A stretch of 64,000 nucleotides of DNA. Source: Chamaelirium japonicum. Its lineage: Eukaryota > Streptophyta > Magnoliopsida > Liliales > Melanthiaceae. The stretch spans positions 81,969,995 through 82,033,994 of the forward strand of contig OX393555.1 of the NCBI GenBank assembly GCA_947650365.1, written 5' to 3'. The position numbers were made by a program, and so were the translations under genes. Positions 1 to 64,000 of the stretch are shown here, one piece after another (position 1 is the stretch's first letter; each line of letters starts with the position of its first letter). The notes under the pieces are model-generated. The model had not been told where the DNA came from. It did no database searches and saw nothing but the letters and a program-made list of their open reading frames with translations.

Positions 1-621
1 CTCAACGTTATTATGATTATCATAGTAATGTTACTATAATTATTTATTTAATTATTAAATAATTTAATAATTATATAATTTAATAATTATATAATTTAAA
101 TATTTAAGCTTTTAGTAAAATAATTAATTAATTAAATTATTTAATTATCTAGTTATTTAATTATTTTTTTAATATTAATAATATAAAGTATACTAATTAA
201 ATAAATATTGAGAGAGAAGATAGAAGAAGTCCTGCTCCAGTCCATTCGCCACGGGTATAGGTATGAAGTAAGTAGGAATCTAAATTCCAAAACTCCACAG
301 AAAATAGAAAAGAAGAGAGAAGAGAACAGAGGGATAAATGAAGAAAAAAGAAGTCATGCTCCAGTCTATTGACCACGGGTATAGGTATGAAGTAAGAAGA
401 AATGTAAATTTCAAAAACTCAACTTTAACAATAGTTTATTTTATTTAGATAATTCAATAACTATTTATACTATAATAAATATATTTAATTAATTATTTTA
501 CTAAAAACTTAATTATTAAATTATTTAAAATATTTAATAATTAAATAAATATTTAATTTAATTAAAAAAAATTATTGTAATATTACTACGATAATCATAA
601 TAATGTTGAGATGATACTTTT
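1..621. repeat. AT-rich foldback block with two tails nested inside
   Basis: The left end CTCAACGTTATTATGATTATCATAG (1-25) is cut by the window. The inverted right end lies at about 560-621 (ATAATCATAATAATGTTGAGATGATAC). Between them, AT-only DNA is interrupted at 196-423 by two plus-orientation tails, each preceded by a GA tract. The part at 180-225 is inverted relative to 1,005-1,050, so 1-1,050 forms one large palindrome-like structure. Counterpart 47,805-48,414. Confidence 0.75.
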
Positions 622-1015
622 GCGAAGTGAAGTTTTGGAATTTAGATTCCTTCTTACTTCACACCTATACCCGTGACCAATGGATAGGAGCATGACTTCT
701 TCTCTCTTCATTTATTTTTCCATTCTCTTCTCCCTTCTTCTCTCTCTTCTGTCTTCATTTCTCTCTTTGTTTTTTTTTTCTTCTTCTTTCTCTTCTGTGG
801 ACTTTTGGAATTTAGATTTCTTCCTACTTCATACCTATACCTGTGGCCAATTGACTATAGCATGACTTCTTCTCTATTTTCTCTTTATTTATCTCTCTAG
901 TCTCTTTTCTCTTCTTCTCTCTCTTCTGTGGAGGTTTGGAATTTAGATTCCTTCTTACTTCACGCCTACACCCGTGGCGAATGGACTGGAGCAGGACTTC
1001 TTCTCTCTTCTCTCT
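622..1015 (-). repeat. Three minus-orientation tails with CT tracts
   Basis: Tails at about 624-690, 797-870 and 917-1,000, each followed by a polypyrimidine tract. There is no PBS or LTR between them. They mirror the plus tails at 196-423. Confidence 0.8.
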
Positions 1016-1190
1016 CAATATTTATTTAATTAGTTTACTTTATATTATTAATTCTAAAAATATAATTAAAAAACTAGTTGATTACTTTTTGAAATAAATT
1101 CAAATTATTTAAATATCTCTTATATTATTTATTAAATTAAATTATTAATAACGTGTTTAATAAATTTCATTTAATTTAAGCTTGGCATAT
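1016..1190. repeat. AT-rich linker
   Basis: It starts CAATATTTATTTAATTAGTTTAC, the inverted form of 180-215. The rest is AT-rich and includes ACGTGTTTAATAAATTTC. Counterpart about 48,815-48,980. No gene or recognisable element seen. Confidence 0.6.
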
Positions 1191-2530
1191 TTATGTCTTC
1201 GTTCTCTTCTCTTTTTTTTTCATCTCATAACACGTTAACAGCACGAATATGTCGAGCCCAACTGACCAGTCGTAAGAAAACAGAGAGAGAAATGAAGACA
1301 TAAGTGGACTTTTGGAATTTAGATTCCTTTTTACTTCATACCTATACCCGTGGCCAATGGAATAGAATAGGACTTCTTCTCTCTTCTATCTTCGTTTATC
1401 TCTTGGTTCTTGTCTTTTTTCTTTTCTCTTTTCTGTCTTTGTTTCTCTCCGTTCTCTCTTCTCTCTTCTTCTCTCTCTTCTGTGGAGTTTTGGAATTTAG
1501 ATTCCTTCTTACTTCATACCTATATCCGTATTAAGTATAGGTGTGAAGTACGAAGGAATTTAAATTCCAAAATTCCACTTCTGTCTTCATTTCTCTCTCT
1601 GTTTTCTTGTGACTAGTTGGCTAGGCTTGATATGTTAGTACTGAAAACGTGTTGTGAGATGTGAGAAAGAGTGAGCCGTCAAACGTGTGCCACTATAAAG
1701 GGGACATATAAATACTGAGGAGTGGAGTTTTGGAATTTAGATTCCTTCTTACTTCTCTCTTCTTCTCTCTTCTCACAATACATTATCAGTATGAACATGT
1801 CGAGCCCAGCCGACCAGTCACAAGAAAACAGAGAGAGAAACGAAGATAGAAGAGAGAGAAGAAGAGAGAAGAGAACGGAGAGATAATCAAAGATAGAAGA
1901 GAGAAGAAGTCCTGTTCGAGTCCATTCTCCATAGGTTTAGGTGTGAAGTAAGAAAGAATATAAATTCCAAAACTCTACTTCTATCTTTGTTTCTTTCCCT
2001 GTTTTCTTTTGACTAGTCGACTCGGCTCAACATGTTCGTGCTGATAACGTATTATAAGATAGGAGAACGAGAGGGCTACCAAACATGCCCCACACTAAAG
2101 GAGTCATATATTATTTATAGGGTAAGATTACTTAGGGCCTAAGCAATCTATAGAAAACCCTAATCCATAAGAGAGATTCGACGGTGGATAGCCATCTTTC
2201 TTACTTCATACCTATACCTGTGGCGAATGGACTGGTGTAAGACTTCTTCTCTATTCTATCTTTGTTTATCTCTCTGTTCTTTTCTATCTTCTTCTCTCTT
2301 TTCTGTCTTCGTTTATCTCTCCGTTCTCTTCTCTCTTCTTCTCTCCCTTTGTCTTCGTTTCTCTTTCTGTTTTCTTGTGACTGGTAGGTTGGGCTCGACA
2401 TATTCATGCTAATAACGTGTTGTGAGGTGGGAGGAAGCGAGAAAAGAATAAAGATATAAACATAAAGAGAATTGTTAAATGTTAAATTATCTTATAATAC
2501 GTCATCAGCACGAACATGTCGAAGAGAGAA
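1190..2530. repeat. Mixed-orientation LTR/leader/tail cluster
   Basis: Plus PBS-like motifs near 1,233, 1,781 and 2,500. Minus PBS/LTR starts near 1,650, 2,050 and 2,418. Minus tails at 1,300-1,400, 1,483-1,530, 1,720-1,760 and 2,195-2,245; plus tails at 1,528-1,580 and 1,900-1,985. A minus truncated LTR with telobox lies at about 2,050-2,195. At 1,300 a plus leader joins a minus tail through the shared sequence AGAAG; at 1,530 a minus tail abuts a plus tail. Confidence 0.8.
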
Positions 2531-2677
2531 GAGAGAAAAGAGAAGAAGTCCTGCAATCAATTAATAGAAATTTAAATCTCTCTTATAAATAACGTTCATA
2601 CCTAATCCATATTTAAATCTCTCCTACCTGTAATCAATTAAATATAGGTCTTTTTTCTTCCATTTCTGTTCGTTCAC
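2530..2677. other. Insert unlike the repeat modules
   Basis: A low-GC stretch (TGCAATCAATTAATAGAAAT and on) contains two related segments around ATTTAAATCTCTC, each linked to CATACCTAATCC or CTACCTGTAATC. It appears only here and at about 50,355-50,487. Its origin is not recognised. Confidence 0.6.
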
Positions 2678-2818
2678 CTCAACGTTATAATTAGTTAAAT
2701 AATCATATATCATAATAATGCTACTATAATTTTTTTAATTAAATTAATCATTATATTAAAACAAAGAGAGAAGAGAATTTAATATGATAATCATAATAAC
2801 GTTGAGATGATAATATTA
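2678..2818. mobile_element. Short MITE-like/foldback element (141 bp)
   Basis: It runs from CTCAACGTTATAATTAG to ATAACGTTGAGATGATAATATTAAG, with AT-rich inverted arms and a small GA stretch (ACAAAGAGAGAAGAGAATTT) in the middle. Counterpart 50,488-50,628. Confidence 0.6.
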
Positions 2819-3190
2819 AGAAGTGGAGTTTTGGAATTTAGATTCCTTCTTACTTCACACCTATACCCGTGACCAATGGACTGGAGCAGATCTTCTTCTT
2901 TCTTCTCTCTTCGTTTATCTCTCCGTTCTATTCTCTCTTCTTTTATCTCTTCTGTCTTTGTTTCTCTCTTCTTTTTCTTGTGACTGGTTGGCTGGGCTCG
3001 ACAAGTTCGTACTGATAACGTATTGTGAGATAGGAGGTTACATATTTATTTTAGTTATTTTATTTATTTTAATTATTATTTTCTAAATAAAATTATATAA
3101 TTAATTCTCTCAATTAGTAAGCTTATCCTATAAATAGACTAGAGCAGGACTTCTCCTATCTTCTCTCTTCATTTATAATTTAATTAAAAA
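2819..3190 (-). repeat. Minus tail-leader-PBS module and AT linker
   Basis: Minus tail 2,819-2,890, CT leader, reversed PBS ending at about 3,020 (TATTGTGAGATAGG). Then an AT-rich linker with a partial reversed LTR (GTAAGCTTATCCTATAAATAG near 3,116) and a truncated tail at about 3,138-3,165. Confidence 0.75.
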
Positions 3191-3902
3191 AGTATCATCT
3201 CAACGTTATTATGATTATCATAGTAATGTTACTATAATTTTTTTAATTAAATTATTTATTTAATTTTTTATTAAATAATTAAATAATTTAATTATTAAGT
3301 TTAGTAAAATAAATAATTTATTTAATATTAAATAGATGATTAATTTAAATCATATACGAAGAAATATTATAGAAACCCTATTTATTAAATTATTATAGTT
3401 TAATTTTTTTAAATTATAGTAACATTACTATAATAATCATTATTTCTTTAATTACTTATTTATTTAAATATTTATTCAATTTATTAACAAATTAGTTATT
3501 CAATAACTAAATAATCTATTTAATATATTTCTTCACTAAATAAATATTTAAATATTTAAATAATTAACTTATTATTTAATTAATTAAAAATAAATAATAA
3601 TTAATAAAATGAATTAATAAATTAATTATATAATTAAATCATTATTTTTTTATTTAATAATTAAAACAATTAAATAGTTACCTAATTAAATTATTTAATA
3701 ATATAATAATAATAAATAAATAATATAATTAATTTAATTTAATAACTAGATAATTTAATAATTAAATAAATTTATTATTTTACTAAAAACTTAGTTATTG
3801 AAATTATTAAATTAATTTAAATATTAAAAATTAAATAAATAATTAATTTAATTAAAAAAATATAGTAACATTACTTTGATAATGATGAAAACGTAAAGAT
3901 GA
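3191..3902. mobile_element. Long AT-rich foldback/MITE-like element (712 bp)
   Basis: Left end AGTATCATCTCAACGTTATT, right end ATAATGATGAAAACGTAAAGATG. The first roughly 60 bp are an inverted copy of the last 60 (TACTATAATTTTTTTAATTAA at the inner edge). The interior is A/T strings with almost no GC and no reading frame for a transposase. One of the few copies whose flanks are not the tail module. Counterpart 50,908-51,563. Confidence 0.65.
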
Positions 3903-4745
3903 CTGGTCAGCCTTAATTAATGGGAGAGATTCGACGGCGGATAGCGATCTGATAATTAGAGAGAGAAGAAGAGAGAAGAGAGAAGACGTCCTACGCTAGT
4001 CCATTCACCACGGGTATAGGTGTGAAGTAAGAAAGATGGCTGTCCACCGTTGGATCTCTCACATGGATTAGGGTTTCCCATAGATTGTTTAGGCCCTAAG
4101 TAAGCTTACCCTCTAAATAATATATTATCGTTTTAGAGTGGGGCACGTTTGACGGCTCTCTCTTTCTCCCATATCATAATACGTTATCAGCATGAACATA
4201 TCGAGCCCAATTGACCAGTCGCAAGAAAACGGAGAGAGAAACGAAGACAGAAGAGCGAGAAGAAGAGATAAGAAAACGAAGAGATAAATGAAGAAAGAAG
4301 AAGTCCTGCTTCAGTTCATTAGTTACGGGTATAGGTGTGAAGTAAGAAGGAATCTAAATTCTAAAACTCCTCAGAATAGAGAGAAGAAGAGAGAAGAGAA
4401 TAGAGAGATAAATGAAGAGAGAAGAAAGAAGAAGTCTTGCTCCTATCTCACAACACGTTATCAGCACGAATATGTTGAGGCTAGCTGACTAGACACTAGA
4501 AAATAGATAGAAAAACAAAAGAGAAGAGAGAAGAAGTCCTGCTCCAATCCATTAGCCACGGGCATAGGTGTGAAGTAGTGTGAAGTAAGAAGGAGTCTAA
4601 ATTACAAAACTCAACTTCTCAATAAATAATATAGGACCCCTTTAGGGTGAGGCACGTTTGACGGCTCTCTCTTTTTTAATTATAAACTTGAAATAATCAA
4701 TGTTTTTATAAGTATTCTTTAGGGTGGGGCACTATTATTTATCTC
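3903..4745 (+). repeat. Plus-orientation LTR/leader/tail cluster
   Basis: Plus tail about 3,985-4,030 joined directly to a truncated LTR (GATGGCTGTCCACCG at 4,035; telobox near 4,067; TATA near 4,120). Plus PBS near 4,182 and 4,456; tails at 4,305-4,370 and 4,535-4,615; a truncated R/U5 start at 4,625. A further partial R (TTTAGGGTGGGGCACTATT) lies near 4,719. The stretch 4,676-4,710 (ATTATAAACTTGAAATAATC) is not part of the usual module. Confidence 0.8.
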
Positions 4746-4749
4746 TACG

Positions 4750-5114
4750 TTCTCTTACTTCGTTTAAATAATTAACTAATTATTTAATTATTTAAAAATA
4801 AGATAATAATTAAAGAAATAACTAATAAAATAAATTAATAAATTAATTATATAATTAAATCATTATTTCTTTATTTAATTATTTAAATAATTAAATAGTT
4901 ATCTAATTTAATTATTTAATAATAAAATAATAATAATAAATAAAATAATAAATTTATTTAAATAATTAGATAATTAAATAAATTAATTATTTTAATAAAA
5001 ACTTAATTATTAAATTATTTAAATTAATTAATAATTAAATAAAATTTTAATTTAATTTAAAAATTTATAGTATCATTAATATGATAATCATAATAACGTT
5101 GAGAAGATACTATT
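4750..5114. mobile_element. AT-rich foldback element, right half
   Basis: Only the right terminus is present (ATAATCATAATAACGTTGAGAAGATACTATTGAG). The left terminus is missing and the AT core starts abruptly after TCTCTACGTTCTC. Counterpart 52,551-52,907. Confidence 0.6.
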
Positions 5115-7143
5115 GAGAAGTGGAGTTTTTTAATTTAGATTCCTTCTTACTTCATACCTATACCCGTGGCCAATGGACTAGAGCATGACTTCTTCTTACT
5201 TAGGGCCTAAGCAATCTATGCGAAACCCTAATCCATGGGAAAGATCCGATTGTAGACAGTTATCCGATAATTAGAAAGAGAAGAACATAGAAGAGAGAAT
5301 AAGTCCAGCTCCAGTCCATTCACCATGGGTATAGATATGAAGTAAGAATAATAACTGTCCACCGTCGGATCTCTCCTATAGATTAGGGATTTCCATAGAT
5401 TACTTAGGCCTTAAGTAAGCTTACCCTATAAATAATAAATTATCCCTTTAGGGTGGAGCACATTTGACGGCTCTTTCTTTCTCCCATTTTACAACACATT
5501 ATCAGTATGAACATATCAAGCCCAGCCGACCAGTCGCAAGAAAATAGAGAAAAAAATGAAGATAGAAGAGAGAGAGAAGAAGAGAGAAAAGAATAGAGAG
5601 ATAAATAAAGAGGGAAGAGAAAAGAAGTGCTACTCTAGTTCATTGGCCATGGGTATTGGTGTGAAGTAAGAAGGAATCTAAATTCCAAAACTCCAAAGAA
5701 GAGAGAGAAGAAGAGAGAAGATAACGAAGAGATAAATAAAGAGAGAAAAGAGAAGAAGTCCTACTCCAGTCCATTGGCCACGGGTATAAGTGTGAAGTAA
5801 GAAGGAATCTAAATTCTAAATCTCTACAGAAGAGAGAAAAGAAGAGAGATTAAATAAGGAGTAGGACTAAAAATAATATTAGTTAAATAATCTCTCCCAT
5901 TCAGCACGAACATATCGAGCCCAGCTGTTCAATTACAAAAAAACGGAGAGAGAAACGAAAACAGAAGAGAGAGAAGAAGAGAGAAGAGAACAGAGAGATA
6001 AATGAAGAGAGAAGAGAGAAGAAGTCCTGCTCCAGTCCATTCGCCACGGGTATAAGTGTGAAGTAAAAAGGAATCTAAATTCCAAAACTCCAGTTCTCAA
6101 AATTATAATTAAATCTTTCCATTCTCTTCTCTCTTCTTCTCTCTCTTTTATCTTCTCTTCTCTCTTCGTTTTCTTGCGACTGGTCGGCTGGGCTCGATAT
6201 GTTCGTACTGATAACGTGTTGTGAGATGGGCAAAAGAGAGAAAAGAACAAAGAGATAAACAAGGAGAGAAGTAAAAAGAAGTCCTCCTTAGGCCCTAAGT
6301 AATCTCCCATGGATTAGGATTTATCATAGATTGCTTAGGCCCTAAGTAATCTTATCCAATTAATAATATACCTATGACCTCTCCAGTCCATTGGCCACGG
6401 GTATAGGTGTAAAGTAAAAAGGAATGTAAATTCCAAAACTCCACTTCTTAATATTTATACGACTCATTTAGGGTGGGCATATTTGATAGCTCTTCCTTTC
6501 TCCCATCTCGCAACTTGTTATCAGCATGAACATGTCGAGCCGAGCCGACCATTCATAAGAAAATGGAGAGAGAAATAAAGACAGAAGTGGAGTTTTGGAA
6601 TTTATATTCTTTCGTACTTCATATATATACCCGTGGATAATGGACTGGAGCATGACTTCTTCTTTCTTTTCTCTTCGTTTATCTCTCCGTTATCTTCTCT
6701 CTTCTTTTCTTTCTTCTGTCTTTGTTTCTTTCTCTATTTTCTTGTGACTGGTCAGCTGGGCTCGATATGTTCGTGCTGATAACGTGTTATGAGATTAAAT
6801 AAGTATAATAAATAATAAGATGGTAGAGATCTGATGGGTCGTATAAATATTAAGAAGTGGAGTTTTGGAATTTAGTTTCCTTCTTACTTCATAACTATAC
6901 CCGTGGTGAATAGACTAGAGTAGGAGTTCTTCTCTCTTCTCTCTTTGTTTATCTCTTCGTTCTCTTCTCTCTTCTTTGAAGAATATACGACCCCTTTAGG
7001 ATAGGGCACGTTTGACGGCTCTTTTCTCCCATCTCAAAACACATTATCAGTACGAACATATTGAAGAGAGAAGAAGTTATATAATCAATTAAATATTTAT
7101 TTAATTAGATTCCATGGGGCTCGATATATTCGTGCTAATAATG
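5115..7143. repeat. Mixed-orientation cluster
   Basis: Minus tail 5,117-5,195 and minus partial U3 5,196-5,265; plus tail 5,305-5,350 and plus LTR 5,350-5,495. Plus PBS near 5,497, 5,905 (partial), 6,516 and 7,042; plus tails 5,625-5,690, 5,755-5,825, 6,027-6,095 and 6,377-6,450. Minus PBS near 6,217 and 6,785; minus tails 6,585-6,650 and 6,855-6,930. A type A junction lies at about 6,445-6,460. Confidence 0.8.
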
Positions 7144-7311
7144 TGTTGTGAGATGGGAGAAAGAGAGAGCCGTCAAATGTGCCCCACCCTTAAAGGGTCG
7201 TATATTATTTATAGGGTAAGCTTACTTAGGGCCTAAGCAATGTATGGGAAACCCTAATCTACGGGAGAGATCCGATAGTAGGTAGCCATCCGATCGAACG
7301 ATCTCATAACA
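7144..7311 (-). mobile_element. Full-length LTR-like unit (168 bp), minus orientation
   Basis: On the + strand it reads TGTTGTGAGATGGG to ATCTCATAACA, so the element has TG...CA ends and a terminal inverted repeat. A reversed PBS-like motif (CGTGCTAATAATG) abuts the left edge. TATA box, CCCTAAAGGG core and degenerate GTTCGATCGG are present. It forms a divergent pair with the plus LTR at 7,858. The higher-order counterpart is 54,585-54,753. The LTR identity is inferred from structure only; no coding region is linked. Confidence 0.65.
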
Positions 7312-7445
7312 ATTGTAATGTTTTAATTTTTTTTAAAAAAAAATATTAAATATTTTTCATGCAAAAAATTTGTTTATTTAAATTAATTATTTTACTAAAA
7401 ACTTAATTTATAAATTTTTTAAATTATTAAATAATTTAAACAAAG
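7312..7445. repeat. AT-rich linker after the minus LTR
   Basis: A reversed and decayed form of the AT flank seen beside other LTRs (AATTGTAATGTTTTAATTTTTT), then ATTATTTTACTAAAAACTTAATT, the interior of the foldback family. Confidence 0.6.
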
Positions 7446-7548
7446 ATAAATAAGTGAGAAGAGAGAAGAAGTCTTGCTCCAGTCCATTCACCACGGGTAT
7501 AGGTGCGAAGTAAAAAGGAATCTAAATTCTAAAACTTCACTTCTCAAT
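7446..7548 (+). repeat. Single plus tail
   Basis: A GA tract followed by a complete tail (about 7,470-7,548), leading directly into the foldback end AGTATCATC. Confidence 0.75.
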
Positions 7549-7857
7549 AGTATCATCTCAACGTTACTATGATTATAATAGTAAATTCTCTTCTCTCTTC
7601 ATTTTAATTAAATGATTAATTTAATTAAAAAATTATAGTAGCAACACTCTACTTAATTATCATAGTAATAAAATAAAGTAAGAAGAGAGAAGATAATTAA
7701 ATATTTAATTAATTATTTAATTATATAACTATTTAATTTATTAAATAATCAAATTAATTAAATAATAAGAAGTAAAGAAAGAAGATGAAGCACACTCGAA
7801 TTTTTTACTTTAAAAATATTTTACATTTTTCTTTAAAAAAATATAAAACATTACAAA
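7549..7857. repeat. Short foldback plus conserved LTR-flanking AT region
   Basis: Left foldback end at 7,549 with an internal CTCTTCTCTCTTC tract. The right end is rearranged (GTAGCAACACTCTACTTAATT). From about 7,680 come AT strings and then the flank shared by seven LTR copies (AGATGAAGCACACTCGAATT through ATTACAAA). Counterpart 54,965-55,258. Confidence 0.65.
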
Positions 7858-8024
7858 TGTTGTGAGATCGTTCGATCGGATGGCTGTCCACAGTCGAACC
7901 TCTCCCATGGATTAGGGTTTGTCGTAGATTGCTTAGGTCCTAAGTAAGCTTACCTTATAAATAATATACGATACTTTTAGGGTGGGGCACGCTTGACGGC
8001 CCTATTTTTCTCCCATCTTACATA
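7858..8024 (+). mobile_element. Full-length LTR-like unit (167 bp), plus orientation
   Basis: It starts TGTTGTGAGATCG, and the end is slightly degenerate (ATCTTACATA). The PBS-like CGTTATCAGCACGA follows at 8,025. A telobox TTAGGGTTT lies at 7,912-7,920 and a TATA box (TTATAAATA) at 7,955-7,963, leaving about 60 bp of R/U5. The length matches TRIM-class LTRs. The AT-rich left flank (7,785-7,857) is shared with six other LTR copies, so this copy probably spread with its surroundings. Confidence 0.65.
7912..7963 (+). promoter_or_regulatory. LTR promoter core: telobox, palindrome, TATA box
   Basis: TTAGGGTTT at 7,912, GCTTAGGTCCTAAGTAAGC near 7,931 and TTATAAATA at 7,955 form the arrangement kept in dozens of LTR copies in both orientations. 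Spacing of telobox to TATA is about 40 bp. In plants teloboxes are bound by TRB-type proteins. Activity of any copy is unproven. Confidence 0.5.
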
Positions 8025-8377
8025 CGTTATCAGCACGAACATATCGAGCCCAGCCGACCAGTCGCAAAAAAATGAAGAGAGAAACGAAGACAGAAGAAAG
8101 AGAAGAATAGAGAAGATAACGGAGAGATAAATGAAGATAGAAGAGAGAAGAAGTCCCGCTCCAGTCCATTAGCCATGGGTATAAGTACGAAGTAAGAAGA
8201 AATTTAAATTCAAAAACTCTACTTCTATATTTGATTCTCTCTCTGTTTTCTTACGATTGGTCGGCTAGGCTCGATATGTTCATGCTGATAACATGCTAAG
8301 AGATGGGAGAAAGAAAGAAGAGAGTAAAGAGATAAACGAAGAGAGAAGAGAAAAGAAAGAAAAAGTCCTGCTCTTTC

Positions 8378-8450
8378 TAGTTTAAGATGATTTTCTATCT
8401 CTTTTCTATCAATACTTATTTATTTTATTTTATACTATAAGAGAAAGAGA
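8378..8450. other. Insert unlike the repeat modules
   Basis: CTAGTTTAAGATGATTTTC and the following ATCAATACTTATTTATTTTATTTTATAC do not match leader, tail or LTR. The same stretch recurs only at about 55,778-55,845. Function unknown. Confidence 0.55.
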
Positions 8451-8489
8451 GAGAAATAAAGAAAACGGGGAGAGAAACAAAAGATAACG

Positions 8490-8690
8490 TGTTATAAGAT
8501 GGGAGAAAGAGAGAGCCGTCAAATATGCCCTACCCTAAAAGAGTCGTATATTATTTATAGGGTAAGTAGTATGAGATGGGAGAAAGAGAGAGCTATCAAA
8601 CGTGCCCTACCCTAAAGGGGTCGGATATTATTTATAGGGTAAGCTTAATTAGGGCCTAAGAATTCTATGGGAAACCCTAATCCATGGGAA
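8490..8690 (-). repeat. Type E tandem duplication of the LTR 3' half
   Basis: On the + strand a partial LTR (8,490-8,567) ends GGGTAAG and is followed at once by another LTR start (TAGTATGAGATGGG). About 80 bp from LTR end to TATA region are therefore present twice. The same junction is seen near 14,358-14,440, 21,699-21,780, 23,870-24,020 (plus), 46,790-46,933 (plus) and 55,897-55,965. Confidence 0.75.
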
Positions 8691-11600
8691 AAGAGAGAAG
8701 AGAACAGAGAAATTTAATTATATTATTGAGAAGTAAAGTTTTGGAATTTAGATTCCTTCTTAATTAAACTAGATATGTTATCAGCACGAACATATCGAGC
8801 CCAGTCGACCAGTTGCAAGAAAACAGAGAGAGAAACAAAGACAGAAGTGGAGTTTTGGAATTTGGATTCTACCTTACTTTACACCTATACCCGTGGCCAA
8901 TGGACTGGAGCATTACTTCTTCTCTCTTCATTTATCTCTCCGTTCTCTTTTCTCTTCTTCTTTCTCTCTTGTCTTCGTTTTTCTCTCCATTTTCTTGCGA
9001 TTGGTCGGCTGGGCTTGACATGTTTGTGCTGATAACGTATTGTGATTTGGGAGAAAGAGATAGAGCCGTCAAATATGCCCTACCCTAAAGGGGTCATGTA
9101 TTATTTATAGGGTATGCTTACTTAGAGCCTAAGCAATGTATGGGAAATCCTAATCCATAGGAGAAGAGAGAAGAGAACGGAGATTTTTAATTATATTATT
9201 AAGAAGTGGAGTTTTGGAATTAAGATTCCTTCTTACTTCAAACCTATACCCATGGCTAATGTACTGGAGCAGAACTTCTTCTCTCTTCATTTATCTCTCT
9301 GTTCTCTTCTCTTTTCTTCTCTCTCTTCTATCTTCATTTCTCTCTCCTTTTTCTTGTGACTAGTCCGCTGGGCTCGATATGTTCATATAGATAACGTGTT
9401 GTGAGATGGGAGAAAGAGAGAGTCATCAAACTTGCCCTACCCTAAAGGGGTCGTATATTATTTATAGGGTAAGCTTACTTAGGGCCTAAGCAATCTATGA
9501 GAAACCCTAATCCATGGGAGAAGAAAGAAGAGAAAGGAGAGATTTAATTATATTATTGAGAAGTGGAGTTTTGGAATTTAGATTTCTTCTTACTTCACAC
9601 CTATACCTGTGGCGAATGGACTGAAGCAGGACTTCTTCTCTCTTCTCTCTTTATTTATCTCTTTGTTCTCTTCTCACTTGTCTTAACATATTATTAGCAC
9701 AAATATGTCAAGCCCAGCCGACCAGTCATAAGAAAACGGAGAGAGAAACAATGACAGAAGTGAGAGAAGAAGAGATAAGAGAACGGAAAGATAAACGAAG
9801 AGAGAAGAGAGAAGAAGTCCTACTCCAGTCCATTAGCTATGGGTATAGGTGTGAAGTAAGAATGAATCTAAATTCCGAAACTCCATAGAAGAGAGAGAAG
9901 AAAAGAGGAGAGAACGGAGAGATAAATGAAGTTAGAATATAAAAGAAGTCCTACTCCAGTCCATTGGCCATGGGTATAGGTATGAAGTAAGAAGGAATCT
10001 AAATTCCAAAACTCCATTTCTATCTTCATTTCTCTCTCCATTTTCTTGTAACTGGTCGGTTGGGGTCGATATTTTTGTGCTGATAATGTGTTATGAGATA
10101 TGAGAAAGAGAGAGCCATCAAATGTGCCCCTCCCTAAAGAGGTTATATATTATTTGTAGGGTAAGCTTAATTAGGGCCACCGTCGAATCTCTCCCATGGA
10201 TTAGGATTTCCTATAGATTGCTCCAAGTAATCTTACCTTATAAATAATATATGACCCTTTTAGGGTGGGGTACGTTTGACGGCTTTCTCTTTTTCCCATC
10301 TTATAATAAGTTATCTGTACGAACATATCGAGCCCAGCCGACCAGTCACAAGAAAACGGAGAGAGAAACAAAGACAAAAGTGGAGTTTAGGAATTTATAT
10401 TCCTTCTTATGTCACACCTATACCCGTAGCCAATGGACTAGAGTAGGACTTCTTCTTTCTTTATTTATCTCTCCATTCTATTCTCTCTTCTTATTTCTCT
10501 TATGTGGAGTTTTGAAATTTAGATTCATTATTACTTTACAGCTATACGCGTAGCCAATGGACTGGAGCAGGACTTCTTATATCTTCTCTCTTTGTTTATC
10601 TCTCTGTTATCTTCTTTCTCTTCTTTCATCTTTTCTCTCTCTGTTTTCTTATGACTGGTCGGTTAGGTTCGACATGTTCATGTTGATAATGTGTTGTGAG
10701 AAGAGAGAAGAGAACAGAGAGACAAATAACAAAGAGAGAAGAGAGAATAAGTCCTGTTCCAGTCTATTTTCCACAGGTATAGGTATGAATTAAGAAAGAT
10801 TCTAAATTCCAAAACTCCACTTCTCAATAATATAATTAAATCCCTTCGTTCTTTTTTCTCTTTGTCTATGGATTAGGGTTTCTCATAGATTGCTTAGGCC
10901 CTAAGTAAGCTTTTCCTATAAATAATATACGACCCCTTTAGGGTGGGGCACGTTTGACGGCTCTCTCTTTCTCCCACCTCACAGCATATTATCACTACGA
11001 ATATATCGAGCCTAGCTGACCAGTCGCAAGAAAATAGTAAGAGAAATGAAGATAGAAGTGGAGTTTTGGTATTTATATTCCTTCTTACTCCACATTTATA
11101 CCCGTGGCTAATGTACTGGAGTAGGACATCTTCTCTCTTCTCTCTTCATTTATCTCTCTGTTTGCTTCTCGCTTCTTATATCTCTTTTGTCTTCATTAAA
11201 CTCCACTTCTTCTCTATATTAACAGATAGAGAAACGAAGACAAAAGAGAAAGAAAAAGAGAAAAGAAAATGGAGAGATAAACAAAGAGAGAAGAAGTCCT
11301 GCTCCAGTCCATTGGCCACTGGTATAGGTATGAAGTTCTTTATTTTCTCTTTATTTATCTCTCTATTCTCTTCTCGCTTCTTATCTCTCTTCTGTCTTCG
11401 TTAAAGTCCCCTTCTTCTGTAAATAAACGGATAAAGAAAAGTAGACAGAAGTAAGAGAAGAAGAGAAAAGAGAACGGAGAGATAAACGAAGAGAGAAGAG
11501 TGAAAAAGTCCTGCTCTAGTTAATTGGCTACAGGTATATGTGTGAAGTAAGAAGGAATTTAAATTCCAAAACTCCACTTCTATCTTCGTTTCTGTTTCTG

Positions 11601-13079
11601 TTTTCTTGCGACTGGTCAGCTGGGCTCGATATGTTCGTGCTGATAAAGTGTTATAAGATGGGAGAAAGGAAGAGCTATCAAACGTGCCCCACCATAAAGG
11701 GGTCATATGTTATTTATATAGTAAGCTTACTTAGGTCCTAAGCAATCTATGGAAAACCCTAATCCATGGGAAAAGAGAGAAGAGAATAGAGAGATTTAAT
11801 TACATTATTTAGAAGTGGAGTTTTGAAATTTAGATTCCTTCTTACTTCACACCTATACCCGTGGCGAATGGACTAGAGTAATATTTCTTCTCTCTTCTTT
11901 CTTCGTTTATCTCTCCTTTCTCTTCTTTCTTCTTTTTTTTTTCTCACAACTCGTCATCAGCATGAACATATCGAGCCCAGCCGACCAGTCACAAGAAACT
12001 GAAGAGAGAAACGAAGATAGAAGAGAGGGAAGAAAAGAGAAGAGAATGGAAAGAAAAATAATTTAAATAATATATTTAAATAATTTAGTTAAATTCTAAA
12101 TAGTGGTTGGCTGGGCTTGATATGTTCATGCTGATAACGTGTTGTGAGTAAAGAGAAGAAGAGAGAAGAGAATGGAGAGATAATGAAGAAAGAAGAGAGA
12201 AGAAGTTCTGCTCCTGTCCATTATCCTCGGGTATAGGTGTTAAGTAAGAAGAAATCTAAAACTCCACTTCTCAATAATATAATTAAATCTCTCCATTCTC
12301 TTCTCTCTTCTCCCATGGACTAGGGTTTCTCATAGATTACTTAGGCCCTAAGTAACCCTATAAATAATATACGATCCATTTAGGGTGGGGCACATTTGAC
12401 GGCTCTCTCAGTCTCCCATCTCATAATACGTTATCAGCACGAACATGTCGAGCCCAGTCGACCAGTCGTAAGAAAAACAGAGAGACAAATAAAGATGAAA
12501 GATGAGAGAAGAGAACGGAAAGATAAACGATGATAGAAGAGAGAACTTCACACCTATACCCATGGCGAATAGACTAGAGTAGGACTTCTTCTCTCTTCTC
12601 TCTTCATTTATTTCTCCGTTCTCTTCTCTCTTCTTCTCTCTCTTCTGCCTTCGTGTCTCTCTTCATTTATTAAGAAAAGAAGTGGAGTTTAACGAAGATA
12701 GAAAAGAGAGAAGAAGAGAGAAGAAAATAGAGAGATAAATGAAGAGAGAAGAGAGAAGAAGTCCTGCTCCAGTCAATTAGCCATGGGTATAGGTGTAAGG
12801 TAAGAAGGAATCTAAATTATAAAACTCTACTTCTGTCTTCATTTTTTTATCCATTTTCTTATAATGGGTCGGCTGGGCTTGACATGTTCGTGCATATAAC
12901 GTGTTGTGAGATGGGAGAAAGAGAGAGCTGTCAAACATGACCCACCCTAAAGGGGTTGTATATTATTTATAAGGTAAGATTACTTAGGGCCTAAGCAATC
13001 AATAGGAAAACATAATCCATGGGAGAAGATAGAAGAGAAAGGAGAGATTTAATTATAATATTGAGAAGTGGAGTTTTCT

Positions 13080-13220
13080 CAATAATATTATCTCAACGTT
13101 ATTACGATTATTATAGTAAATTCTATTCTCTCTTCGTTTTAATTAAACGATTAATTTAATTAAAAAAATTATAGTAACATTACTATGATAATCATAATAA
13201 CATTGAAAAGATACTATTGA
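13080..13220. mobile_element. Short foldback/MITE-like element (about 140 bp)
   Basis: Left AATAATATTATCTCAACGTTATTACGATTATTATAG, right ACTATGATAATCATAATAACATTGAAAAGATACTATTGAG, with a CT tract and TTAATTAAACGATTAATTTAATTAA between. It replaces most of a tail (GTGGAGTTTTCTC junction at 13,066-13,078). Counterpart 61,017-61,157, with the same junction. Confidence 0.65.
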
Positions 13221-14649
13221 GAAGTGGTGATTTGAAATTTAGAATCCTTCTTACTTCATACCTATACCCATGGCGTATGGACTGGAGTATAACTTCTTCT
13301 CTCTTTTCTTTTCGTTTATCTCTCCGTTCTCCTCTTATCTTCTCTCTCTTCTGTCTTCGTTTCTCTCTCCGTTTTCTTGTAACTGGTCAGCTGGGCTCGA
13401 CATGTTCGTGCTGATAACGTGTTATGAGATGAGAAAAAGAGAGAGCCATCAAACGTGCCCCACCCTAAAGGGGTCGTATATTATTTATAGGGTAAGCTTA
13501 CTTAGTGCCTAAGAAATCTATGGAAAACCTTAATCCATGGGAGAAGAAAGAAGAGAACAGAGAGATTTAATTATATTATTAAGAAGTGGAGTTTTGGAAT
13601 TTAGATTCCTTCTTACTGCATACCTATAACCGTGGCCAATGGACTAGAACCTGACTTCTTCTCTCTACTATCTTTATTTATCTCTCCATTCTCTTCTTTC
13701 TTCTTCTCTCTTTTGTCTTTGTTTCTCTCTCCATTTTCTTACGACTGGTCACTGGGCTCGACATGTTCGTGCTGATAACGTGTTGTGAGATGGGAGAAAA
13801 AGAGAGCCATTAAACATGCCCCACCTTAAAGGGGTCGTATATTATTTATAGGGTAAGCTTACTTAGGGCCTAAGTATTCTATGGGAAACCCTAATCTATA
13901 GGTGATATCCGACAGTGTATCTCTTAATATTTGAACTTAGGGCCTAAGCAATTCGGGTGTGCCACTTCTTACTATCGAGCCCAGCCGACCAATCGTATCT
14001 CACTCTTCTGTCTTTGTTTATCTCTTTGTTCTCTTCTATCTTTTTCTGTCACTTCTATGAAGTTTTGGAATTTAGATTCCTTCTTACTTCACACCTGAAC
14101 CCATGACTAATGGATTGGAGAAGGACTTCTTTTCTCTTCTCTCTTCGGAGAGATTTGAGAGAAGAAGAAAGAAAAGAACAGAGAGATAAATAAAGAGAGA
14201 AGAGAGAAGAGAGAAGAAGTCCTGCTCCAGTCCATTGACCACGGGTAAAGGTGTGAAGTAAGAAGGAATCTAAATTCCAAAACTTCTCTTCCATCTTCGT
14301 CTCTTTCCATTTTCTTGTGATTGGTAGGCTGGGCTCGATATATTCGTGCTGATAATGTGTTGTGAGATGGGAGAAAGAGAGAGCCGTCAAAAGTGCCCCA
14401 CCCTAAAGGGGTCAAATATTATTTATAGGGTAAATGTTATTAGATAAGAGAAAGAGAGAGCCATAGACGTGCCCCACCCTAAAGGGGTAATATATTATTT
14501 ATAGGATAAGCTTACTTAGGGCCTAAGCAATCTATGGGAAACCCTAATCCATGGAAGAAGAGAGAAGAGAACGGAGAGATTTAATTATATTATACGACCT
14601 CTTTAGGGTGAAGCAAGTTTGACGGCTCTCTCTTTCTCCTATCTCACAA
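13221..14649. repeat. Mostly minus cluster with a chimeric patch
   Basis: Minus tails 13,217-13,300, 13,575-13,660 and 14,053-14,130; minus PBS/LTR starts 13,420, 13,781 and 14,358. A plus tail at 14,215-14,285 sits back to back with the minus tail around 14,145 (TCTTCGGAGAGATTTGAGAGAAG). Minus LTRs show type E duplication at 14,358-14,440. A plus R/U5 lies at 14,590-14,649. The patch 13,905-14,000 mixes U3 palindrome, LTR-flank and leader fragments. Confidence 0.8.
13905..14005. other. Scrambled patch of LTR, flank and leader fragments
   Basis: GATATCCGACAGTGTATCTC is followed by TTAGGGCCTAAGCAATTCGG (U3), GGTGTGCC (the reversed LTR flank) and ATCGAGCCCAGCCGACC (leader) within about 100 bp. 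The identical patchwork is at 61,850-61,925, so it predates the 47.7-kb duplication. Confidence 0.65.
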
Positions 14650-14780
14650 CACATTAATAAGTAAACTTAATTATTAAATATTTAAATTATTTAGTAATTA
14701 AATAAATAAATAATTTAATTAAAAAAATTATAGTAATATTACTATGATAATCATAATATCGTTGAGATGATACTATTGAG
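14650..14780. mobile_element. Foldback element, right half
   Basis: The right terminus ATAATCATAATATCGTTGAGATGATACTATTGAG is intact. The left part joins a plus R/U5 end (CTCACAACACATTAATAAG). Counterpart about 62,505-62,635. Confidence 0.6.
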
Positions 14781-15361
14781 AAGTAGAGTTTTGGAATTTA
14801 GATTCCTTCTTACTTCACACCTATACCCATGGTGATAATCAGTTATATATAATTAAATATTTATAAGGTAAGCTTACTAATTAAGAGAATTAATTTAATA
14901 ATTATTTAAATAAATAATTAATACGACCCCTTTAGGGTGGGGCATGTTCGATCGGATGGCTGTTCACCGTTGGATCTCTCCCATGGATTAGGGTTTCCCA
15001 TAGATTGCTTAGGCCCTAAGTAAGGTTACCCTATAAATAAAATACGTTATCAACACGAACATGTCAAGCCCAGCCGACCAGTCATAAGAAAACAGAGAGA
15101 AAAAAGAAGACATGAGAGAGAAAAAAAGAGAGAAGAGAACAGGGAGATAAACGAAGAGAGAAGATAGAAGAAGTCCTACTCCAACCTATTGGCCACGGGT
15201 ATAGGTATAAAGTAAGAAGAAATCTAATTAGGGTGGGGCATGTTTGATTGCTCTCTCTTTCTTCCATCTCATAACACATAATAGTAGAAACAAATCGAGC
15301 CCAACCGACCAGTCATAAGAAAACAGAGAGAGAAACGAATACAAAAGAGAGAGAAGAAGAT
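14781..15361. repeat. Cluster with chimeric and R/U5-deleted LTRs
   Basis: Minus tail 14,778-14,830 and an AT linker 14,835-14,925. Then a chimeric LTR in which R (CCTTTAGGGTGGGGCATG) jumps into U3 (TTCGATCGGATGGC) at about 14,945. This LTR has telobox and TATA but breaks after CTATAAATAA directly into a PBS at 15,054, deleting R/U5. Plus tail 15,175-15,228 joins ATTAGGGTGGGG, then PBS near 15,277. Confidence 0.75.
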
Positions 15362-15812
15362 ATAGTCAAAAAAATAATAATTTTAATAAATTTATTATAT
15401 AATTAATTAATTAAATTTTTCTTATTAAATTATGAAATATTAATTAAAATAAATAAAAAATTAATTATTTAATTAAGTAATAAAATAAAATAATAATTCA
15501 ATAACAATTTACTTATTACTTAAATAATAAGTTAATTTTTTGAATATATAAATAATAAAATATTTTTTTAAATAACTTAAATTTTTTTAAATAATCAAAT
15601 TAATATTTAAATATTAAAAAAATTATATAAATAATTTAAATATTTAGTTATAAAGATAATTAAATATTTATTTAATTATTTAACTATTTAATTAATTAAA
15701 CTAATTAAATTAATTAAATAATAGAAAGTTAAAAAGGAAGATGAGGCACACCCAAATTTTTTGATTTAAAAATAATTTATATTTTTCTTTAAAAAATTTA
15801 AAATATTACAAC
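15362..15812. repeat. AT-rich block and conserved LTR flank
   Basis: A/T strings from the interior of the foldback family (ATTAATTAAATTTTTCTTATT), then the LTR-linked flank (GAAGATGAGGCACACCC at about 15,738, ending ATTACAAC). Counterpart about 63,050-63,500. No gene seen. Confidence 0.6.
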
Positions 15813-15980
15813 TGTTATGAGATTGTTCGATCTAATAGCTGTCCACCGTCGGATCTCTCCTATGAATTAGGGTTTCCCTTAGATTGCTTAGGCCCTAAGT
15901 AAGCTTACCCTATAAATAATATACAACCCCTTTAGGGTGGAGCATGTTTGATGGCTCTCTCTTTCTCCCATCTCACAATA
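15813..15980 (+). mobile_element. Full-length LTR-like unit (168 bp), plus orientation
   Basis: Ends TGTTATGAGAT and ATCTCACAATA; PBS-like CGTTATCAGCACGA begins at 15,981. Telobox TTAGGGTTT at 15,867-15,875, TATA box CTATAAATA at 15,910-15,918, then CCCCTTTAGGGTGGAGCATG. The flank with GAGGCACACCCAAATTTTTT at about 15,740 precedes it. Counterpart of 63,501-63,668. Confidence 0.7.
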
Positions 15981-17942
15981 CGTTATCAGCACGAATATAT
16001 CGAGCCCAGCCGACCAGTCATAAAAAAACGAAGAGAGAAACGAAGAGAGAAGAAGAAAGAAGAGAACGGAGAGATAAATAAAGAGAGAAGAGAGAAGAAG
16101 TCCTGCTGTAATCAATTCACCATGGGTATAAGTGTAAACTAAGAAATAATCTAAATTCTAAAACTCCACTTCTTAATATTTATATAGCCCCTTTAGGGTG
16201 GGGCACATTTGACGGCTCTCTTTTTCTCCATTACACAATACGTTATCAACACGAACATGTCAAGCTCAGCCGACTAGTCATAAGAAAACAGAGAGAGAAA
16301 GGAAGATAGGAGAGAGAAAAAAAAAGAAGAGAATAAGGAGATAAACGTAGAAAGAAGATAGAAGAAGTCTTGATCTAACCTATTGGCCATGGGTATAGGT
16401 GTAAAGTAAGAATAAATCTAATTAGGGTGGGGCATGTTTGATGGCTCTCCCTTTCTCCCATCTTACAGCACATTATCAGTACAAATATGTCGAGCCCAAC
16501 CGACCACTTATTAGAAAACAGAGAGAGAAACGAAGACAGAAGAGAGAGAAGGAGATAGAAGAAAATATAGAGATAAACGAATAGAGAAGAGAGTAGAAGT
16601 CCTACTCTAGTCTATTCGCTATGGGTATAGATGTATAGCAAGAAGGGATCTAAATTATAAAACTCTACTTCTTAATAAAATAATTAAATCTGTCCGTTCG
16701 CTTCTCTCTTCTCCCATGGATTAGGGTTTACCATAGATTGCTTAGGCCCTAAGTAAGCATACCCTATAAATAAAATACGACCCCTTTATGGTAGGGCATG
16801 TTTGACAGGTCTCTTTTTCTCCTATCTCACAAAACATTATCAGCACGAACATGTCTAGCCCAGCCAACCAGTCATAAGAAAACAAAGAGAGAAACAAAGA
16901 CAGTAGAGAGAGAAGAAAATTAAGAATTAATTATTTAAATAGTTTCTTCTTATACGGGTATAGGTGTGAAGTAAGAAGGAATCTAAATTCTAAAACTCCA
17001 CAAAAGAGAGAGAAGAAAAGAGAAAAGAACAAAGAAATAAATGAAGAGAGAAGAGAGACGAATTCTTACTCTAGTCCATTAGCCACGGGTATAGGTATGA
17101 AGTAAAAAAGAATCTAAATTCCAAAACTCTATTTTTCAATATTTATACGACCCATTTAGGGTGGGGCATATTTGACGGCTCTTTCTTTCTCCCATCTCAT
17201 AATACTTTATCAGTACGAACATGTCGAGCCCAACCGACCAGTTATAAGAAAATGGAGAGAGAAATGAAGACAAAAGAGAGAGAAGAAGAGAGAAGAGAAC
17301 AGAGAGATAAACAATGAGAGAAGAAAGAAGAAGACCTGCTCTAGTCTATTGGCCATGAGTATAGATGTGAAGTAAGAAGGAATCTAAATTCCAAAATGCC
17401 ACTTCTCAATAATATAATTAAGTCTCTTCATTCTCTTCTTTCTTCTCCCATGGATTAGGGTTTTCTATAGATAACTTAGGCCCTAAGTAAGCTTACCCTA
17501 TAAATTATATACGACCCTTTTAGATGGGGCACGTTTGATGACTCTCTTTTTCTCCCATCTTATAATACGTTATCAGCACGAATATGTCGAGCCCAGTCGA
17601 TCAATCACAAGAAAACAGAGAGAGAAACGAAGATAAAAGCGAGAGAAGAAGAGAGAATAGAATAGAGATATAAACGAAGATAGAAAAGAAAAGAAGTTCT
17701 ACTCCAATTCATTGCCATCCGATCGAACGATCTTATAACAGTTGTATTGTTTTAAAATTTTTCAAAGAAAAATATAAATTATTTTTATTACAAAAAATTC
17801 ATTGACAATCGATTAAGAGAAGAAGAGAGAAGAGAATAATGAGATGAATGAAAAGAGAAGAGAGAAGAAGTCCTACTCCAGTCCATTCGCCACAGGTATA
17901 GGCATGAAGTAAGAAGAATCTAAATTCCAAAACTCTACTTCT
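15981..17942 (+). repeat. Uniform plus-orientation array
   Basis: One of the longest runs with a single orientation. PBS-like motifs near 15,981, 16,241, 16,471, 16,835, 17,215 and 17,568. Tails at 16,100-16,170, 16,370-16,420, 16,605-16,670, 16,955-17,005, 17,065-17,130, 17,335-17,405 and 17,870-17,942. Type A junctions at about 16,175 and 17,137; type B at about 16,675 and 17,410. At 16,420 a tail joins ATTAGGGTGGGG directly. Minimal unit about 230-260 bp for type A and about 370 bp for type B. Confidence 0.85.
17713..17800 (-). mobile_element. LTR 5'-end fragment plus conserved AT flank, minus orientation
   Basis: Only about 30 bp of LTR remain (CCATCCGATCGAACGATCTTATAACA). They join a truncated tail on the left and continue right into the reversed AT flank (GTATTGTTTTAAAATTTTTC and on). 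It marks a breakpoint inside U3. Confidence 0.55.
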
Positions 17943-18804
17943 CAATAGTATCATCCCAAAGTTATTATGATTATCATATTAATGTTATTATAATTTTTTT
18001 AATTAAATTAAGTATTTATTTACTTATTAAATAATTTAAATAATTTAATAATTTAATAATTATATTTTTGGTAAATTAATTAATTTATTTAATTACTTAT
18101 TTATCTAGTTATTTAATAAAATTTATTATTTTATTTATTTATTATTAGTATATTATTAAATAATAATTTAATTATATAATTAATTTATTAATTCTTTTTA
18201 TTAGTTATTTCTATAATTATTATTTTATTTTTAAATAATTAAATAATTAGTCAAAAATTTAAATATTTAAAAATTTATTTAGTGAAAAATATATTAAATA
18301 GATAATTTACTTAAAGGAATAAATAATTTAATTATTTTATAGTTAAATAAATAATATTTTAAATTAATTAATATATAATTAAATAAATAAAAAATTATTT
18401 TATTAAAGTATGAAATATTAAATAAAATAAAAAAATTAATTATTTAATTAAGTAATAAAATAAAATAATAATTTAATAACTATTTACTTATTATTTAAAT
18501 AATTATTTAATTATTTGAATATATAATTAATAAAATATTTTTTTAAATAACTTAATATTTTTTTAAATAATCAAATAAATATTTATTTATTTTAATATTT
18601 AAATAATAAATAAATTATTTTAATAATTTAATTATATAGATAATTAAATATTTATTTAATGATTTCATTATTTAAATATTTAATTTATTAAAATAATAAA
18701 TTAATTAAATAATAGGAAGTAAAAACGGAAGATAAGGCACACTTAAATTTTTTGCTTTAGAAATAATTTATATTTTTCTTTAAAAAAATTTAAAACAGTA
18801 CAAA
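17943..18804. mobile_element. AT-rich foldback block with left end only, ending in LTR flank
   Basis: Left end CAATAGTATCATCCCAAAGTTATTATG. The interior is about 750 bp of almost pure A/T. No right inverted end is present: the block runs into the LTR flank (GATAAGGCACACTT near 18,733). Same architecture as 39,105-40,026, so both may come from one rearranged ancestor. Confidence 0.65.
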
Positions 18805-18945
18805 TGCTATGAGATCGTTCGATCGGATGACTATCCCTCGTCGGATCTCTCCCATGGATTTGGGTTTCCCATAGATTGCTTAGGCCCTAAGTAAGCTTAA
18901 CCTATAAATAATATACGACCCCTTTGGGGTGGGGCACGTTTGACA
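18805..18945 (+). mobile_element. LTR-like unit, truncated at its 3' end
   Basis: It starts TGCTATGAGATCGTTCGATCGG and runs through TATA and CCCCTTTGGGGTGGGGCACG. It then breaks at TTTGACATCTCTACTCC and continues as a tail, so U5 and PBS are lost. The conserved AT flank precedes it. Confidence 0.6.
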
Positions 18946-19845
18946 TCTCTACTCCACTTCTCAATAATATAATTATATCTCTTTGTTCTCTTTTATCTTC
19001 TCCTATGGATTAGGGTTTTCCATAGATTACTTAGGTCCTAAGTAAGCTTACCCTATAAAGAATATACGACCCCTTTAGGGTGGGGCACGTTTGATGACTC
19101 TCTTTCTCCCATCTCACAACAAGTTATCAGCACGAACATAACGAGCCCAGCCGACCAGTCGCAAGAAAACGGAGAGAGAAACAAAGACAGAAGTGAAGTT
19201 TTAGAATTTAGATTCTTTCTTAGTTCATACTTATACCCATGGTCAATGGACTAGAGCATGACTTCTTCTCTCTTATCTCTTTGTTTATCTCTCCGTTCTC
19301 TTCCATCTGTCTTTGTTTCTCTCTCCATTTTCTTACGACTGGTCGATTGGGCTCGACATGTTCGTACTGATAACGTGTAGTGAGATGGGAGAAAGAGAGA
19401 GCCGTCAAATATGCCCAACTCTAAAGGGGTCGTATAAATATTGAGAAGTTGAGTTTTGGAATTTAGATTCCTTCTTACTTCATACCTATACTCGTGGCTA
19501 ATGGACTGGAGCAGGACTTCTTCTCCCTTCGTTTATTTCTTCATTCTCTTCTCTCTTCTTCTCTCTTCTGTCTTTGTTTCTTTTTTTGTTTTCTCTTCTC
19601 TCTACTTCTCTCTCTTCTATCTTTGTTTCTCTCTCCATTTTTACTTGACTGGTAGGTTGGGCTCAGTACGTTCATTCTGATAACGTACTATAAGGTGGAA
19701 GAAAAAGAGAGCCGTCAAACGTGCCCTACCCTAAAGGGGTCATATAAATATTAAAAAGTGGAGTTTTGTAATTTAGATTCTTTCTTACTTCACACCTATA
19801 CCCATGGCCAATGGACTGGAGTAGGACTTCTTTTCTTTTCGTACT
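18946..19845. repeat. LTR cluster switching from plus to minus
   Basis: Type B plus LTR 18,950-19,121 (telobox, TATA), PBS 19,122, then a minus tail 19,193-19,260. Minus PBS/LTR starts near 19,377 and 19,686, each with a type A junction. Minus tails 19,443-19,520 and 19,755-19,835. The CT leader at 19,520-19,640 is duplicated (two TCTTTGTTTCT stretches). Confidence 0.8.
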
Positions 19846-19951
19846 GATAATATTTCTATAATTGTTTTAATTAAATTAATTATTTAATTAAAACGAAGAG
19901 AGTTTTGGAATTTACTATGATAATTATAATAACTTTGAGATGATGCTATTA
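19846..19951. mobile_element. Short AT block with internal GAGAGTTTTGGAATTTACTATG
   Basis: About 105 bp: GATAATATTTCTATAATTG, the TTAATTAAATTAATTATTTAATTAA core, a GAGAGTTTTGGAATTTAC fragment, then the foldback right end (ATAATAACTTTGAGATGATGC). Close relatives at 22,845-22,956, 33,790-33,896 and 37,484-37,593. Confidence 0.65.
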
Positions 19952-20555
19952 AGAAGTGGAGTTTTGGAATTTAGATTTATTCTTACTTCACACTTATACC
20001 CACGGTGAATGGACTGGAGCAGTATTTCTTTTCTCTTCTCTCTTTATTTATCTCTCCGTTCTCTTCTCTTTTCTGTCTTCGTTTCTCTTTTTGTTTTCTA
20101 GCAACTGGTCAGCTGGGCTCGACATGTTCATGCTGATAAAGAATTGTGAGATGGGAGAAAAAGAGATCCATCAAACATGCCCAACCCTAAAGGGGTCGTA
20201 TTTATTTATAGGGTAAGCTTATTTAAGGCCTAAGCAATCTATGGGAAACCCTAATCCATGGGAGAATAGAGAAGAGAACGGAGATATTTAATCATATTAT
20301 TGAGAATTGGAGTTTTGAAATTTAGATTCCTTCTTACTTCACTCCTATACAGGTGGCGAATGGACTGGAGTAAGACTTTTTTTCTCTTCTCTCTTTATTG
20401 TTCTCTCTATTCTCTTCTCTCTTCTCACAACACGTTATCAGCACGAACGTGTCGAGCCCAACCGGCCAGTCACAAGATAACGATACAAGAAACAAAGACA
20501 GAAGAGAGAGAAGAAGAGAGAAGAGAACAGAGAGATAAATAAAGAGAGAAGAAGA
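19952..20555. repeat. Minus module, then plus PBS/leader
   Basis: Minus tail 19,953-20,030, reversed PBS/LTR from 20,141, minus type B LTR to about 20,300, minus tail 20,305-20,380. A CT tract then joins a plus LTR end (CTTCTCACAACACG), with PBS at 20,433 and a GA leader to 20,555. Confidence 0.8.
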
Positions 20556-20740
20556 GAAATAAAATATTTTTTATGCATATAAATTTATATAAATTATTTA
20601 ATAAATATAAAATGTTTTATAATTAAATATTTATATGATAATATTGAGATGATACTATTTTAATATTTAAAGAAACGATATACTTTATAATATTTAAAAA
20701 AATATTAATTAAAATAAATAAAATAAATAAGCAATCTCCC
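20556..20740. repeat. AT block K (about 185 bp)
   Basis: Starts AAATAAAATATTTTTTATGC and contains ATTTATATAAATTATTTAAT, TATTGAGATGATACTATTT, AAAGAAACGATATAC and AAAATAAATAAGCAATC. It is sharply conserved at 34,512-34,690 and 38,207-38,390, and inverted at 30,068-30,243. It always sits between two LTR ends. Confidence 0.7.
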
Positions 20741-22844
20741 ATCTCACAATACGTTATCAACACGAATATGTCAAGCCCAATGGACCAGTCTTAAAAAAAC
20801 GGAGAGAGAAATGAAGACAGAAGAGAGAGATGGAGAGAGAAGGAGAGAGAAGAGAACTGAGAGCTAAAAAAAGAGATAAGAGAGAAGAAGTCTTGCTCCT
20901 GTCTATAGGCTATGGGTATAGGTGTGAAGAAAAAAAGAATCTAAATTCCAAAACTCCACTTCTCAATATTAATAGTACCCCTTTAAGGTGGGGCATGTTT
21001 GACGGCTTATTGTTTCTCCCATTTTACAACACGTTATCTTCACGAATATGTCGAGCCCAGCCGATTAGTCACAAGAAAATGAAGAGAGAAACGAAGACAA
21101 AAGAGAAAGAAGAAGAGAAAAGATAACAGAGAGATAAATGAAGTGATAAGAGAGAAAATGTCCTGTTTCAGTCCATTGGCCACGGGTATAGTGTAAAGTA
21201 AGAAGAAATCTAAATTCCAAAACTCCACTGCTCAATATTTATACGACCCCTTTAGGGTGGGGCATGTTTGATGGCTCTTTCTTTCTCTCATCTTATAATA
21301 CGTTATCAGCAGAACATGTCGATCCTACCCGATCAGTCATAAGAAAATAGAAAGAGAAACAACGATAGACGAGAGAGAAGTAGAGAGAAGAGAACAAAAA
21401 GATAAACGAAGAGAGAAGAGAGAAGAAGTCCTGCTCTAACTATTGGCCACGGGTATAGGTGTGAAGTAAGATAGAATCTAAATTCCAAAACTCTACAGAA
21501 GAGAGAGAAAAAGAGAGAAAAGAATATAGAGTTAAATAAAAAAAGAAGAGAGAAGAAGTCATGCTCTAGTTTATTGGCCACGGTTATAGGTGTGAAGTAA
21601 TAAGGAATCTAATTTCCAAAACTCCACTTCTGTCTTCGTTTTTCTCTCTATTTTCTTGCGACTGGTCTGCTGGGCTTGACATGTTCGTACTGATAATATG
21701 TTATGAGATGGGAGAAAGAGAGAGCCGTCAAACGTACCCCACCCTAAAGAGGTCATATATTATTTATAGGGTAAGTATTGTGAGATGAATGAAATAGAGA
21801 GCCATGAAACATGCCCCAACCTAAAGGGGTCTTATATTATTTATAGGGTAAGCTTACTTAGGGCCTAAGCAATCTATAGGAAACCCTAATCTATGAGAGA
21901 AGAGAGAAGAGAATGGGGAGATTTAATTATATTATTGAGAAGTAGAGTTTTGGAATTTAGATTCTTTCTTACTTCACAGCTATACCCATGGCCAATGAAC
22001 TGGAGTAGGACTTCTTCTCTCTTCGTTTATCTCTCCGTTCTCTTCTCTCTTCTTCTCTCTCTTCTGTCTTCGTTTCTCTTTCTATTTTCTTATGACTGGT
22101 TGGCTGGGCTCAATATGTTCGTGCTGATAACTTATTGAGATAGGAGAAAAAAAGAGTCGTTAAACTTTTCCCACCCTAAAGGGGTTGTATATTATTTATA
22201 GGGTAAACTTACTTAGGGCCTAAGCAATTTATAGGAAACCCTAATCCACAGGAGAAGAGAGAAGAGAACAGAGACAGAAGAGAACAAAGTGATTTAATTA
22301 TATTATTAAGAAGTGGAGTTTTGGAATTTAGATTCCTTCTTACTTTACACAAATACCCATGGCCAATGGAATGGAGCAGGACTTCTTCTCTTCTCTCTTT
22401 ATTTATCTCTCCGTTATCTTCTCTCTTCTTCTCTCTTTTCTGTGGAATTTTGGAATTTAGATTCCTTCTTACTTCACACCTATACCCATGGCTAATGGAT
22501 TGGAGTAGAACTTCTTCTATCTTCATTTATCTCTTTATTCTCTTCGTTCTTCTTCTCTCTTTCTGTTTTCATTTCTGTCTCCGTTTTCTTGTGACTGGTC
22601 GACTTGGCTCGATATGTTCGTGCTGATAACGTATTATGAGATAGGAGATTGCTTATTTATTTTATTTATTTTGATCGGATGACTGTCCATCGTCGGATCT
22701 CTCTTATGGATTAGGGTTTCCCATAGATTGCTTAGGCTCTAAGTAAGCTTACCCTATAAATATTTGACTTATTTAATTAATTATCACCATGGGTATAGAT
22801 GTGAAGTAAAAAGGAATCTAAATTCCAAAACTTTACTTCTTAAC
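20741..22844. repeat. Plus array followed by minus array
   Basis: Plus PBS 20,752, 21,032 and 21,301 with plus tails 20,890-20,960, 21,165-21,230, 21,430-21,500 and 21,560-21,630; type A junctions near 20,965 and 21,235. Then minus PBS/LTR starts 21,699 (type E to 21,780), 22,132 and 22,632, with minus tails 21,940-22,010, 22,313-22,380 and 22,440-22,510. A plus U3 (GATCGGATGACTGTCC, 22,672-22,762) breaks after the TATA box into an AT linker and a plus tail 22,785-22,840. Confidence 0.8.
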
Positions 22845-22956
22845 AGTATCATCTCAACATTATTACTATAATTTTTTTAATTAATAATTGTTTATAATTA
22901 AGAGAGTTTTGGAATTTACTATGATAATCGTAATAACTTTGAGATGATACTATTGA
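22845..22956. mobile_element. Short foldback AT element (about 112 bp)
   Basis: AGTATCATCTCAACATTATTAC at the left and GTAATAACTTTGAGATGATAC at the right flank a GAGAGTTTTGGAATTTAC core. Both inverted ends are present here, unlike in its relatives at 19,846, 33,790 and 37,484. Confidence 0.65.
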
Positions 22957-25370
22957 GAAGTGGAGTTTTGGAATTTAGATTTATTCTTACTTTACACCTA
23001 TACCCATGGGCAATGGACTAGAGCAGGACTTCTTCTCTTTTCTTTTTTTGTTTATCTCTCCATTCTCTTCTCTTTTCCTCTCTCTCTTCTGTTTTTGTTT
23101 CTCTCTCCGTTTTCTTGTGACTGGTCGAGTGGGCTCGATATGTTCGTACTAATAACGTATTGTGAAATGGGAGAAAGATAAAGCCGTCAAATGTGCCCCA
23201 CCCTAAAGGGGTCGTATAAATATTGAGAAGTAAAGTTTTGGAATTTTGATTCCTTCTAACTTCACACCTATACCCGTGGGCAATGGACTGGAGCAGGACT
23301 TCTTCTCTTTTCTCTTTTTGTTTATCTCTTCGTTCTCTTCTCTCTTCTTCTCTCTCTTCTATCTTTATTTCTTTCTCTGCTTTCTTGTGACTGGTCGGCT
23401 AGGATAGACATGTTCATGCTGATAACGTATTGTGAGATGGAAGAAATAGAGAGATGTCAAATATGCCCCACACTAAAGGGGTCATATAAATATTGAGAAG
23501 TAGAGTTTTGAAATTTAGATTCCTTCTTACTTCATGTATATAACCGTGGCTAATGGACTGGAGCAGGACTTCTTTTCTCTTCTCTTATTATTTATTTCTC
23601 CGTTCTCTTCTCTTTTCTCCTCTTTCTTCTGTCTTCATTTCTCTTTTCATTTTATTGTGACTGGTCAGCTGAGCTTGACATGTTCGTGCTGATAACATGT
23701 TATGAGATGGGATAAAGAGAGAGTTATCACGGGTATAGGTGTGAAGTAAGAAAGAATCTAAATTCCAAAACTCCACTTCTCATTAATAGAATTAAATCTC
23801 TTTGTTCTCTTCTATCTTATTCCATGGATTAGGGTTTTCCATATATTGCTTAGACCCTAAGTATGCTTACCCTATAAATAATATACGACCTCTTTAGGGT
23901 AGGGCACATTTGACGGCTCTCTCTTTTTCCCATCTCACAATACTTACCCTATAAATTATATATGACCCATTTAGGGTGGGGCATGTTTGACGGCTTTCTC
24001 TTTCTCCCATCACACAATACGCTATCAGCACGAACATGTCGTGCCCAACTGACCAGTCGCAAGAAAATGGAGAGAAACAAAAACAGAATTGGAGTTTTGG
24101 AATTTAGCATCTTTCTTACTTTACACCTATACCCGTGGCCAATGGACTGGAGTAGGATTTCTTCTCTCTTCCCTTTTTATTTATCTCTCCATTCTCTTCT
24201 CTCTTCTTCTCTCTCTTCATTGGAGTTTTGTAATTTAGATTCCTTCTGACTTCACACCTATAGTAGTATCTAATGGCCTGGAGCGGGGCTTCTTCTCTCT
24301 TCTCTCTTCGTTTATCTCTCCGTTCTCTTCTCTCTTTTCTATCTTCATTTCTCTCTTTGTTTTCTTATGACAGAGAGATAAATAAAAAGAGAAGAGAGAA
24401 GTAATCCTGCTCCAGTCCTTTGACCATAGGTATAGGTGTGAAGTAAGAAGGAATCTTAATTCTAAAACTCTACTTCTGTCTTCATGTCTCTCTTCATTTT
24501 CTTATGACTGGTCGGCTAGGCTCAATATGGTCGTGCTGATAACGTGTTATGTGATGGGAGAAAGAGATAGCCGTCAAACGTGCCCCACCCTAACGGGGTC
24601 GTATAAATATTGAGAAGTAGAGTTTTGGAATTTAGATTCGTTCTTACTTCACATCTATACCCGTAGCTAATGAACTGGAGTAGGACTTCTTATCTCTTCT
24701 CTCTTCGTTTATCTTTCCGTTCTCTCCTCTTTTCTTCTCTCTCTTCTATCTTCATTTTTCTCTCTGTTTTCTTATGACTGGTCAGTTGGGCTCGACATGT
24801 TCATGCTGATAACGTGTTGGGAGAAGAGAAAAGAAGAGAGAAGAGAATGGAGAGATAAACAATGAGAGAAGAGAGAAGAAGTCCTACTCTAGTCCATTCG
24901 CCATGGATATTGGTGTGAAGTAAAAAGAAATCTAAATGCCAAAACTCCACTGCTTAATAATATAATAATATCTCTCTATTCTCTTCTCTCTTTTCCTATG
25001 GATTAGGGTTTCCTATAGATTTCTTCTTACTTCACATCTATACCCGTGGCCAATGGACTGGAATAGGTCTTCTTCTATCTCTTCTCTCTCTATTCTCTTC
25101 CCTCTTCTCTTATGGATTTGGGTTTCCCATAGATTACTTAGGCCCTAAGTAAGTTTACCATATGAATAATATATGACCCCTTTAGGGTAGGGCATATTTG
25201 ACGTCTCTTTCTTTCTCCCATCTCATAATATATTATCAGCACGAATATATCGAACCCAGTCAACCAGTCACAAAAAACGGAGACAGAAATGAAGACAGAA
25301 GAGGGAGAGAGAAGAAAAGAGAAGAGAACAGAGAGATAAACGAAGAGAGAAGAGAGAAACTCTACTTCTC
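22957..25370. repeat. Mixed cluster, minus then alternating
   Basis: Minus PBS/LTR starts 23,159, 23,429, 23,699, 24,545 and 24,815, mostly with type A junctions. Minus tails 22,957-23,035, 23,224-23,300, 23,490-23,565, 24,085-24,160, 24,225-24,290, 24,610-24,690 and 25,020-25,075. Plus LTRs 23,820-23,940 (type E with 23,941-24,020), 24,950-25,022 (broken into a minus tail) and 25,110-25,231. Plus PBS 24,020 and 25,231. Plus tails 23,727-23,785, 24,405-24,470 and 24,885-24,950. Confidence 0.8.
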
Positions 25371-25472
25371 AATAATATTATCTCAATGTTATTATGATTA
25401 TCATAGTAAATTCTAAAACTCTCTTTGTTTTAATTAAATAATTAATTTAATTAAAAAAATTATAGTAAAATT
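25371..25472. mobile_element. Short foldback element, right end lost
   Basis: Left AATAATATTATCTCAATGTTATTATGATTATC. Its right arm stops at ATTATAGTAAAATTACC and joins a GA tract. A fragment TTCTAAAACTCTC lies inside. Confidence 0.6.
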
Positions 25473-27867
25473 ACCAGCCAGAAAAGAGAAGAAGTCCTGC
25501 TCAAGTCTATTAGCCACGGGTATAGGTGTGAAGTAAGAAGAAATCTAAATTTCAAAACTCCACTTCTTAATATTTATACGACCCCTTTAGGGTGGGGCAT
25601 GTTTGACGTCTCTCTCTTTCTTCCATATCACAACACATTATCAGTGCAAATATGTCGAGCCCAGCCTACCAGTCACAAGAAAATAGAGAGAGAAACGAAG
25701 ACAGAAAAAAGAGAAGAAGAGAGAAAATAAAACGGAGAGAGAAACAAAGACAGAAGAGAATGAAGAGATAAATGAAAAGAGAAGAGAGAAGAAGTCCTAT
25801 TCCAGTCCATTGGCCATGGGTATAGGTGTGAAGTAACAAGGAATCTAAATTCCAAAACTCAACTTCTTAATATTTATATGACCCCTTCAGGGTGGGGCAT
25901 ATTTGACGGCTCTCTCTTTCTCCTATCTCACAACATGTTATCAGCACGAACATGTCAAGCCCAACCAATCAGTCACAAGAAAACGAAGATAGAAATAAGG
26001 ACAGAAGAGAGAGAAGAAGAAAGAAGAGAATAGAGAGATAAATGAAAGGAGAAGAGAGAAGAAGTCTTGCTCTAGTCTATTGGCCACGGGTATAGATGTG
26101 AAGTATAAAGGAATCTAAATTCCAAAACTCCACTTCTCAATAATATAATTAATTCTCTCCATTCTCTTATCTCTTCTCCCATGGATTAGGGTTTCCCATA
26201 GATTGCTTAGGCCCTAAGTAAGCTTACCCTATAAATAATAAATAATATATGATCCCTTTAGGATGGGGCACGTTTGACGGCTCTCCCTTTCTCCCATCTC
26301 ATAATATATTATCAGCACGAATATGTCGAGCTCAGCCGACCAATCGTAAGAAAATGGAAAGAGAAACGAAGATAGAAGTAGAGTTTGGAATTTAGATTCC
26401 TTCTTACTTCACACCTATACCCGTGATCAAAGGACTGGAGCAGGACTACTTCTCTCTTCATTTATCTCTCCATTCTCCTTTTTCTTCTTCTTTTTCTTTT
26501 GTCTTTTTTTATCTTTCAATTTTCTTTTGATTAGTCGGCTGGGCTTGACATGTTCGTGCTGATAACGTGTTATGAGATGGGAGAAAGAGAGAGCCGTTAT
26601 ACGTGCCCCACCCTAAAGGGCTCGTATAAATATTAAGAAGTAAAGTTTTGGAATTTAGATTCCTTCTTACTTCACACCTATACCCGTGGCCAATGAACTA
26701 GAGCATGACTTCTTCTCTCTTCGTTTATCTCTCCGTTCTCTTCTCTCTTTTTCTCTCTTTTCTATCTTCGTTTCTTTCTCTATTTTCTAGTGACTGGTCG
26801 GTTGGGCTCGACATGTTCATGCTGATAACGTATTATAAGGAGAGAGAAGAGAACCTAATTAAAATAATTTAAATCTCTCTAGTTTTAATAATTGAATAGA
26901 AGTTTCTCCTCATCTTCTCTCTCTTCTGTGGAATTATGGAATTTAGATTTCTTATTACATCACACCTATACCCGTAGCCAATGGACTGGTGCAGGACTTC
27001 TTCTCTCTTCGTTTATCTTTCTATTCTCTTCTCTTTTCGTCTCTCTCTCTTCTTCTCTTCTCTCTTCTTTTCTCTCTTTTTTAGAGTTTTGGAATTTAGA
27101 TTCCTTTTTACTTCATACCTATACCCATGGCCAATGGACTAGAGCAGGACTTCTTATCCCCTTCTCTTTTTATTTATCTCTCCGTTCTTTTCTCTCTTCT
27201 ATATAAATAATTTATTTAAATAATATAATTATTTAATTGAGAGAGAAACAAAGACAGAAGAGAAAGAAGAAGAGAGAAGAGAAAGGAAAGATAAACAAAG
27301 AGAGAAAACAGAAGAAGTCCTGCTCTAGTATATTTGCAACGGGTAAAGGTGTGAAGTAAGAACGAATCTAAATTCCAATACTACACAGAAGAGAGAGAAA
27401 AAGAGAGAAGAGGATAGAGAAATAAACGAAGACAGAAGTAAGTTTTGGAATTTAGATTCTTTCTTACTTTACACCTATACCCATGGCCAATGGACTGGAG
27501 CATCACTTCTTCTCTCTTTTCTCTTCATTTATCTCTCCTCATATCTCTTCTTCTCTTTTCTGTGGAGTTTTGGAATATAGATTCCTTCTTACTTCACACC
27601 TATACCTGTGGCCAATGAATTAGAGCAGGACTTCTTCTCTCTTTTATCTTCATTTATCTCTATGTTCTCTTCTCTCTTCTTCTCTCTTTTGTGTCTTCGT
27701 TTCTCTCTTCATTTTCTTTCGACAAGTCAGCTGGGCTCGACATGTTCGTACTGATAAAGTGTTGTGAGATGGGAGAAAGACAGAGCCGTCAAACGAGTCC
27801 CACCCTAAAGGGGTCGTATAAATATTAAGAAGTGAAGTTTTGGAATTTAGATTCTTTCATACTTCAA
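25473..27867. repeat. Plus array, then minus modules
   Basis: Plus tails 25,480-25,565, 25,795-25,865, 26,065-26,140 and 27,310-27,385; plus PBS 25,636, 25,936 and 26,307; plus type B LTR 26,140-26,306 with a repeated AATA after its TATA box. Minus PBS/LTR starts 26,569, 26,831 and 27,760. Minus tails 26,365-26,440, 26,635-26,715, 26,925-27,000, 27,085-27,160, 27,430-27,510, 27,560-27,630 and 27,828-27,866. AT linkers at 26,850-26,895 and 27,200-27,240. Confidence 0.8.
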
Positions 27868-27962
27868 AATTTTTTAATAATTAAATAATAATTAATTTAA
27901 TTAAAAAAATTATTATAATATTACTATGATAATCATAATAACATTGAGATGATACTATTGAG
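27868..27962. mobile_element. Foldback element, right half
   Basis: Right terminus ATAATCATAATAACATTGAGATGATACTATTGAG. The left joins a broken tail (TTCATACTTCAAAATTTTTT). Confidence 0.6.
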
Positions 27963-28395
27963 AAATGGAATTTTGGAATTTAGATTCCTTCTTACTTTAC
28001 ACTTATACTCGTAGCCAATGGACTGGAGTAGGATTCTCTCTTTGTTTATCTCTTCGTTCTCTTCTTTCTTTTTCTCTCTCTTCTGTCTTCATTTTTCTCT
28101 TAATTTTCTTATGACTTGTCGGCTGGGATCGACATGTTCGTGCTGATAATGTGTTGTGAGATAGGTAAAAAAAAGAGAATGGAGAGATTTAATAATATTA
28201 TTGAGAAGTAGAGTTTTGGAATATAGATTCCTTCTTACATCACACCTATACCCATAGCCAATGGACTAGAGCATGACTTCTTCTCTCTTTTTTCTTTGTT
28301 TATCTCTTCATTCTCTTCTCTCTCTTCTATCTTCATTTCTCTCTCTATTTTCTTGTGACTGGTCGGCTGGGCTCGACATGTTTGTACTGGTAATA
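27963..28395 (-). repeat. Minus modules leading into the minus LTR
   Basis: Minus tails 27,965-28,035 and 28,205-28,280. Reversed PBS near 28,152, followed by a type B-like join in which nearly the whole LTR is missing (GATAGGTAAAAAAAAGAG). Second leader/PBS 28,340-28,395 directly abutting the full minus LTR. Confidence 0.75.
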
Positions 28396-28574
28396 TATTA
28401 TGAGTTGGGAGAATGAGAGAGCCATCAAACATGCCCCACCCTAAAGGGGTTGTATATTATTTATAGGGCAAGCTTACTTAGGGCCTAAGAAATCTATAGA
28501 AAACCCTGATCCATGGGAGAGATCCGACAGTGGATGGACGGTGGATATCCATCCGATCGAACGATCACATAACA
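28396..28574 (-). mobile_element. Full-length LTR-like unit (about 179 bp), minus orientation
   Basis: It reads from TATTATGAGTTGGG to ATCACATAACA on the + strand, with a reversed leader/PBS on the left (28,355-28,395). A short internal duplication around GACAGTGGATGGACGGTGGAT explains the excess length. The conserved AT flank follows on the right in reverse (GGTATGCCTCATCTTCC near 28,640), a mirror image of the plus copies. Confidence 0.6.
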
Positions 28575-29364
28575 GTTGTAATATTTTAAATTTTTATAAA
28601 GAAAAATATAAATTATTTTTAAAGCAAAAAAATTCAGGTATGCCTCATCTTCCTTCTTTACTTTCTATTATTTAATTAATTTAATTAGTTTGATAAATTA
28701 AATTTTTAAATAATTAAATAATTATTTAATTATCTATATAATTAAATATCTAAATAATTTTAATAATTTATTTATTATTTAAATATTAAAATAAATAAAT
28801 ATTTAATTAATTATTTAAAATAATATAAAATTATTTTAAAAAATATTTTATTATCTATATATTCAAAAAATTACATAATAAATTATTTTAATTATTATTT
28901 AGTTAATTATAAAATTATTTAATAATTAAATTATATTTTTGATTAATTAAATAATCTATTTAATATATTTCTATACTAATAAATTTTTAAATATTTAAAT
29001 AATTGACTAATTATTTAATTATTTCATAATAATATAATATTTAAAAAAAATTCTAATAAAATAAATTAATAAAGTAATGATATAATTAAATAATTATTTT
29101 TTTATTTAATAATTTAAATAATTTAATAGTTACGTAATTTAATTATATTATAATATAATAATAATAAATAAATAAAATAATAAATTTAATTAAATAAATA
29201 TATAATTAAATAAATAAATAAATTAATTATTTTACTAAAATCTTAATTATTATATTATTTAAAATATTAAATTATTTAATAATTTAATAAATAATTAACT
29301 TAATTAAAATAATTATATTAACATTACTATGAAAATTATAATAACGTTGAGATGATACTATTGA
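28575..29364. mobile_element. LTR flank plus long AT-rich foldback block (reverse)
   Basis: Starts with the reversed conserved flank (GTTGTAATATTTTAAATTTT, CCTCATCTTCCTTC), then about 660 bp of A/T. Ends with the right foldback terminus ATAACGTTGAGATGATACTATTGAG. In mirror image it has the same order as 17,943-18,804 and 39,105-40,026. Confidence 0.65.
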
Positions 29365-30067
29365 GAAGTGGAGTTTTGAAATTTAGATTCCTTTTTACTT
29401 CACACCTATACCCGTGGCCAATGGACTGGAGCATGACTTTTCTCTCTTCATTTATCTCTTCGTTCTTTTCTCTCTTCTTCTCTTTCTTCTGTGGAGTTTT
29501 GGAATTTAGATTCTTTCTTACTTCACACTTATACCTGTGGCCAATGGATTAGAGTAGGACTTCTTCTCTCTCCTCTCTGCTTTTATCTCTTCATTCTCTT
29601 CTCTCTTCTTCTCTGTTCTGTTTTCATTTCTCTCTCCATTTTCTTATGACTGGTTGGTTGGGCTCGACATATTTATACAGATAATATATTGTGAGATGGG
29701 AGAATGAGAGAGCAGTCAAACATGCCCTACTCTAAAGGGGTCGTATATTATTTTTAGGGTACGCTTACTTAGGGCCTAAGCAATCTATAGGAAACCCAAT
29801 TCTATGGGAGAAGAGTGAAGAGAACGGAGAAATTTAATTATATTATTGAGAAGTAGAGTTTTGGAATTTAAATTCCTTCTTACTTCACACCTAAACCCCT
29901 GGCGAATGGACTAGAACAATACTTCTTCTCTCTTCTCTCTTTGTTTATCTCTCCATTCTTTTCTCTCTTCTACTCTCTCTTCTGTCTTCGTTTCTCTCTC
30001 CGTTTTCTTATGACTAGTCGGCTGGGCTCGACATATTTGTGCTGATAACGTGTTATGAGATGGGAGA
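29365..30067 (-). repeat. Minus array
   Basis: Minus tails 29,368-29,440, 29,490-29,560 and 29,855-29,920; minus PBS/LTR starts 29,687 and 30,051; a type B minus LTR 29,687-29,850 with TATA and CCCAATTC in place of CCCTAATC. The second LTR is cut after about 18 bp by AT block K. Confidence 0.8.
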
Positions 30068-30243
30068 ATGATTATTAATTTTATTTATTTCAATTAATAT
30101 TTTTTAAATATTATAAAGTATATTATTTATTTAAATATTTAAATAGTATCATCTCAACGTTATTATTTAAATATTTAATTATAAAATATTACAAAATTAT
30201 TAAATAATTTATATAAATTTATGAGCATGAAAAATATTTTATT
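30068..30243. repeat. AT block K, inverted copy
   Basis: Reads ATTATTAATTTTATTTATTTC to TATGAGCATGAAAAATATTTTATTTC, the reverse of 20,556-20,740. It carries an embedded AGTATCATCTCAACGTTATT, so this copy shows the foldback end better than the others. Confidence 0.7.
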
Positions 30244-33200
30244 TCTCTTCTTCTCTCTTTATTTATTTCTTCTTTCTCTTCTCTCTTCTTCTCTCTCTTC
30301 TGTGTTCATTTCTCGCTCTATTTTCTTTTGACTTGTCGGCTGGGCTCGACATGTTCGTGCTATAACGTGTTGATAGAAGAGAGAAGAGAGAAGAGAGAAG
30401 AAGAGAGAAAAGAAATGAGAGATAAACGAAGAGACAAGAAGTCCTGCTCTAGTCCATTAGCCACGAGTATATGTATAAAGTAAAAAGGAATCTAAATTTC
30501 AAAACTCCACTTCTCAATAATATAATTATATCTCTTCGTTCTCTTCTCTATTCTACTATGGATTAGGGTTTTCCATGGATTGCTTATGCCCAAAGTAAGC
30601 TTACCCTTTAAATAATATACGACCCTTTTAGGGTGGGGAATATTTGACGGCTCTCTATTTCTTTTATTTCATAATACGTTATCAGCACGAACATATCGAG
30701 CCCAGCCGACAAGTCACAAGAAAATGGAGAGAGAAACGAAGGCAGAACAGAAAGAAGAAGAGAGAAGAGAATAAAGAGATAAATAAAGAGAGAAAAAAGA
30801 AGAAGCCCCGCTCCAGTCCATTGGCCACGGGTATAGGTGTGACGTAAGAAGGAATCTAAATTCCAAACCTTCACTTCTCAATAACATAATTAAATTTCTC
30901 CGTTTTCTTCTCTCTTCTCCCATAGATTAGGGTTTGACATAGATCGATTAGGCACTAACTATGCTACCCTATAAATAATATACATCCCCTTTAGGGTAGG
31001 GCACGTTTGACGGTTCTCCCTTTCTCCCATCTCACAACACGTTATCAGCACGAATATATTGAGCCCAGCCAACCAGTCGCAAGAAAACAAAGAGAGAAAA
31101 GAAGACAGAAGAGACAGAAGAAGAGAGAGGAGAATAGAGAGATAAATGAAGGGAGAAGAGATAAGATGTTTTACTCTATTCCCTTGACCATGGGTATAGG
31201 TGTGAAGTAAGAAGGAATCTATATTTCAAAACTCCACTTCTGTCTTCGTTTTTCTCTCCATTTTCTTACGACTGGTCGGCTGGGCTTGACATGTTCGTGC
31301 AGATAACATGTTATGAAATGGGAGAAAGGGAGAGTCATCAAATATACCCCACCCTAAAGAGGTTATATATTATTTATAGGGTAAGCTTACTTAGGGCCTA
31401 AGCAATCTATAAGAAACTCTAATCCATGTGAGAAGAGAGAACAGAATGGAGAGATTAATTATATTATTGAGAAGTAGAGTTTTAGAATTTAGATTCCTTC
31501 TTACTTCACATCTATACCCGTGGCCAATGGACTGTATCAAGACTTCTTCTCTCTTTTCTCTTTATTTATCTCTCTGTCCTCTTCTCTCTTCTTCTCTATC
31601 TTCTGTTATCGTTACTATCTCCGTTTTCTTGTCTCGCCTAGGCACGACATGTTCATGTTGATAACGTGTTGTGAGATGGGAGAAAGAGAGGACCATCACA
31701 TGTGCCGCACCCTAAAGAGGTCATATAAATATTGAGAAGTAGAGTTTTTGAATTTAGATTCCTTCTTACTTTACACCTATACTAGTGGCGAATAGATTGA
31801 GTAAGACTTCTACTATCTTCTTTCCTCGTTTATCTCTTTATTCTCTTCTTTCTTTTGTCTTCTCTTCTCTCTTAATTAAATAATTATGTTATTTAATTAA
31901 ATTATTTAGGTAGAAGAGAGAACAAAACAGAGAGATAAACAAAGAGAGAAGGGGAGAAGAAGTCCTGCTCCAGTCCATTGGCCACGGGTATAGGTGTGGA
32001 GTAAGAAGGAATCTAAATTCCAAAACTCTACAGACAAGAGAGAAGAAGAGAGAAAAGAAGAGAGAAGAGAGAGAAGAATAGAGAAGAGAATGTAAAGATA
32101 AACAAAAAGAGAAGATAGAAGAAGTTCTGCTCCAATCCATTGGCCATGGGTATAAGTGTGAAGTAATTAGAAATCTAAATTCCAAAACTCCACAAAAGAG
32201 AAAGAAGATAAGAACAAACTTCTATTTAATTATTAAAACTAGAGATATTAATATTATTTTATTTAGGTTCTCTTCTTTCTTCTCACAATACATTATCAGT
32301 ACAAACATGTCGAGCCCAACCAACTAGTCATAAGAAAACGGAGAGAGAAATAAAAACAGAAGAGAGAGAAAAAGAGAGAATAGAACAAAGAGATAAACGA
32401 AGAGATAAGAGATTAGAAGTCCTGCTCCAGTTCAATCGCCACGGGTATAGGTATGAAGTAAAAAGAAATCTAAATTCCAAAACTCCACTTCTCAATATTT
32501 ATACGACCCCTTTAGGGTGTGGCACGTGTGCCGGCTCTCTATTTCCCCCATCTCACAACACATTATCAACACGAACATATCATGCCCAGCTGACTAGTCA
32601 CAAGAAAACGGAGAGATAAACAAAGACAAAAGAGAGAAGAGCACAAAAAGATAAACGAAGAGACAATAAAGAAGAAGTCCTGCTCAAGTCCATTGGTCAA
32701 GGGTATAGGTGTGAAGTAAGAAGGAATCTAAATTCAAAAACTCCATAGAAGAAAGAGAAGAAGAGAGAAGAGAACGAAGAGATAAATAAAGAGAGAAGAG
32801 AGAAGAAGTCCTAATCCAATCCTTTGGCCATGGGTATAGGTGTGAAGTAAGAAGGAACCTAAATTCCAAAACTTCACTTCTGGCCTCGTTTCTCTCTCTG
32901 TTTTCTTACGACTGGTCAGCTGGGCTCGACATATTCGTGCTGATAACGTGTTGTGAGATAAGAGAAAGAGAGAGCGTCAAACGTGCCCCACCCTAAAGGG
33001 GTAATAAATTATTTATTATTTATATGGTAAGTATACTTAGGGCCTAAGCAATCTATAGGAAACCCTAATCCATGGGAAAAGTGAGAAGAGAATGGCGAGT
33101 GTAAATTATATTATTGAGAAGTGGAGTTTTGGAATTTAGATTACTTGTTACTTCACACCTAGACCCGTGGTTAATGGAGTAGAGCAGAACTTTTTCTCTC

Positions 33201-33789
33201 TTCTGTCTTCGTTTATCTCTCCGTTCTTTTCTTTCTTGTTTTTTCTCCTCTGCCTTCATTTCTCTCTCCATTTTTTTGTGACTGATCGACTGGGCTCGAC
33301 ATGTTCATGCTGATAACGTATTGTGAGATAGGAGAAAGAGAGAGACGTCAAATGTGCTCCACCCTAAAGGGGTCGTATAAATATTGAGAAGTTGAGTATT
33401 AGAATTTATTTTCCTTCTTACTTCATACCTATATCCGTAGCCAATGGCCTAGAGCAGGACTTCTTCTCTCTTCATTTATCTTTTCGTTCTATTCTCTCTT
33501 TTTCTCTCTCTTCTGTCTTCGTTTCTCTCTCCGTTTTCTCTTCTCATTTTTTCCCTCGCTTCTGTCTTTGTTTCTCTCTCCGTTTTCTTGTGACTGGTAG
33601 GCTGTGCTCGATATTTCGTGCTGATAACATATTGTGAGGTAGAAGAAAGAAAGATCCATCAAATATGTCCCACCCTAAAGGTGTCATATAAATATTGAGA
33701 AATAGAGTTTTGTAATTTAGATTACTTCTTACTTTACACCTATACTCGTGGCTAATGGATTAGAGCAGGACTTTTTCTCTTTTCGTGCT
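30244..33789. repeat. Mixed cluster of modules
   Basis: Minus PBS/LTR starts 30,368, 31,309, 31,667, 32,949, 33,319 and 33,629. Plus PBS 30,677, 31,040, 32,291 and 32,571. Plus type B LTRs 30,515-30,676 and 30,880-31,039; minus type B LTRs 31,309-31,470 and 32,949-33,112. Plus tails 30,445-30,515, 30,810-30,880, 31,175-31,240, 31,960-32,035, 32,125-32,195, 32,420-32,490, 32,690-32,745 and 32,810-32,880. Minus tails 31,475-31,550, 31,735-31,810, 33,115-33,190, 33,390-33,465 and 33,700-33,775. Linker 32,215-32,275 (TTCTATTTAATTATTAAAAC). Confidence 0.8.
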
Positions 33790-33896
33790 GATAATATTAC
33801 TATAATTTTTTTAAATAAATTAATCATTTAATTAAAATAAAGAGAGTTTTGGAATTTACTATGATAATGATAATAACATTGAGATGATACTATTGA
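33790..33896. mobile_element. Short AT block, relative of 19,846-19,951
   Basis: ATAATATTACTATAATTTTTTT, a GAGAGTTTTGGAATTTAC core and the right end ATAATAACATTGAGATGATACTATTGAG. Lies at the same place in the 3.7-kb unit as 37,484-37,593. Confidence 0.65.
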
Positions 33897-34511
33897 GAAG
33901 TAGAGTTTTGGAATTTAGATTCCTTTTTACTTGACACCTATTCCCATGGCGAATGGACTGGAGCATGACTTCTTATCTTTTCACTCTTTATTTATCTTTC
34001 TATTTTCTTCTTATTTTTTCTCTCTTTTGTCTTCGTTTCTCTCTCTGTTTTCTTATGACTGGTATGCTGGGCTCGACATGTTCGTGCTGATAACGTATTG
34101 TGAGTTAGTAGAAAGAGAGAGAGAGCCGTCAAAGATGCCCCATCCTAAAGGGGTCGTATATTATTTATAGGGTATGCTTACTTAGGGCCTTAGCAATCTA
34201 TGGGAAATCCTAATCCATGGGAAAAGAAAGAAAAGAATTGAGAGATTTAATTATATTATTGAGAAGTAGAGTTTTGGAATTTAGATTCCTTCTTACTTCA
34301 CACCAATACCCTTGGGGAGTGGACTGGAGTAAGACTTCTCTCTTCTCTCTTTATTTATCTCTCTGTTCTCTTCTCTCTTCTCACAATACGTTATTAGCAC
34401 GAACATATGGAGCCCAGCCGACCAGTTAGAAGAAAACGGTGCAAGAAACGAAGACAGAAGAGAGAGAAGAAAAGAGAAGAGAACGGAGAGATAAATAAAA
34501 GGAGAAGAAGA
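33897..34511. repeat. Minus module, then plus PBS/leader
   Basis: Minus tail 33,898-33,975, reversed PBS/LTR from 34,096, type B minus LTR to about 34,262, minus tail 34,265-34,335, CT tract, plus PBS 34,389 and a GA leader to 34,511. Confidence 0.8.
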
Positions 34512-34690
34512 GAAATAAAATATTTTTCGTGCTCATAAATTCATATAAATTATTTAATAATTATGTAATATTTTATTATTAAATAATTAAATAATAATAT
34601 TGAGATGATACTATTTAAATATTTAAAGAAATGATATTCTTTATAATATTTAAAGAAATATTTATTAAAAAAAAAAAATAAGTAATTTCC
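34512..34690. repeat. AT block K
   Basis: AAATATTTTTCGTGCTCATA to AAAAATAAGTAATTTCC. Keeps AATATTGAGATGATACTATTT and the AAAGAAATGATATTC segment. Ends directly at an LTR end (TATCTCACAACACG). Confidence 0.7.
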
Positions 34691-35402
34691 TATCTCACAA
34701 CACGTTATCAGCATCAACATGTCGAGCCCAGTAGATCAGTCACCAAAAAACAAAGAGAGAAATGAAGACATAAGAGATAGAAGGAGAGAGAAGAGAACGG
34801 AGAGATAAACAAAGAGAGAAGAGAGAAGAAGTCCTGCTCCAGTCCATTCGCCATGGGTATAGGTGTGAAGTAAGAAGGAATCTAAATTCCAAAACTCTAC
34901 TTCTTAATAATATAATTAAATCTCTCTGTTCTTTTCTCTTTTCTCCCATTGATTAGGGTTTCCTATAGATTGCTTAGGCATTAAGTAAGCTTACTCTATA
35001 AATAATATATGACCGCTTTAGGGTGCGGCACATATGACAGCTCTCTTTTTCTTCCACCAGATAATATATTATCAGTACGAACATGTCGAGCCCAGCCGAC
35101 CAATTACAAGAAAATGGTGAGAGAAACGAAGACAGAAGAGAGAGAAGAAGAGAGAAAAGAACGAAGAGATAAATAAAGAGAAAAAAGATAAGAAGTCCTG
35201 TTCCAGTCCATTCGCCATAGGTATAGGTATGAAGTAAGAAGGAATCTAAATTCGAAAACTCTATAGAAGAGAAAGAATAAGAGAGAAGAGAACGGAGTGA
35301 TAAATGAAGAGAGAAGAGAGAAGAAGTCCCGCTCAAGTCCATTAGCCACGGGTATAGGTGTGAAGTAAGAGAGAATCTAAACTTCAAAACTCCACTTCTC
35401 AA
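34691..35402 (+). repeat. Plus array
   Basis: PBS 34,703 and 35,067; tails 34,840-34,905, 35,195-35,275 and 35,330-35,400; type B LTR 34,905-35,066 with GACCGCTTTAGGGTGCGGCAC in R. The third tail runs into a foldback end. Confidence 0.8.
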
Positions 35403-35648
35403 TAGTATCATCTCAACATTATTATGATCATCATAGTAATAATTTTATATATTTTTTTAATTAAATTAATTAATTATTTAATTATTAAATTATTTAAATA
35501 ATTTAATAATTATGTTTTTTGTAAAATAATTAATTTTTTTAACTTATTTAATTATTTAAATTATTTATTTTTGATTATATTATAAAATAATTAAATTATA
35601 TACCGATTTAAATATTTAAATTATATTATTTAATTAAATTATCTAGGT
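35403..35648. mobile_element. Foldback element, left part only
   Basis: AGTATCATCTCAACATTATTATGATCATC at the left, then about 200 bp of A/T ending ATTATCTAGGTAGAAG. No inverted right end. Marks the junction between the two 3.7-kb units. Confidence 0.6.
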
Positions 35649-37483
35649 AGAAGAAAGAAAAGAACAGAGAGATAAACAAAGAGAGAAGGGCAGAAGTAGT
35701 CTTGCTCCAATCCATTGGCCAAGGGTATAGGTGTGAAGTAAGAATGAATCTAAATTCCAAAACTCCATAAAAGAGAGTGAAGAAGGAAGAAGAGAATAGA
35801 GAATGGAGAAGAGAGAGAAGAAGCGAGAAGAGAACGTAAAGATTAAAGAAGAGAGAAGAGAGAAGAAGTATTGCTCCAGTCCATTGGCCACAGGTATAGG
35901 TGTGAAGTAATAAGGAATCTTAATTCCAAAACTCTACAGAAGAGAAAGAAGATAAGGACATACTTCTATTTAATTATTAAAACTAGAGAGATTTATATTA
36001 ATTTATTTAGGTCCTCTTCTCTTTTCTCACAACACGTTATCAGCACGAACATATTGAGCCCAACCGACTAGTCATAAGAAAATTAAGAGAGAAACAAAGA
36101 TAAAAGAAAGAGAAAAAGATAGAAGAGAACGGAGAGATAAATGAAGAGAGAAGAGAAAAGAAGTCCTGCTCCAATCCATTGGCCATGGTTATAAGTGTGA
36201 AGTTAGAAAGAATCTAAATTCCAAAACTCCACTTTTTAATATTTATACGACCCCTTTAGGGTAGGGCACGTGTGATGGCTCTCTCTTTGTCCTATCTCAT
36301 AACACATTATCAGCATGAATATATCGAGCCCACTTGACCAGTTATAAGAAAATAGAGTGAGAAATGAAGACAGAAGAGGGAGAAGAAGAGAGAAGTGAAC
36401 AGAGAAATAAACGAAAAGAGAAGAGAAAAGAAGTCTGGCTCCAATCCATTGGCCACGGGTATAGGTATAAAGTAAGAAGGAATCTAAATTCAAAAACTCA
36501 ATAGAAAAGAGAGAAGAAGAGGGAAGAGAATGAAGAGATAAATAAAGAGAGAAGTAAGAAGAAGTCCTACTCTAATCCAAAACTTCACTTATGTCTTCGT
36601 TTCTTTCTCCGTTTTCTTACGACTGGTCAGTTGGGCTCGACATGTTCGTACTGATAACATGTTATGAGATGGGAGAAAGAGAGAGCTGTTAAACATGCAC
36701 CACCCTAAAGGGGTCGTATATTATTTATTATTTATAGAGTAAGCTTGTTTAGGGTCTAAGCAGTCTATGGGAAACCCTAATCCATGGGAAAAGAGAGAAG
36801 AGAATGGAGAGATTTAATTATATTATTGAGAAGTGGAGTTTTGGAATTTAGATTACTTCTTACTTCTTACCTAGACCCGTGGCCAATGGACTGTAGTAGG
36901 ACTTCTTCTCTTTTTTCTCTTCGTTTATCTCTCTGTTCTCTTCTATCTTGCTCTCTCTCTTCTGTTTTTTCTCTATCTCCATTTTCTTATAACTGATCGG
37001 CTAGGCTCGATATGTTCAAATTGATAACGTTTTGTGAGATAGAAGAAAGAGAGAGCCGTCAAATATGCACCACCATAAAGAGGTCGTATAAATACTAAGA
37101 AGTTGAGTTTTTAAATTTAGATTCCATCTTACTTCACACCTATACTCATAGCTAATGGACTAATACAGGACTTCTTCTCTCTTCGTTTATCTCTTTATTC
37201 TCTTCTTTTCAGTCTTTGTTTCTCTTTCCGTTTTCTCTTCTCTCTTCTTCTCTCTCTTCTGTGTTCGTTTCTTTCTCCGTTTTCACTTATTGGTAGGCTG
37301 GGCTTAATATGTTCATTCTGATAACTTATTATGAGGTGGAAGAAAGAGAGAGCCATCAAACGTGCCCCACCCTAAAGGGGTCATATAAATATTGAGATGT
37401 AGAGTTTTGTAATTTAGATTCCTTCTTACTTCATACGTATACCTATGACCAATGGACTGGAGCCGGATTTTTTCTTTTTTCGT
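35649..37483. repeat. Plus array, then minus modules
   Basis: Plus tails 35,700-35,770, 35,875-35,945, 36,170-36,240 and 36,440-36,505; plus PBS 36,035 and 36,305; linker 35,955-36,020. Minus PBS/LTR starts 36,659 (type B), 37,030 and 37,326 (type A). Minus tails 36,835-36,910, 37,100-37,170 and 37,395-37,465. The region 37,200-37,285 has two CT-leader stretches, as at 19,520 and 33,508. Confidence 0.8.
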
Positions 37484-37593
37484 ATTGATAATATTACTAT
37501 AATTTTTTTAATTAAATTAATTATTTAATTAAAATGAAGAGAGTTTTGAAATTTACTATGATAATCATAATAACTTTGAGATGATGCTATTGA
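37484..37593. mobile_element. Short AT block, relative of 19,846-19,951
   Basis: GTATTGATAATATTACTATAAT, an AT core, GAGAGTTTTGAAATTTACTATG and ATAATAACTTTGAGATGATGCTATTGAG. Confidence 0.65.
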
Positions 37594-38206
37594 GAAGTGG
37601 AGTTTTAGAATTTAGATTCCTTCTTACTTTACACTTATACCCATGGCGAACTGGACTGGAGTAGGACTTCTTTCTCTTTTCTCTTTGTTTATCTCTCCGT
37701 TCTCTTCTCTTTTCTTCTCTCTTTTCTGTCTTTGTTTCTCTCTTCGTTTTCTTACGACTGGTCGGCTGGGCTCGACATGTTCATACTGATAACGAATTAT
37801 GAGATGGAAGAAAGAGAGAGCCATCAAACATGCCCCACTATAAAGGGATCGTATTTATTTATAGGGTAAGCTTACTTAGGGCCTAAGCAATCTATAGGAA
37901 ACCCTAATCTATGGGAGAATAGGGAAGAAAACGGAGATATTTAATTAGATTATTACGAAGTGGAGTTTTGGAATTTAGATTCCTTCTTACTTCACTCCTA
38001 TACCCGTGGTGAATGGACTGGAGTAAGGCTTCTTCTCTTTTTTTTTTCATTGTTCTTTCCGTTCTCTTCACTCTTCTTTTCTCTTCTCACAACACGTTAT
38101 CAGCACAAACATGTCAAGCTTAGCCAACCAGTCACAAGAAAACGGTGCAAGAAATAAAGACAGAAGAGAGAAGAGAACGAAGAGATAAATAAAAAGAGAA
38201 GAAAAG
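37594..38206. repeat. Minus module, then plus PBS/leader
   Basis: Minus tail 37,594-37,665, reversed PBS/LTR from 37,795, type B minus LTR to about 37,955, minus tail 37,960-38,030, CT tract, plus PBS 38,095 and a GA leader. Confidence 0.8.
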
Positions 38207-38390
38207 AAATAAAATATTTTTTGTGCTTATAAATTTATATAAATTATTTAATAAATATATAATGTTTTATAATTAAATATTTAAATAAAAATATTAAAAT
38301 GATACTATTTAAATATTTAAAGAAATGATACACTTTATAATATTTAAAGAAATATTAATTAAAATAAATAAAATAAATAAGCAATCTCCT
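38207..38390. repeat. AT block K
   Basis: AAATATTTTTTGTGCTTATA to AAAATAAATAAGCAATC. Nearly the same sequence as 20,556-20,740, again followed by TATCTCACAACACG. Confidence 0.7.
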
Positions 38391-39104
38391 ATCTCACAAC
38401 ACGTTATCAGCACGAACATGTCGAGCCCAATGGACTAGTCATAAAAAAAATGGAGAGAGAAATAAAGACAGAAGAGAGAGAAGAAGGGAGAAGGAGAGAA
38501 AAAAGAACGGAGAGATAAATGAAGAGATAAGAGAGAAGAAGTCTTGCTCCAGTCCATTCACTACGAGTATAGTTGTTAAGTAAGAAGGAATCATAATTCA
38601 AAAACTCCACTTCTCAATAATCTAATTAAATCTCTCTATTCTCTTCTCTCTTCGCCCATGGATTAGGGTTTCCTATAGATTGCTTAGGCCCTAAGTAAGC
38701 TTACCTTATAAATAATATACGACCCCTTTAGGGTGGGGCATGTTTGACGACTCTCTCTTTCTCCTATCTCATAATATATTATCAACACAAATATTTCGAG
38801 CCCAACCGACTAGTCACAAGAAAATAGAGAGGGAAACGAAGACAGAAAAGAGAGAAGACGAGAGAAGAGAATAAAGAGATAAATATAGAGAGAAGAGATA
38901 ACAAGTTCTACTCCAGTCCATTGGCCATATGTATAGGTGTGAAGTAAGAAAAAATCTAAATTCCAAAACTCTACAGAAGAGAGATAAGAATAGAGAAGAG
39001 AACAGAGAGATAAATAAAGAGAGAAGAAGTCCTACTCAAATCCATCAGCCACGGGTAAAGTTGTGAAGTAAGAAGGGATCTAAATTCTAAAACTCCACTT
39101 CTCA
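38391..39104 (+). repeat. Plus array
   Basis: PBS 38,402 and 38,777; tails 38,545-38,610, 38,905-38,975 and 39,025-39,100; type B LTR 38,612-38,776 with telobox and TATA. Same layout as 34,691-35,402. Confidence 0.8.
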
Positions 39105-40026
39105 ATTATATTATGTCAACGTTATTATGATTATCATAGTAATGGTACTAAATTTTTTTTAATTAAATTAATAAATTATTTAATTATGAAATAATTTAAT
39201 AATTTATTAATTAAATTTTTAATAAAATAATTAATTTATATACTTATTTAATTATATAGTTATTTAATTTAATTAATTAATTAATTTATTATTATTAAAT
39301 TATTAAATATTTAAATTAGGTAACTATTTAATTATTTAAATTATTAAATAAAAAAATAATTGTTTAATTATATACTTATTTAATTTATTTATTTTAATTG
39401 GTATTTCTTAAAATATTATTTTATTATTAAATAATTAAAAAATTAGTCTATTATTTAAATATTTAAAAATTTATTTAGTGAAGAAATATATTAAATAGAT
39501 TATTTACAAAAACAAATAAATAATTTAATTATTAAATATTTTTATAGTTAAATAAATAATAATAAAATAAATTATTATATAATTAAATAATTATATCATT
39601 AAATAAATATTTTTTTAAAATATGAAATTTTAATTAAAATTAATAAAAAAATAAATTATTTAATTAAGTAATAAAATAAAAAATAATTTAATAACTATTT
39701 ACTTGTTATTTAAATAATTAGTTAATTATTTGAATATATAAATAATAAAATATTTTTTAAATAACTTAATATTTTTTTAAATAATCGAATAAATATATTT
39801 TTATTTTAATATTTAAATAAAAATAAATTTTTTAAATAATTTAGTTATTTTTTTATATGGATAAATAAATATTTATTTAATTATATAATTATTAAATAAT
39901 TTAATTTATTAAACTAATTAAATTAATTAAATAATAAGAAGTAAAGAAGGAAGATGCGGTACACCCGAATTTTTTACTTTAAAAATAATTTATATTTTTC
40001 TTTAAAAAAATTTACAATATTATAAT
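39105..40026. mobile_element. Long AT-rich foldback block with left end, ending in LTR flank
   Basis: Left end TATATTATGTCAACGTTATTATGATTATC, then about 800 bp almost wholly A/T. It finishes with the conserved flank (GAAGATGCGGTACACCCG near 39,950, then ATTTACAATATTATAAT). It carries the same AT sequence order as 17,943-18,804. Confidence 0.65.
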
Positions 40027-40252
40027 TGTTATAAGATCGTTCGATGGGATGGCTATCCACCGTCGGTCATCTCCCATGGATTAGGGTTTCCCATAGATTA
40101 CTTAGGCCCTAAGTAAGCATACCCTATAAATAATATACAACCCCTTTCCCATAGATTACTTAGGCCCTAAGTAAGCTTACCCTATAAATTATATGCGACC
40201 CTTTAAGGATATGGCACGTTTAACGGCTCTTTCTTTTTCCCATCTCACAATA
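40027..40252 (+). mobile_element. LTR-like unit with a 58-bp internal duplication
   Basis: It starts TGTTATAAGATCG and ends ATCTCACAATA; the PBS-like motif begins at 40,253. The stretch from CCCATAGATTACTTAGG to the TATA/CCCCTTT region occurs twice, starting at 40,090 and 40,148. The unit therefore has two TATA boxes (about 40,123 and 40,180) and is 226 bp instead of 168. Telobox at 40,081-40,089. Confidence 0.7.
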
Positions 40253-40670
40253 CGTTATCAGCACAAATATATCGAGCCCAACTGACCAGTCACAATAAAA
40301 TGAATATTGAAATAAAGACAGAAGAGAGAAAAGAAGAGAGAAGAAAATAGAGAGATAAACGAAGAGAGAAGAGAGAAGAGAGAAGAAGTCCTGCTCCAGT
40401 CCATTGGCCACGGGTATAGGTGTAAAGTAAGAAGGAATCTAAATTCCAAATCTCCACTTCTCATAAGAAGTGGAGTTTTGGATTTTAGATTCCTTCTTAC
40501 TTTACACCTATACCCGTGGCCAATGCACTGAAGCAGGTCTTTTTCTCTCTTATCTCTTCATTTATCTCTCTATTCTTTTTTCTCTTCTTCTCCCTCTTCT
40601 GTGTTTGTTTCTCTCTTCTTTTTTTGCGACTGGTCGATTGGGGTCGACATGTTTATACTGATAACATGTA
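40253..40670. repeat. Near-spacerless inverted dimer of leader and tail
   Basis: A plus PBS/leader/tail (40,253-40,461) meets a minus tail/leader/PBS (40,466-40,667). The centre reads CCACTTCTCATAAGAAGTGG, i.e. 8-bp arms around CATA at 40,454-40,473. Pairing extends through both tails with only a few mismatches, and less exactly through the GA/CT leaders, giving arms of about 200 bp. Confidence 0.85.
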
Positions 40671-42825
40671 AGAAGAAGGAAGAAGAGAGAAGAGAATGGA
40701 GAGATAAACGAAGAGAGAAGTCCTGTTCATGTCCATTTACCATGGGTATAGGTATGAATTAAGAAGGAACCTAAATTCCAAAACTCTATTTCCCAATAAT
40801 ACAATTAAATCTCTCCGTTCTCTTCTTGATCTCTTATATGGATTAGGGTTTCCTATAGATTTCTTAGGCCCTAAGTAAGTTAACCTTATAAATAATATAC
40901 GACCCCCTTGGGGTGGGGAATGTTTGACGGCTCTCTCTTTCTCCTATCGCACAAGACATTATTAGCACAAATATGATGAGCCCAACCGACCAGTCGTAAG
41001 AAAACGGAGAGGGAAACAAAGATAGAAGTGGAGTTTTAGAATTTAGATTTCTTCTAAACTTCACACCTATACCCGTGGCCAATGGAGTGGAGCAGGACTT
41101 CTTCTCTCTTCTTTCTTTGTTTATTTCTCCGTTCTCTTCTATCTTCTCCCATAGATTAGGTTTTCACATAGATTGCTTAGGCCCTATGTAAGCTTACCTT
41201 ATAAATAATATGCGACCCCTTTAGGGTGGGGTATGTTTGACGATATTCTCTTTCTCCCATCTCACAACACATTATCAGTACAAAAATATCGAGCCCATCT
41301 GACCAGTCATATGAAAACGGAGAGAGAAACGAAGACAGAAGTAAAGTTTTAGAATTTAGATTCCTTCTTACTTCACACCTATATCCGTTGCCAATGGATT
41401 GGAGTAGGACTTCTTCTATTTTCTCTCTTTATTTATCTCTCTTTTCTCTTCTCTCTTCTTCTCTCTCTTCTGTGGAGTTTTGGAATTCAGATTCCTTCTT
41501 ACTTCACACCTATACCCTTGACCAATGGACTGGAGTAGGACTTATTCTCCCTTCTATCTTCGTTTATATCTCCATTCTCTTCTATCTTCTTCTCTCTTCT
41601 CTATTTTTGTTTCTCTCTTCGTTTTCTTACGACTAGTCGGCTGGGCTCGATATGTTCATGCTGATAACGTATTATGAGATGGGGAAAAGTGCGAGCCGTC
41701 AAACATGCCCCACCTTAAAGGGGTCGTATATTATTTATAAGGTAAGCTTATTTAGGGCGTAAGCAATCTATGGGAAACCCTAATCTATGAAAGAAGAGAG
41801 AAGAGAACGGGGAGATTTAATTATATTATTGAGAAGTGGAGTTTTGGAATTTAGATTCCTTCTTACTTCATACCTATACCCGTGACGAATAGATTGGAGC
41901 AGGATTTCTTCTCTATTCTCTCTTTATTTATCTTTCCGTTCTCTTCTTTCTTCTTTTCTCTTCTCACAACACATTATCAGTATGAACATGTCGAGCCCAA
42001 TCGATCGGTCGCAAGAAAATAGAGAGAGAAACAAAGACTGAAGAGAGAAAAGAAGAGAGAAGAGAATGGAGAGATAAATGAAGAGAGAAGAAGCCCTGCT
42101 CCAGTCCATTGGCCATGGGTATAGGTATGAATTAAGAAGGAATCTAAATTCTAAAACTTTACTTCTCAATATTTATACGATCCCTTTATGGTGGGGCACG
42201 TTTAACGGGTCTCTCTTTGTCCTATCTCACAACAAATTATCAATATGAACATGTTGAGCCCAGCCGACCAGTCGTAAAAAAATAGAGAGAGAAACAAAGA
42301 CAGAAGTGGAGTTTTGGACTAGAGTAGAACTTTTTCTCTTTTCGTTTCTTCTCTCTCTTCTATGGAGTTTTGGACTAGAGTAGAACTTTTTCACCCTTCT
42401 ATCTTCGTTTATCTCTTTGTTCTCTTCTCTATTCTGTCTTTGTTTCTCTCTCCATTTTCTTGTGACTTGTCGGTTGGGATCAACATGTTCATGCTGATAA
42501 CATGCATGTTGTGAGATGGATGAAAGAGAACCGTCAAATATGCCCCCCCTAAAGGGGTCGTATAAATATTGAGAAGTGGAGTTTTGGAATTTAGATTCCT
42601 TCTTACTTCACAGCTATACCCATGACCAATGGCCTGGAGCAGGACTTCTTCTCTCATCTCTGTTTGTTTATCTCTTCGTTCTCTTTTCTCTTTTCTCTTT
42701 TCTCTCTTCTGTCTTTATTTCTTTCTCTGTTTCTTGTGACTGGTCGACTGGGCTTGACATGTTCATACTGATAACGTGTTATGAGAAGAGAGAAGAGAGA
42801 AGAGAAGGGAGAGATAAATAAATTA
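40463..42825. repeat. Duplicated segment, copy A
   Basis: It shares its series of modules with 43,836-46,590. Matching landmarks are the inverted tail with CAATGCACTG (40,470/43,840), tail 40,725/44,120, LTRs 40,835/44,235 and 41,150/44,545, PBSs 40,967/44,355 and 41,270/44,667, a type A junction with CCCTTTATGGTGGGG (42,170/45,850), and a deleted tail (42,368/46,120). Confidence 0.8.
42305..42400 (-). repeat. Twice-repeated tail with an internal deletion
   Basis: GTGGAGTTTTGGACTAGAGTAG occurs at about 42,308 and a closely matching form at 42,364. In both, the tail jumps from TTTTGG to ACTAGAG, skipping about 55 bp, probably through the shared TGGA. A related but separately deleted tail is at 46,120. 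Confidence 0.7.
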
Positions 42826-43835
42826 TTTAACGGCTGGGCTCGATATGTTCATACTGATAACGTATTGTAAGATGGGATAAAGAGAGAGCCGTCATATATG
42901 CCCCATCCTTTATATTATTTATATGGTTAGGTTACTTAGGGCTTAAGCAATCTATGAGAAACCCTATTCCAAAAGAAAGATCCGACGGTGGATAATGAAC
43001 TAGAGTAGGTCTTCTTATCTTTTCTCTCTTCATTTATCTCTCTGTTCTCTTTTCTCTTCTTTTTAATCTTCTGTGTAGTTTTGGAATTTACATTCCTTAC
43101 TACTTCACACCTTTACCTATGGTCAATGGACTGGATCAGGACTTCTTCTCTCTTCTTTCTTCTTTTATTTCCTTTTCTTCTCTCTCTTCTGTCTTCGTTT
43201 TTCTCTCTCTCTTTTATCTTCGTTTTTCTCTTTGTTTTCTTGTGACTGGTCGGCTGGGCTCGACATGTTCATGCTGATAATGTGTTTTGAGAAGAGAGAA
43301 GAAGAGAGAAGAGAATAGAAAGATAAACAAAGAGAGAAAAAGTCCTGCACTAATCTATTCGCCATGGGAATAGGTATGAACTAAGAAGGAATCTAAATTC
43401 CAAAACTCCACTTCTCAATAATATAATTATAATCTCTCCGTTCTCTTCTCTCTTTTCCTATGGATTAGGGTTTACCATAGATTGCTTAGGCCCTAAGTAA
43501 GCTTACACCATAAATAATATACAACCCCTTTTGGATGGGGCATGTTTGACGGCTCTCTCTTTCTCCCATCTTATAACACGTTGTCGGATTTTTTCTGACT
43601 TCACACTTATACCCGTGACCAATGGAATAGAGCTGGACTTCTTCTCTCTTCTTTCTTTGTTTATCTCTCTGATCTCTTCTCTCTTCTTCTATCTCTTCTG
43701 TCTTCGTTTATCTCTCCGTTTTCTTGTGACTGGTCGGTTGAGCTCGAAATGGTCGTACTGATAACGTGTGATGAGATAAGTCAAAAAGAGAGCCGTCAAA
43801 TGTGCCCAACCTTAAAGGGATCGTATAAATATTAA

Positions 43836-46590
43836 GAAGTGGAGTTTTGGATTTTAGATTCCTTTTTACATCACACCTATACCCGTGGCCAATGCACTGG
43901 AGTAGGTCTTCTTCTCTCTTCTCTCTTCTTATATCATTTATCTCTCCGTTCTCTCCGTTCTTTTCTCTCTTCTGGCTTTGATTCTCTCTCTATTTTTTTG
44001 TAACTGGTCGGTTGGGGTTGACATGTTCATGCTGATAATATGTTGTGAGAAGAGAGAAGAGAATAGAGAGATAAATGAAGAGAGAAGATAACAGAGAGAT
44101 AAACGAAGAGAGAAGAAGTCCTGCTCATTTCCATTTACCACGGGTATAGGTACAAAGTAAGAAGGAACCTAAATTCCAAAACTCTATTTCTTAACAATAT
44201 AATTAAATCTCTTTGTTTTCTTTTTTATCTCTCATATGGATTAGGGTTTTCTATAGATTGCTTAGGCATTAAGTAATCTTACCTTTTAAATAATATACAA
44301 CCCTCTTAGGGTTGGGAATGTTTGATGACTCTCTCTTTATCCCATCACATAACACATTATCAGCACGAACATGTCAAGCCCAGCCGACCAGTCGTAAAAA
44401 AACAAAGAGAAAAATAAAGACAGAAGTGGAGTTTTGGAATATAGATTCCTACTAACTTTACACCTATAACTATAGCCAATGGACTGGAGTAGGACTTCTT
44501 CTCTCTTTTATCTTCATTTATTTCTCCGTTCTCTTCTATCTTCTCTTATGGATTTGGGTTTCTTATAGATTGCTTAGGCCCTAAGTAAGCTTACCCTATA
44601 AATAATATACGACCCCTTTAGGGTAGGGCACATTTGATGACTTTCTCTTTATCCCATCTCACAACACATTATCAGCACGAACATGTCGAGCCCATTCGAC
44701 CAGTCGTAAGAAAATAGAGATAGAAACGAAGACAGAAGTAAAGTTTTGGAATTTAGATTCCTTCTTACTTCATACCTATACTCGTGGCCAATGGACTGGA
44801 GTAGGACTTCTTCTCTTTTCTCTCTTTATTTACCTCTCTATTCTCTTCTCTCTACTTCTCTCTCATCTATGGAGTTTTGGAATTTAGATTTATTCTTACT
44901 TCACACCTATACTTGTGGCCAATGGACTGGAGCAGGACTTCTTCTCTCTTCTCTCTTCTCTCTTTGTTTATCTCTTCGTTCTTTTCTCTTTTCATCTCTC
45001 TCTTTTGTCTTTATTTCTCTCTCTGTTTTCTTGTAATTGATCGGTTAGGCTCGACATATTCGTGCTGATAACGTATTGTGAGATAGAAGAAAGTGAGCAC
45101 CATCAAACGTGCTCCACCCTAAAGGGGTTGTATATTATTTATAGGGTATGCTTACTTAGGGTCTAAGCAATCTATGGAAAACCCTAATCCATGGGAAAAG
45201 AGAGAAGAGAATCATGAGATTTAATTATATTATTGAGAAGTGGAGTTTTAGAATTTAGATTCCTTATTACTTCATTCCTATACCCATGGCCAATGGACTG
45301 GAGTAGGTCTTCTTCTCTCTTCTATCTTCGTTTATATCTCCGTTCTCTTCTTTCTCCTCTGTCTTTGTTTCTCTCTCTGTTTTCTTGCGACTGGTCGGTT
45401 GGGCTCGACATGTTCGTACTGATAACGTGTTATGAGATAGGAGAAAGAGAGAGCCGTCAAATGTGACCCACCTTAAAAGGATCGTATATTATTTATAGGG
45501 TAAGCTTACTTAGGGCCTAAGCAATCAATGGGAAACCCTAATCCATGGGAGAAGAGAGAAGAGAATGTGGAGATTTAATTATATTATTAAGAAGTAGAGT
45601 TTTTGACTTCTTCTCTATTCTCTCTTCTTCTCTTTTCTCACAACACGTTATCAGCATGAACATGTCGAGCCCAGCCGACCAGTCGTAAAAAAACGAAGAG
45701 AGAAACAAAGACAGAAGAGAGAGAAGAATAGAGAAAAGAACAGAGAGATAAATAAAGAGAGAAGAGAGAAGAAGCCCTACTCCAGTCCATTGGCAACGAG
45801 TATAGATGCGAAGTAAGTAGGAATCTAAATTCTAAAACTCCACTTCTCAATATTTATACGACCCCTTTATGGTGGGGCATGTTTGACGGGTCTCTCTTTG
45901 TCCTATCTCACAACACGTTATCAGCACGAATATATCAAGCCCAACCGACCTGTCCCAAGAAAATGGAGAGAGAAACAAAGACAGACGTGGAGTTTTTGAA
46001 TTTAGATTTCTTCTTACTTCACACCTATACCCGTGGCCAATAGATTGGAGCAGGACTTCTTCTCTCTTCTCTCTTTATTTATCTCTATGTTCTATTCTCT
46101 TTTATTTTCTCTCTTCTATAGAGTTTTCGACTGGAGTAGGACTTCTTCTCCTTTCTATCTTCATTTATCTCTCCGTTCTTTTCTCTCTTTTGTCTTTATT
46201 TCTCTCTTCGTTTTCTTATGACTTGTCGGCTGGGATCGATATGTTCGTGTTGATAACGTGTTGTGAGATGGGAGAGAGAGAGAGCCGTCAAATATGCCCC
46301 ACCCTAAAACGATCGTATAAATATTGCAAAGTGGAGTTTTAGAATTTAGATTCCTTCTTACTTCACAGCTATACCCATAGACAATGGACTGGAGTATGAC
46401 TTCTTCTCTCTTCTCTCTTCGTTTATCTCTTTATTCTCTTTTCTCTTCTTCTCTCTCTTCTCTCTTCGTTTCTTTCTCTGTTTCATTATGACTGGTCTGC
46501 TGGGCTCAAAATGTTCGTGTTGATATCGTGTTATGAGAAGAGAGAAGAGAATGGAGAGATAAATAAAGAGAGAAGAGAGAAGAAGTCCTA
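43836..46590. repeat. Duplicated segment, copy B
   Basis: Counterpart of 40,463-42,825, starting about 3.37 kb downstream. It holds one additional minus-strand tail-leader-LTR module at about 45,235-45,600, so the offset grows to about 3.68 kb in its second half. That difference is what unequal exchange between modules would leave. Confidence 0.8.
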
Positions 46591-47804
46591 CTCTATATTA
46601 TTTAACTAATATATGATTGTGAAAAAAACAAAGAGAGAAACAAAGACAGAAGACAGAGAAGAAGAGAGAATAGAACGGAGAGATAAACGAAGAGATAAAT
46701 GAAGAGAGAAGAAGTTCTGCTTTAGTCCATTGGCCACGGGTATAGGTGTAAAGTATGAAGGAATCTAAATTCTAAATCTCTACTTCTCAATATTTATACG
46801 ACATGTTTAGGGTGAGGCATATTCGATGGCTCTCTCATTCTCCCATCTCACAATACTTACCATATAAATAATGTACGACCCCTTTAGAATGGGGCACATT
46901 AGACTGCTCTCTCTTTCTCCCATCTCACAACATATTATCAGCACGAATATATCGAGCCCAACTGACCAGTCATAAGAAACAGAAAGAGAAATAAAGAAAG
47001 ATAAGAGAGAAGAAGAGAGAGAAGAGAATAGAGAGATAAACGAAGAGAGAAGATAGATAAAGTCCTGCTCTAGTCCATTAACCACGGGTATAGGTGTGAA
47101 GTAAGAAGGAATCTAAATTCCAAAACTCCACTTCTGTCTTTGTTTCTCTTTTCGTTTTCTTGTGACTGGTCGGCTGGGCTCAATAGGTTCATACTAATAA
47201 CGTGTTATAAAATTGGAGAAAGAGAGAGCCGTCAAACGAGCCCCACCCTAAAGGGGTCGTATAAATATTAAAAAGTAGAATTTTGGAATTTAGATTCCTT
47301 TATACTTCACACCTATACCCGTGGTCAATGGACTGGAGTGGGACTTCTTCTCTCTTCGTTTATCTCACCATTCTCTACTATCTTCTTCTGTTTTCTCTCT
47401 TCGTTTATCTCTCCGTTCTGTTCTCTTTTCTTTTATCTCTTTTATATTCGTTTCTTTCTCCATTTTCTTGTGACTGGTCGGTTGGACTCGATATGTTCAT
47501 GTTGATAACATATTTTAAGATAGAAGAAAGAGAGAGCCATCAAACGTGCCCCACCCTAAAGGGGTCGTATATTATTTATAGGGTAAGCTAACTTAGGGCC
47601 TAAACAAATATGGGAAAAAGAAACAAAGACAGAAGAGAGAAGCAAATGTAGAGAGAAACGAAGATATAAGAGAGAGAATAATAGAAAGGAGAACAAAGAG
47701 ATAAACGAAGAGAGAAGAGAGAAGAAGTCTTGCTTTACTCTATTCATCACGGATATAGGTGTGAAGTAAGAAGGAATCTAAATTCCAAAACTCCACTTCT
47801 CAAT

Positions 47805-48414
47805 AGTATCATCTCAACGTTATTATGATTATCATAGTAATGTTACTATAATTATTTATTTAACTATTAAATAATTTAATAATTAGATAATTTAATAATT
47901 ATGTTTTTAGTAAAATAATTAATTAATTTAATTAATTAATTATCCAGTTATTTAATTATTTTTTTAATATTAACAAAGTAAAGTAAACTAATTAAATAAA
48001 TATTGAGAGAGAAGAGATAAGAAGTCCTGCCTAGTCCATTCACCACGGGTATAGGTATGAAGTAAGTAGGAATCTAAATTTCAAAACTCCACAGGAAAGA
48101 GAAAAGAAGAGAGAAGAGAATAAAGAGATAAATAAAGAAAGAAGAAGTCATGCTCCAGTTCATTGGCCACGGGTATAAGTGTGAAGTAAGAAGGAATCTA
48201 AATTTCAAAAACTCCACTTTGTAATAATTTATTTTATTTAGATAATTGAATAACTATTTATACTATAATAATTATATTTAATTAATTATTTTACTAAAAA
48301 TTTAATTATTAAATTATTTAAAATATTTAATAAATAAATAAAAGTTTAATTTAATTTAAAAAATTGTTTTAATATTACTATGATAATCATAATAACGTCG
48401 AGATGATACTATTG
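47805..48414. repeat. AT-rich foldback block with two nested tails
   Basis: Complete version of the block cut at the window start. Left end AGTATCATCTCAACGTTATT at 47,805, right end ATAATCATAATAACGTCGAGATGATACTATTG to 48,414. Two plus tails lie inside (about 48,020-48,090 and 48,150-48,225). Outside it sits between a plus tail (left) and a minus tail (right), so the inverted symmetry extends beyond the element. Confidence 0.75.
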
Positions 48415-50340
48415 TGAAGTGGAGTTTTTGAATTTAGATTCCTTCTTACTTCACACCTATACCCATGGCTAATGGACTGGAGCAGGACTTCTTCTCTCTT
48501 CTCTCTTCATTTATCTTTACGTTCTCTTCTCTCTTCTTCTCTCTTTTCTGTTTTTGTTTCCTCTCTGTTTTTTTTTCTCTTATTTTGTCTCTTCTTTGGA
48601 GTTTTGGAATTTAGATTCCCTACTACTTCATACCTATACCCGTAGCCAATTGACTAGAGTAGGACTTCTTCTCCCTTCTCTCTTTATTTATCTCTCCGTT
48701 CTCTTTTCTTTTCTTCTCTCTTTTCTGTAGAATTTTAGAATTTATATTCTATCTTACTTCACACCTATACCCATGGCGAATAGACTGGAGCAGGACTTCT
48801 TTTCTCTTCTCTTTCAATGTTTATTTCATTAGTTTATTTTATATTATTAATACTAAAAAAATAATTAAATAACTAGTTAATTAAATTTTTAAATAAATTT
48901 AAATTATTTAAATATTTCTTATATTATTTATTAAATTAAATTATTAATAACATGTTTAATAAATTTCATTTAATTTAAGCTCATCATATTTATGTCTCCG
49001 TTCTCTTCTCTCTCTCTTCCACCTCACAATACGTTATCAGCACGAACATGTCGAGCCCAGCTGACCAGTCGCAAGAAAACGGAGAGAGAAACGAAGACAG
49101 AAGTGAACTTTTGGAATTTAGATTCCTTCTTACTTCACACCTATACCCGTGGTCAATGGAATAGAATAAGAGTTCTTCTCTCTTCTATCTTCGCTTACCT
49201 CTCCGTTCTCTTCGTTTTTCTTCTCTCTCTTCTGTCTTCATTTCTTTTTCCGTTCTCTCTTCTTTCTTCTTCTCTCTATTCTGTGGAGTTTTGGAATTTA
49301 GATTCCTTCTTACTTCATACCTATATCCGTATGAAGTATAGGTGTAAAGTAAGAAGGAATCTAAATTCCAAAACTCTACTTCTGTCTTCATTTCTTTCTC
49401 TGTTTTCTTATGACTAATCGGTTGGGCTCGATTTATTCATACTGATAACGTGTTGTGAGATGTGAGAAAGAGAGAGTCGTCAAACGTGTGCTACCATAAA
49501 AGGGTCATATAAATACTGAGAAGTAGAGTTTTGGAATTTAGATTCCTTCTTACTTATTTCTTCTCTTTTCTTCTCTCTTCTTATAATACATTATTAGCAC
49601 GAACATATCGAGCCCAGCTGACCAGTCACAAGAAAATAGAGAGAGAAATGAAGATAGAAGAGAGATAATAAGAGAGAATAGAACAGAGAGATAAACAAAG
49701 ATAGAAGAGAGAAGAAGTCCTGTTCGAGTCCATTCGCCACAGATTTAGGTATGAAATAAAAAAGAATATAAATTCTAAAACTTTACTTCTGTCTTTGTTT
49801 CTCTTCCCATTTTCTTTTGATTGGTCGACTCGGCTCAACATGTTTGTACTGATAACGTATTGTGAGATGGGAGAAAGAGAGAGCCATCAAACATGCCCCA
49901 CTCTACAGGGGTCATATATTATTTAAAGGGTAGGTCTAAGCAATCTATGAGAAACCCTAATCCATTAGAGAGATCTGACGATGGACAGCCATCCTTCTTA
50001 CTTCACACTTATACCCGTGGCGAATGGACTGGAGCAGGACTTCTTCTCTCTTCTATCTTTGTTTATCTCTCTATTCTTTTATTCTTCTTCTCTCTTTTCT
50101 GTCTTCGTTTATCTCTCTGTTCTCTTCTCTCTTCTTCTCTTTCTTTTGTCTTTGTTTCTCTCTTTGTTTTCTTATGACTGGTCGGTTGGGATCGACATGT
50201 TCGTGCTAATAACGTGTTGTGATGTGGGAGAAAGCGAGAAGAGAACAGAGAGATAAACATACAGAGAATTGTTAAATATTAAATTATCTTACAACACGTC
50301 ATCAGTACGAACATGTCAAGAAAGAAGAGAGAAGAGAGAA
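48415..50340. repeat. Mixed cluster, counterpart of 622-2,530
   Basis: Minus tails 48,416-48,490, 48,598-48,665, 48,725-48,800, 49,105-49,165, 49,285-49,330, 49,520-49,555 and 49,990-50,040. AT linker 48,815-48,985. Plus PBS 49,032, 49,589 and 50,297; minus PBS/LTR 49,451, 49,859 and 50,215. Plus tails 49,330-49,378 and 49,715-49,785. In 49,859-49,990 the minus LTR lacks most of its U3 palindrome (AAAGGGTAGGTCTAAGC). Confidence 0.8.
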
Positions 50341-50487
50341 GAGGGAAGAGAGAAGAAGTCCTGCAATCAATTAATCAGAATTTAAATCTCTTTTATAAAT
50401 AATATTCATACCTAATCTATATTTATATCTTTTATACATGCAATCAATTAAATATAGGTCTTTTTTCATCTACTTGTCTTCATTCAC
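50341..50487. other. Insert unlike the repeat modules (second copy)
   Basis: Counterpart of 2,530-2,677 (TGCAATCAATTAATCAGAAT, CATACCTAATCTATATTTAT). No resemblance to LTR, leader or tail; origin not recognised. Confidence 0.6.
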
Positions 50488-50628
50488 CTCAACGTTATAA
50501 TTAGTTAAATAATCATATATCATAATAATACTACTATATTCTTTTAATTAAGTTAATCGTTAAATTAAAACAAAGAGAGAAGAGAATTTAATATGATAAT
50601 CATAATAACGTTGAGATGATACTTTTGA
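50488..50628. mobile_element. Short foldback/MITE-like element (141 bp)
   Basis: CTCAACGTTATAATTAG to ATAATAACGTTGAGATGATAC, the same length as its counterpart 2,678-2,818. Confidence 0.6.
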
Positions 50629-50907
50629 GAAGTGGAGTTTTGGAATTTAGATTCCTTCTTACTTCACACCTATACCCGTGGCCAATGGACTGGAGCAAAA
50701 GTTCTTCTCTCTTCGTTCTCTTCTCTCTTCTTCTATCTCTTCTGTCTTCGTTTATCTCTCTGTTTTCTTGTGACTGGTCGGCTGGGCTCGACATGTTCAT
50801 GCTGAAATGCGTTGTGAGATAGAAGATTGCTTATTTATTTTATTTATAGGCTGGAGCAGGACTTCTCCTCTCTTCTCTCTTTATTTATAATTTAATTAAA
50901 AAAAAAT
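50629..50907 (-). repeat. Minus tail-leader-PBS module and linker
   Basis: Tail 50,630-50,695, CT leader, reversed PBS ending near 50,810, short AT linker, truncated tail (GGCTGGAGCAGGACTTC at 50,848). Confidence 0.75.
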
Positions 50908-51563
50908 AATCTCAACGTTATTATGATTATCATAGTAATGTTAATTAAATTTAAATAATTTAATTATTAAGTATTTAGTAAAATAAATAATTTATTTAAT
51001 ATTGAATAGATGATTAATTTAACTAATATAAGAAGAAATATTATAGAATCCTTATTTATTAAATTATTATAGTTTAATTTCTTTAAATTATAGTAATATT
51101 ACTATGATAATCATTATTTCTTTAATTAGTTATTTAAATCATCTCAACGTTATTATGATTATAAAAAAAAAAATTTAATTAAATTATTTTTTTATTTAAG
51201 TAAATAATCTATATAATATATTTCTTCACTAAATAAAATTTTAATTAAAGATAAATAATAATTAAAGAAATAATTAATAAAATTAATTAATAAATTAATT
51301 TTATAATTAAATTATTATTTCTTTATTTAATAATTTAAATAATTAAATAGTTACCTAATTGAATTATTTAATAATATAATAATAATAAATTTAATTAAAT
51401 AACTAGATAATTTAATAATTAGGTAAATTGATTATTTTACTAAAAACTTAATTATTTAAAATATTAAATTATTTTAAATATTTAATATTTAAATAAATAA
51501 TTAATTTAACTAATTTTTTTTTGTAATATTACTATGATAATCATAATAACGTAGAGATGACTA
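50908..51563. mobile_element. Long AT-rich foldback/MITE-like element
   Basis: Left end ATAATCTCAACGTTATTATGATTATC, right end ATAATCATAATAACGTAGAGATGAC. An additional left-type end (ATCATCTCAACGTTATTATG) at about 51,137 shows a rearranged or nested copy absent from 3,191-3,902. Confidence 0.65.
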
Positions 51564-52550
51564 GTCAGTCCTAATTATTTATAGGGTAAGCTTACTTAGG
51601 GCCTAAGCAATCTATGGGAAACCCTAATCAATGGGAGAGATCCGACGGTGGATTATGATCCGATAATTAGAGAGAGAAGAAGAGAGAAGAGAGAAGACGT
51701 CCTGCTCCAGTCCATTCACCATGGGTATAGGTGTGAAGTAAGAAGGATGACTATCCACCATCGGATCTCTCCCATGGATTAGGGTTTCCTATAGATTCCT
51801 TAGGTCCTAAGTAAGCTTACCCTATAAATAATATATTATCGTTTTAGAGTGGGGCATGTTTGACTGCCTCTCTTTCTCCTACATCATAACACGTTATCAG
51901 CATGAACTTGTTGAGGCCAGCCAACCAGTCACAAGAAAATAAATAGAGAAATGGAGACAAAAGAGTGAGAAGAAGAGATAAGAGAACTGAGAGGTAAATG
52001 AAGAGAGAAGAGAGAAGAAGTCCTGCTCCTGTTCATTAGCCACGGGTATAGGTATGAAGTAAGAAAGAATCTAAATTTCAAAACTCCTTAGAAGAGAGAG
52101 AAGAGAATAGAGAGATAAATGAAGAAAGGAGAGAGAAGAAGTCCTACTCCAATCTATTGGTCATAGATATAGGTGTGAAGTAAGAAGGAATGTAATTAGG
52201 GTATGACATGTTTGACGGATCTTTCTTTCTCCCATCTCACAATACGTTATCAGTACGAACATATCGAGCCCAGCTGACCAGTTACAAAAAAACGGAGAGA
52301 GAAACGAAGAGAGAAGAGAGAAGAAGCCCTACTCCAGTCCATTAGCCACGGGTATAGGTGTGAAGTAGTATAAAGTAAGAAGGAGTCTAAATTCCAAAAC
52401 TCAACTTATCAATAAATAATATAGGACCCCTTTAGGGTGGGGCACATTTGACAGCTCTCTCTTTTTTAAGCATGAACCTGAAATAATCAATGTTATTATA
52501 AATTTTCTTTAGGGTGGGGCACTATTATTTATCTCTACGTTCTCTCAATC
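51564..52550. repeat. Cluster, counterpart of 3,903-4,745
   Basis: Minus U3 fragment 51,570-51,655 (more complete than in copy 1), plus tail 51,700-51,745, plus LTR 51,748-51,890, PBS 51,892 and 52,245. Tails 52,020-52,085, 52,140-52,195 and 52,330-52,405. A broken join at 52,196 (AATTAGGGTATGACATG). Partial R stretches at 52,425 and 52,510. Confidence 0.8.
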
Positions 52551-52907
52551 CATTTAAATAATTAACTAATTATTTAATTATTTAAAAATAAAATAATATT
52601 TAAAGAAATAACTAATAAAATAAATTAATAAATTAAGTATCTAATTAAATTATTATTTATTTATTGAAAAATTTAAATAATTAAATATTTACCTAATTTA
52701 ATTATTTAATAATTAAATAATAATAATAAATTAATTAAATAATAAATTTAATTAAATAATTAGGTATTTAAATAATTATATAAATTAATTATTTTATTAA
52801 AAACTAATTATTAAATTATTTAATAATTAAAAAAATTTTAATTTAATTTAAAAAATTATAGTAACATTAATATGATAATTATAATAACGTTGAGATGATA
52901 CTATTGA
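52551..52907. mobile_element. AT-rich foldback element, right half
   Basis: Right terminus ATAATTATAATAACGTTGAGATGATACTATTGAG; left end missing, as in 4,750-5,114. Confidence 0.6.
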
Positions 52908-54584
52908 GAAGTAGAGTTTTTGAATTTAGATTCCTTCTTACTTCACACCTATACCGTGGCTAATGGATTAGAGCAGGACTTCTTCTTACTTAGGGCCTAT
53001 GCAATCTATGCGAAACCCTAATCTATGGGAGAGATCCGATGGTGGACAGCTATCCGATAATTAGAAAGAGAAGAAGAGAAAAGAAGTCCAGCTCCAGTGC
53101 ATTCGCCACGGGTATAGGTGTGAAGTAAAAAGGATGGTTGTCCACCGTCGGATCTCTCCCATAGAATAGGGTTTCCTATAGATTGCTTAGTTCCTAAGTA
53201 AGCTTACCCTAAAAAAAATATATTATCCCTTTAGGGTGGAGCACGTTTGATAGCTCTTTCTTTCTCCCATCTCACATTACGTTATCAGCTTGAACATATC
53301 GAGCCCAACCGACCAGTCGCAAGAAAACAGAAAGAGAAACGAAGACAGAAGAGGGAGAGAAGAAGAGAGAAGAGAACGGAGAGATAAATTAAAAGGAAAG
53401 AGAAAAAAAGTCTTGTTCTAGTTCATTGGCACGATTAAAAAGAGATTAAACATGGAGCAGGACTAAAAATAATATTAGTTAAATAATCTCTCCCATTCAG
53501 CACGAATATATCGAGCCCAGCAGACTATTCACAAGAAAACGGAGAGAGAAACGAAAACAAAAAAGAGAGAAGAGAACAGAGAGACAAACGTAGAGAGAAT
53601 AGAGAAGAAGTCCTACTCTAATCCATTCGCCACGGGTATAGGTGTGAATTAAGAAGGAATCTAAATTCCAAAACTCTAGTTCTTAATAATATAATTAAAT
53701 CTTTCCGTTCTTTTCTCTCTTCTTCTCTCTCTTTTGTCATCTCTTCTCTCTTTAATTTCTTACGACTGGTCGGCTGGGCTCGATATGTTAGTACTGATAA
53801 CGTGTTGTGAGATGGAAGAAAGAGAGAAATGAACAGAGAGATAAACGAGGAAATAAATGAAAAGAAGTCCTACTTATGCCCTAAGTAATCTCCCAGGGAT
53901 TAGGGTTTACCATAGATTTCTTAGGCCCAAAGTAATCTTACCTAATAAATAATATACCTGTGGCCTCTCTAGTCTATTGGCCACGGGTATAGGTGTGAAG
54001 TAAGAAGGAATATAAATTCCAAAACTCCACTTCTTAATATTTATACGACCCCTTTAGGGTGGGGCATATTTGACAGCTCTTTCTTTCTCCCATCTCACAA
54101 CACGTTATCAGCACGAACATGTCGAGCCGAGCCGACCAGTCATAAGAAAACAGAGAGAGAAACGAAGACAGAAGTAGAGTTTTGGAATTTATATTGTTTC
54201 TTTCTTTACACCTATACCCGTGGCCAATGGACCAGAGCAGGACTTTTTCTCTCTTTTCTCTTTGTTTATCTCTCCGCTCTCTACTTCTCTTTCTTCTGTC
54301 TTCGTTTCTTTCTCTATTTTCTTGTGACTGGTCGACTAGACTCGATATGTTCATACTGATAATATGTTGTGAGATTAAATAAGTATAATAAATAAAGAGT
54401 TGGTAGAGATCTGATGGGTCGTATAAATATTGAGAAGTGGAGTTTTAGAATTTAGCTTCCTTCTTACTTCAAAACACATTATCAGTACGAACATATTGAA
54501 GAGAGAAGAGAGATGAAGTTCTGTAATTAATTAAATATTTATTTAATTAGATTCCATGGGGCTGGACATATTCGTGCTAATAAT
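52908..54584. repeat. Mixed cluster, counterpart of 5,115-7,143
   Basis: Minus tail 52,910-52,985, minus U3 52,986-53,055, plus tail 53,090-53,135, plus LTR 53,138-53,278. Plus PBS 53,280, 53,495 (partial), 54,103 and 54,477; minus PBS 53,803 and 54,365. Plus tails 53,610-53,675 and 53,975-54,030; minus tails 54,175-54,240 and 54,437-54,470. Shorter than copy 1: a two-tail stretch is missing near 53,430 and an R/U5 stretch near 54,470. Confidence 0.8.
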
Positions 54585-54753
54585 GTGTTGTGAGATAAGA
54601 GAAAAAAAGAGCCGTCAAACATGCCCTACCCTAAAAGGGTCGTATTTTATTTATAGTGTTAGCTTACTTAGGGCCTAAGCAATCTATAGGAAATCCTAAT
54701 CCATTAGAGAGATCTGATGGTGGGCAGCCATCCGATCGAACGATCTTATAATA
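54585..54753 (-). mobile_element. Full-length LTR-like unit (169 bp), minus orientation
   Basis: It reads TGTTGTGAGATAAG to ATCTTATAATA on the + strand. A reversed PBS-like motif lies on the left (TCGTGCTAATAA at 54,571). Counterpart of 7,144-7,311, divergent with the LTR at 55,259. Confidence 0.65.
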
Positions 54754-55258
54754 GTTATAATGTTTTAATTTTTTTTTAAAAAATATTAATTATTTTTAAA
54801 GCAAAAAATTTGTTTTTTTATTTAATTATTTTACTAAAAACTTAATTTATAAATTTTTTAAATTATTAAATAATTTAAATGAAGATAAATAAGAGAGAAG
54901 AGAGAAGAAGTCCTACTTCAGTCCATTCGCTACGGGTATAGGTGTGAAGAAAGTCCTACTTCAGTCCTACGATTATCATAGTAAATTCTCTTCTCTTTTC
55001 GTTTTAATTAAACTATTAATTTAATTAAAACAATTATAGTAACAACACTCTATTTAATTATTATAGTAATAAAATGAAGTGAGAAGAGAGAAGATAATTA
55101 AATATTTATTTAGTTATTTAATTATTTAACTATTTAATTTATTGAATAATTAATTTAATTAAATAATAGGAAGTAAAGAAAGAGGATGAGGCACACTCAA
55201 ATTTTTTGCTTTAAAAATATTTTATATTTTTTATTAAAAAAATATAAAACATTACAAC
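54754..55258. repeat. AT linker, one tail, short foldback and LTR flank
   Basis: Reversed AT flank 54,754-54,890; plus tail 54,905-54,950, broken by a short repeat (AGTCCTACTTCAGTCC twice). Rearranged foldback 54,965-55,075, then AT strings and the conserved flank. In copy 1 the tail and foldback left end are intact. Confidence 0.65.
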
Positions 55259-55426
55259 TGTTGAGAGATCGTTCGATCGGATTGCTATCCACCATCGGAC
55301 CTCTCCTATGAATTAGGGTTTCCCGTAGATTACTTAGGCCCTAAGTAAGCTGATCCTATAAATAATATATGACACCTTTAGGGTAGGGCATGCTTGACGG
55401 TTCTCTTTTTCTCCCATCTTACAACA
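55259..55426 (+). mobile_element. Full-length LTR-like unit (168 bp), plus orientation
   Basis: Starts TGTTGAGAGATCGTTCG and ends ATCTTACAACA, with an exact CGTTATCAGCACGA at 55,427-55,440. Telobox at 55,313-55,321 and TATA box near 55,357. The conserved AT flank (GATGAGGCACACTC) lies at about 55,185-55,258. One of the best-preserved LTR/PBS junctions here; counterpart of 7,858. Confidence 0.7.
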
Positions 55427-58400
55427 CGTTATCAGCACGAACATATCGAGCCCAGCCGACCAGTCGTAAAAAAATGGAGAGAGAAACGAAGACAGAAGAG
55501 AGAGAAGAAGAGAGAAGAGAACGGAGAGATAAACGAAGATAGAAGAGAGAAAAAGTCCCGATCTAGTCCATTAGCCATGGGTATATGTATGAAGTAAAAA
55601 GAAATTTTAATTTGAAAACTCTACTTCTGTCTTCGTTTCTCTCTCCGTTTTCTTGCAACTGGTTGGTTAGGCTCGATATATTCATGCTGATAATATGTTA
55701 TGATATGGGAGAAAGAAAAAAAAGAATAATAAAATAAACGAAGAGAGGAGAGAAAAGAAGTCCTGCTCTCTCTAGTTTAAAATAATTTTCTATCTCTTTT
55801 CTATTAATACTTATTTATTTTATTTTATACTATAAGAGAAAGAGAGAGAAACAAATAAAACGGGGAGAGAAACGGGGAGAGAAATAAAAGATTACGTGTT
55901 ATAAGATGGGAGAGAGAGAACCTACCCTAAAGGGGTCATATATTATTTATAAGGTAAGTGTTGTGAGATGGGAGAAAGAGAGAGTCATCAAACGTGCCCT
56001 AACCTAAAGGGGTCGAATATTATTTATAGGGTTAGCTTACTTAGAGCCTAAGCAATCTATAGGAAACCCTAATCTATAGGAGAAGAGAGAAGAGAACAAA
56101 GAAATTTAATTATATTATTAAGAAGTGAAGTTTTGGAATTTAGATTCCTTCTTAATTAAACTAGATATGCTATCGGCATGAACATATTGAGCCCAGCCGA
56201 CCAGTCGCAAGAAAACGGCGAGAAAAACAAAGAAGAAGTGGAGTTTTGGATTTTAGATTCCATCTTACTTTACACCTATACCCATGGCCAATGGACTGGA
56301 GCATGACTTCTTCTCTCTTCATTTATTTCTCCATTCTCTTCTCTCGTCTTTTCTCTCTTCTGTCTTCGTTTCTCTCTCCATTTTCTTGCGACTAGTCGGC
56401 TGGGCTCGACATGTTCGTGCTGATAACGTGTTGTGATTTTGGAGAAAGAGATAGAGCTGCCAAACATGCCCTACCCTAAAGGGGTCATGTATTATTTATA
56501 GGGTATACTTACTTAGGGCTTAAGCAATCTATGGGAAATCCTAATCCATAGGAGAAGAAAGAAAAGAATGGAGATATTTAATTATATTATTGAGAAGTAG
56601 AGTTTTTGAATTCAGATTCCTTCTTACTTCATTCCTATACCCATGGCCAATGTACTGGAACATAACTTCTTCTCTCTTTGTTTATCTCTCTATTCTCTTC
56701 TCTTGTTTTCTCTCCCTTCTATCTTCGTTTCTCTCTCCGTTTTCTTGTGACTGGTCGGCTTGGCTCGATATGTTCGTGTAGGTAACGTGTTGTGTGATCG
56801 GAGAAAGAGAGATCCGTCAAATATGCCTTATCATCAGGGGTCATATAAATATTAAGAAGTGGATTTTGGAATTTTGATTCCTTCTTACTTCAAATCTATA
56901 CCCGTGGCTAATGGACTGGAGCAGGACTTCATCTCTCTTCTATCTTCGTTTATCTCTATGTTCTCTTCTTTCTTCTTCTCTCTCTTCTGTCTTCGTTTCT
57001 CTCTCCGTTTTCTTACGACTGGTCAGCTGGGCTTGACATGTTCGTGCTGATAATATATTATAAGATGGGATAAAGAGAGAGTCATCAAATGTGTCCCACC
57101 CTAAAGGGGTCGTATATTATTTATAGGGTAAGCTTACTTAGGGCCTAAGCAATCTATAGGAAACCCTAATCCATGGGAGAAGAGAGAAGAGAAATGAGAG
57201 ATTTAATTATATTATTGAGAAGTGGAGTTTTGGAATTTAGATTTCTTCTTAGTTCACACCTATACCCGTGGTGAATGGACTGAAGCAGGACTTCTTCTCT
57301 CTTCTCTCTTCGTTTATTTCTTCATTCTCTTCTCACTTGTCATATCATATTATCAGAACAAACATGTCGAGCCCAGCCGACCAGTCATAAGAAACGGAGA
57401 AAGAAACAAAGACAGAAGTAAGAGAAGAAAAGAGAAGATAACGGAGAGATAAACAAAGAAAGAAAAGAGAAGAAGTCATGCTCCAGTCCATTGGCCACGG
57501 GTATAGGTGTGAAGTAAATATGAGTCTAAATTCTGAAACTCCATACAAAAGAGAGAAGAAGAGAGAAGAGAACGGAGAGATAAATAAAGTAAAAAGAGAA
57601 GAAGTTCTACTCCAGTCCATTAGCCATGGGTATAGGTATGAAGTAAGAAGGAATCTAAATTCCAAAACTCCTTTTCTATATTTGTTTCTCTCTCCGTTTT
57701 CTTGTGACTGGTCAGTTGGGCTCGATATTTTCATGCTGATAATGTGTTATGAGATGCGAGAAAGAGAGAGCCATCAAACGTGCCCCTCCCTAAAGGGGTC
57801 GTATATTATTTATAGGGTAAGATTAATTAGGGCCAAAGAAATCTATAGGAAATCCAAATCCATGGGAGAGATCCGACGGAGGATAGCCATCCTTCTTACT
57901 GCACACCTAAACTCATAGCTAATGGACTTGAGCAAGACTTCTTCTCTTTTCTCTCTTTATTTGTCTCTTCGTTCTATTCTCTTTTCTTCTCTCTCTACTG
58001 TCTTTGTTTCTCTCTCTGTTTTCTTGTGACTAGACGGTTGGGCACGATATATTCATACTGATAACGTGTGGTGAGATGAGAGAAAGAGAGAGAAGAGAAT
58101 GAAGAGATAAACAAAGAGAGAAGAGAAAAGAAGTCTTGCTCCATTCTATTGGCCACGGGTATAGGTGCGAAGTATGAAGGATGGCTGTCCACCGTCGGAT
58201 ATCTCTTATTGATTAAGATTTCCTATAGATTGCTTAGGCCCTAAGGAAGCTTACCCTATAAATAATATACGATCCTTTTAGGGTAGGGCATGTTTGACGG
58301 CTCTCTCTTTCACCCATCTCATAACACGATATTAGTACGAACATGTCGAGCCCTGCTGACCAGTCACCAAAAAACAGAGAGAGAAACAAAGACAGAAGGG

Positions 58401-61016
58401 GAGTTTAGGAATTTAGATTCCTTCTTACGTCACATCTATACCCGTGGCCAATTGACTGGAGTAGGACTTGTTCTCTCTTCTCTCTTTATTTATCTCTTCT
58501 TTCTCTTCTCTCTTCTAATCTCTCTTATGTAGAGTTTTGGAATTTAGATTCCTTCTTACTTTACAACTATACGTGTGGCCAATAGACTGGAGCAGGAGTT
58601 CTTCTATCTTTCTTCTTCATTTATCTCTCCGTTATCTTCTCTCTCTTTTATCATTATTTCTCTCTTCGTTTTCTTATGACTAGTCGGTTGGGCTCGACAT
58701 GTTCATATTGATAACGTGTTGTGAGAAGAGAGAAGAGAACGGAGAGACAAACAAAGAGAGAAGAGAGAAGAAGTCCAGTTCCAGTCCATTCGCCATGGGT
58801 ATAGGTGTACAGTAAGAAGGAATCTAAATTCAAAAACTCTACTTCTTAATAATATAATTAAATCTCCCTGTTTTCTTTTCTCTTCGTCTATGGATTAGGG
58901 TTTCCTATATATTGCTTAGGCCCTAAGTAAGCTTTCCCTATAAATAATATACGACCCCTTTATGGAGGGACATGTTTGATGGCTCTTCCTTTTTCTCATC
59001 TCACAACATGTTGTCAGCACGGATATATCAAGCCCAGCCGACCAGTCGCAAGAAAACTGTAAGACAAATGAAGACATAGTGGAGTTTTGGTATTTAGATT
59101 CCTTCTTACTTCACACTTATACCCATGACCAATGGACTGGAGCAGGACATCTTCTCTCTTTATTTATCTCTCTGTTCCCTTCTCGCTTCTTATCTCTCTT
59201 CTGTCTTCGTTAAATTCCACTTCTTCTCTATATAAACGGATAGAGAAATGAAGACAGAAGACAAAGAAAACGAAAGAAGAAAACGGAGAGATAAATGAAG
59301 AGAGAAGAGAGAAGAAGTGCTGCTCCAGTCCATTGGTCATGGGTATAGGTGTGTAGTTCTCTCTTTTCTCTTTATTTATCTCTTCATTCTCTTCTCGATT
59401 CTTATCTCTCTTCTGTCTTTATTAAACTCTTCTTCTTCTCTCAATAAACGAATAGAGAAATGTAGACAGAAGTGAGAGAAGAAGAGAAATGAGAGATAAA
59501 TGAAGAGAGAAGAGTGAAGAAGTCCTGCTTTAGTCTATTGGCCACGGGTATAGGTATGAAGTAAGAAGGAATTTAAATTCCAAAACTCTACTTCTGTCTT
59601 CGTTTCTCTTTCTGTTTTCTTGCGACTGGTCAGCTGGGCTCAACATGTTCGTGCTGATAAAGTGTTATGAGATGGGAGAAAGGAAGTGCCGTCAAACGTG
59701 CCCTACCCTAAAGGTGTCGTATATTATTTATAGGGTAAGATTACTTAGGCCATAAGCAATCTATGGGAAGCTCTAATATATGGGAGAAGAGAGAAAAGAA
59801 TGGAGAGATTTAATTATATTATTTAGAAGTGGTTTTTTGGAATTTAGATTCCTTCTTACTTCACACCTATACCCGTGCCGAATGGACTGGAGTAGTACTT
59901 CTTCCCTCTTCTTTTTTCGTTTATCTCTCCCTTCTCTTTTCTCTTCTTTTTTTTTTCTCATAACTCGTTATCACCATGAACATATCGAGCCCAGCCGATC
60001 AGTCACAAGAAACCGAAGAAAGAAATGAAGACAGAAGAGATAGAAGAAGAGTGAGGAGAATAGAGAGATAAATAATTTAAATAATATATTTAAATAATTT
60101 AGTTAAATTCTAAATAGTGGTCGGCTGGGCTCGGCATGTTCATGCTGATAACTCTTGTGAGTAAGGAGAAGAAGATAGAAGAGAATAGAGAGATAAACGA
60201 AGAAAGAAGAGAGAAGAAGTTCTGCTCCAGTCCATTAACCATGGGTATATGTGTTACGTAAGAAGGAATCTAAATTCCAAAACTCCACTTCTCAATAATA
60301 TAGTTAAATCTCTCCGTTCTCTTCTCTCTTCTCCTATGGAGTTGGGTTTCTCATTTAACGGCTCTCTCTTTCTTCCATCTTATAATATGTTATTAGCACA
60401 AACATGTCGAGCCCAGTCGACCAGTCATAAGAAAAACAGAGAGAAAAACAAAGACAAAAGAAGAGAGAAGAGAACAGAGAGCTAAACAAAGATAGAAGAG
60501 AGAACTTCACACCTATACCCATGGCCAATGGACTGAAGCAGGACTTCTTCTCTCTTTGTTTATCTCTCTGTTCTCTTCTCTCTTCTATCTTTATTTCTCT
60601 CTCTATTTATTGAGAAAAGAAGTTGAGTTTAACGAAGACAGAAGAGAAAGAAGAAGAGAATCGAGAGATAAATGAAGGGAGAAGAGAGAAGAAGACCCAC
60701 TCTAGTCAATTGGCAATAGGTATAGGTGTGAAGTAAGAAGGAATCTAAATTCAAAAACTCCATTTCTGTCTTTGTTTTTCTATCCATTTTCTTGTGATGG
60801 GTCAGCTGGGCTCGACATGTTCGAGCTAAAAACATATTGTGAGATGAGAGAAAGAGAGAGAGCCGTCAAACGTGCCCCACCCTAAAGAGGTCGTATATTA
60901 TTTATAAGGTAATCTTACTTAGGGCCTAAGTAATCCATGGGAAAACCTAATCCATGGGAGAAGATAGAAAAGAACAGAGAGATTTAATTATATTATTGAG
61001 AAGTGGAGTTTTCTCA
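55427..61016. repeat. Mixed cluster, counterpart of 8,025-13,079
   Basis: Plus PBS 55,427, 56,168, 57,348, 58,327, 59,009, 59,966 and 60,388. Minus PBS/LTR starts 55,696, 55,897, 56,429, 56,788, 57,056, 57,745, 58,067, 58,717, 59,663, 60,152 and 60,835. Type E at 55,897-55,965. It holds two segments absent from copy 1: a minus tail/leader/R module (about 56,815-57,100), and U3 plus minus tail/leader and plus tail (about 57,836-58,186). Confidence 0.8.
55778..55845. other. Insert unlike the repeat modules (second copy)
   Basis: CTAGTTTAAAATAATTTTC and TACTTATTTATTTTATTTTATAC, the counterpart of 8,378-8,450. Not explained by the modules. Confidence 0.55.
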
Positions 61017-61157
61017 ATAGTATCATCTCAACGTTATTACAATTATCATAGTAAATTCTCTTCTCTCTTCGTTTTAATCAAATAATTAATTTAATTAAAA
61101 AAATTATAGTAGCATTACTATGATAATTATAATAATGTTGAGAAGATACTATTGAGA
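61017..61157. mobile_element. Short foldback/MITE-like element
   Basis: AGTATCATCTCAACGTTATTAC to ATAATGTTGAGAAGATACTATTGAG, with a CTCTTCTCTCTTCG tract inside. Preceded by the same GTGGAGTTTTCTC join as copy 1 (13,080). Confidence 0.65.
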
Positions 61158-62504
61158 AGTGGAGTTTTAAAATTTAGATTCCTTCTTACTTTATACCTAT
61201 ACCCATGGTGAAAAGACTGGAGTATGACTTATTCTCTCTTCTCTTTTCGTTTATCTCTTTATTATTTTCTCTTATCTTCTATTTTCGTTTCTCTCTCCGT
61301 TTTCTTATAACTGGTCGGTTGGGCTAGACATGTTCGTGCTGATAACGTGTTGTGAGATGGGAGAAAGTTAGAGCCATCAAACATGCCCTACTCTAAAGGG
61401 GTCGTATATTATTTATAGGATAAGCTTACTTAGTGCCTAAGCAATCTATGGTAAACCCTAATCCATGGGAGAAGATAGAAGAGAATGGAGAGATTTAATT
61501 ATATTTTTGAGAAGTGGAGTTTTGGAATTTAGATTCCTTCTTACTTCACACATATACTCGGGGCCAATGGACTAGAACAGGACTTCTTCTCCCTTCTTTC
61601 TTCGTTTATCTCTCCATTCCCTTCTCTCTTCTTCTCTCTCTTATGTCTTTGTTTCTCTCTCCATTTTCTTGCGACTGGTTGCTGGGCTCGACATGTTCGT
61701 GCTGATAATGTGTTATGAGATAGGAGAAAGAGAGAGCCGTTAAACATGCCCCACGCTAAAGGGGTTACATATTATTTATTGGGTAAGCTTACTTAGGGCC
61801 TACGTAATCTATGGAAAACCCTAATCTATGGGAGAGATCCGACTGTGTATCTCTTAATATTTGAACTTAGGGCCTAAGCAATTCGGGTGTGCCACTTCTT
61901 ACTATCGAGCCCAACTGACCAGTCGTATCTCTCTCTTCTGTCTTTGTTTATCTCTTCGTTCTTTTCTCACTTCTTCTCTCTCTTCTATGGAGTTTTAGAA
62001 TTTAGATTCCTTCTTACTTCACACCTTTACCCATGGCGAATGGATTGGAGAAGAACTTCTTTTTCTCCTCTCTTCGGAGAGATAAGAGAGAAGAAGAAAA
62101 AAAAAACAGAGAGATAAATAAAGAGAGAAGAAAGAAGAAGTCCTGCTCCAGTTCATTGACCCTGGGTATAGGTGTGAAGTAAGAAGGAATCTAAATTTCA
62201 AAACTCCTCTTCTGTCTTCGTTTCTCTATCTGTTTTCTTACGACTGGTCGGCTGGGCTCGATATGTTTGTGCTGATAATATGTTGTGAGATGGGAGAAAG
62301 AGAGAGCCATAAACGTGCCCCACCTTAAAAGGGTCGTATATTATTTATAGGGTAAGCTTACTTAGGGCCAAACCAATCTATGGAAAACCCTAATCCATGG
62401 GAGAAAAGTAAAGAAAACGGAGAAATTTAATTATATTATAGGACCCCTTTAGGGTGGAGCAAGTTTGATGACTTTCTCTTTCTCCCATCTCACAACACGT
62501 TTAT
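61158..62504. repeat. Mostly minus cluster, counterpart of 13,221-14,649
   Basis: Minus tails 61,155-61,220, 61,514-61,580 and 61,985-62,055; minus PBS/LTR starts 61,348, 61,711 and 62,281; back-to-back plus tail 62,140-62,200; plus R/U5 62,440-62,500. Contains the scrambled patch 61,850-61,925. The type E duplication of copy 1 is absent. Confidence 0.8.
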
Positions 62505-62635
62505 TAGTAAATTTAATTATTAAATTATTAAATTATTTAAATTATCTAATAATTAAATAAATAAATAATTTAATTAAAAAAATTATAGTAACATTACTAT
62601 GATAATTATAATAACGTTGAGGTGATACTATTGAG
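62505..62635. mobile_element. Foldback element, right half
   Basis: Right terminus ATAATTATAATAACGTTGAGGTGATACTATTGAG, joined on the left to an LTR end (CACAACACGTTTATTAG). Confidence 0.6.
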
Positions 62636-63054
62636 AAGTGAAGTTTTGGAATTTAGTTCCTTCTTACTTCACACCTATAACTATGGCAATAATCAATTAT
62701 ATATAATTAAATATTTATAAGGTAAGCTTACTAGTTAAGAGAATTGATTTAATAATTATTTTAATAAATAATTAATACGACCCCTTTAGGGTGGGGCACG
62801 TTCGATCGGATAGTTGTCCACCGTCGGATCTCTTCCATGGATTAGGGTTTCCCATAGATTGCTTAAGCCCTAAGTAAGTTTACCCTATAAATAGTATACG
62901 ACCCCTTTTGGGTGGGGCACATTTGACAGCTCTCTCTTTCTTTCATCTTACAACGCATTATCAGCATGAACATGTCGATCCCAACCGACCAGTCATAAGA
63001 AAATAGAGAGAGAAACGAAAACAGAAGAAAGAGAAGAAGATATAGTTAAAAAAT
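62636..63054. repeat. Chimeric LTR cluster
   Basis: Minus tail 62,635-62,685, AT linker, then the R-into-U3 chimera (GGGGCACGTTCGATCGGATAG at about 62,794), with telobox, TATA and, unlike copy 1, a full R/U5 and PBS at 62,956. GA leader to 63,045. Confidence 0.75.
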
Positions 63055-63500
63055 TAATAATTTTAATAAATTTATTATGTAATTAATTAATTAAACCTTT
63101 TTTTATTAAATTATGAAATACTAATTAAAATAAATAAAAAAATTTATTATTTAATTTAGTAATAAAATAAAATAGTAATTCAATAACTATTTACTTATTA
63201 TTTAAATAATAAATTAATTTTTTGAAAATATAAATAATAAAATATTTTTTTAAATAACTTAAATTTCTTTAAATAATCAAATTAATATTTATTTATTTTA
63301 ATATTTAAATATTAAATAAATTATTTAAATATTTAGTTATAAAGGTAATTATATATTTATTTAATTATTTAACTATTTAATTATTAAATTAATTAAATTA
63401 ATTAAATAATAGGAAGTAAAGAAGGAAGATGAGGCACACCCAAATTTTTTGCTTTAAAAATAATTTATATTTTTCTTTAAAAAATTTAAAATATTACAAC
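63055..63500. repeat. AT-rich block and conserved LTR flank
   Basis: Counterpart of 15,362-15,812; ends GATGAGGCACACCCAAATTT ... ATTACAAC before the LTR. No gene seen. Confidence 0.6.
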
Positions 63501-63668
63501 TGTTATAAGATCGTTCGATAGGATAGCTGTCCACCATCGGATCTCTCCCATGGATTAGGATTTCCTATTGATTACTTAGGTCCTATGTAAGTTTACCCTA
63601 TAAATAATATACGACCCCTTTAGGGTGGAGCATGTTTGATGACTCTTTCTTTCTCCTATCTCACAACA
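63501..63668 (+). mobile_element. Full-length LTR-like unit (168 bp), plus orientation
   Basis: Starts TGTTATAAGATCG and ends ATCTCACAACA; the PBS-like motif begins at 63,669. The TATA box CTATAAATA lies at 63,598-63,606, so a start about 30 nt downstream would leave a very short R+U5 of about 40 nt. The telobox is decayed (TTAGGATTT). Counterpart of 15,813-15,980. Confidence 0.7.
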
Positions 63669-64000
63669 CGTTATCAGCACAAACATGTCGAGCCCAGCTG
63701 ACCGGTCATAAGAAAACGAAGAGAGTAACGAAGACAGAAGAGAGAGTAGATGAAAGAAGAGAACGAAGTATAAATGAAGAGAGAAGAGAGAAGAAGTCAT
63801 GCTCCAGTCCATTCACTATGGGTATAAGTATAAAGTAAGAAAGAATATAAATTCCAAAATTCAACTTCTTAATATTTATATGACCCCTTTAGGGTGGGGC
63901 ACGTTTGACGGCTCTCTTTTTCTCCATCACACAATACGTTATCAGCATGAACATGTCGAGCCCAACTGACCAGTCATAAGAAAACAGAAAGAGAAAGGAA
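63669..64000 (+). repeat. Plus array at the window end
   Basis: PBS 63,669, GA leader, tail 63,800-63,868, type A junction at 63,870, R/U5, PBS 63,937 and the start of another GA leader cut by the window. Counterpart of 15,981-16,300. Confidence 0.8.

Follow-up and report, generated by a model that had tools for sequence, protein, structure and literature searches.

How can 64,000 bases (hereafter the window, i.e., the whole stretch of DNA analysed) be filled with LTR ends, leaders and fold-back elements in both orientations, with no gene recognized among them, and by which process would such an array have grown? Our data suggest, with reasonable probability, a retroelement-derived and probably heterochromatic satellite, in which a single Bianca-type 5' end was multiplied as DNA, duplicated by fold-back, and later spread between chromosomes.

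Module composition and lack of recognized genes

Jumping-profile annotation with six module references assigned 55,127 bases of the window to modules and 8,739 to A/T-rich filler, leaving 134 bases unassigned; when the same annotation was run on the window's first 50 kb with shuffled 3-mers, 99.3% was unassigned. A previous sequence-only reading of this DNA had described the non-A/T stretches as recurring LTR, PBS, and GA modules on both strands, and the six modules with their A/T-rich filler do explain all but those 134 bases. Self-blastn matches on the same strand covered 99.9% of the window, and those on the opposite strand 98.1%.

The order of the modules can be followed on the plus strand from module A1 (7769..7857; annotation end 7859, with the LTR TG read at 7858), which is the left flank ahead of LTR starts, through an LTR copy composed of modules L1 and L2 with a TATA-like box (7858..8024, from reading and annotation) and module P, comprising the PBS and leader (8025..8098, with the PBS CGTTATCAGCACGA intact at 8025-8038), to module G, a GA-rich tail of about 128 bp (8099..8226, from the annotation) that also occurs as tandem copies with a period of 131 bp. 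Better-preserved LTR copies end in TGTTGTGAGAT ... ATCTCACAACA, and the 3' end of the copy at 7858..8024 is mutated. The proposed retroelement-derived origin is supported by the LTR with TG..CA inverted ends, its TATA-like box, the PBS, and the leader. Module G gave 225 nhmmer matches in the window (108 plus, 117 minus), and module A2 (17940..18012, plus strand), which terminates an A/T-rich foldback stretch and is joined to the outer G end, gave 30. A2 ends pair in inverse orientation, as in a foldback or MITE element, whose independent insertions would have varied flanks, but 27 A2 starts adjoin the same G end.

The gene-free character of the window was likewise upheld. None of the ten longest ORFs, among 31 of at least 100 aa, reached the curated Pfam cut-off, and the gag-pol domains of a Bianca-type element were absent from these ten at that threshold. 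Coding remnants were considered and rejected, the weak Pfam matches of these ORFs (best DUF4199; E 2.2e-4; 22.2 bits, cut-off 32.3) being set aside as low complexity. Furthermore, no tRNA genes were found in the window by ARAGORN, and no Rfam family was matched there at its gathering score.

Module bases were divided into 26,454 on the plus and 28,673 on the minus strand, ruling out a simple satellite of one monomer in one orientation and agreeing with the two-way, satellite-like character previously attributed to this long array of recurring units. Frequent flipping of modules was also confirmed, with 266 orientation switches in 850 module segments of at least 12 bp (runs with a median of 135 bp and a mean of 227 bp). 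Strict alternation of small modules was ruled out, G modules having flipped at 74 of 186 positions, which is below the 93.4 +/- 6.9 of shuffled orientations.

A probable single founder with Bianca affinity

In the window, 154 of 158 LTR 3' ends run into the PBS and the other four into another partial LTR, while on contig C4 of the same genome 457 of 469 lead to the PBS, with 12 exceptions. On the other side, A1 preceded every LTR start in the window (12/12) and, under a slightly looser limit, 35 of 36 within a 200-kb part of C4. Since the copies thus share essentially a single LTR/PBS border and a single flank/LTR border, the most plausible origin is the amplification of one founder 5' end as DNA, in place of the many separate LTR ends that had been proposed earlier. 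Retrotransposition is disfavored, since an about equal number of 3' LTRs with other neighbors would be expected. A two-LTR structure with a polypurine tract, as in Bianca elements, was not recognized: LTR 3' ends lead to the PBS, and the bases adjoining LTR starts are A/T-rich and hold no polypurine tract. Exceptions to LTR-then-PBS being so few (4/158 in the window and 12/469 on C4), the paired 5' and 3' LTRs of a TRIM or other non-autonomous element were likewise not recognized.

The PBS pairs with tRNA-Ile(AAT) of this genome at 13 of 14 bases, the sole mismatch being a C opposite A34; this pairing was read in four of four loci, out of nine exact pattern matches. A half-tRNA-Ile primer with A34 edited to I is given by Neumann (2019; PMC6317226) for the Bianca lineage of Ty1/copia alone, and PMC4963935 describes Bianca LTR ends as conserved, giving them as 13 bp. 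The array shares the half-tRNA-Ile PBS, with A34 editing itself taken from PMC6317226, as well as conserved LTR ends, here 11 bp and inverted. In this context, the PBS and LTR ends, which are the two features used for the assignment, point to a founder of Bianca type. Unlike Bianca, the window holds no coding region that was found, no regular 3' LTR, and no adjacent polypurine tract; the array is derived from a Bianca-type element and is not a member of the lineage. Exact PBS-region patterns had no match in viral contigs or in the genome contigs searched, and the tRNA-Ile stretch, as literal sequence text, had none in the literature searched.

Direct and inverted repeats within the window

A collinear blastn chain joins 1..16304 to 47813..64000, both on the plus strand, as the first and second partial copies of a head-to-tail higher-order unit of about 47.8 kb, of which the window spans merely 1.34 periods. 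The chain consists of 11 pieces (nine at 86-89% identity, two at 78-81%) at offsets of 47.3-48.2 kb, with an overall identity of about 87% and a base distance of about 0.10 over the first 2 kb. Module tokens agree: of 209 tokens in the first copy and 216 in the second, 194 match, whereas 200 shuffles gave no more than 82 matches and six other blocks of the window no more than 89. Head-to-tail recurrence, as in a satellite with higher-order repeats, is therefore present at the 47.8-kb level, and the contrast that had been drawn with head-to-tail satellites does not hold, given this unit and a larger palindromic unit elsewhere in the genome.

On a smaller scale, a 3.73-kb direct tandem is formed on the plus strand by 31882..35624 and 35619..39344 (82.1% by self-blastn). 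Inverted copies are nested among these repeats: an old arm at 28443..30890 (plus) is matched by 37581..40147 (minus) at 78.9% by self-blastn, and an internal palindrome found by blastn at 9325..11058 (axis about 10,191; 81.6%) has its counterpart in the second 47.8-kb copy at 56988..59076 (axis 58,032; 81.1%). Both the 47.8-kb head-to-tail order and the larger palindromic order had been overlooked in the sequence-only reading.

Module copies are 80.5-83.1% alike in pairwise comparison, and identity rises in layers from about 82% for modules to about 87% for the direct 47.8-kb copies, about 97.5% for palindrome arms elsewhere in the genome, and about 99% for a common fold-back junction. Several divergence layers thus lie side by side in one array, making the succession of direct and inverted steps readable. 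The counterpart in the 47.8-kb repeat was the single best match for only 10 of 22 modules of type G, 6 of 30 of type P, and 9 of 19 of type L2, and the best non-counterpart copy was on average closer than the counterpart; best matches being so often elsewhere, exchange has blurred the layering. C>T and G>A changes are in excess among module copies, with a peak at CG (22-30%), a pattern that would be compatible with methylated DNA.

Large palindromes elsewhere in the genome

Beyond the window, the genome sequence read consisted of 200 kb from C4, 8 kb around two further axes, eight copies of 5 kb each, and some small pieces. Relatives of the window form palindromes with arms of up to 37 kb and an arm identity of 97.2-97.7%, so that inverted repeats range from module size to these arms. 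The palindrome axes lie near 93.699, 93.766, and 93.842 Mb on C4 and near 0.518 Mb on C2. In the first palindrome of C4, reading by eye showed a P module at the end of each arm and, between the arms, a spacer of about 550 bp. Large palindromes on C2 and C4 share a fold-back junction in which window position 30071 is followed by a spacer of about 860 bp and then by 35624 read backwards; in the window, the stretch whose two ends meet there (30071..35624, plus strand) is uninterrupted. On C2 and at a second C4 palindrome, this junction recurs with 98.6-99.0% identity over 7-8 kb, so that it occurs at three places on these two chromosome-size contigs.

Among the matches listed, array copies are clustered and mostly distal, and 25 of 27 neighboring copies of window 1-2000 lying less than 200 kb apart are in opposite orientation; these are not 27 independent events, because blocks were copied as units. 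Non-array DNA on C4 amounts to 16 kb in 32 segments and includes an inserted 8-kb LTR element, whose LTRs of 2,046 bp are 99.3% alike.

Proposed origin and alternative explanations

Read from the junctions, the growth of the array would have begun with one 5' end (flank, 5' LTR, PBS, leader, and GA tail), copied at the DNA level and not via retrotransposition. Inverted copies may have arisen from fold-back events, by template switching or fusion of broken sister chromatids, with joins at 2-5-bp matches such as AGAAG; such microhomology was seen by eye at a few recurrent junctions, where low-complexity GA makes short matches likely anyway. Short inverted modules already in place would seed new fold-backs, so that the array would keep producing larger palindromes. 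Direct higher-order repeats would then have formed by unequal exchange, and in the latest phase entire palindromic blocks may have moved among several chromosomes. Most likely, the array amplifies passively and consists of heavily mutated, probably methylated DNA. More tentatively, and with somewhat less than even probability, it could be viewed as a recursive fold-back satellite, in which inverted modules gave inverted duplications and these gave larger ones, from 130 bp to arms of about 37 kb, with the palindromes acting as the amplifying monomer across chromosomes.

We consider it rather unlikely that the blocks grew and spread by reinsertion of extrachromosomal DNA (rolling-circle or palindromic) more than by exchange between chromosomes. 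Nine copies of window 1-2000 (of 40 listed), on C2, C3, C4, C7, and C163, are 1.1-2.1% apart regardless of contig, as from a one-source burst, with one C3 pair at 0.1% as the exception among the nine compared, and the fold-back junction common to C2 and C4 fits the same scenario; however, the clustered, mostly distal position of the blocks is also explained by ectopic exchange.

Unequal exchange of direct repeats is the textbook route of satellite birth, and the array has direct periods (131 bp, 3.4-3.7 kb, and 47.8 kb) such as an ordinary higher-order satellite would show. As the sole force shaping this array, crossing-over of this kind is nevertheless improbable, because exchange between direct repeats creates no inverted copies, and these constitute half of the modules as well as the largest blocks.

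Palindromes are known artefacts of long-read data, and fold-back reads or mis-joined haplotypes might produce inverted repeats in an assembly or library, a concern reinforced by the homopolymer-type indels in 9 of 18 events of palindrome 3. An artefact is very improbable, however, considering that such indels account for just 6 of 34 events in palindrome 1 and 2 of 12 in palindrome 2, that palindrome arms carry about 2% substitutions with a ts/tv of 1.95-2.65, that the same junction occurs at three places on two contigs, and that the copies of the 47.8-kb repeat in the window itself differ by about 10%.

Finally, a graveyard of nested retrotransposon or TRIM-like non-autonomous insertions in both orientations, to which the genuine LTR-like ends and PBS, the insertions that the array does receive (e.g., the 8-kb element on C4), and a stretch of some 24 purine-rich bases inside A1, about 70 bases upstream of the LTR start, lend some color, is hardly credible and was rejected as the origin on the context of the LTR 3' ends, so few of which lack a PBS, together with the single left flank, the A/T-rich and not polypurine bases at LTR starts, and the collinear 47.8-kb and palindromic copies.

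Comparison with known systems

Breakage-fusion-bridge or fold-back inversion amplicons, known from cancer and maize genetics, are very large palindromes whose arms flank a short non-palindromic spacer, with little homology where the sequence turns. Large palindromes with spacers (about 550 and 860 bp) are present here as well, and the turn likewise appears to involve little homology, but these palindromes are blocks in a genome assembly, lie on several contigs, and are layered over older inverted copies. The array offers a natural test of fold-back copying as a builder and spreader of satellite blocks.

The D1100/E3900 repeats of the rye B chromosome were reportedly first described by Langdon in 2000. 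They are non-coding complex satellites made of retroelement fragments in a distal, instability-prone block (PMC6210368; PMC11549084). Their units are tandem and measure 1.1 and 3.9 kb. Our array is likewise a complex satellite of retroelement fragments with no coding capacity; unlike D1100/E3900, it derives from one founder LTR end, which is nested in direct as well as inverted layers reaching tens of kb, and lies on several of the largest contigs. Similarly, an LTR retrotransposon was the source of the Ogre-derived satellites of Lathyrus sativus, for which PMC7004042 reports the expansion of short 3'UTR tandem repeats and long arrays in primary constrictions. With such retroelement-fragment satellites known, the "undescribed class" of the sequence-only reading was too strong a term, although nested inversion up to tens of kb is unusual. 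In contrast to Lathyrus, inversion is pervasive here, the copies listed are mostly distal, and the source of the satellite is a 5' LTR/PBS end and not a 3'UTR tandem repeat.

Results and Discussion

The sequence-only reading had described the window as a gene-free 64-kb array in which LTR ends, leaders and foldback pieces occur in either orientation, and this description proved correct in module annotation, strand balance and domain and RNA searches. Six building blocks taken from the window, namely a left flank (A1), two LTR halves (L1 and L2), the PBS plus leader (P), a GA-rich tail (G) and the terminal part of an A/T-rich foldback stretch (A2), together with A/T-rich filler (8,739 bases), explained the whole window except 134 bases in a jumping-profile annotation that divided it into 1,151 segments. 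The method does not create this fit by itself, since 99.3% was left unassigned when the same annotation was run on shuffled 3-mers. The modules were balanced between strands (26,454 vs 28,673 bases); no tRNA was found in the window, no Rfam family reached its gathering score there, and no Pfam domain passed the cut-off in the 10 longest of its 31 ORFs. Most of the unexplained bases (119 of 134) lie at 2555-2673, an AT-rich stretch that includes CTCTCCTACCTG.

The borders of the LTR are highly uniform. In the window, the PBS directly adjoined the LTR 3' end in 154 of 158 cases, the remaining four leading into another partial LTR, and the flank A1 preceded the LTR start in 12 of 12; in 200 kb of contig C4, the corresponding figures were 457/469 and 35/36. 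Among retrotransposed elements, 3' LTRs, next to varied neighbours, would be expected in roughly the same numbers as 5' LTRs. Because LTR 3' ends lead almost exclusively to the PBS, and a single flank is found, these borders indicate that the array is one 5' end, with its flank already attached, amplified as DNA, and not the outcome of many insertions. Better-preserved LTR copies have TG..CA termini with an 11-base inverted repeat (TGTTGTGAGAT / ATCTCACAACA), and a purine-rich run occurs within A1, some 70 bases ahead of the LTR start.

The most frequent PBS, CGTTATCAGCACGA, was exact in 26 of 146 near-full P copies. A tRNA-Ile stretch has nine exact copies in the genome, and at all four of these loci that were read ARAGORN called tRNA-Ile(AAT), with which the PBS pairs at 13 of 14 bases, the sole mismatch being a C opposite A34. 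Neumann et al. (2019; PMC6317226) describe editing of A34 to inosine, a base that pairs with C, and report priming by half-tRNA-Ile for the Bianca lineage only. Bianca LTR ends are conserved over 13 bases according to another study (PMC4963935). Taken with this pairing, the reported priming and LTR ends suggest that the array probably descends from a Bianca-type Ty1/copia element. The array itself was rejected as a Bianca element, the coding region, a regular 3' LTR and an adjacent polypurine tract all being missing from it.

Above the two-way module layout, which stands as first read, self-comparison revealed a larger order that had been overlooked, with direct repeats at 131 bp, 3.73 kb, 3.37 kb and 47.8 kb. 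In the last of these, 1-16,304 matches 47,813-64,000, nine of 11 pieces being 86-89% identical and two 78-81%. The module strings of the two window ends (209 and 216 tokens) had 194 tokens in common, whereas 200 shuffles gave no more than 82 and six other window blocks no more than 89. Inverted repeats also occur, among them one that joins 28,443-30,890 with 37,581-40,147. Two palindromes, their axes lying near 10,191 and 58,032, are counterparts in the two copies of the 47.8-kb repeat.

Divergence is layered. Module copies had a mean pairwise identity of 80.5-83.1%, the 47.8-kb copies were about 87% identical by blast (about 10% base differences), palindrome arms about 97.5%, and shared junctions near 99%. 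Over eight of the 11 pieces of the 47.8-kb chain, counterpart modules were closer than the average copy (G, 87.5 vs 82.6%; P, 86.4 vs 80.6%; L2, 87.4 vs 82.3%), but the counterpart was the single best match in only 10/22, 6/30 and 9/19 cases, respectively, and the array must therefore also have undergone exchange or independent duplication at a later stage.

The window (C7:81,969,995-82,033,994) is one site of many in this 1.52-Gb assembly of 3,253 contigs. Its first 2 kb had at least 39 further long matches among the best 40 of 16,198 candidates (36 full-length, the other three 1.25-1.7 kb long), and those listed, 92-98% identical, lay on C2, C3, C4, C7, C10, C43, C163 and C207. On large contigs, the listed copies were mostly in distal megabases: 93.7-94.5 of 94.9 Mb on C4, 94.1-97.1 of 100.1 Mb on C3, 80.6-82.0 of 85.9 Mb on C7, and 0.39-1.26 and 109.9-111.4 of 122.5 Mb on C2, with C10 (59.2-59.4 of 73.6 Mb) as an exception. 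Adjacent listed copies less than 200 kb apart were in opposite orientation in 25 of 27 pairs, which are not independent events; a partial inverted copy separates the members of one exceptional pair, located on C4. Nine copies from C2, C3, C4, C7 and C163 differed by 1.1-2.1% irrespective of contig, except for two on C3, 1.5 Mb apart, that differed by only 0.1%. The latter are the last two of three same-orientation copies (C3:94,069,309; 95,568,136; 97,081,426) spaced by about 1.5 Mb, and this spacing and small difference point to a recent megabase-scale duplication or to one introduced by the assembly. At its start (1-500), contig C43 carries a distinct short tandem repeat with GAATGAATTAGAATGGATCGTAC-like words.

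The 200 kb of C4 form a succession of palindromes. The first has 37-kb arms (97.6% identical) and a spacer of about 550 bp; the second turns from window position 30,071 through about 860 bp to 35,624, with arm pieces at 97.2-97.7%; the third has 18-kb arms (97.4%) and a spacer of about 130 bp. Fold-back reads could yield such structures artificially; arm differences were mostly substitutions (ts/tv 1.95-2.65), and homopolymer-type indels made up 6/34, 2/12 and 9/18 events in palindromes 1, 2 and 3, which on the whole argues against this source, less clearly for palindrome 3. When 8 kb was read at each of two axes predicted from match positions (C2 near 0.518 Mb, C4 near 93.921 Mb), the fold-back junction of palindrome 2 recurred at both (98.6-99.0%), and the C2 piece had inverted arms 97.5% alike over 734 bp. 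Since one junction is common to both sites, this palindrome probably formed once and the unit spread afterwards.

A young 8-kb LTR retrotransposon (LTRs of 2,046 bp, 99.3% alike) lies within the array at C4:93,736,410-93,744,447; neither the window nor the other C4 arms read carry it at the corresponding position. A largely non-module block of about 3.5 kb with a higher GC content (44%; C4:93,685,556-93,689,070) recurs three times over this 200-kb stretch.

Two observations count against the preferred reading: the C4 stretch includes 32 segments of other sequence, 16 kb in total, with the 8-kb LTR element among them, and small modules flip orientation less, not more, often than chance (74/186 vs 93.4 +/- 6.9 expected).

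Satellites derived from retroelements are already known. The nearest that we know of as assembled from retroelement fragments are the rye B repeats D1100 and E3900, which share this construction according to two reports (PMC6210368, PMC11549084), and Lathyrus satellites are traced to Ogre elements in a third (PMC7004042). A retroelement-derived satellite with inverted layers that reach tens of kilobases went without report in the literature titles and abstract openings checked, which is far from proof of absence.

As to mechanism, short inverted modules may have seeded larger inverted copies, unequal exchange could have added direct repeats, and palindromic blocks would then have relocated between chromosomes. 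By eye and with no chance control, AGAAG is common to the P-to-inverted-G join and two to four bases to other recurrent joins, short matches of the kind that template switching, or end joining with fold-back, might leave behind; the first C4 spacer, also by eye, apparently runs on from one arm and then switches back at a three-base match. Finally, C>T and G>A changes were in excess, maximal at CG, which fits methylated DNA.
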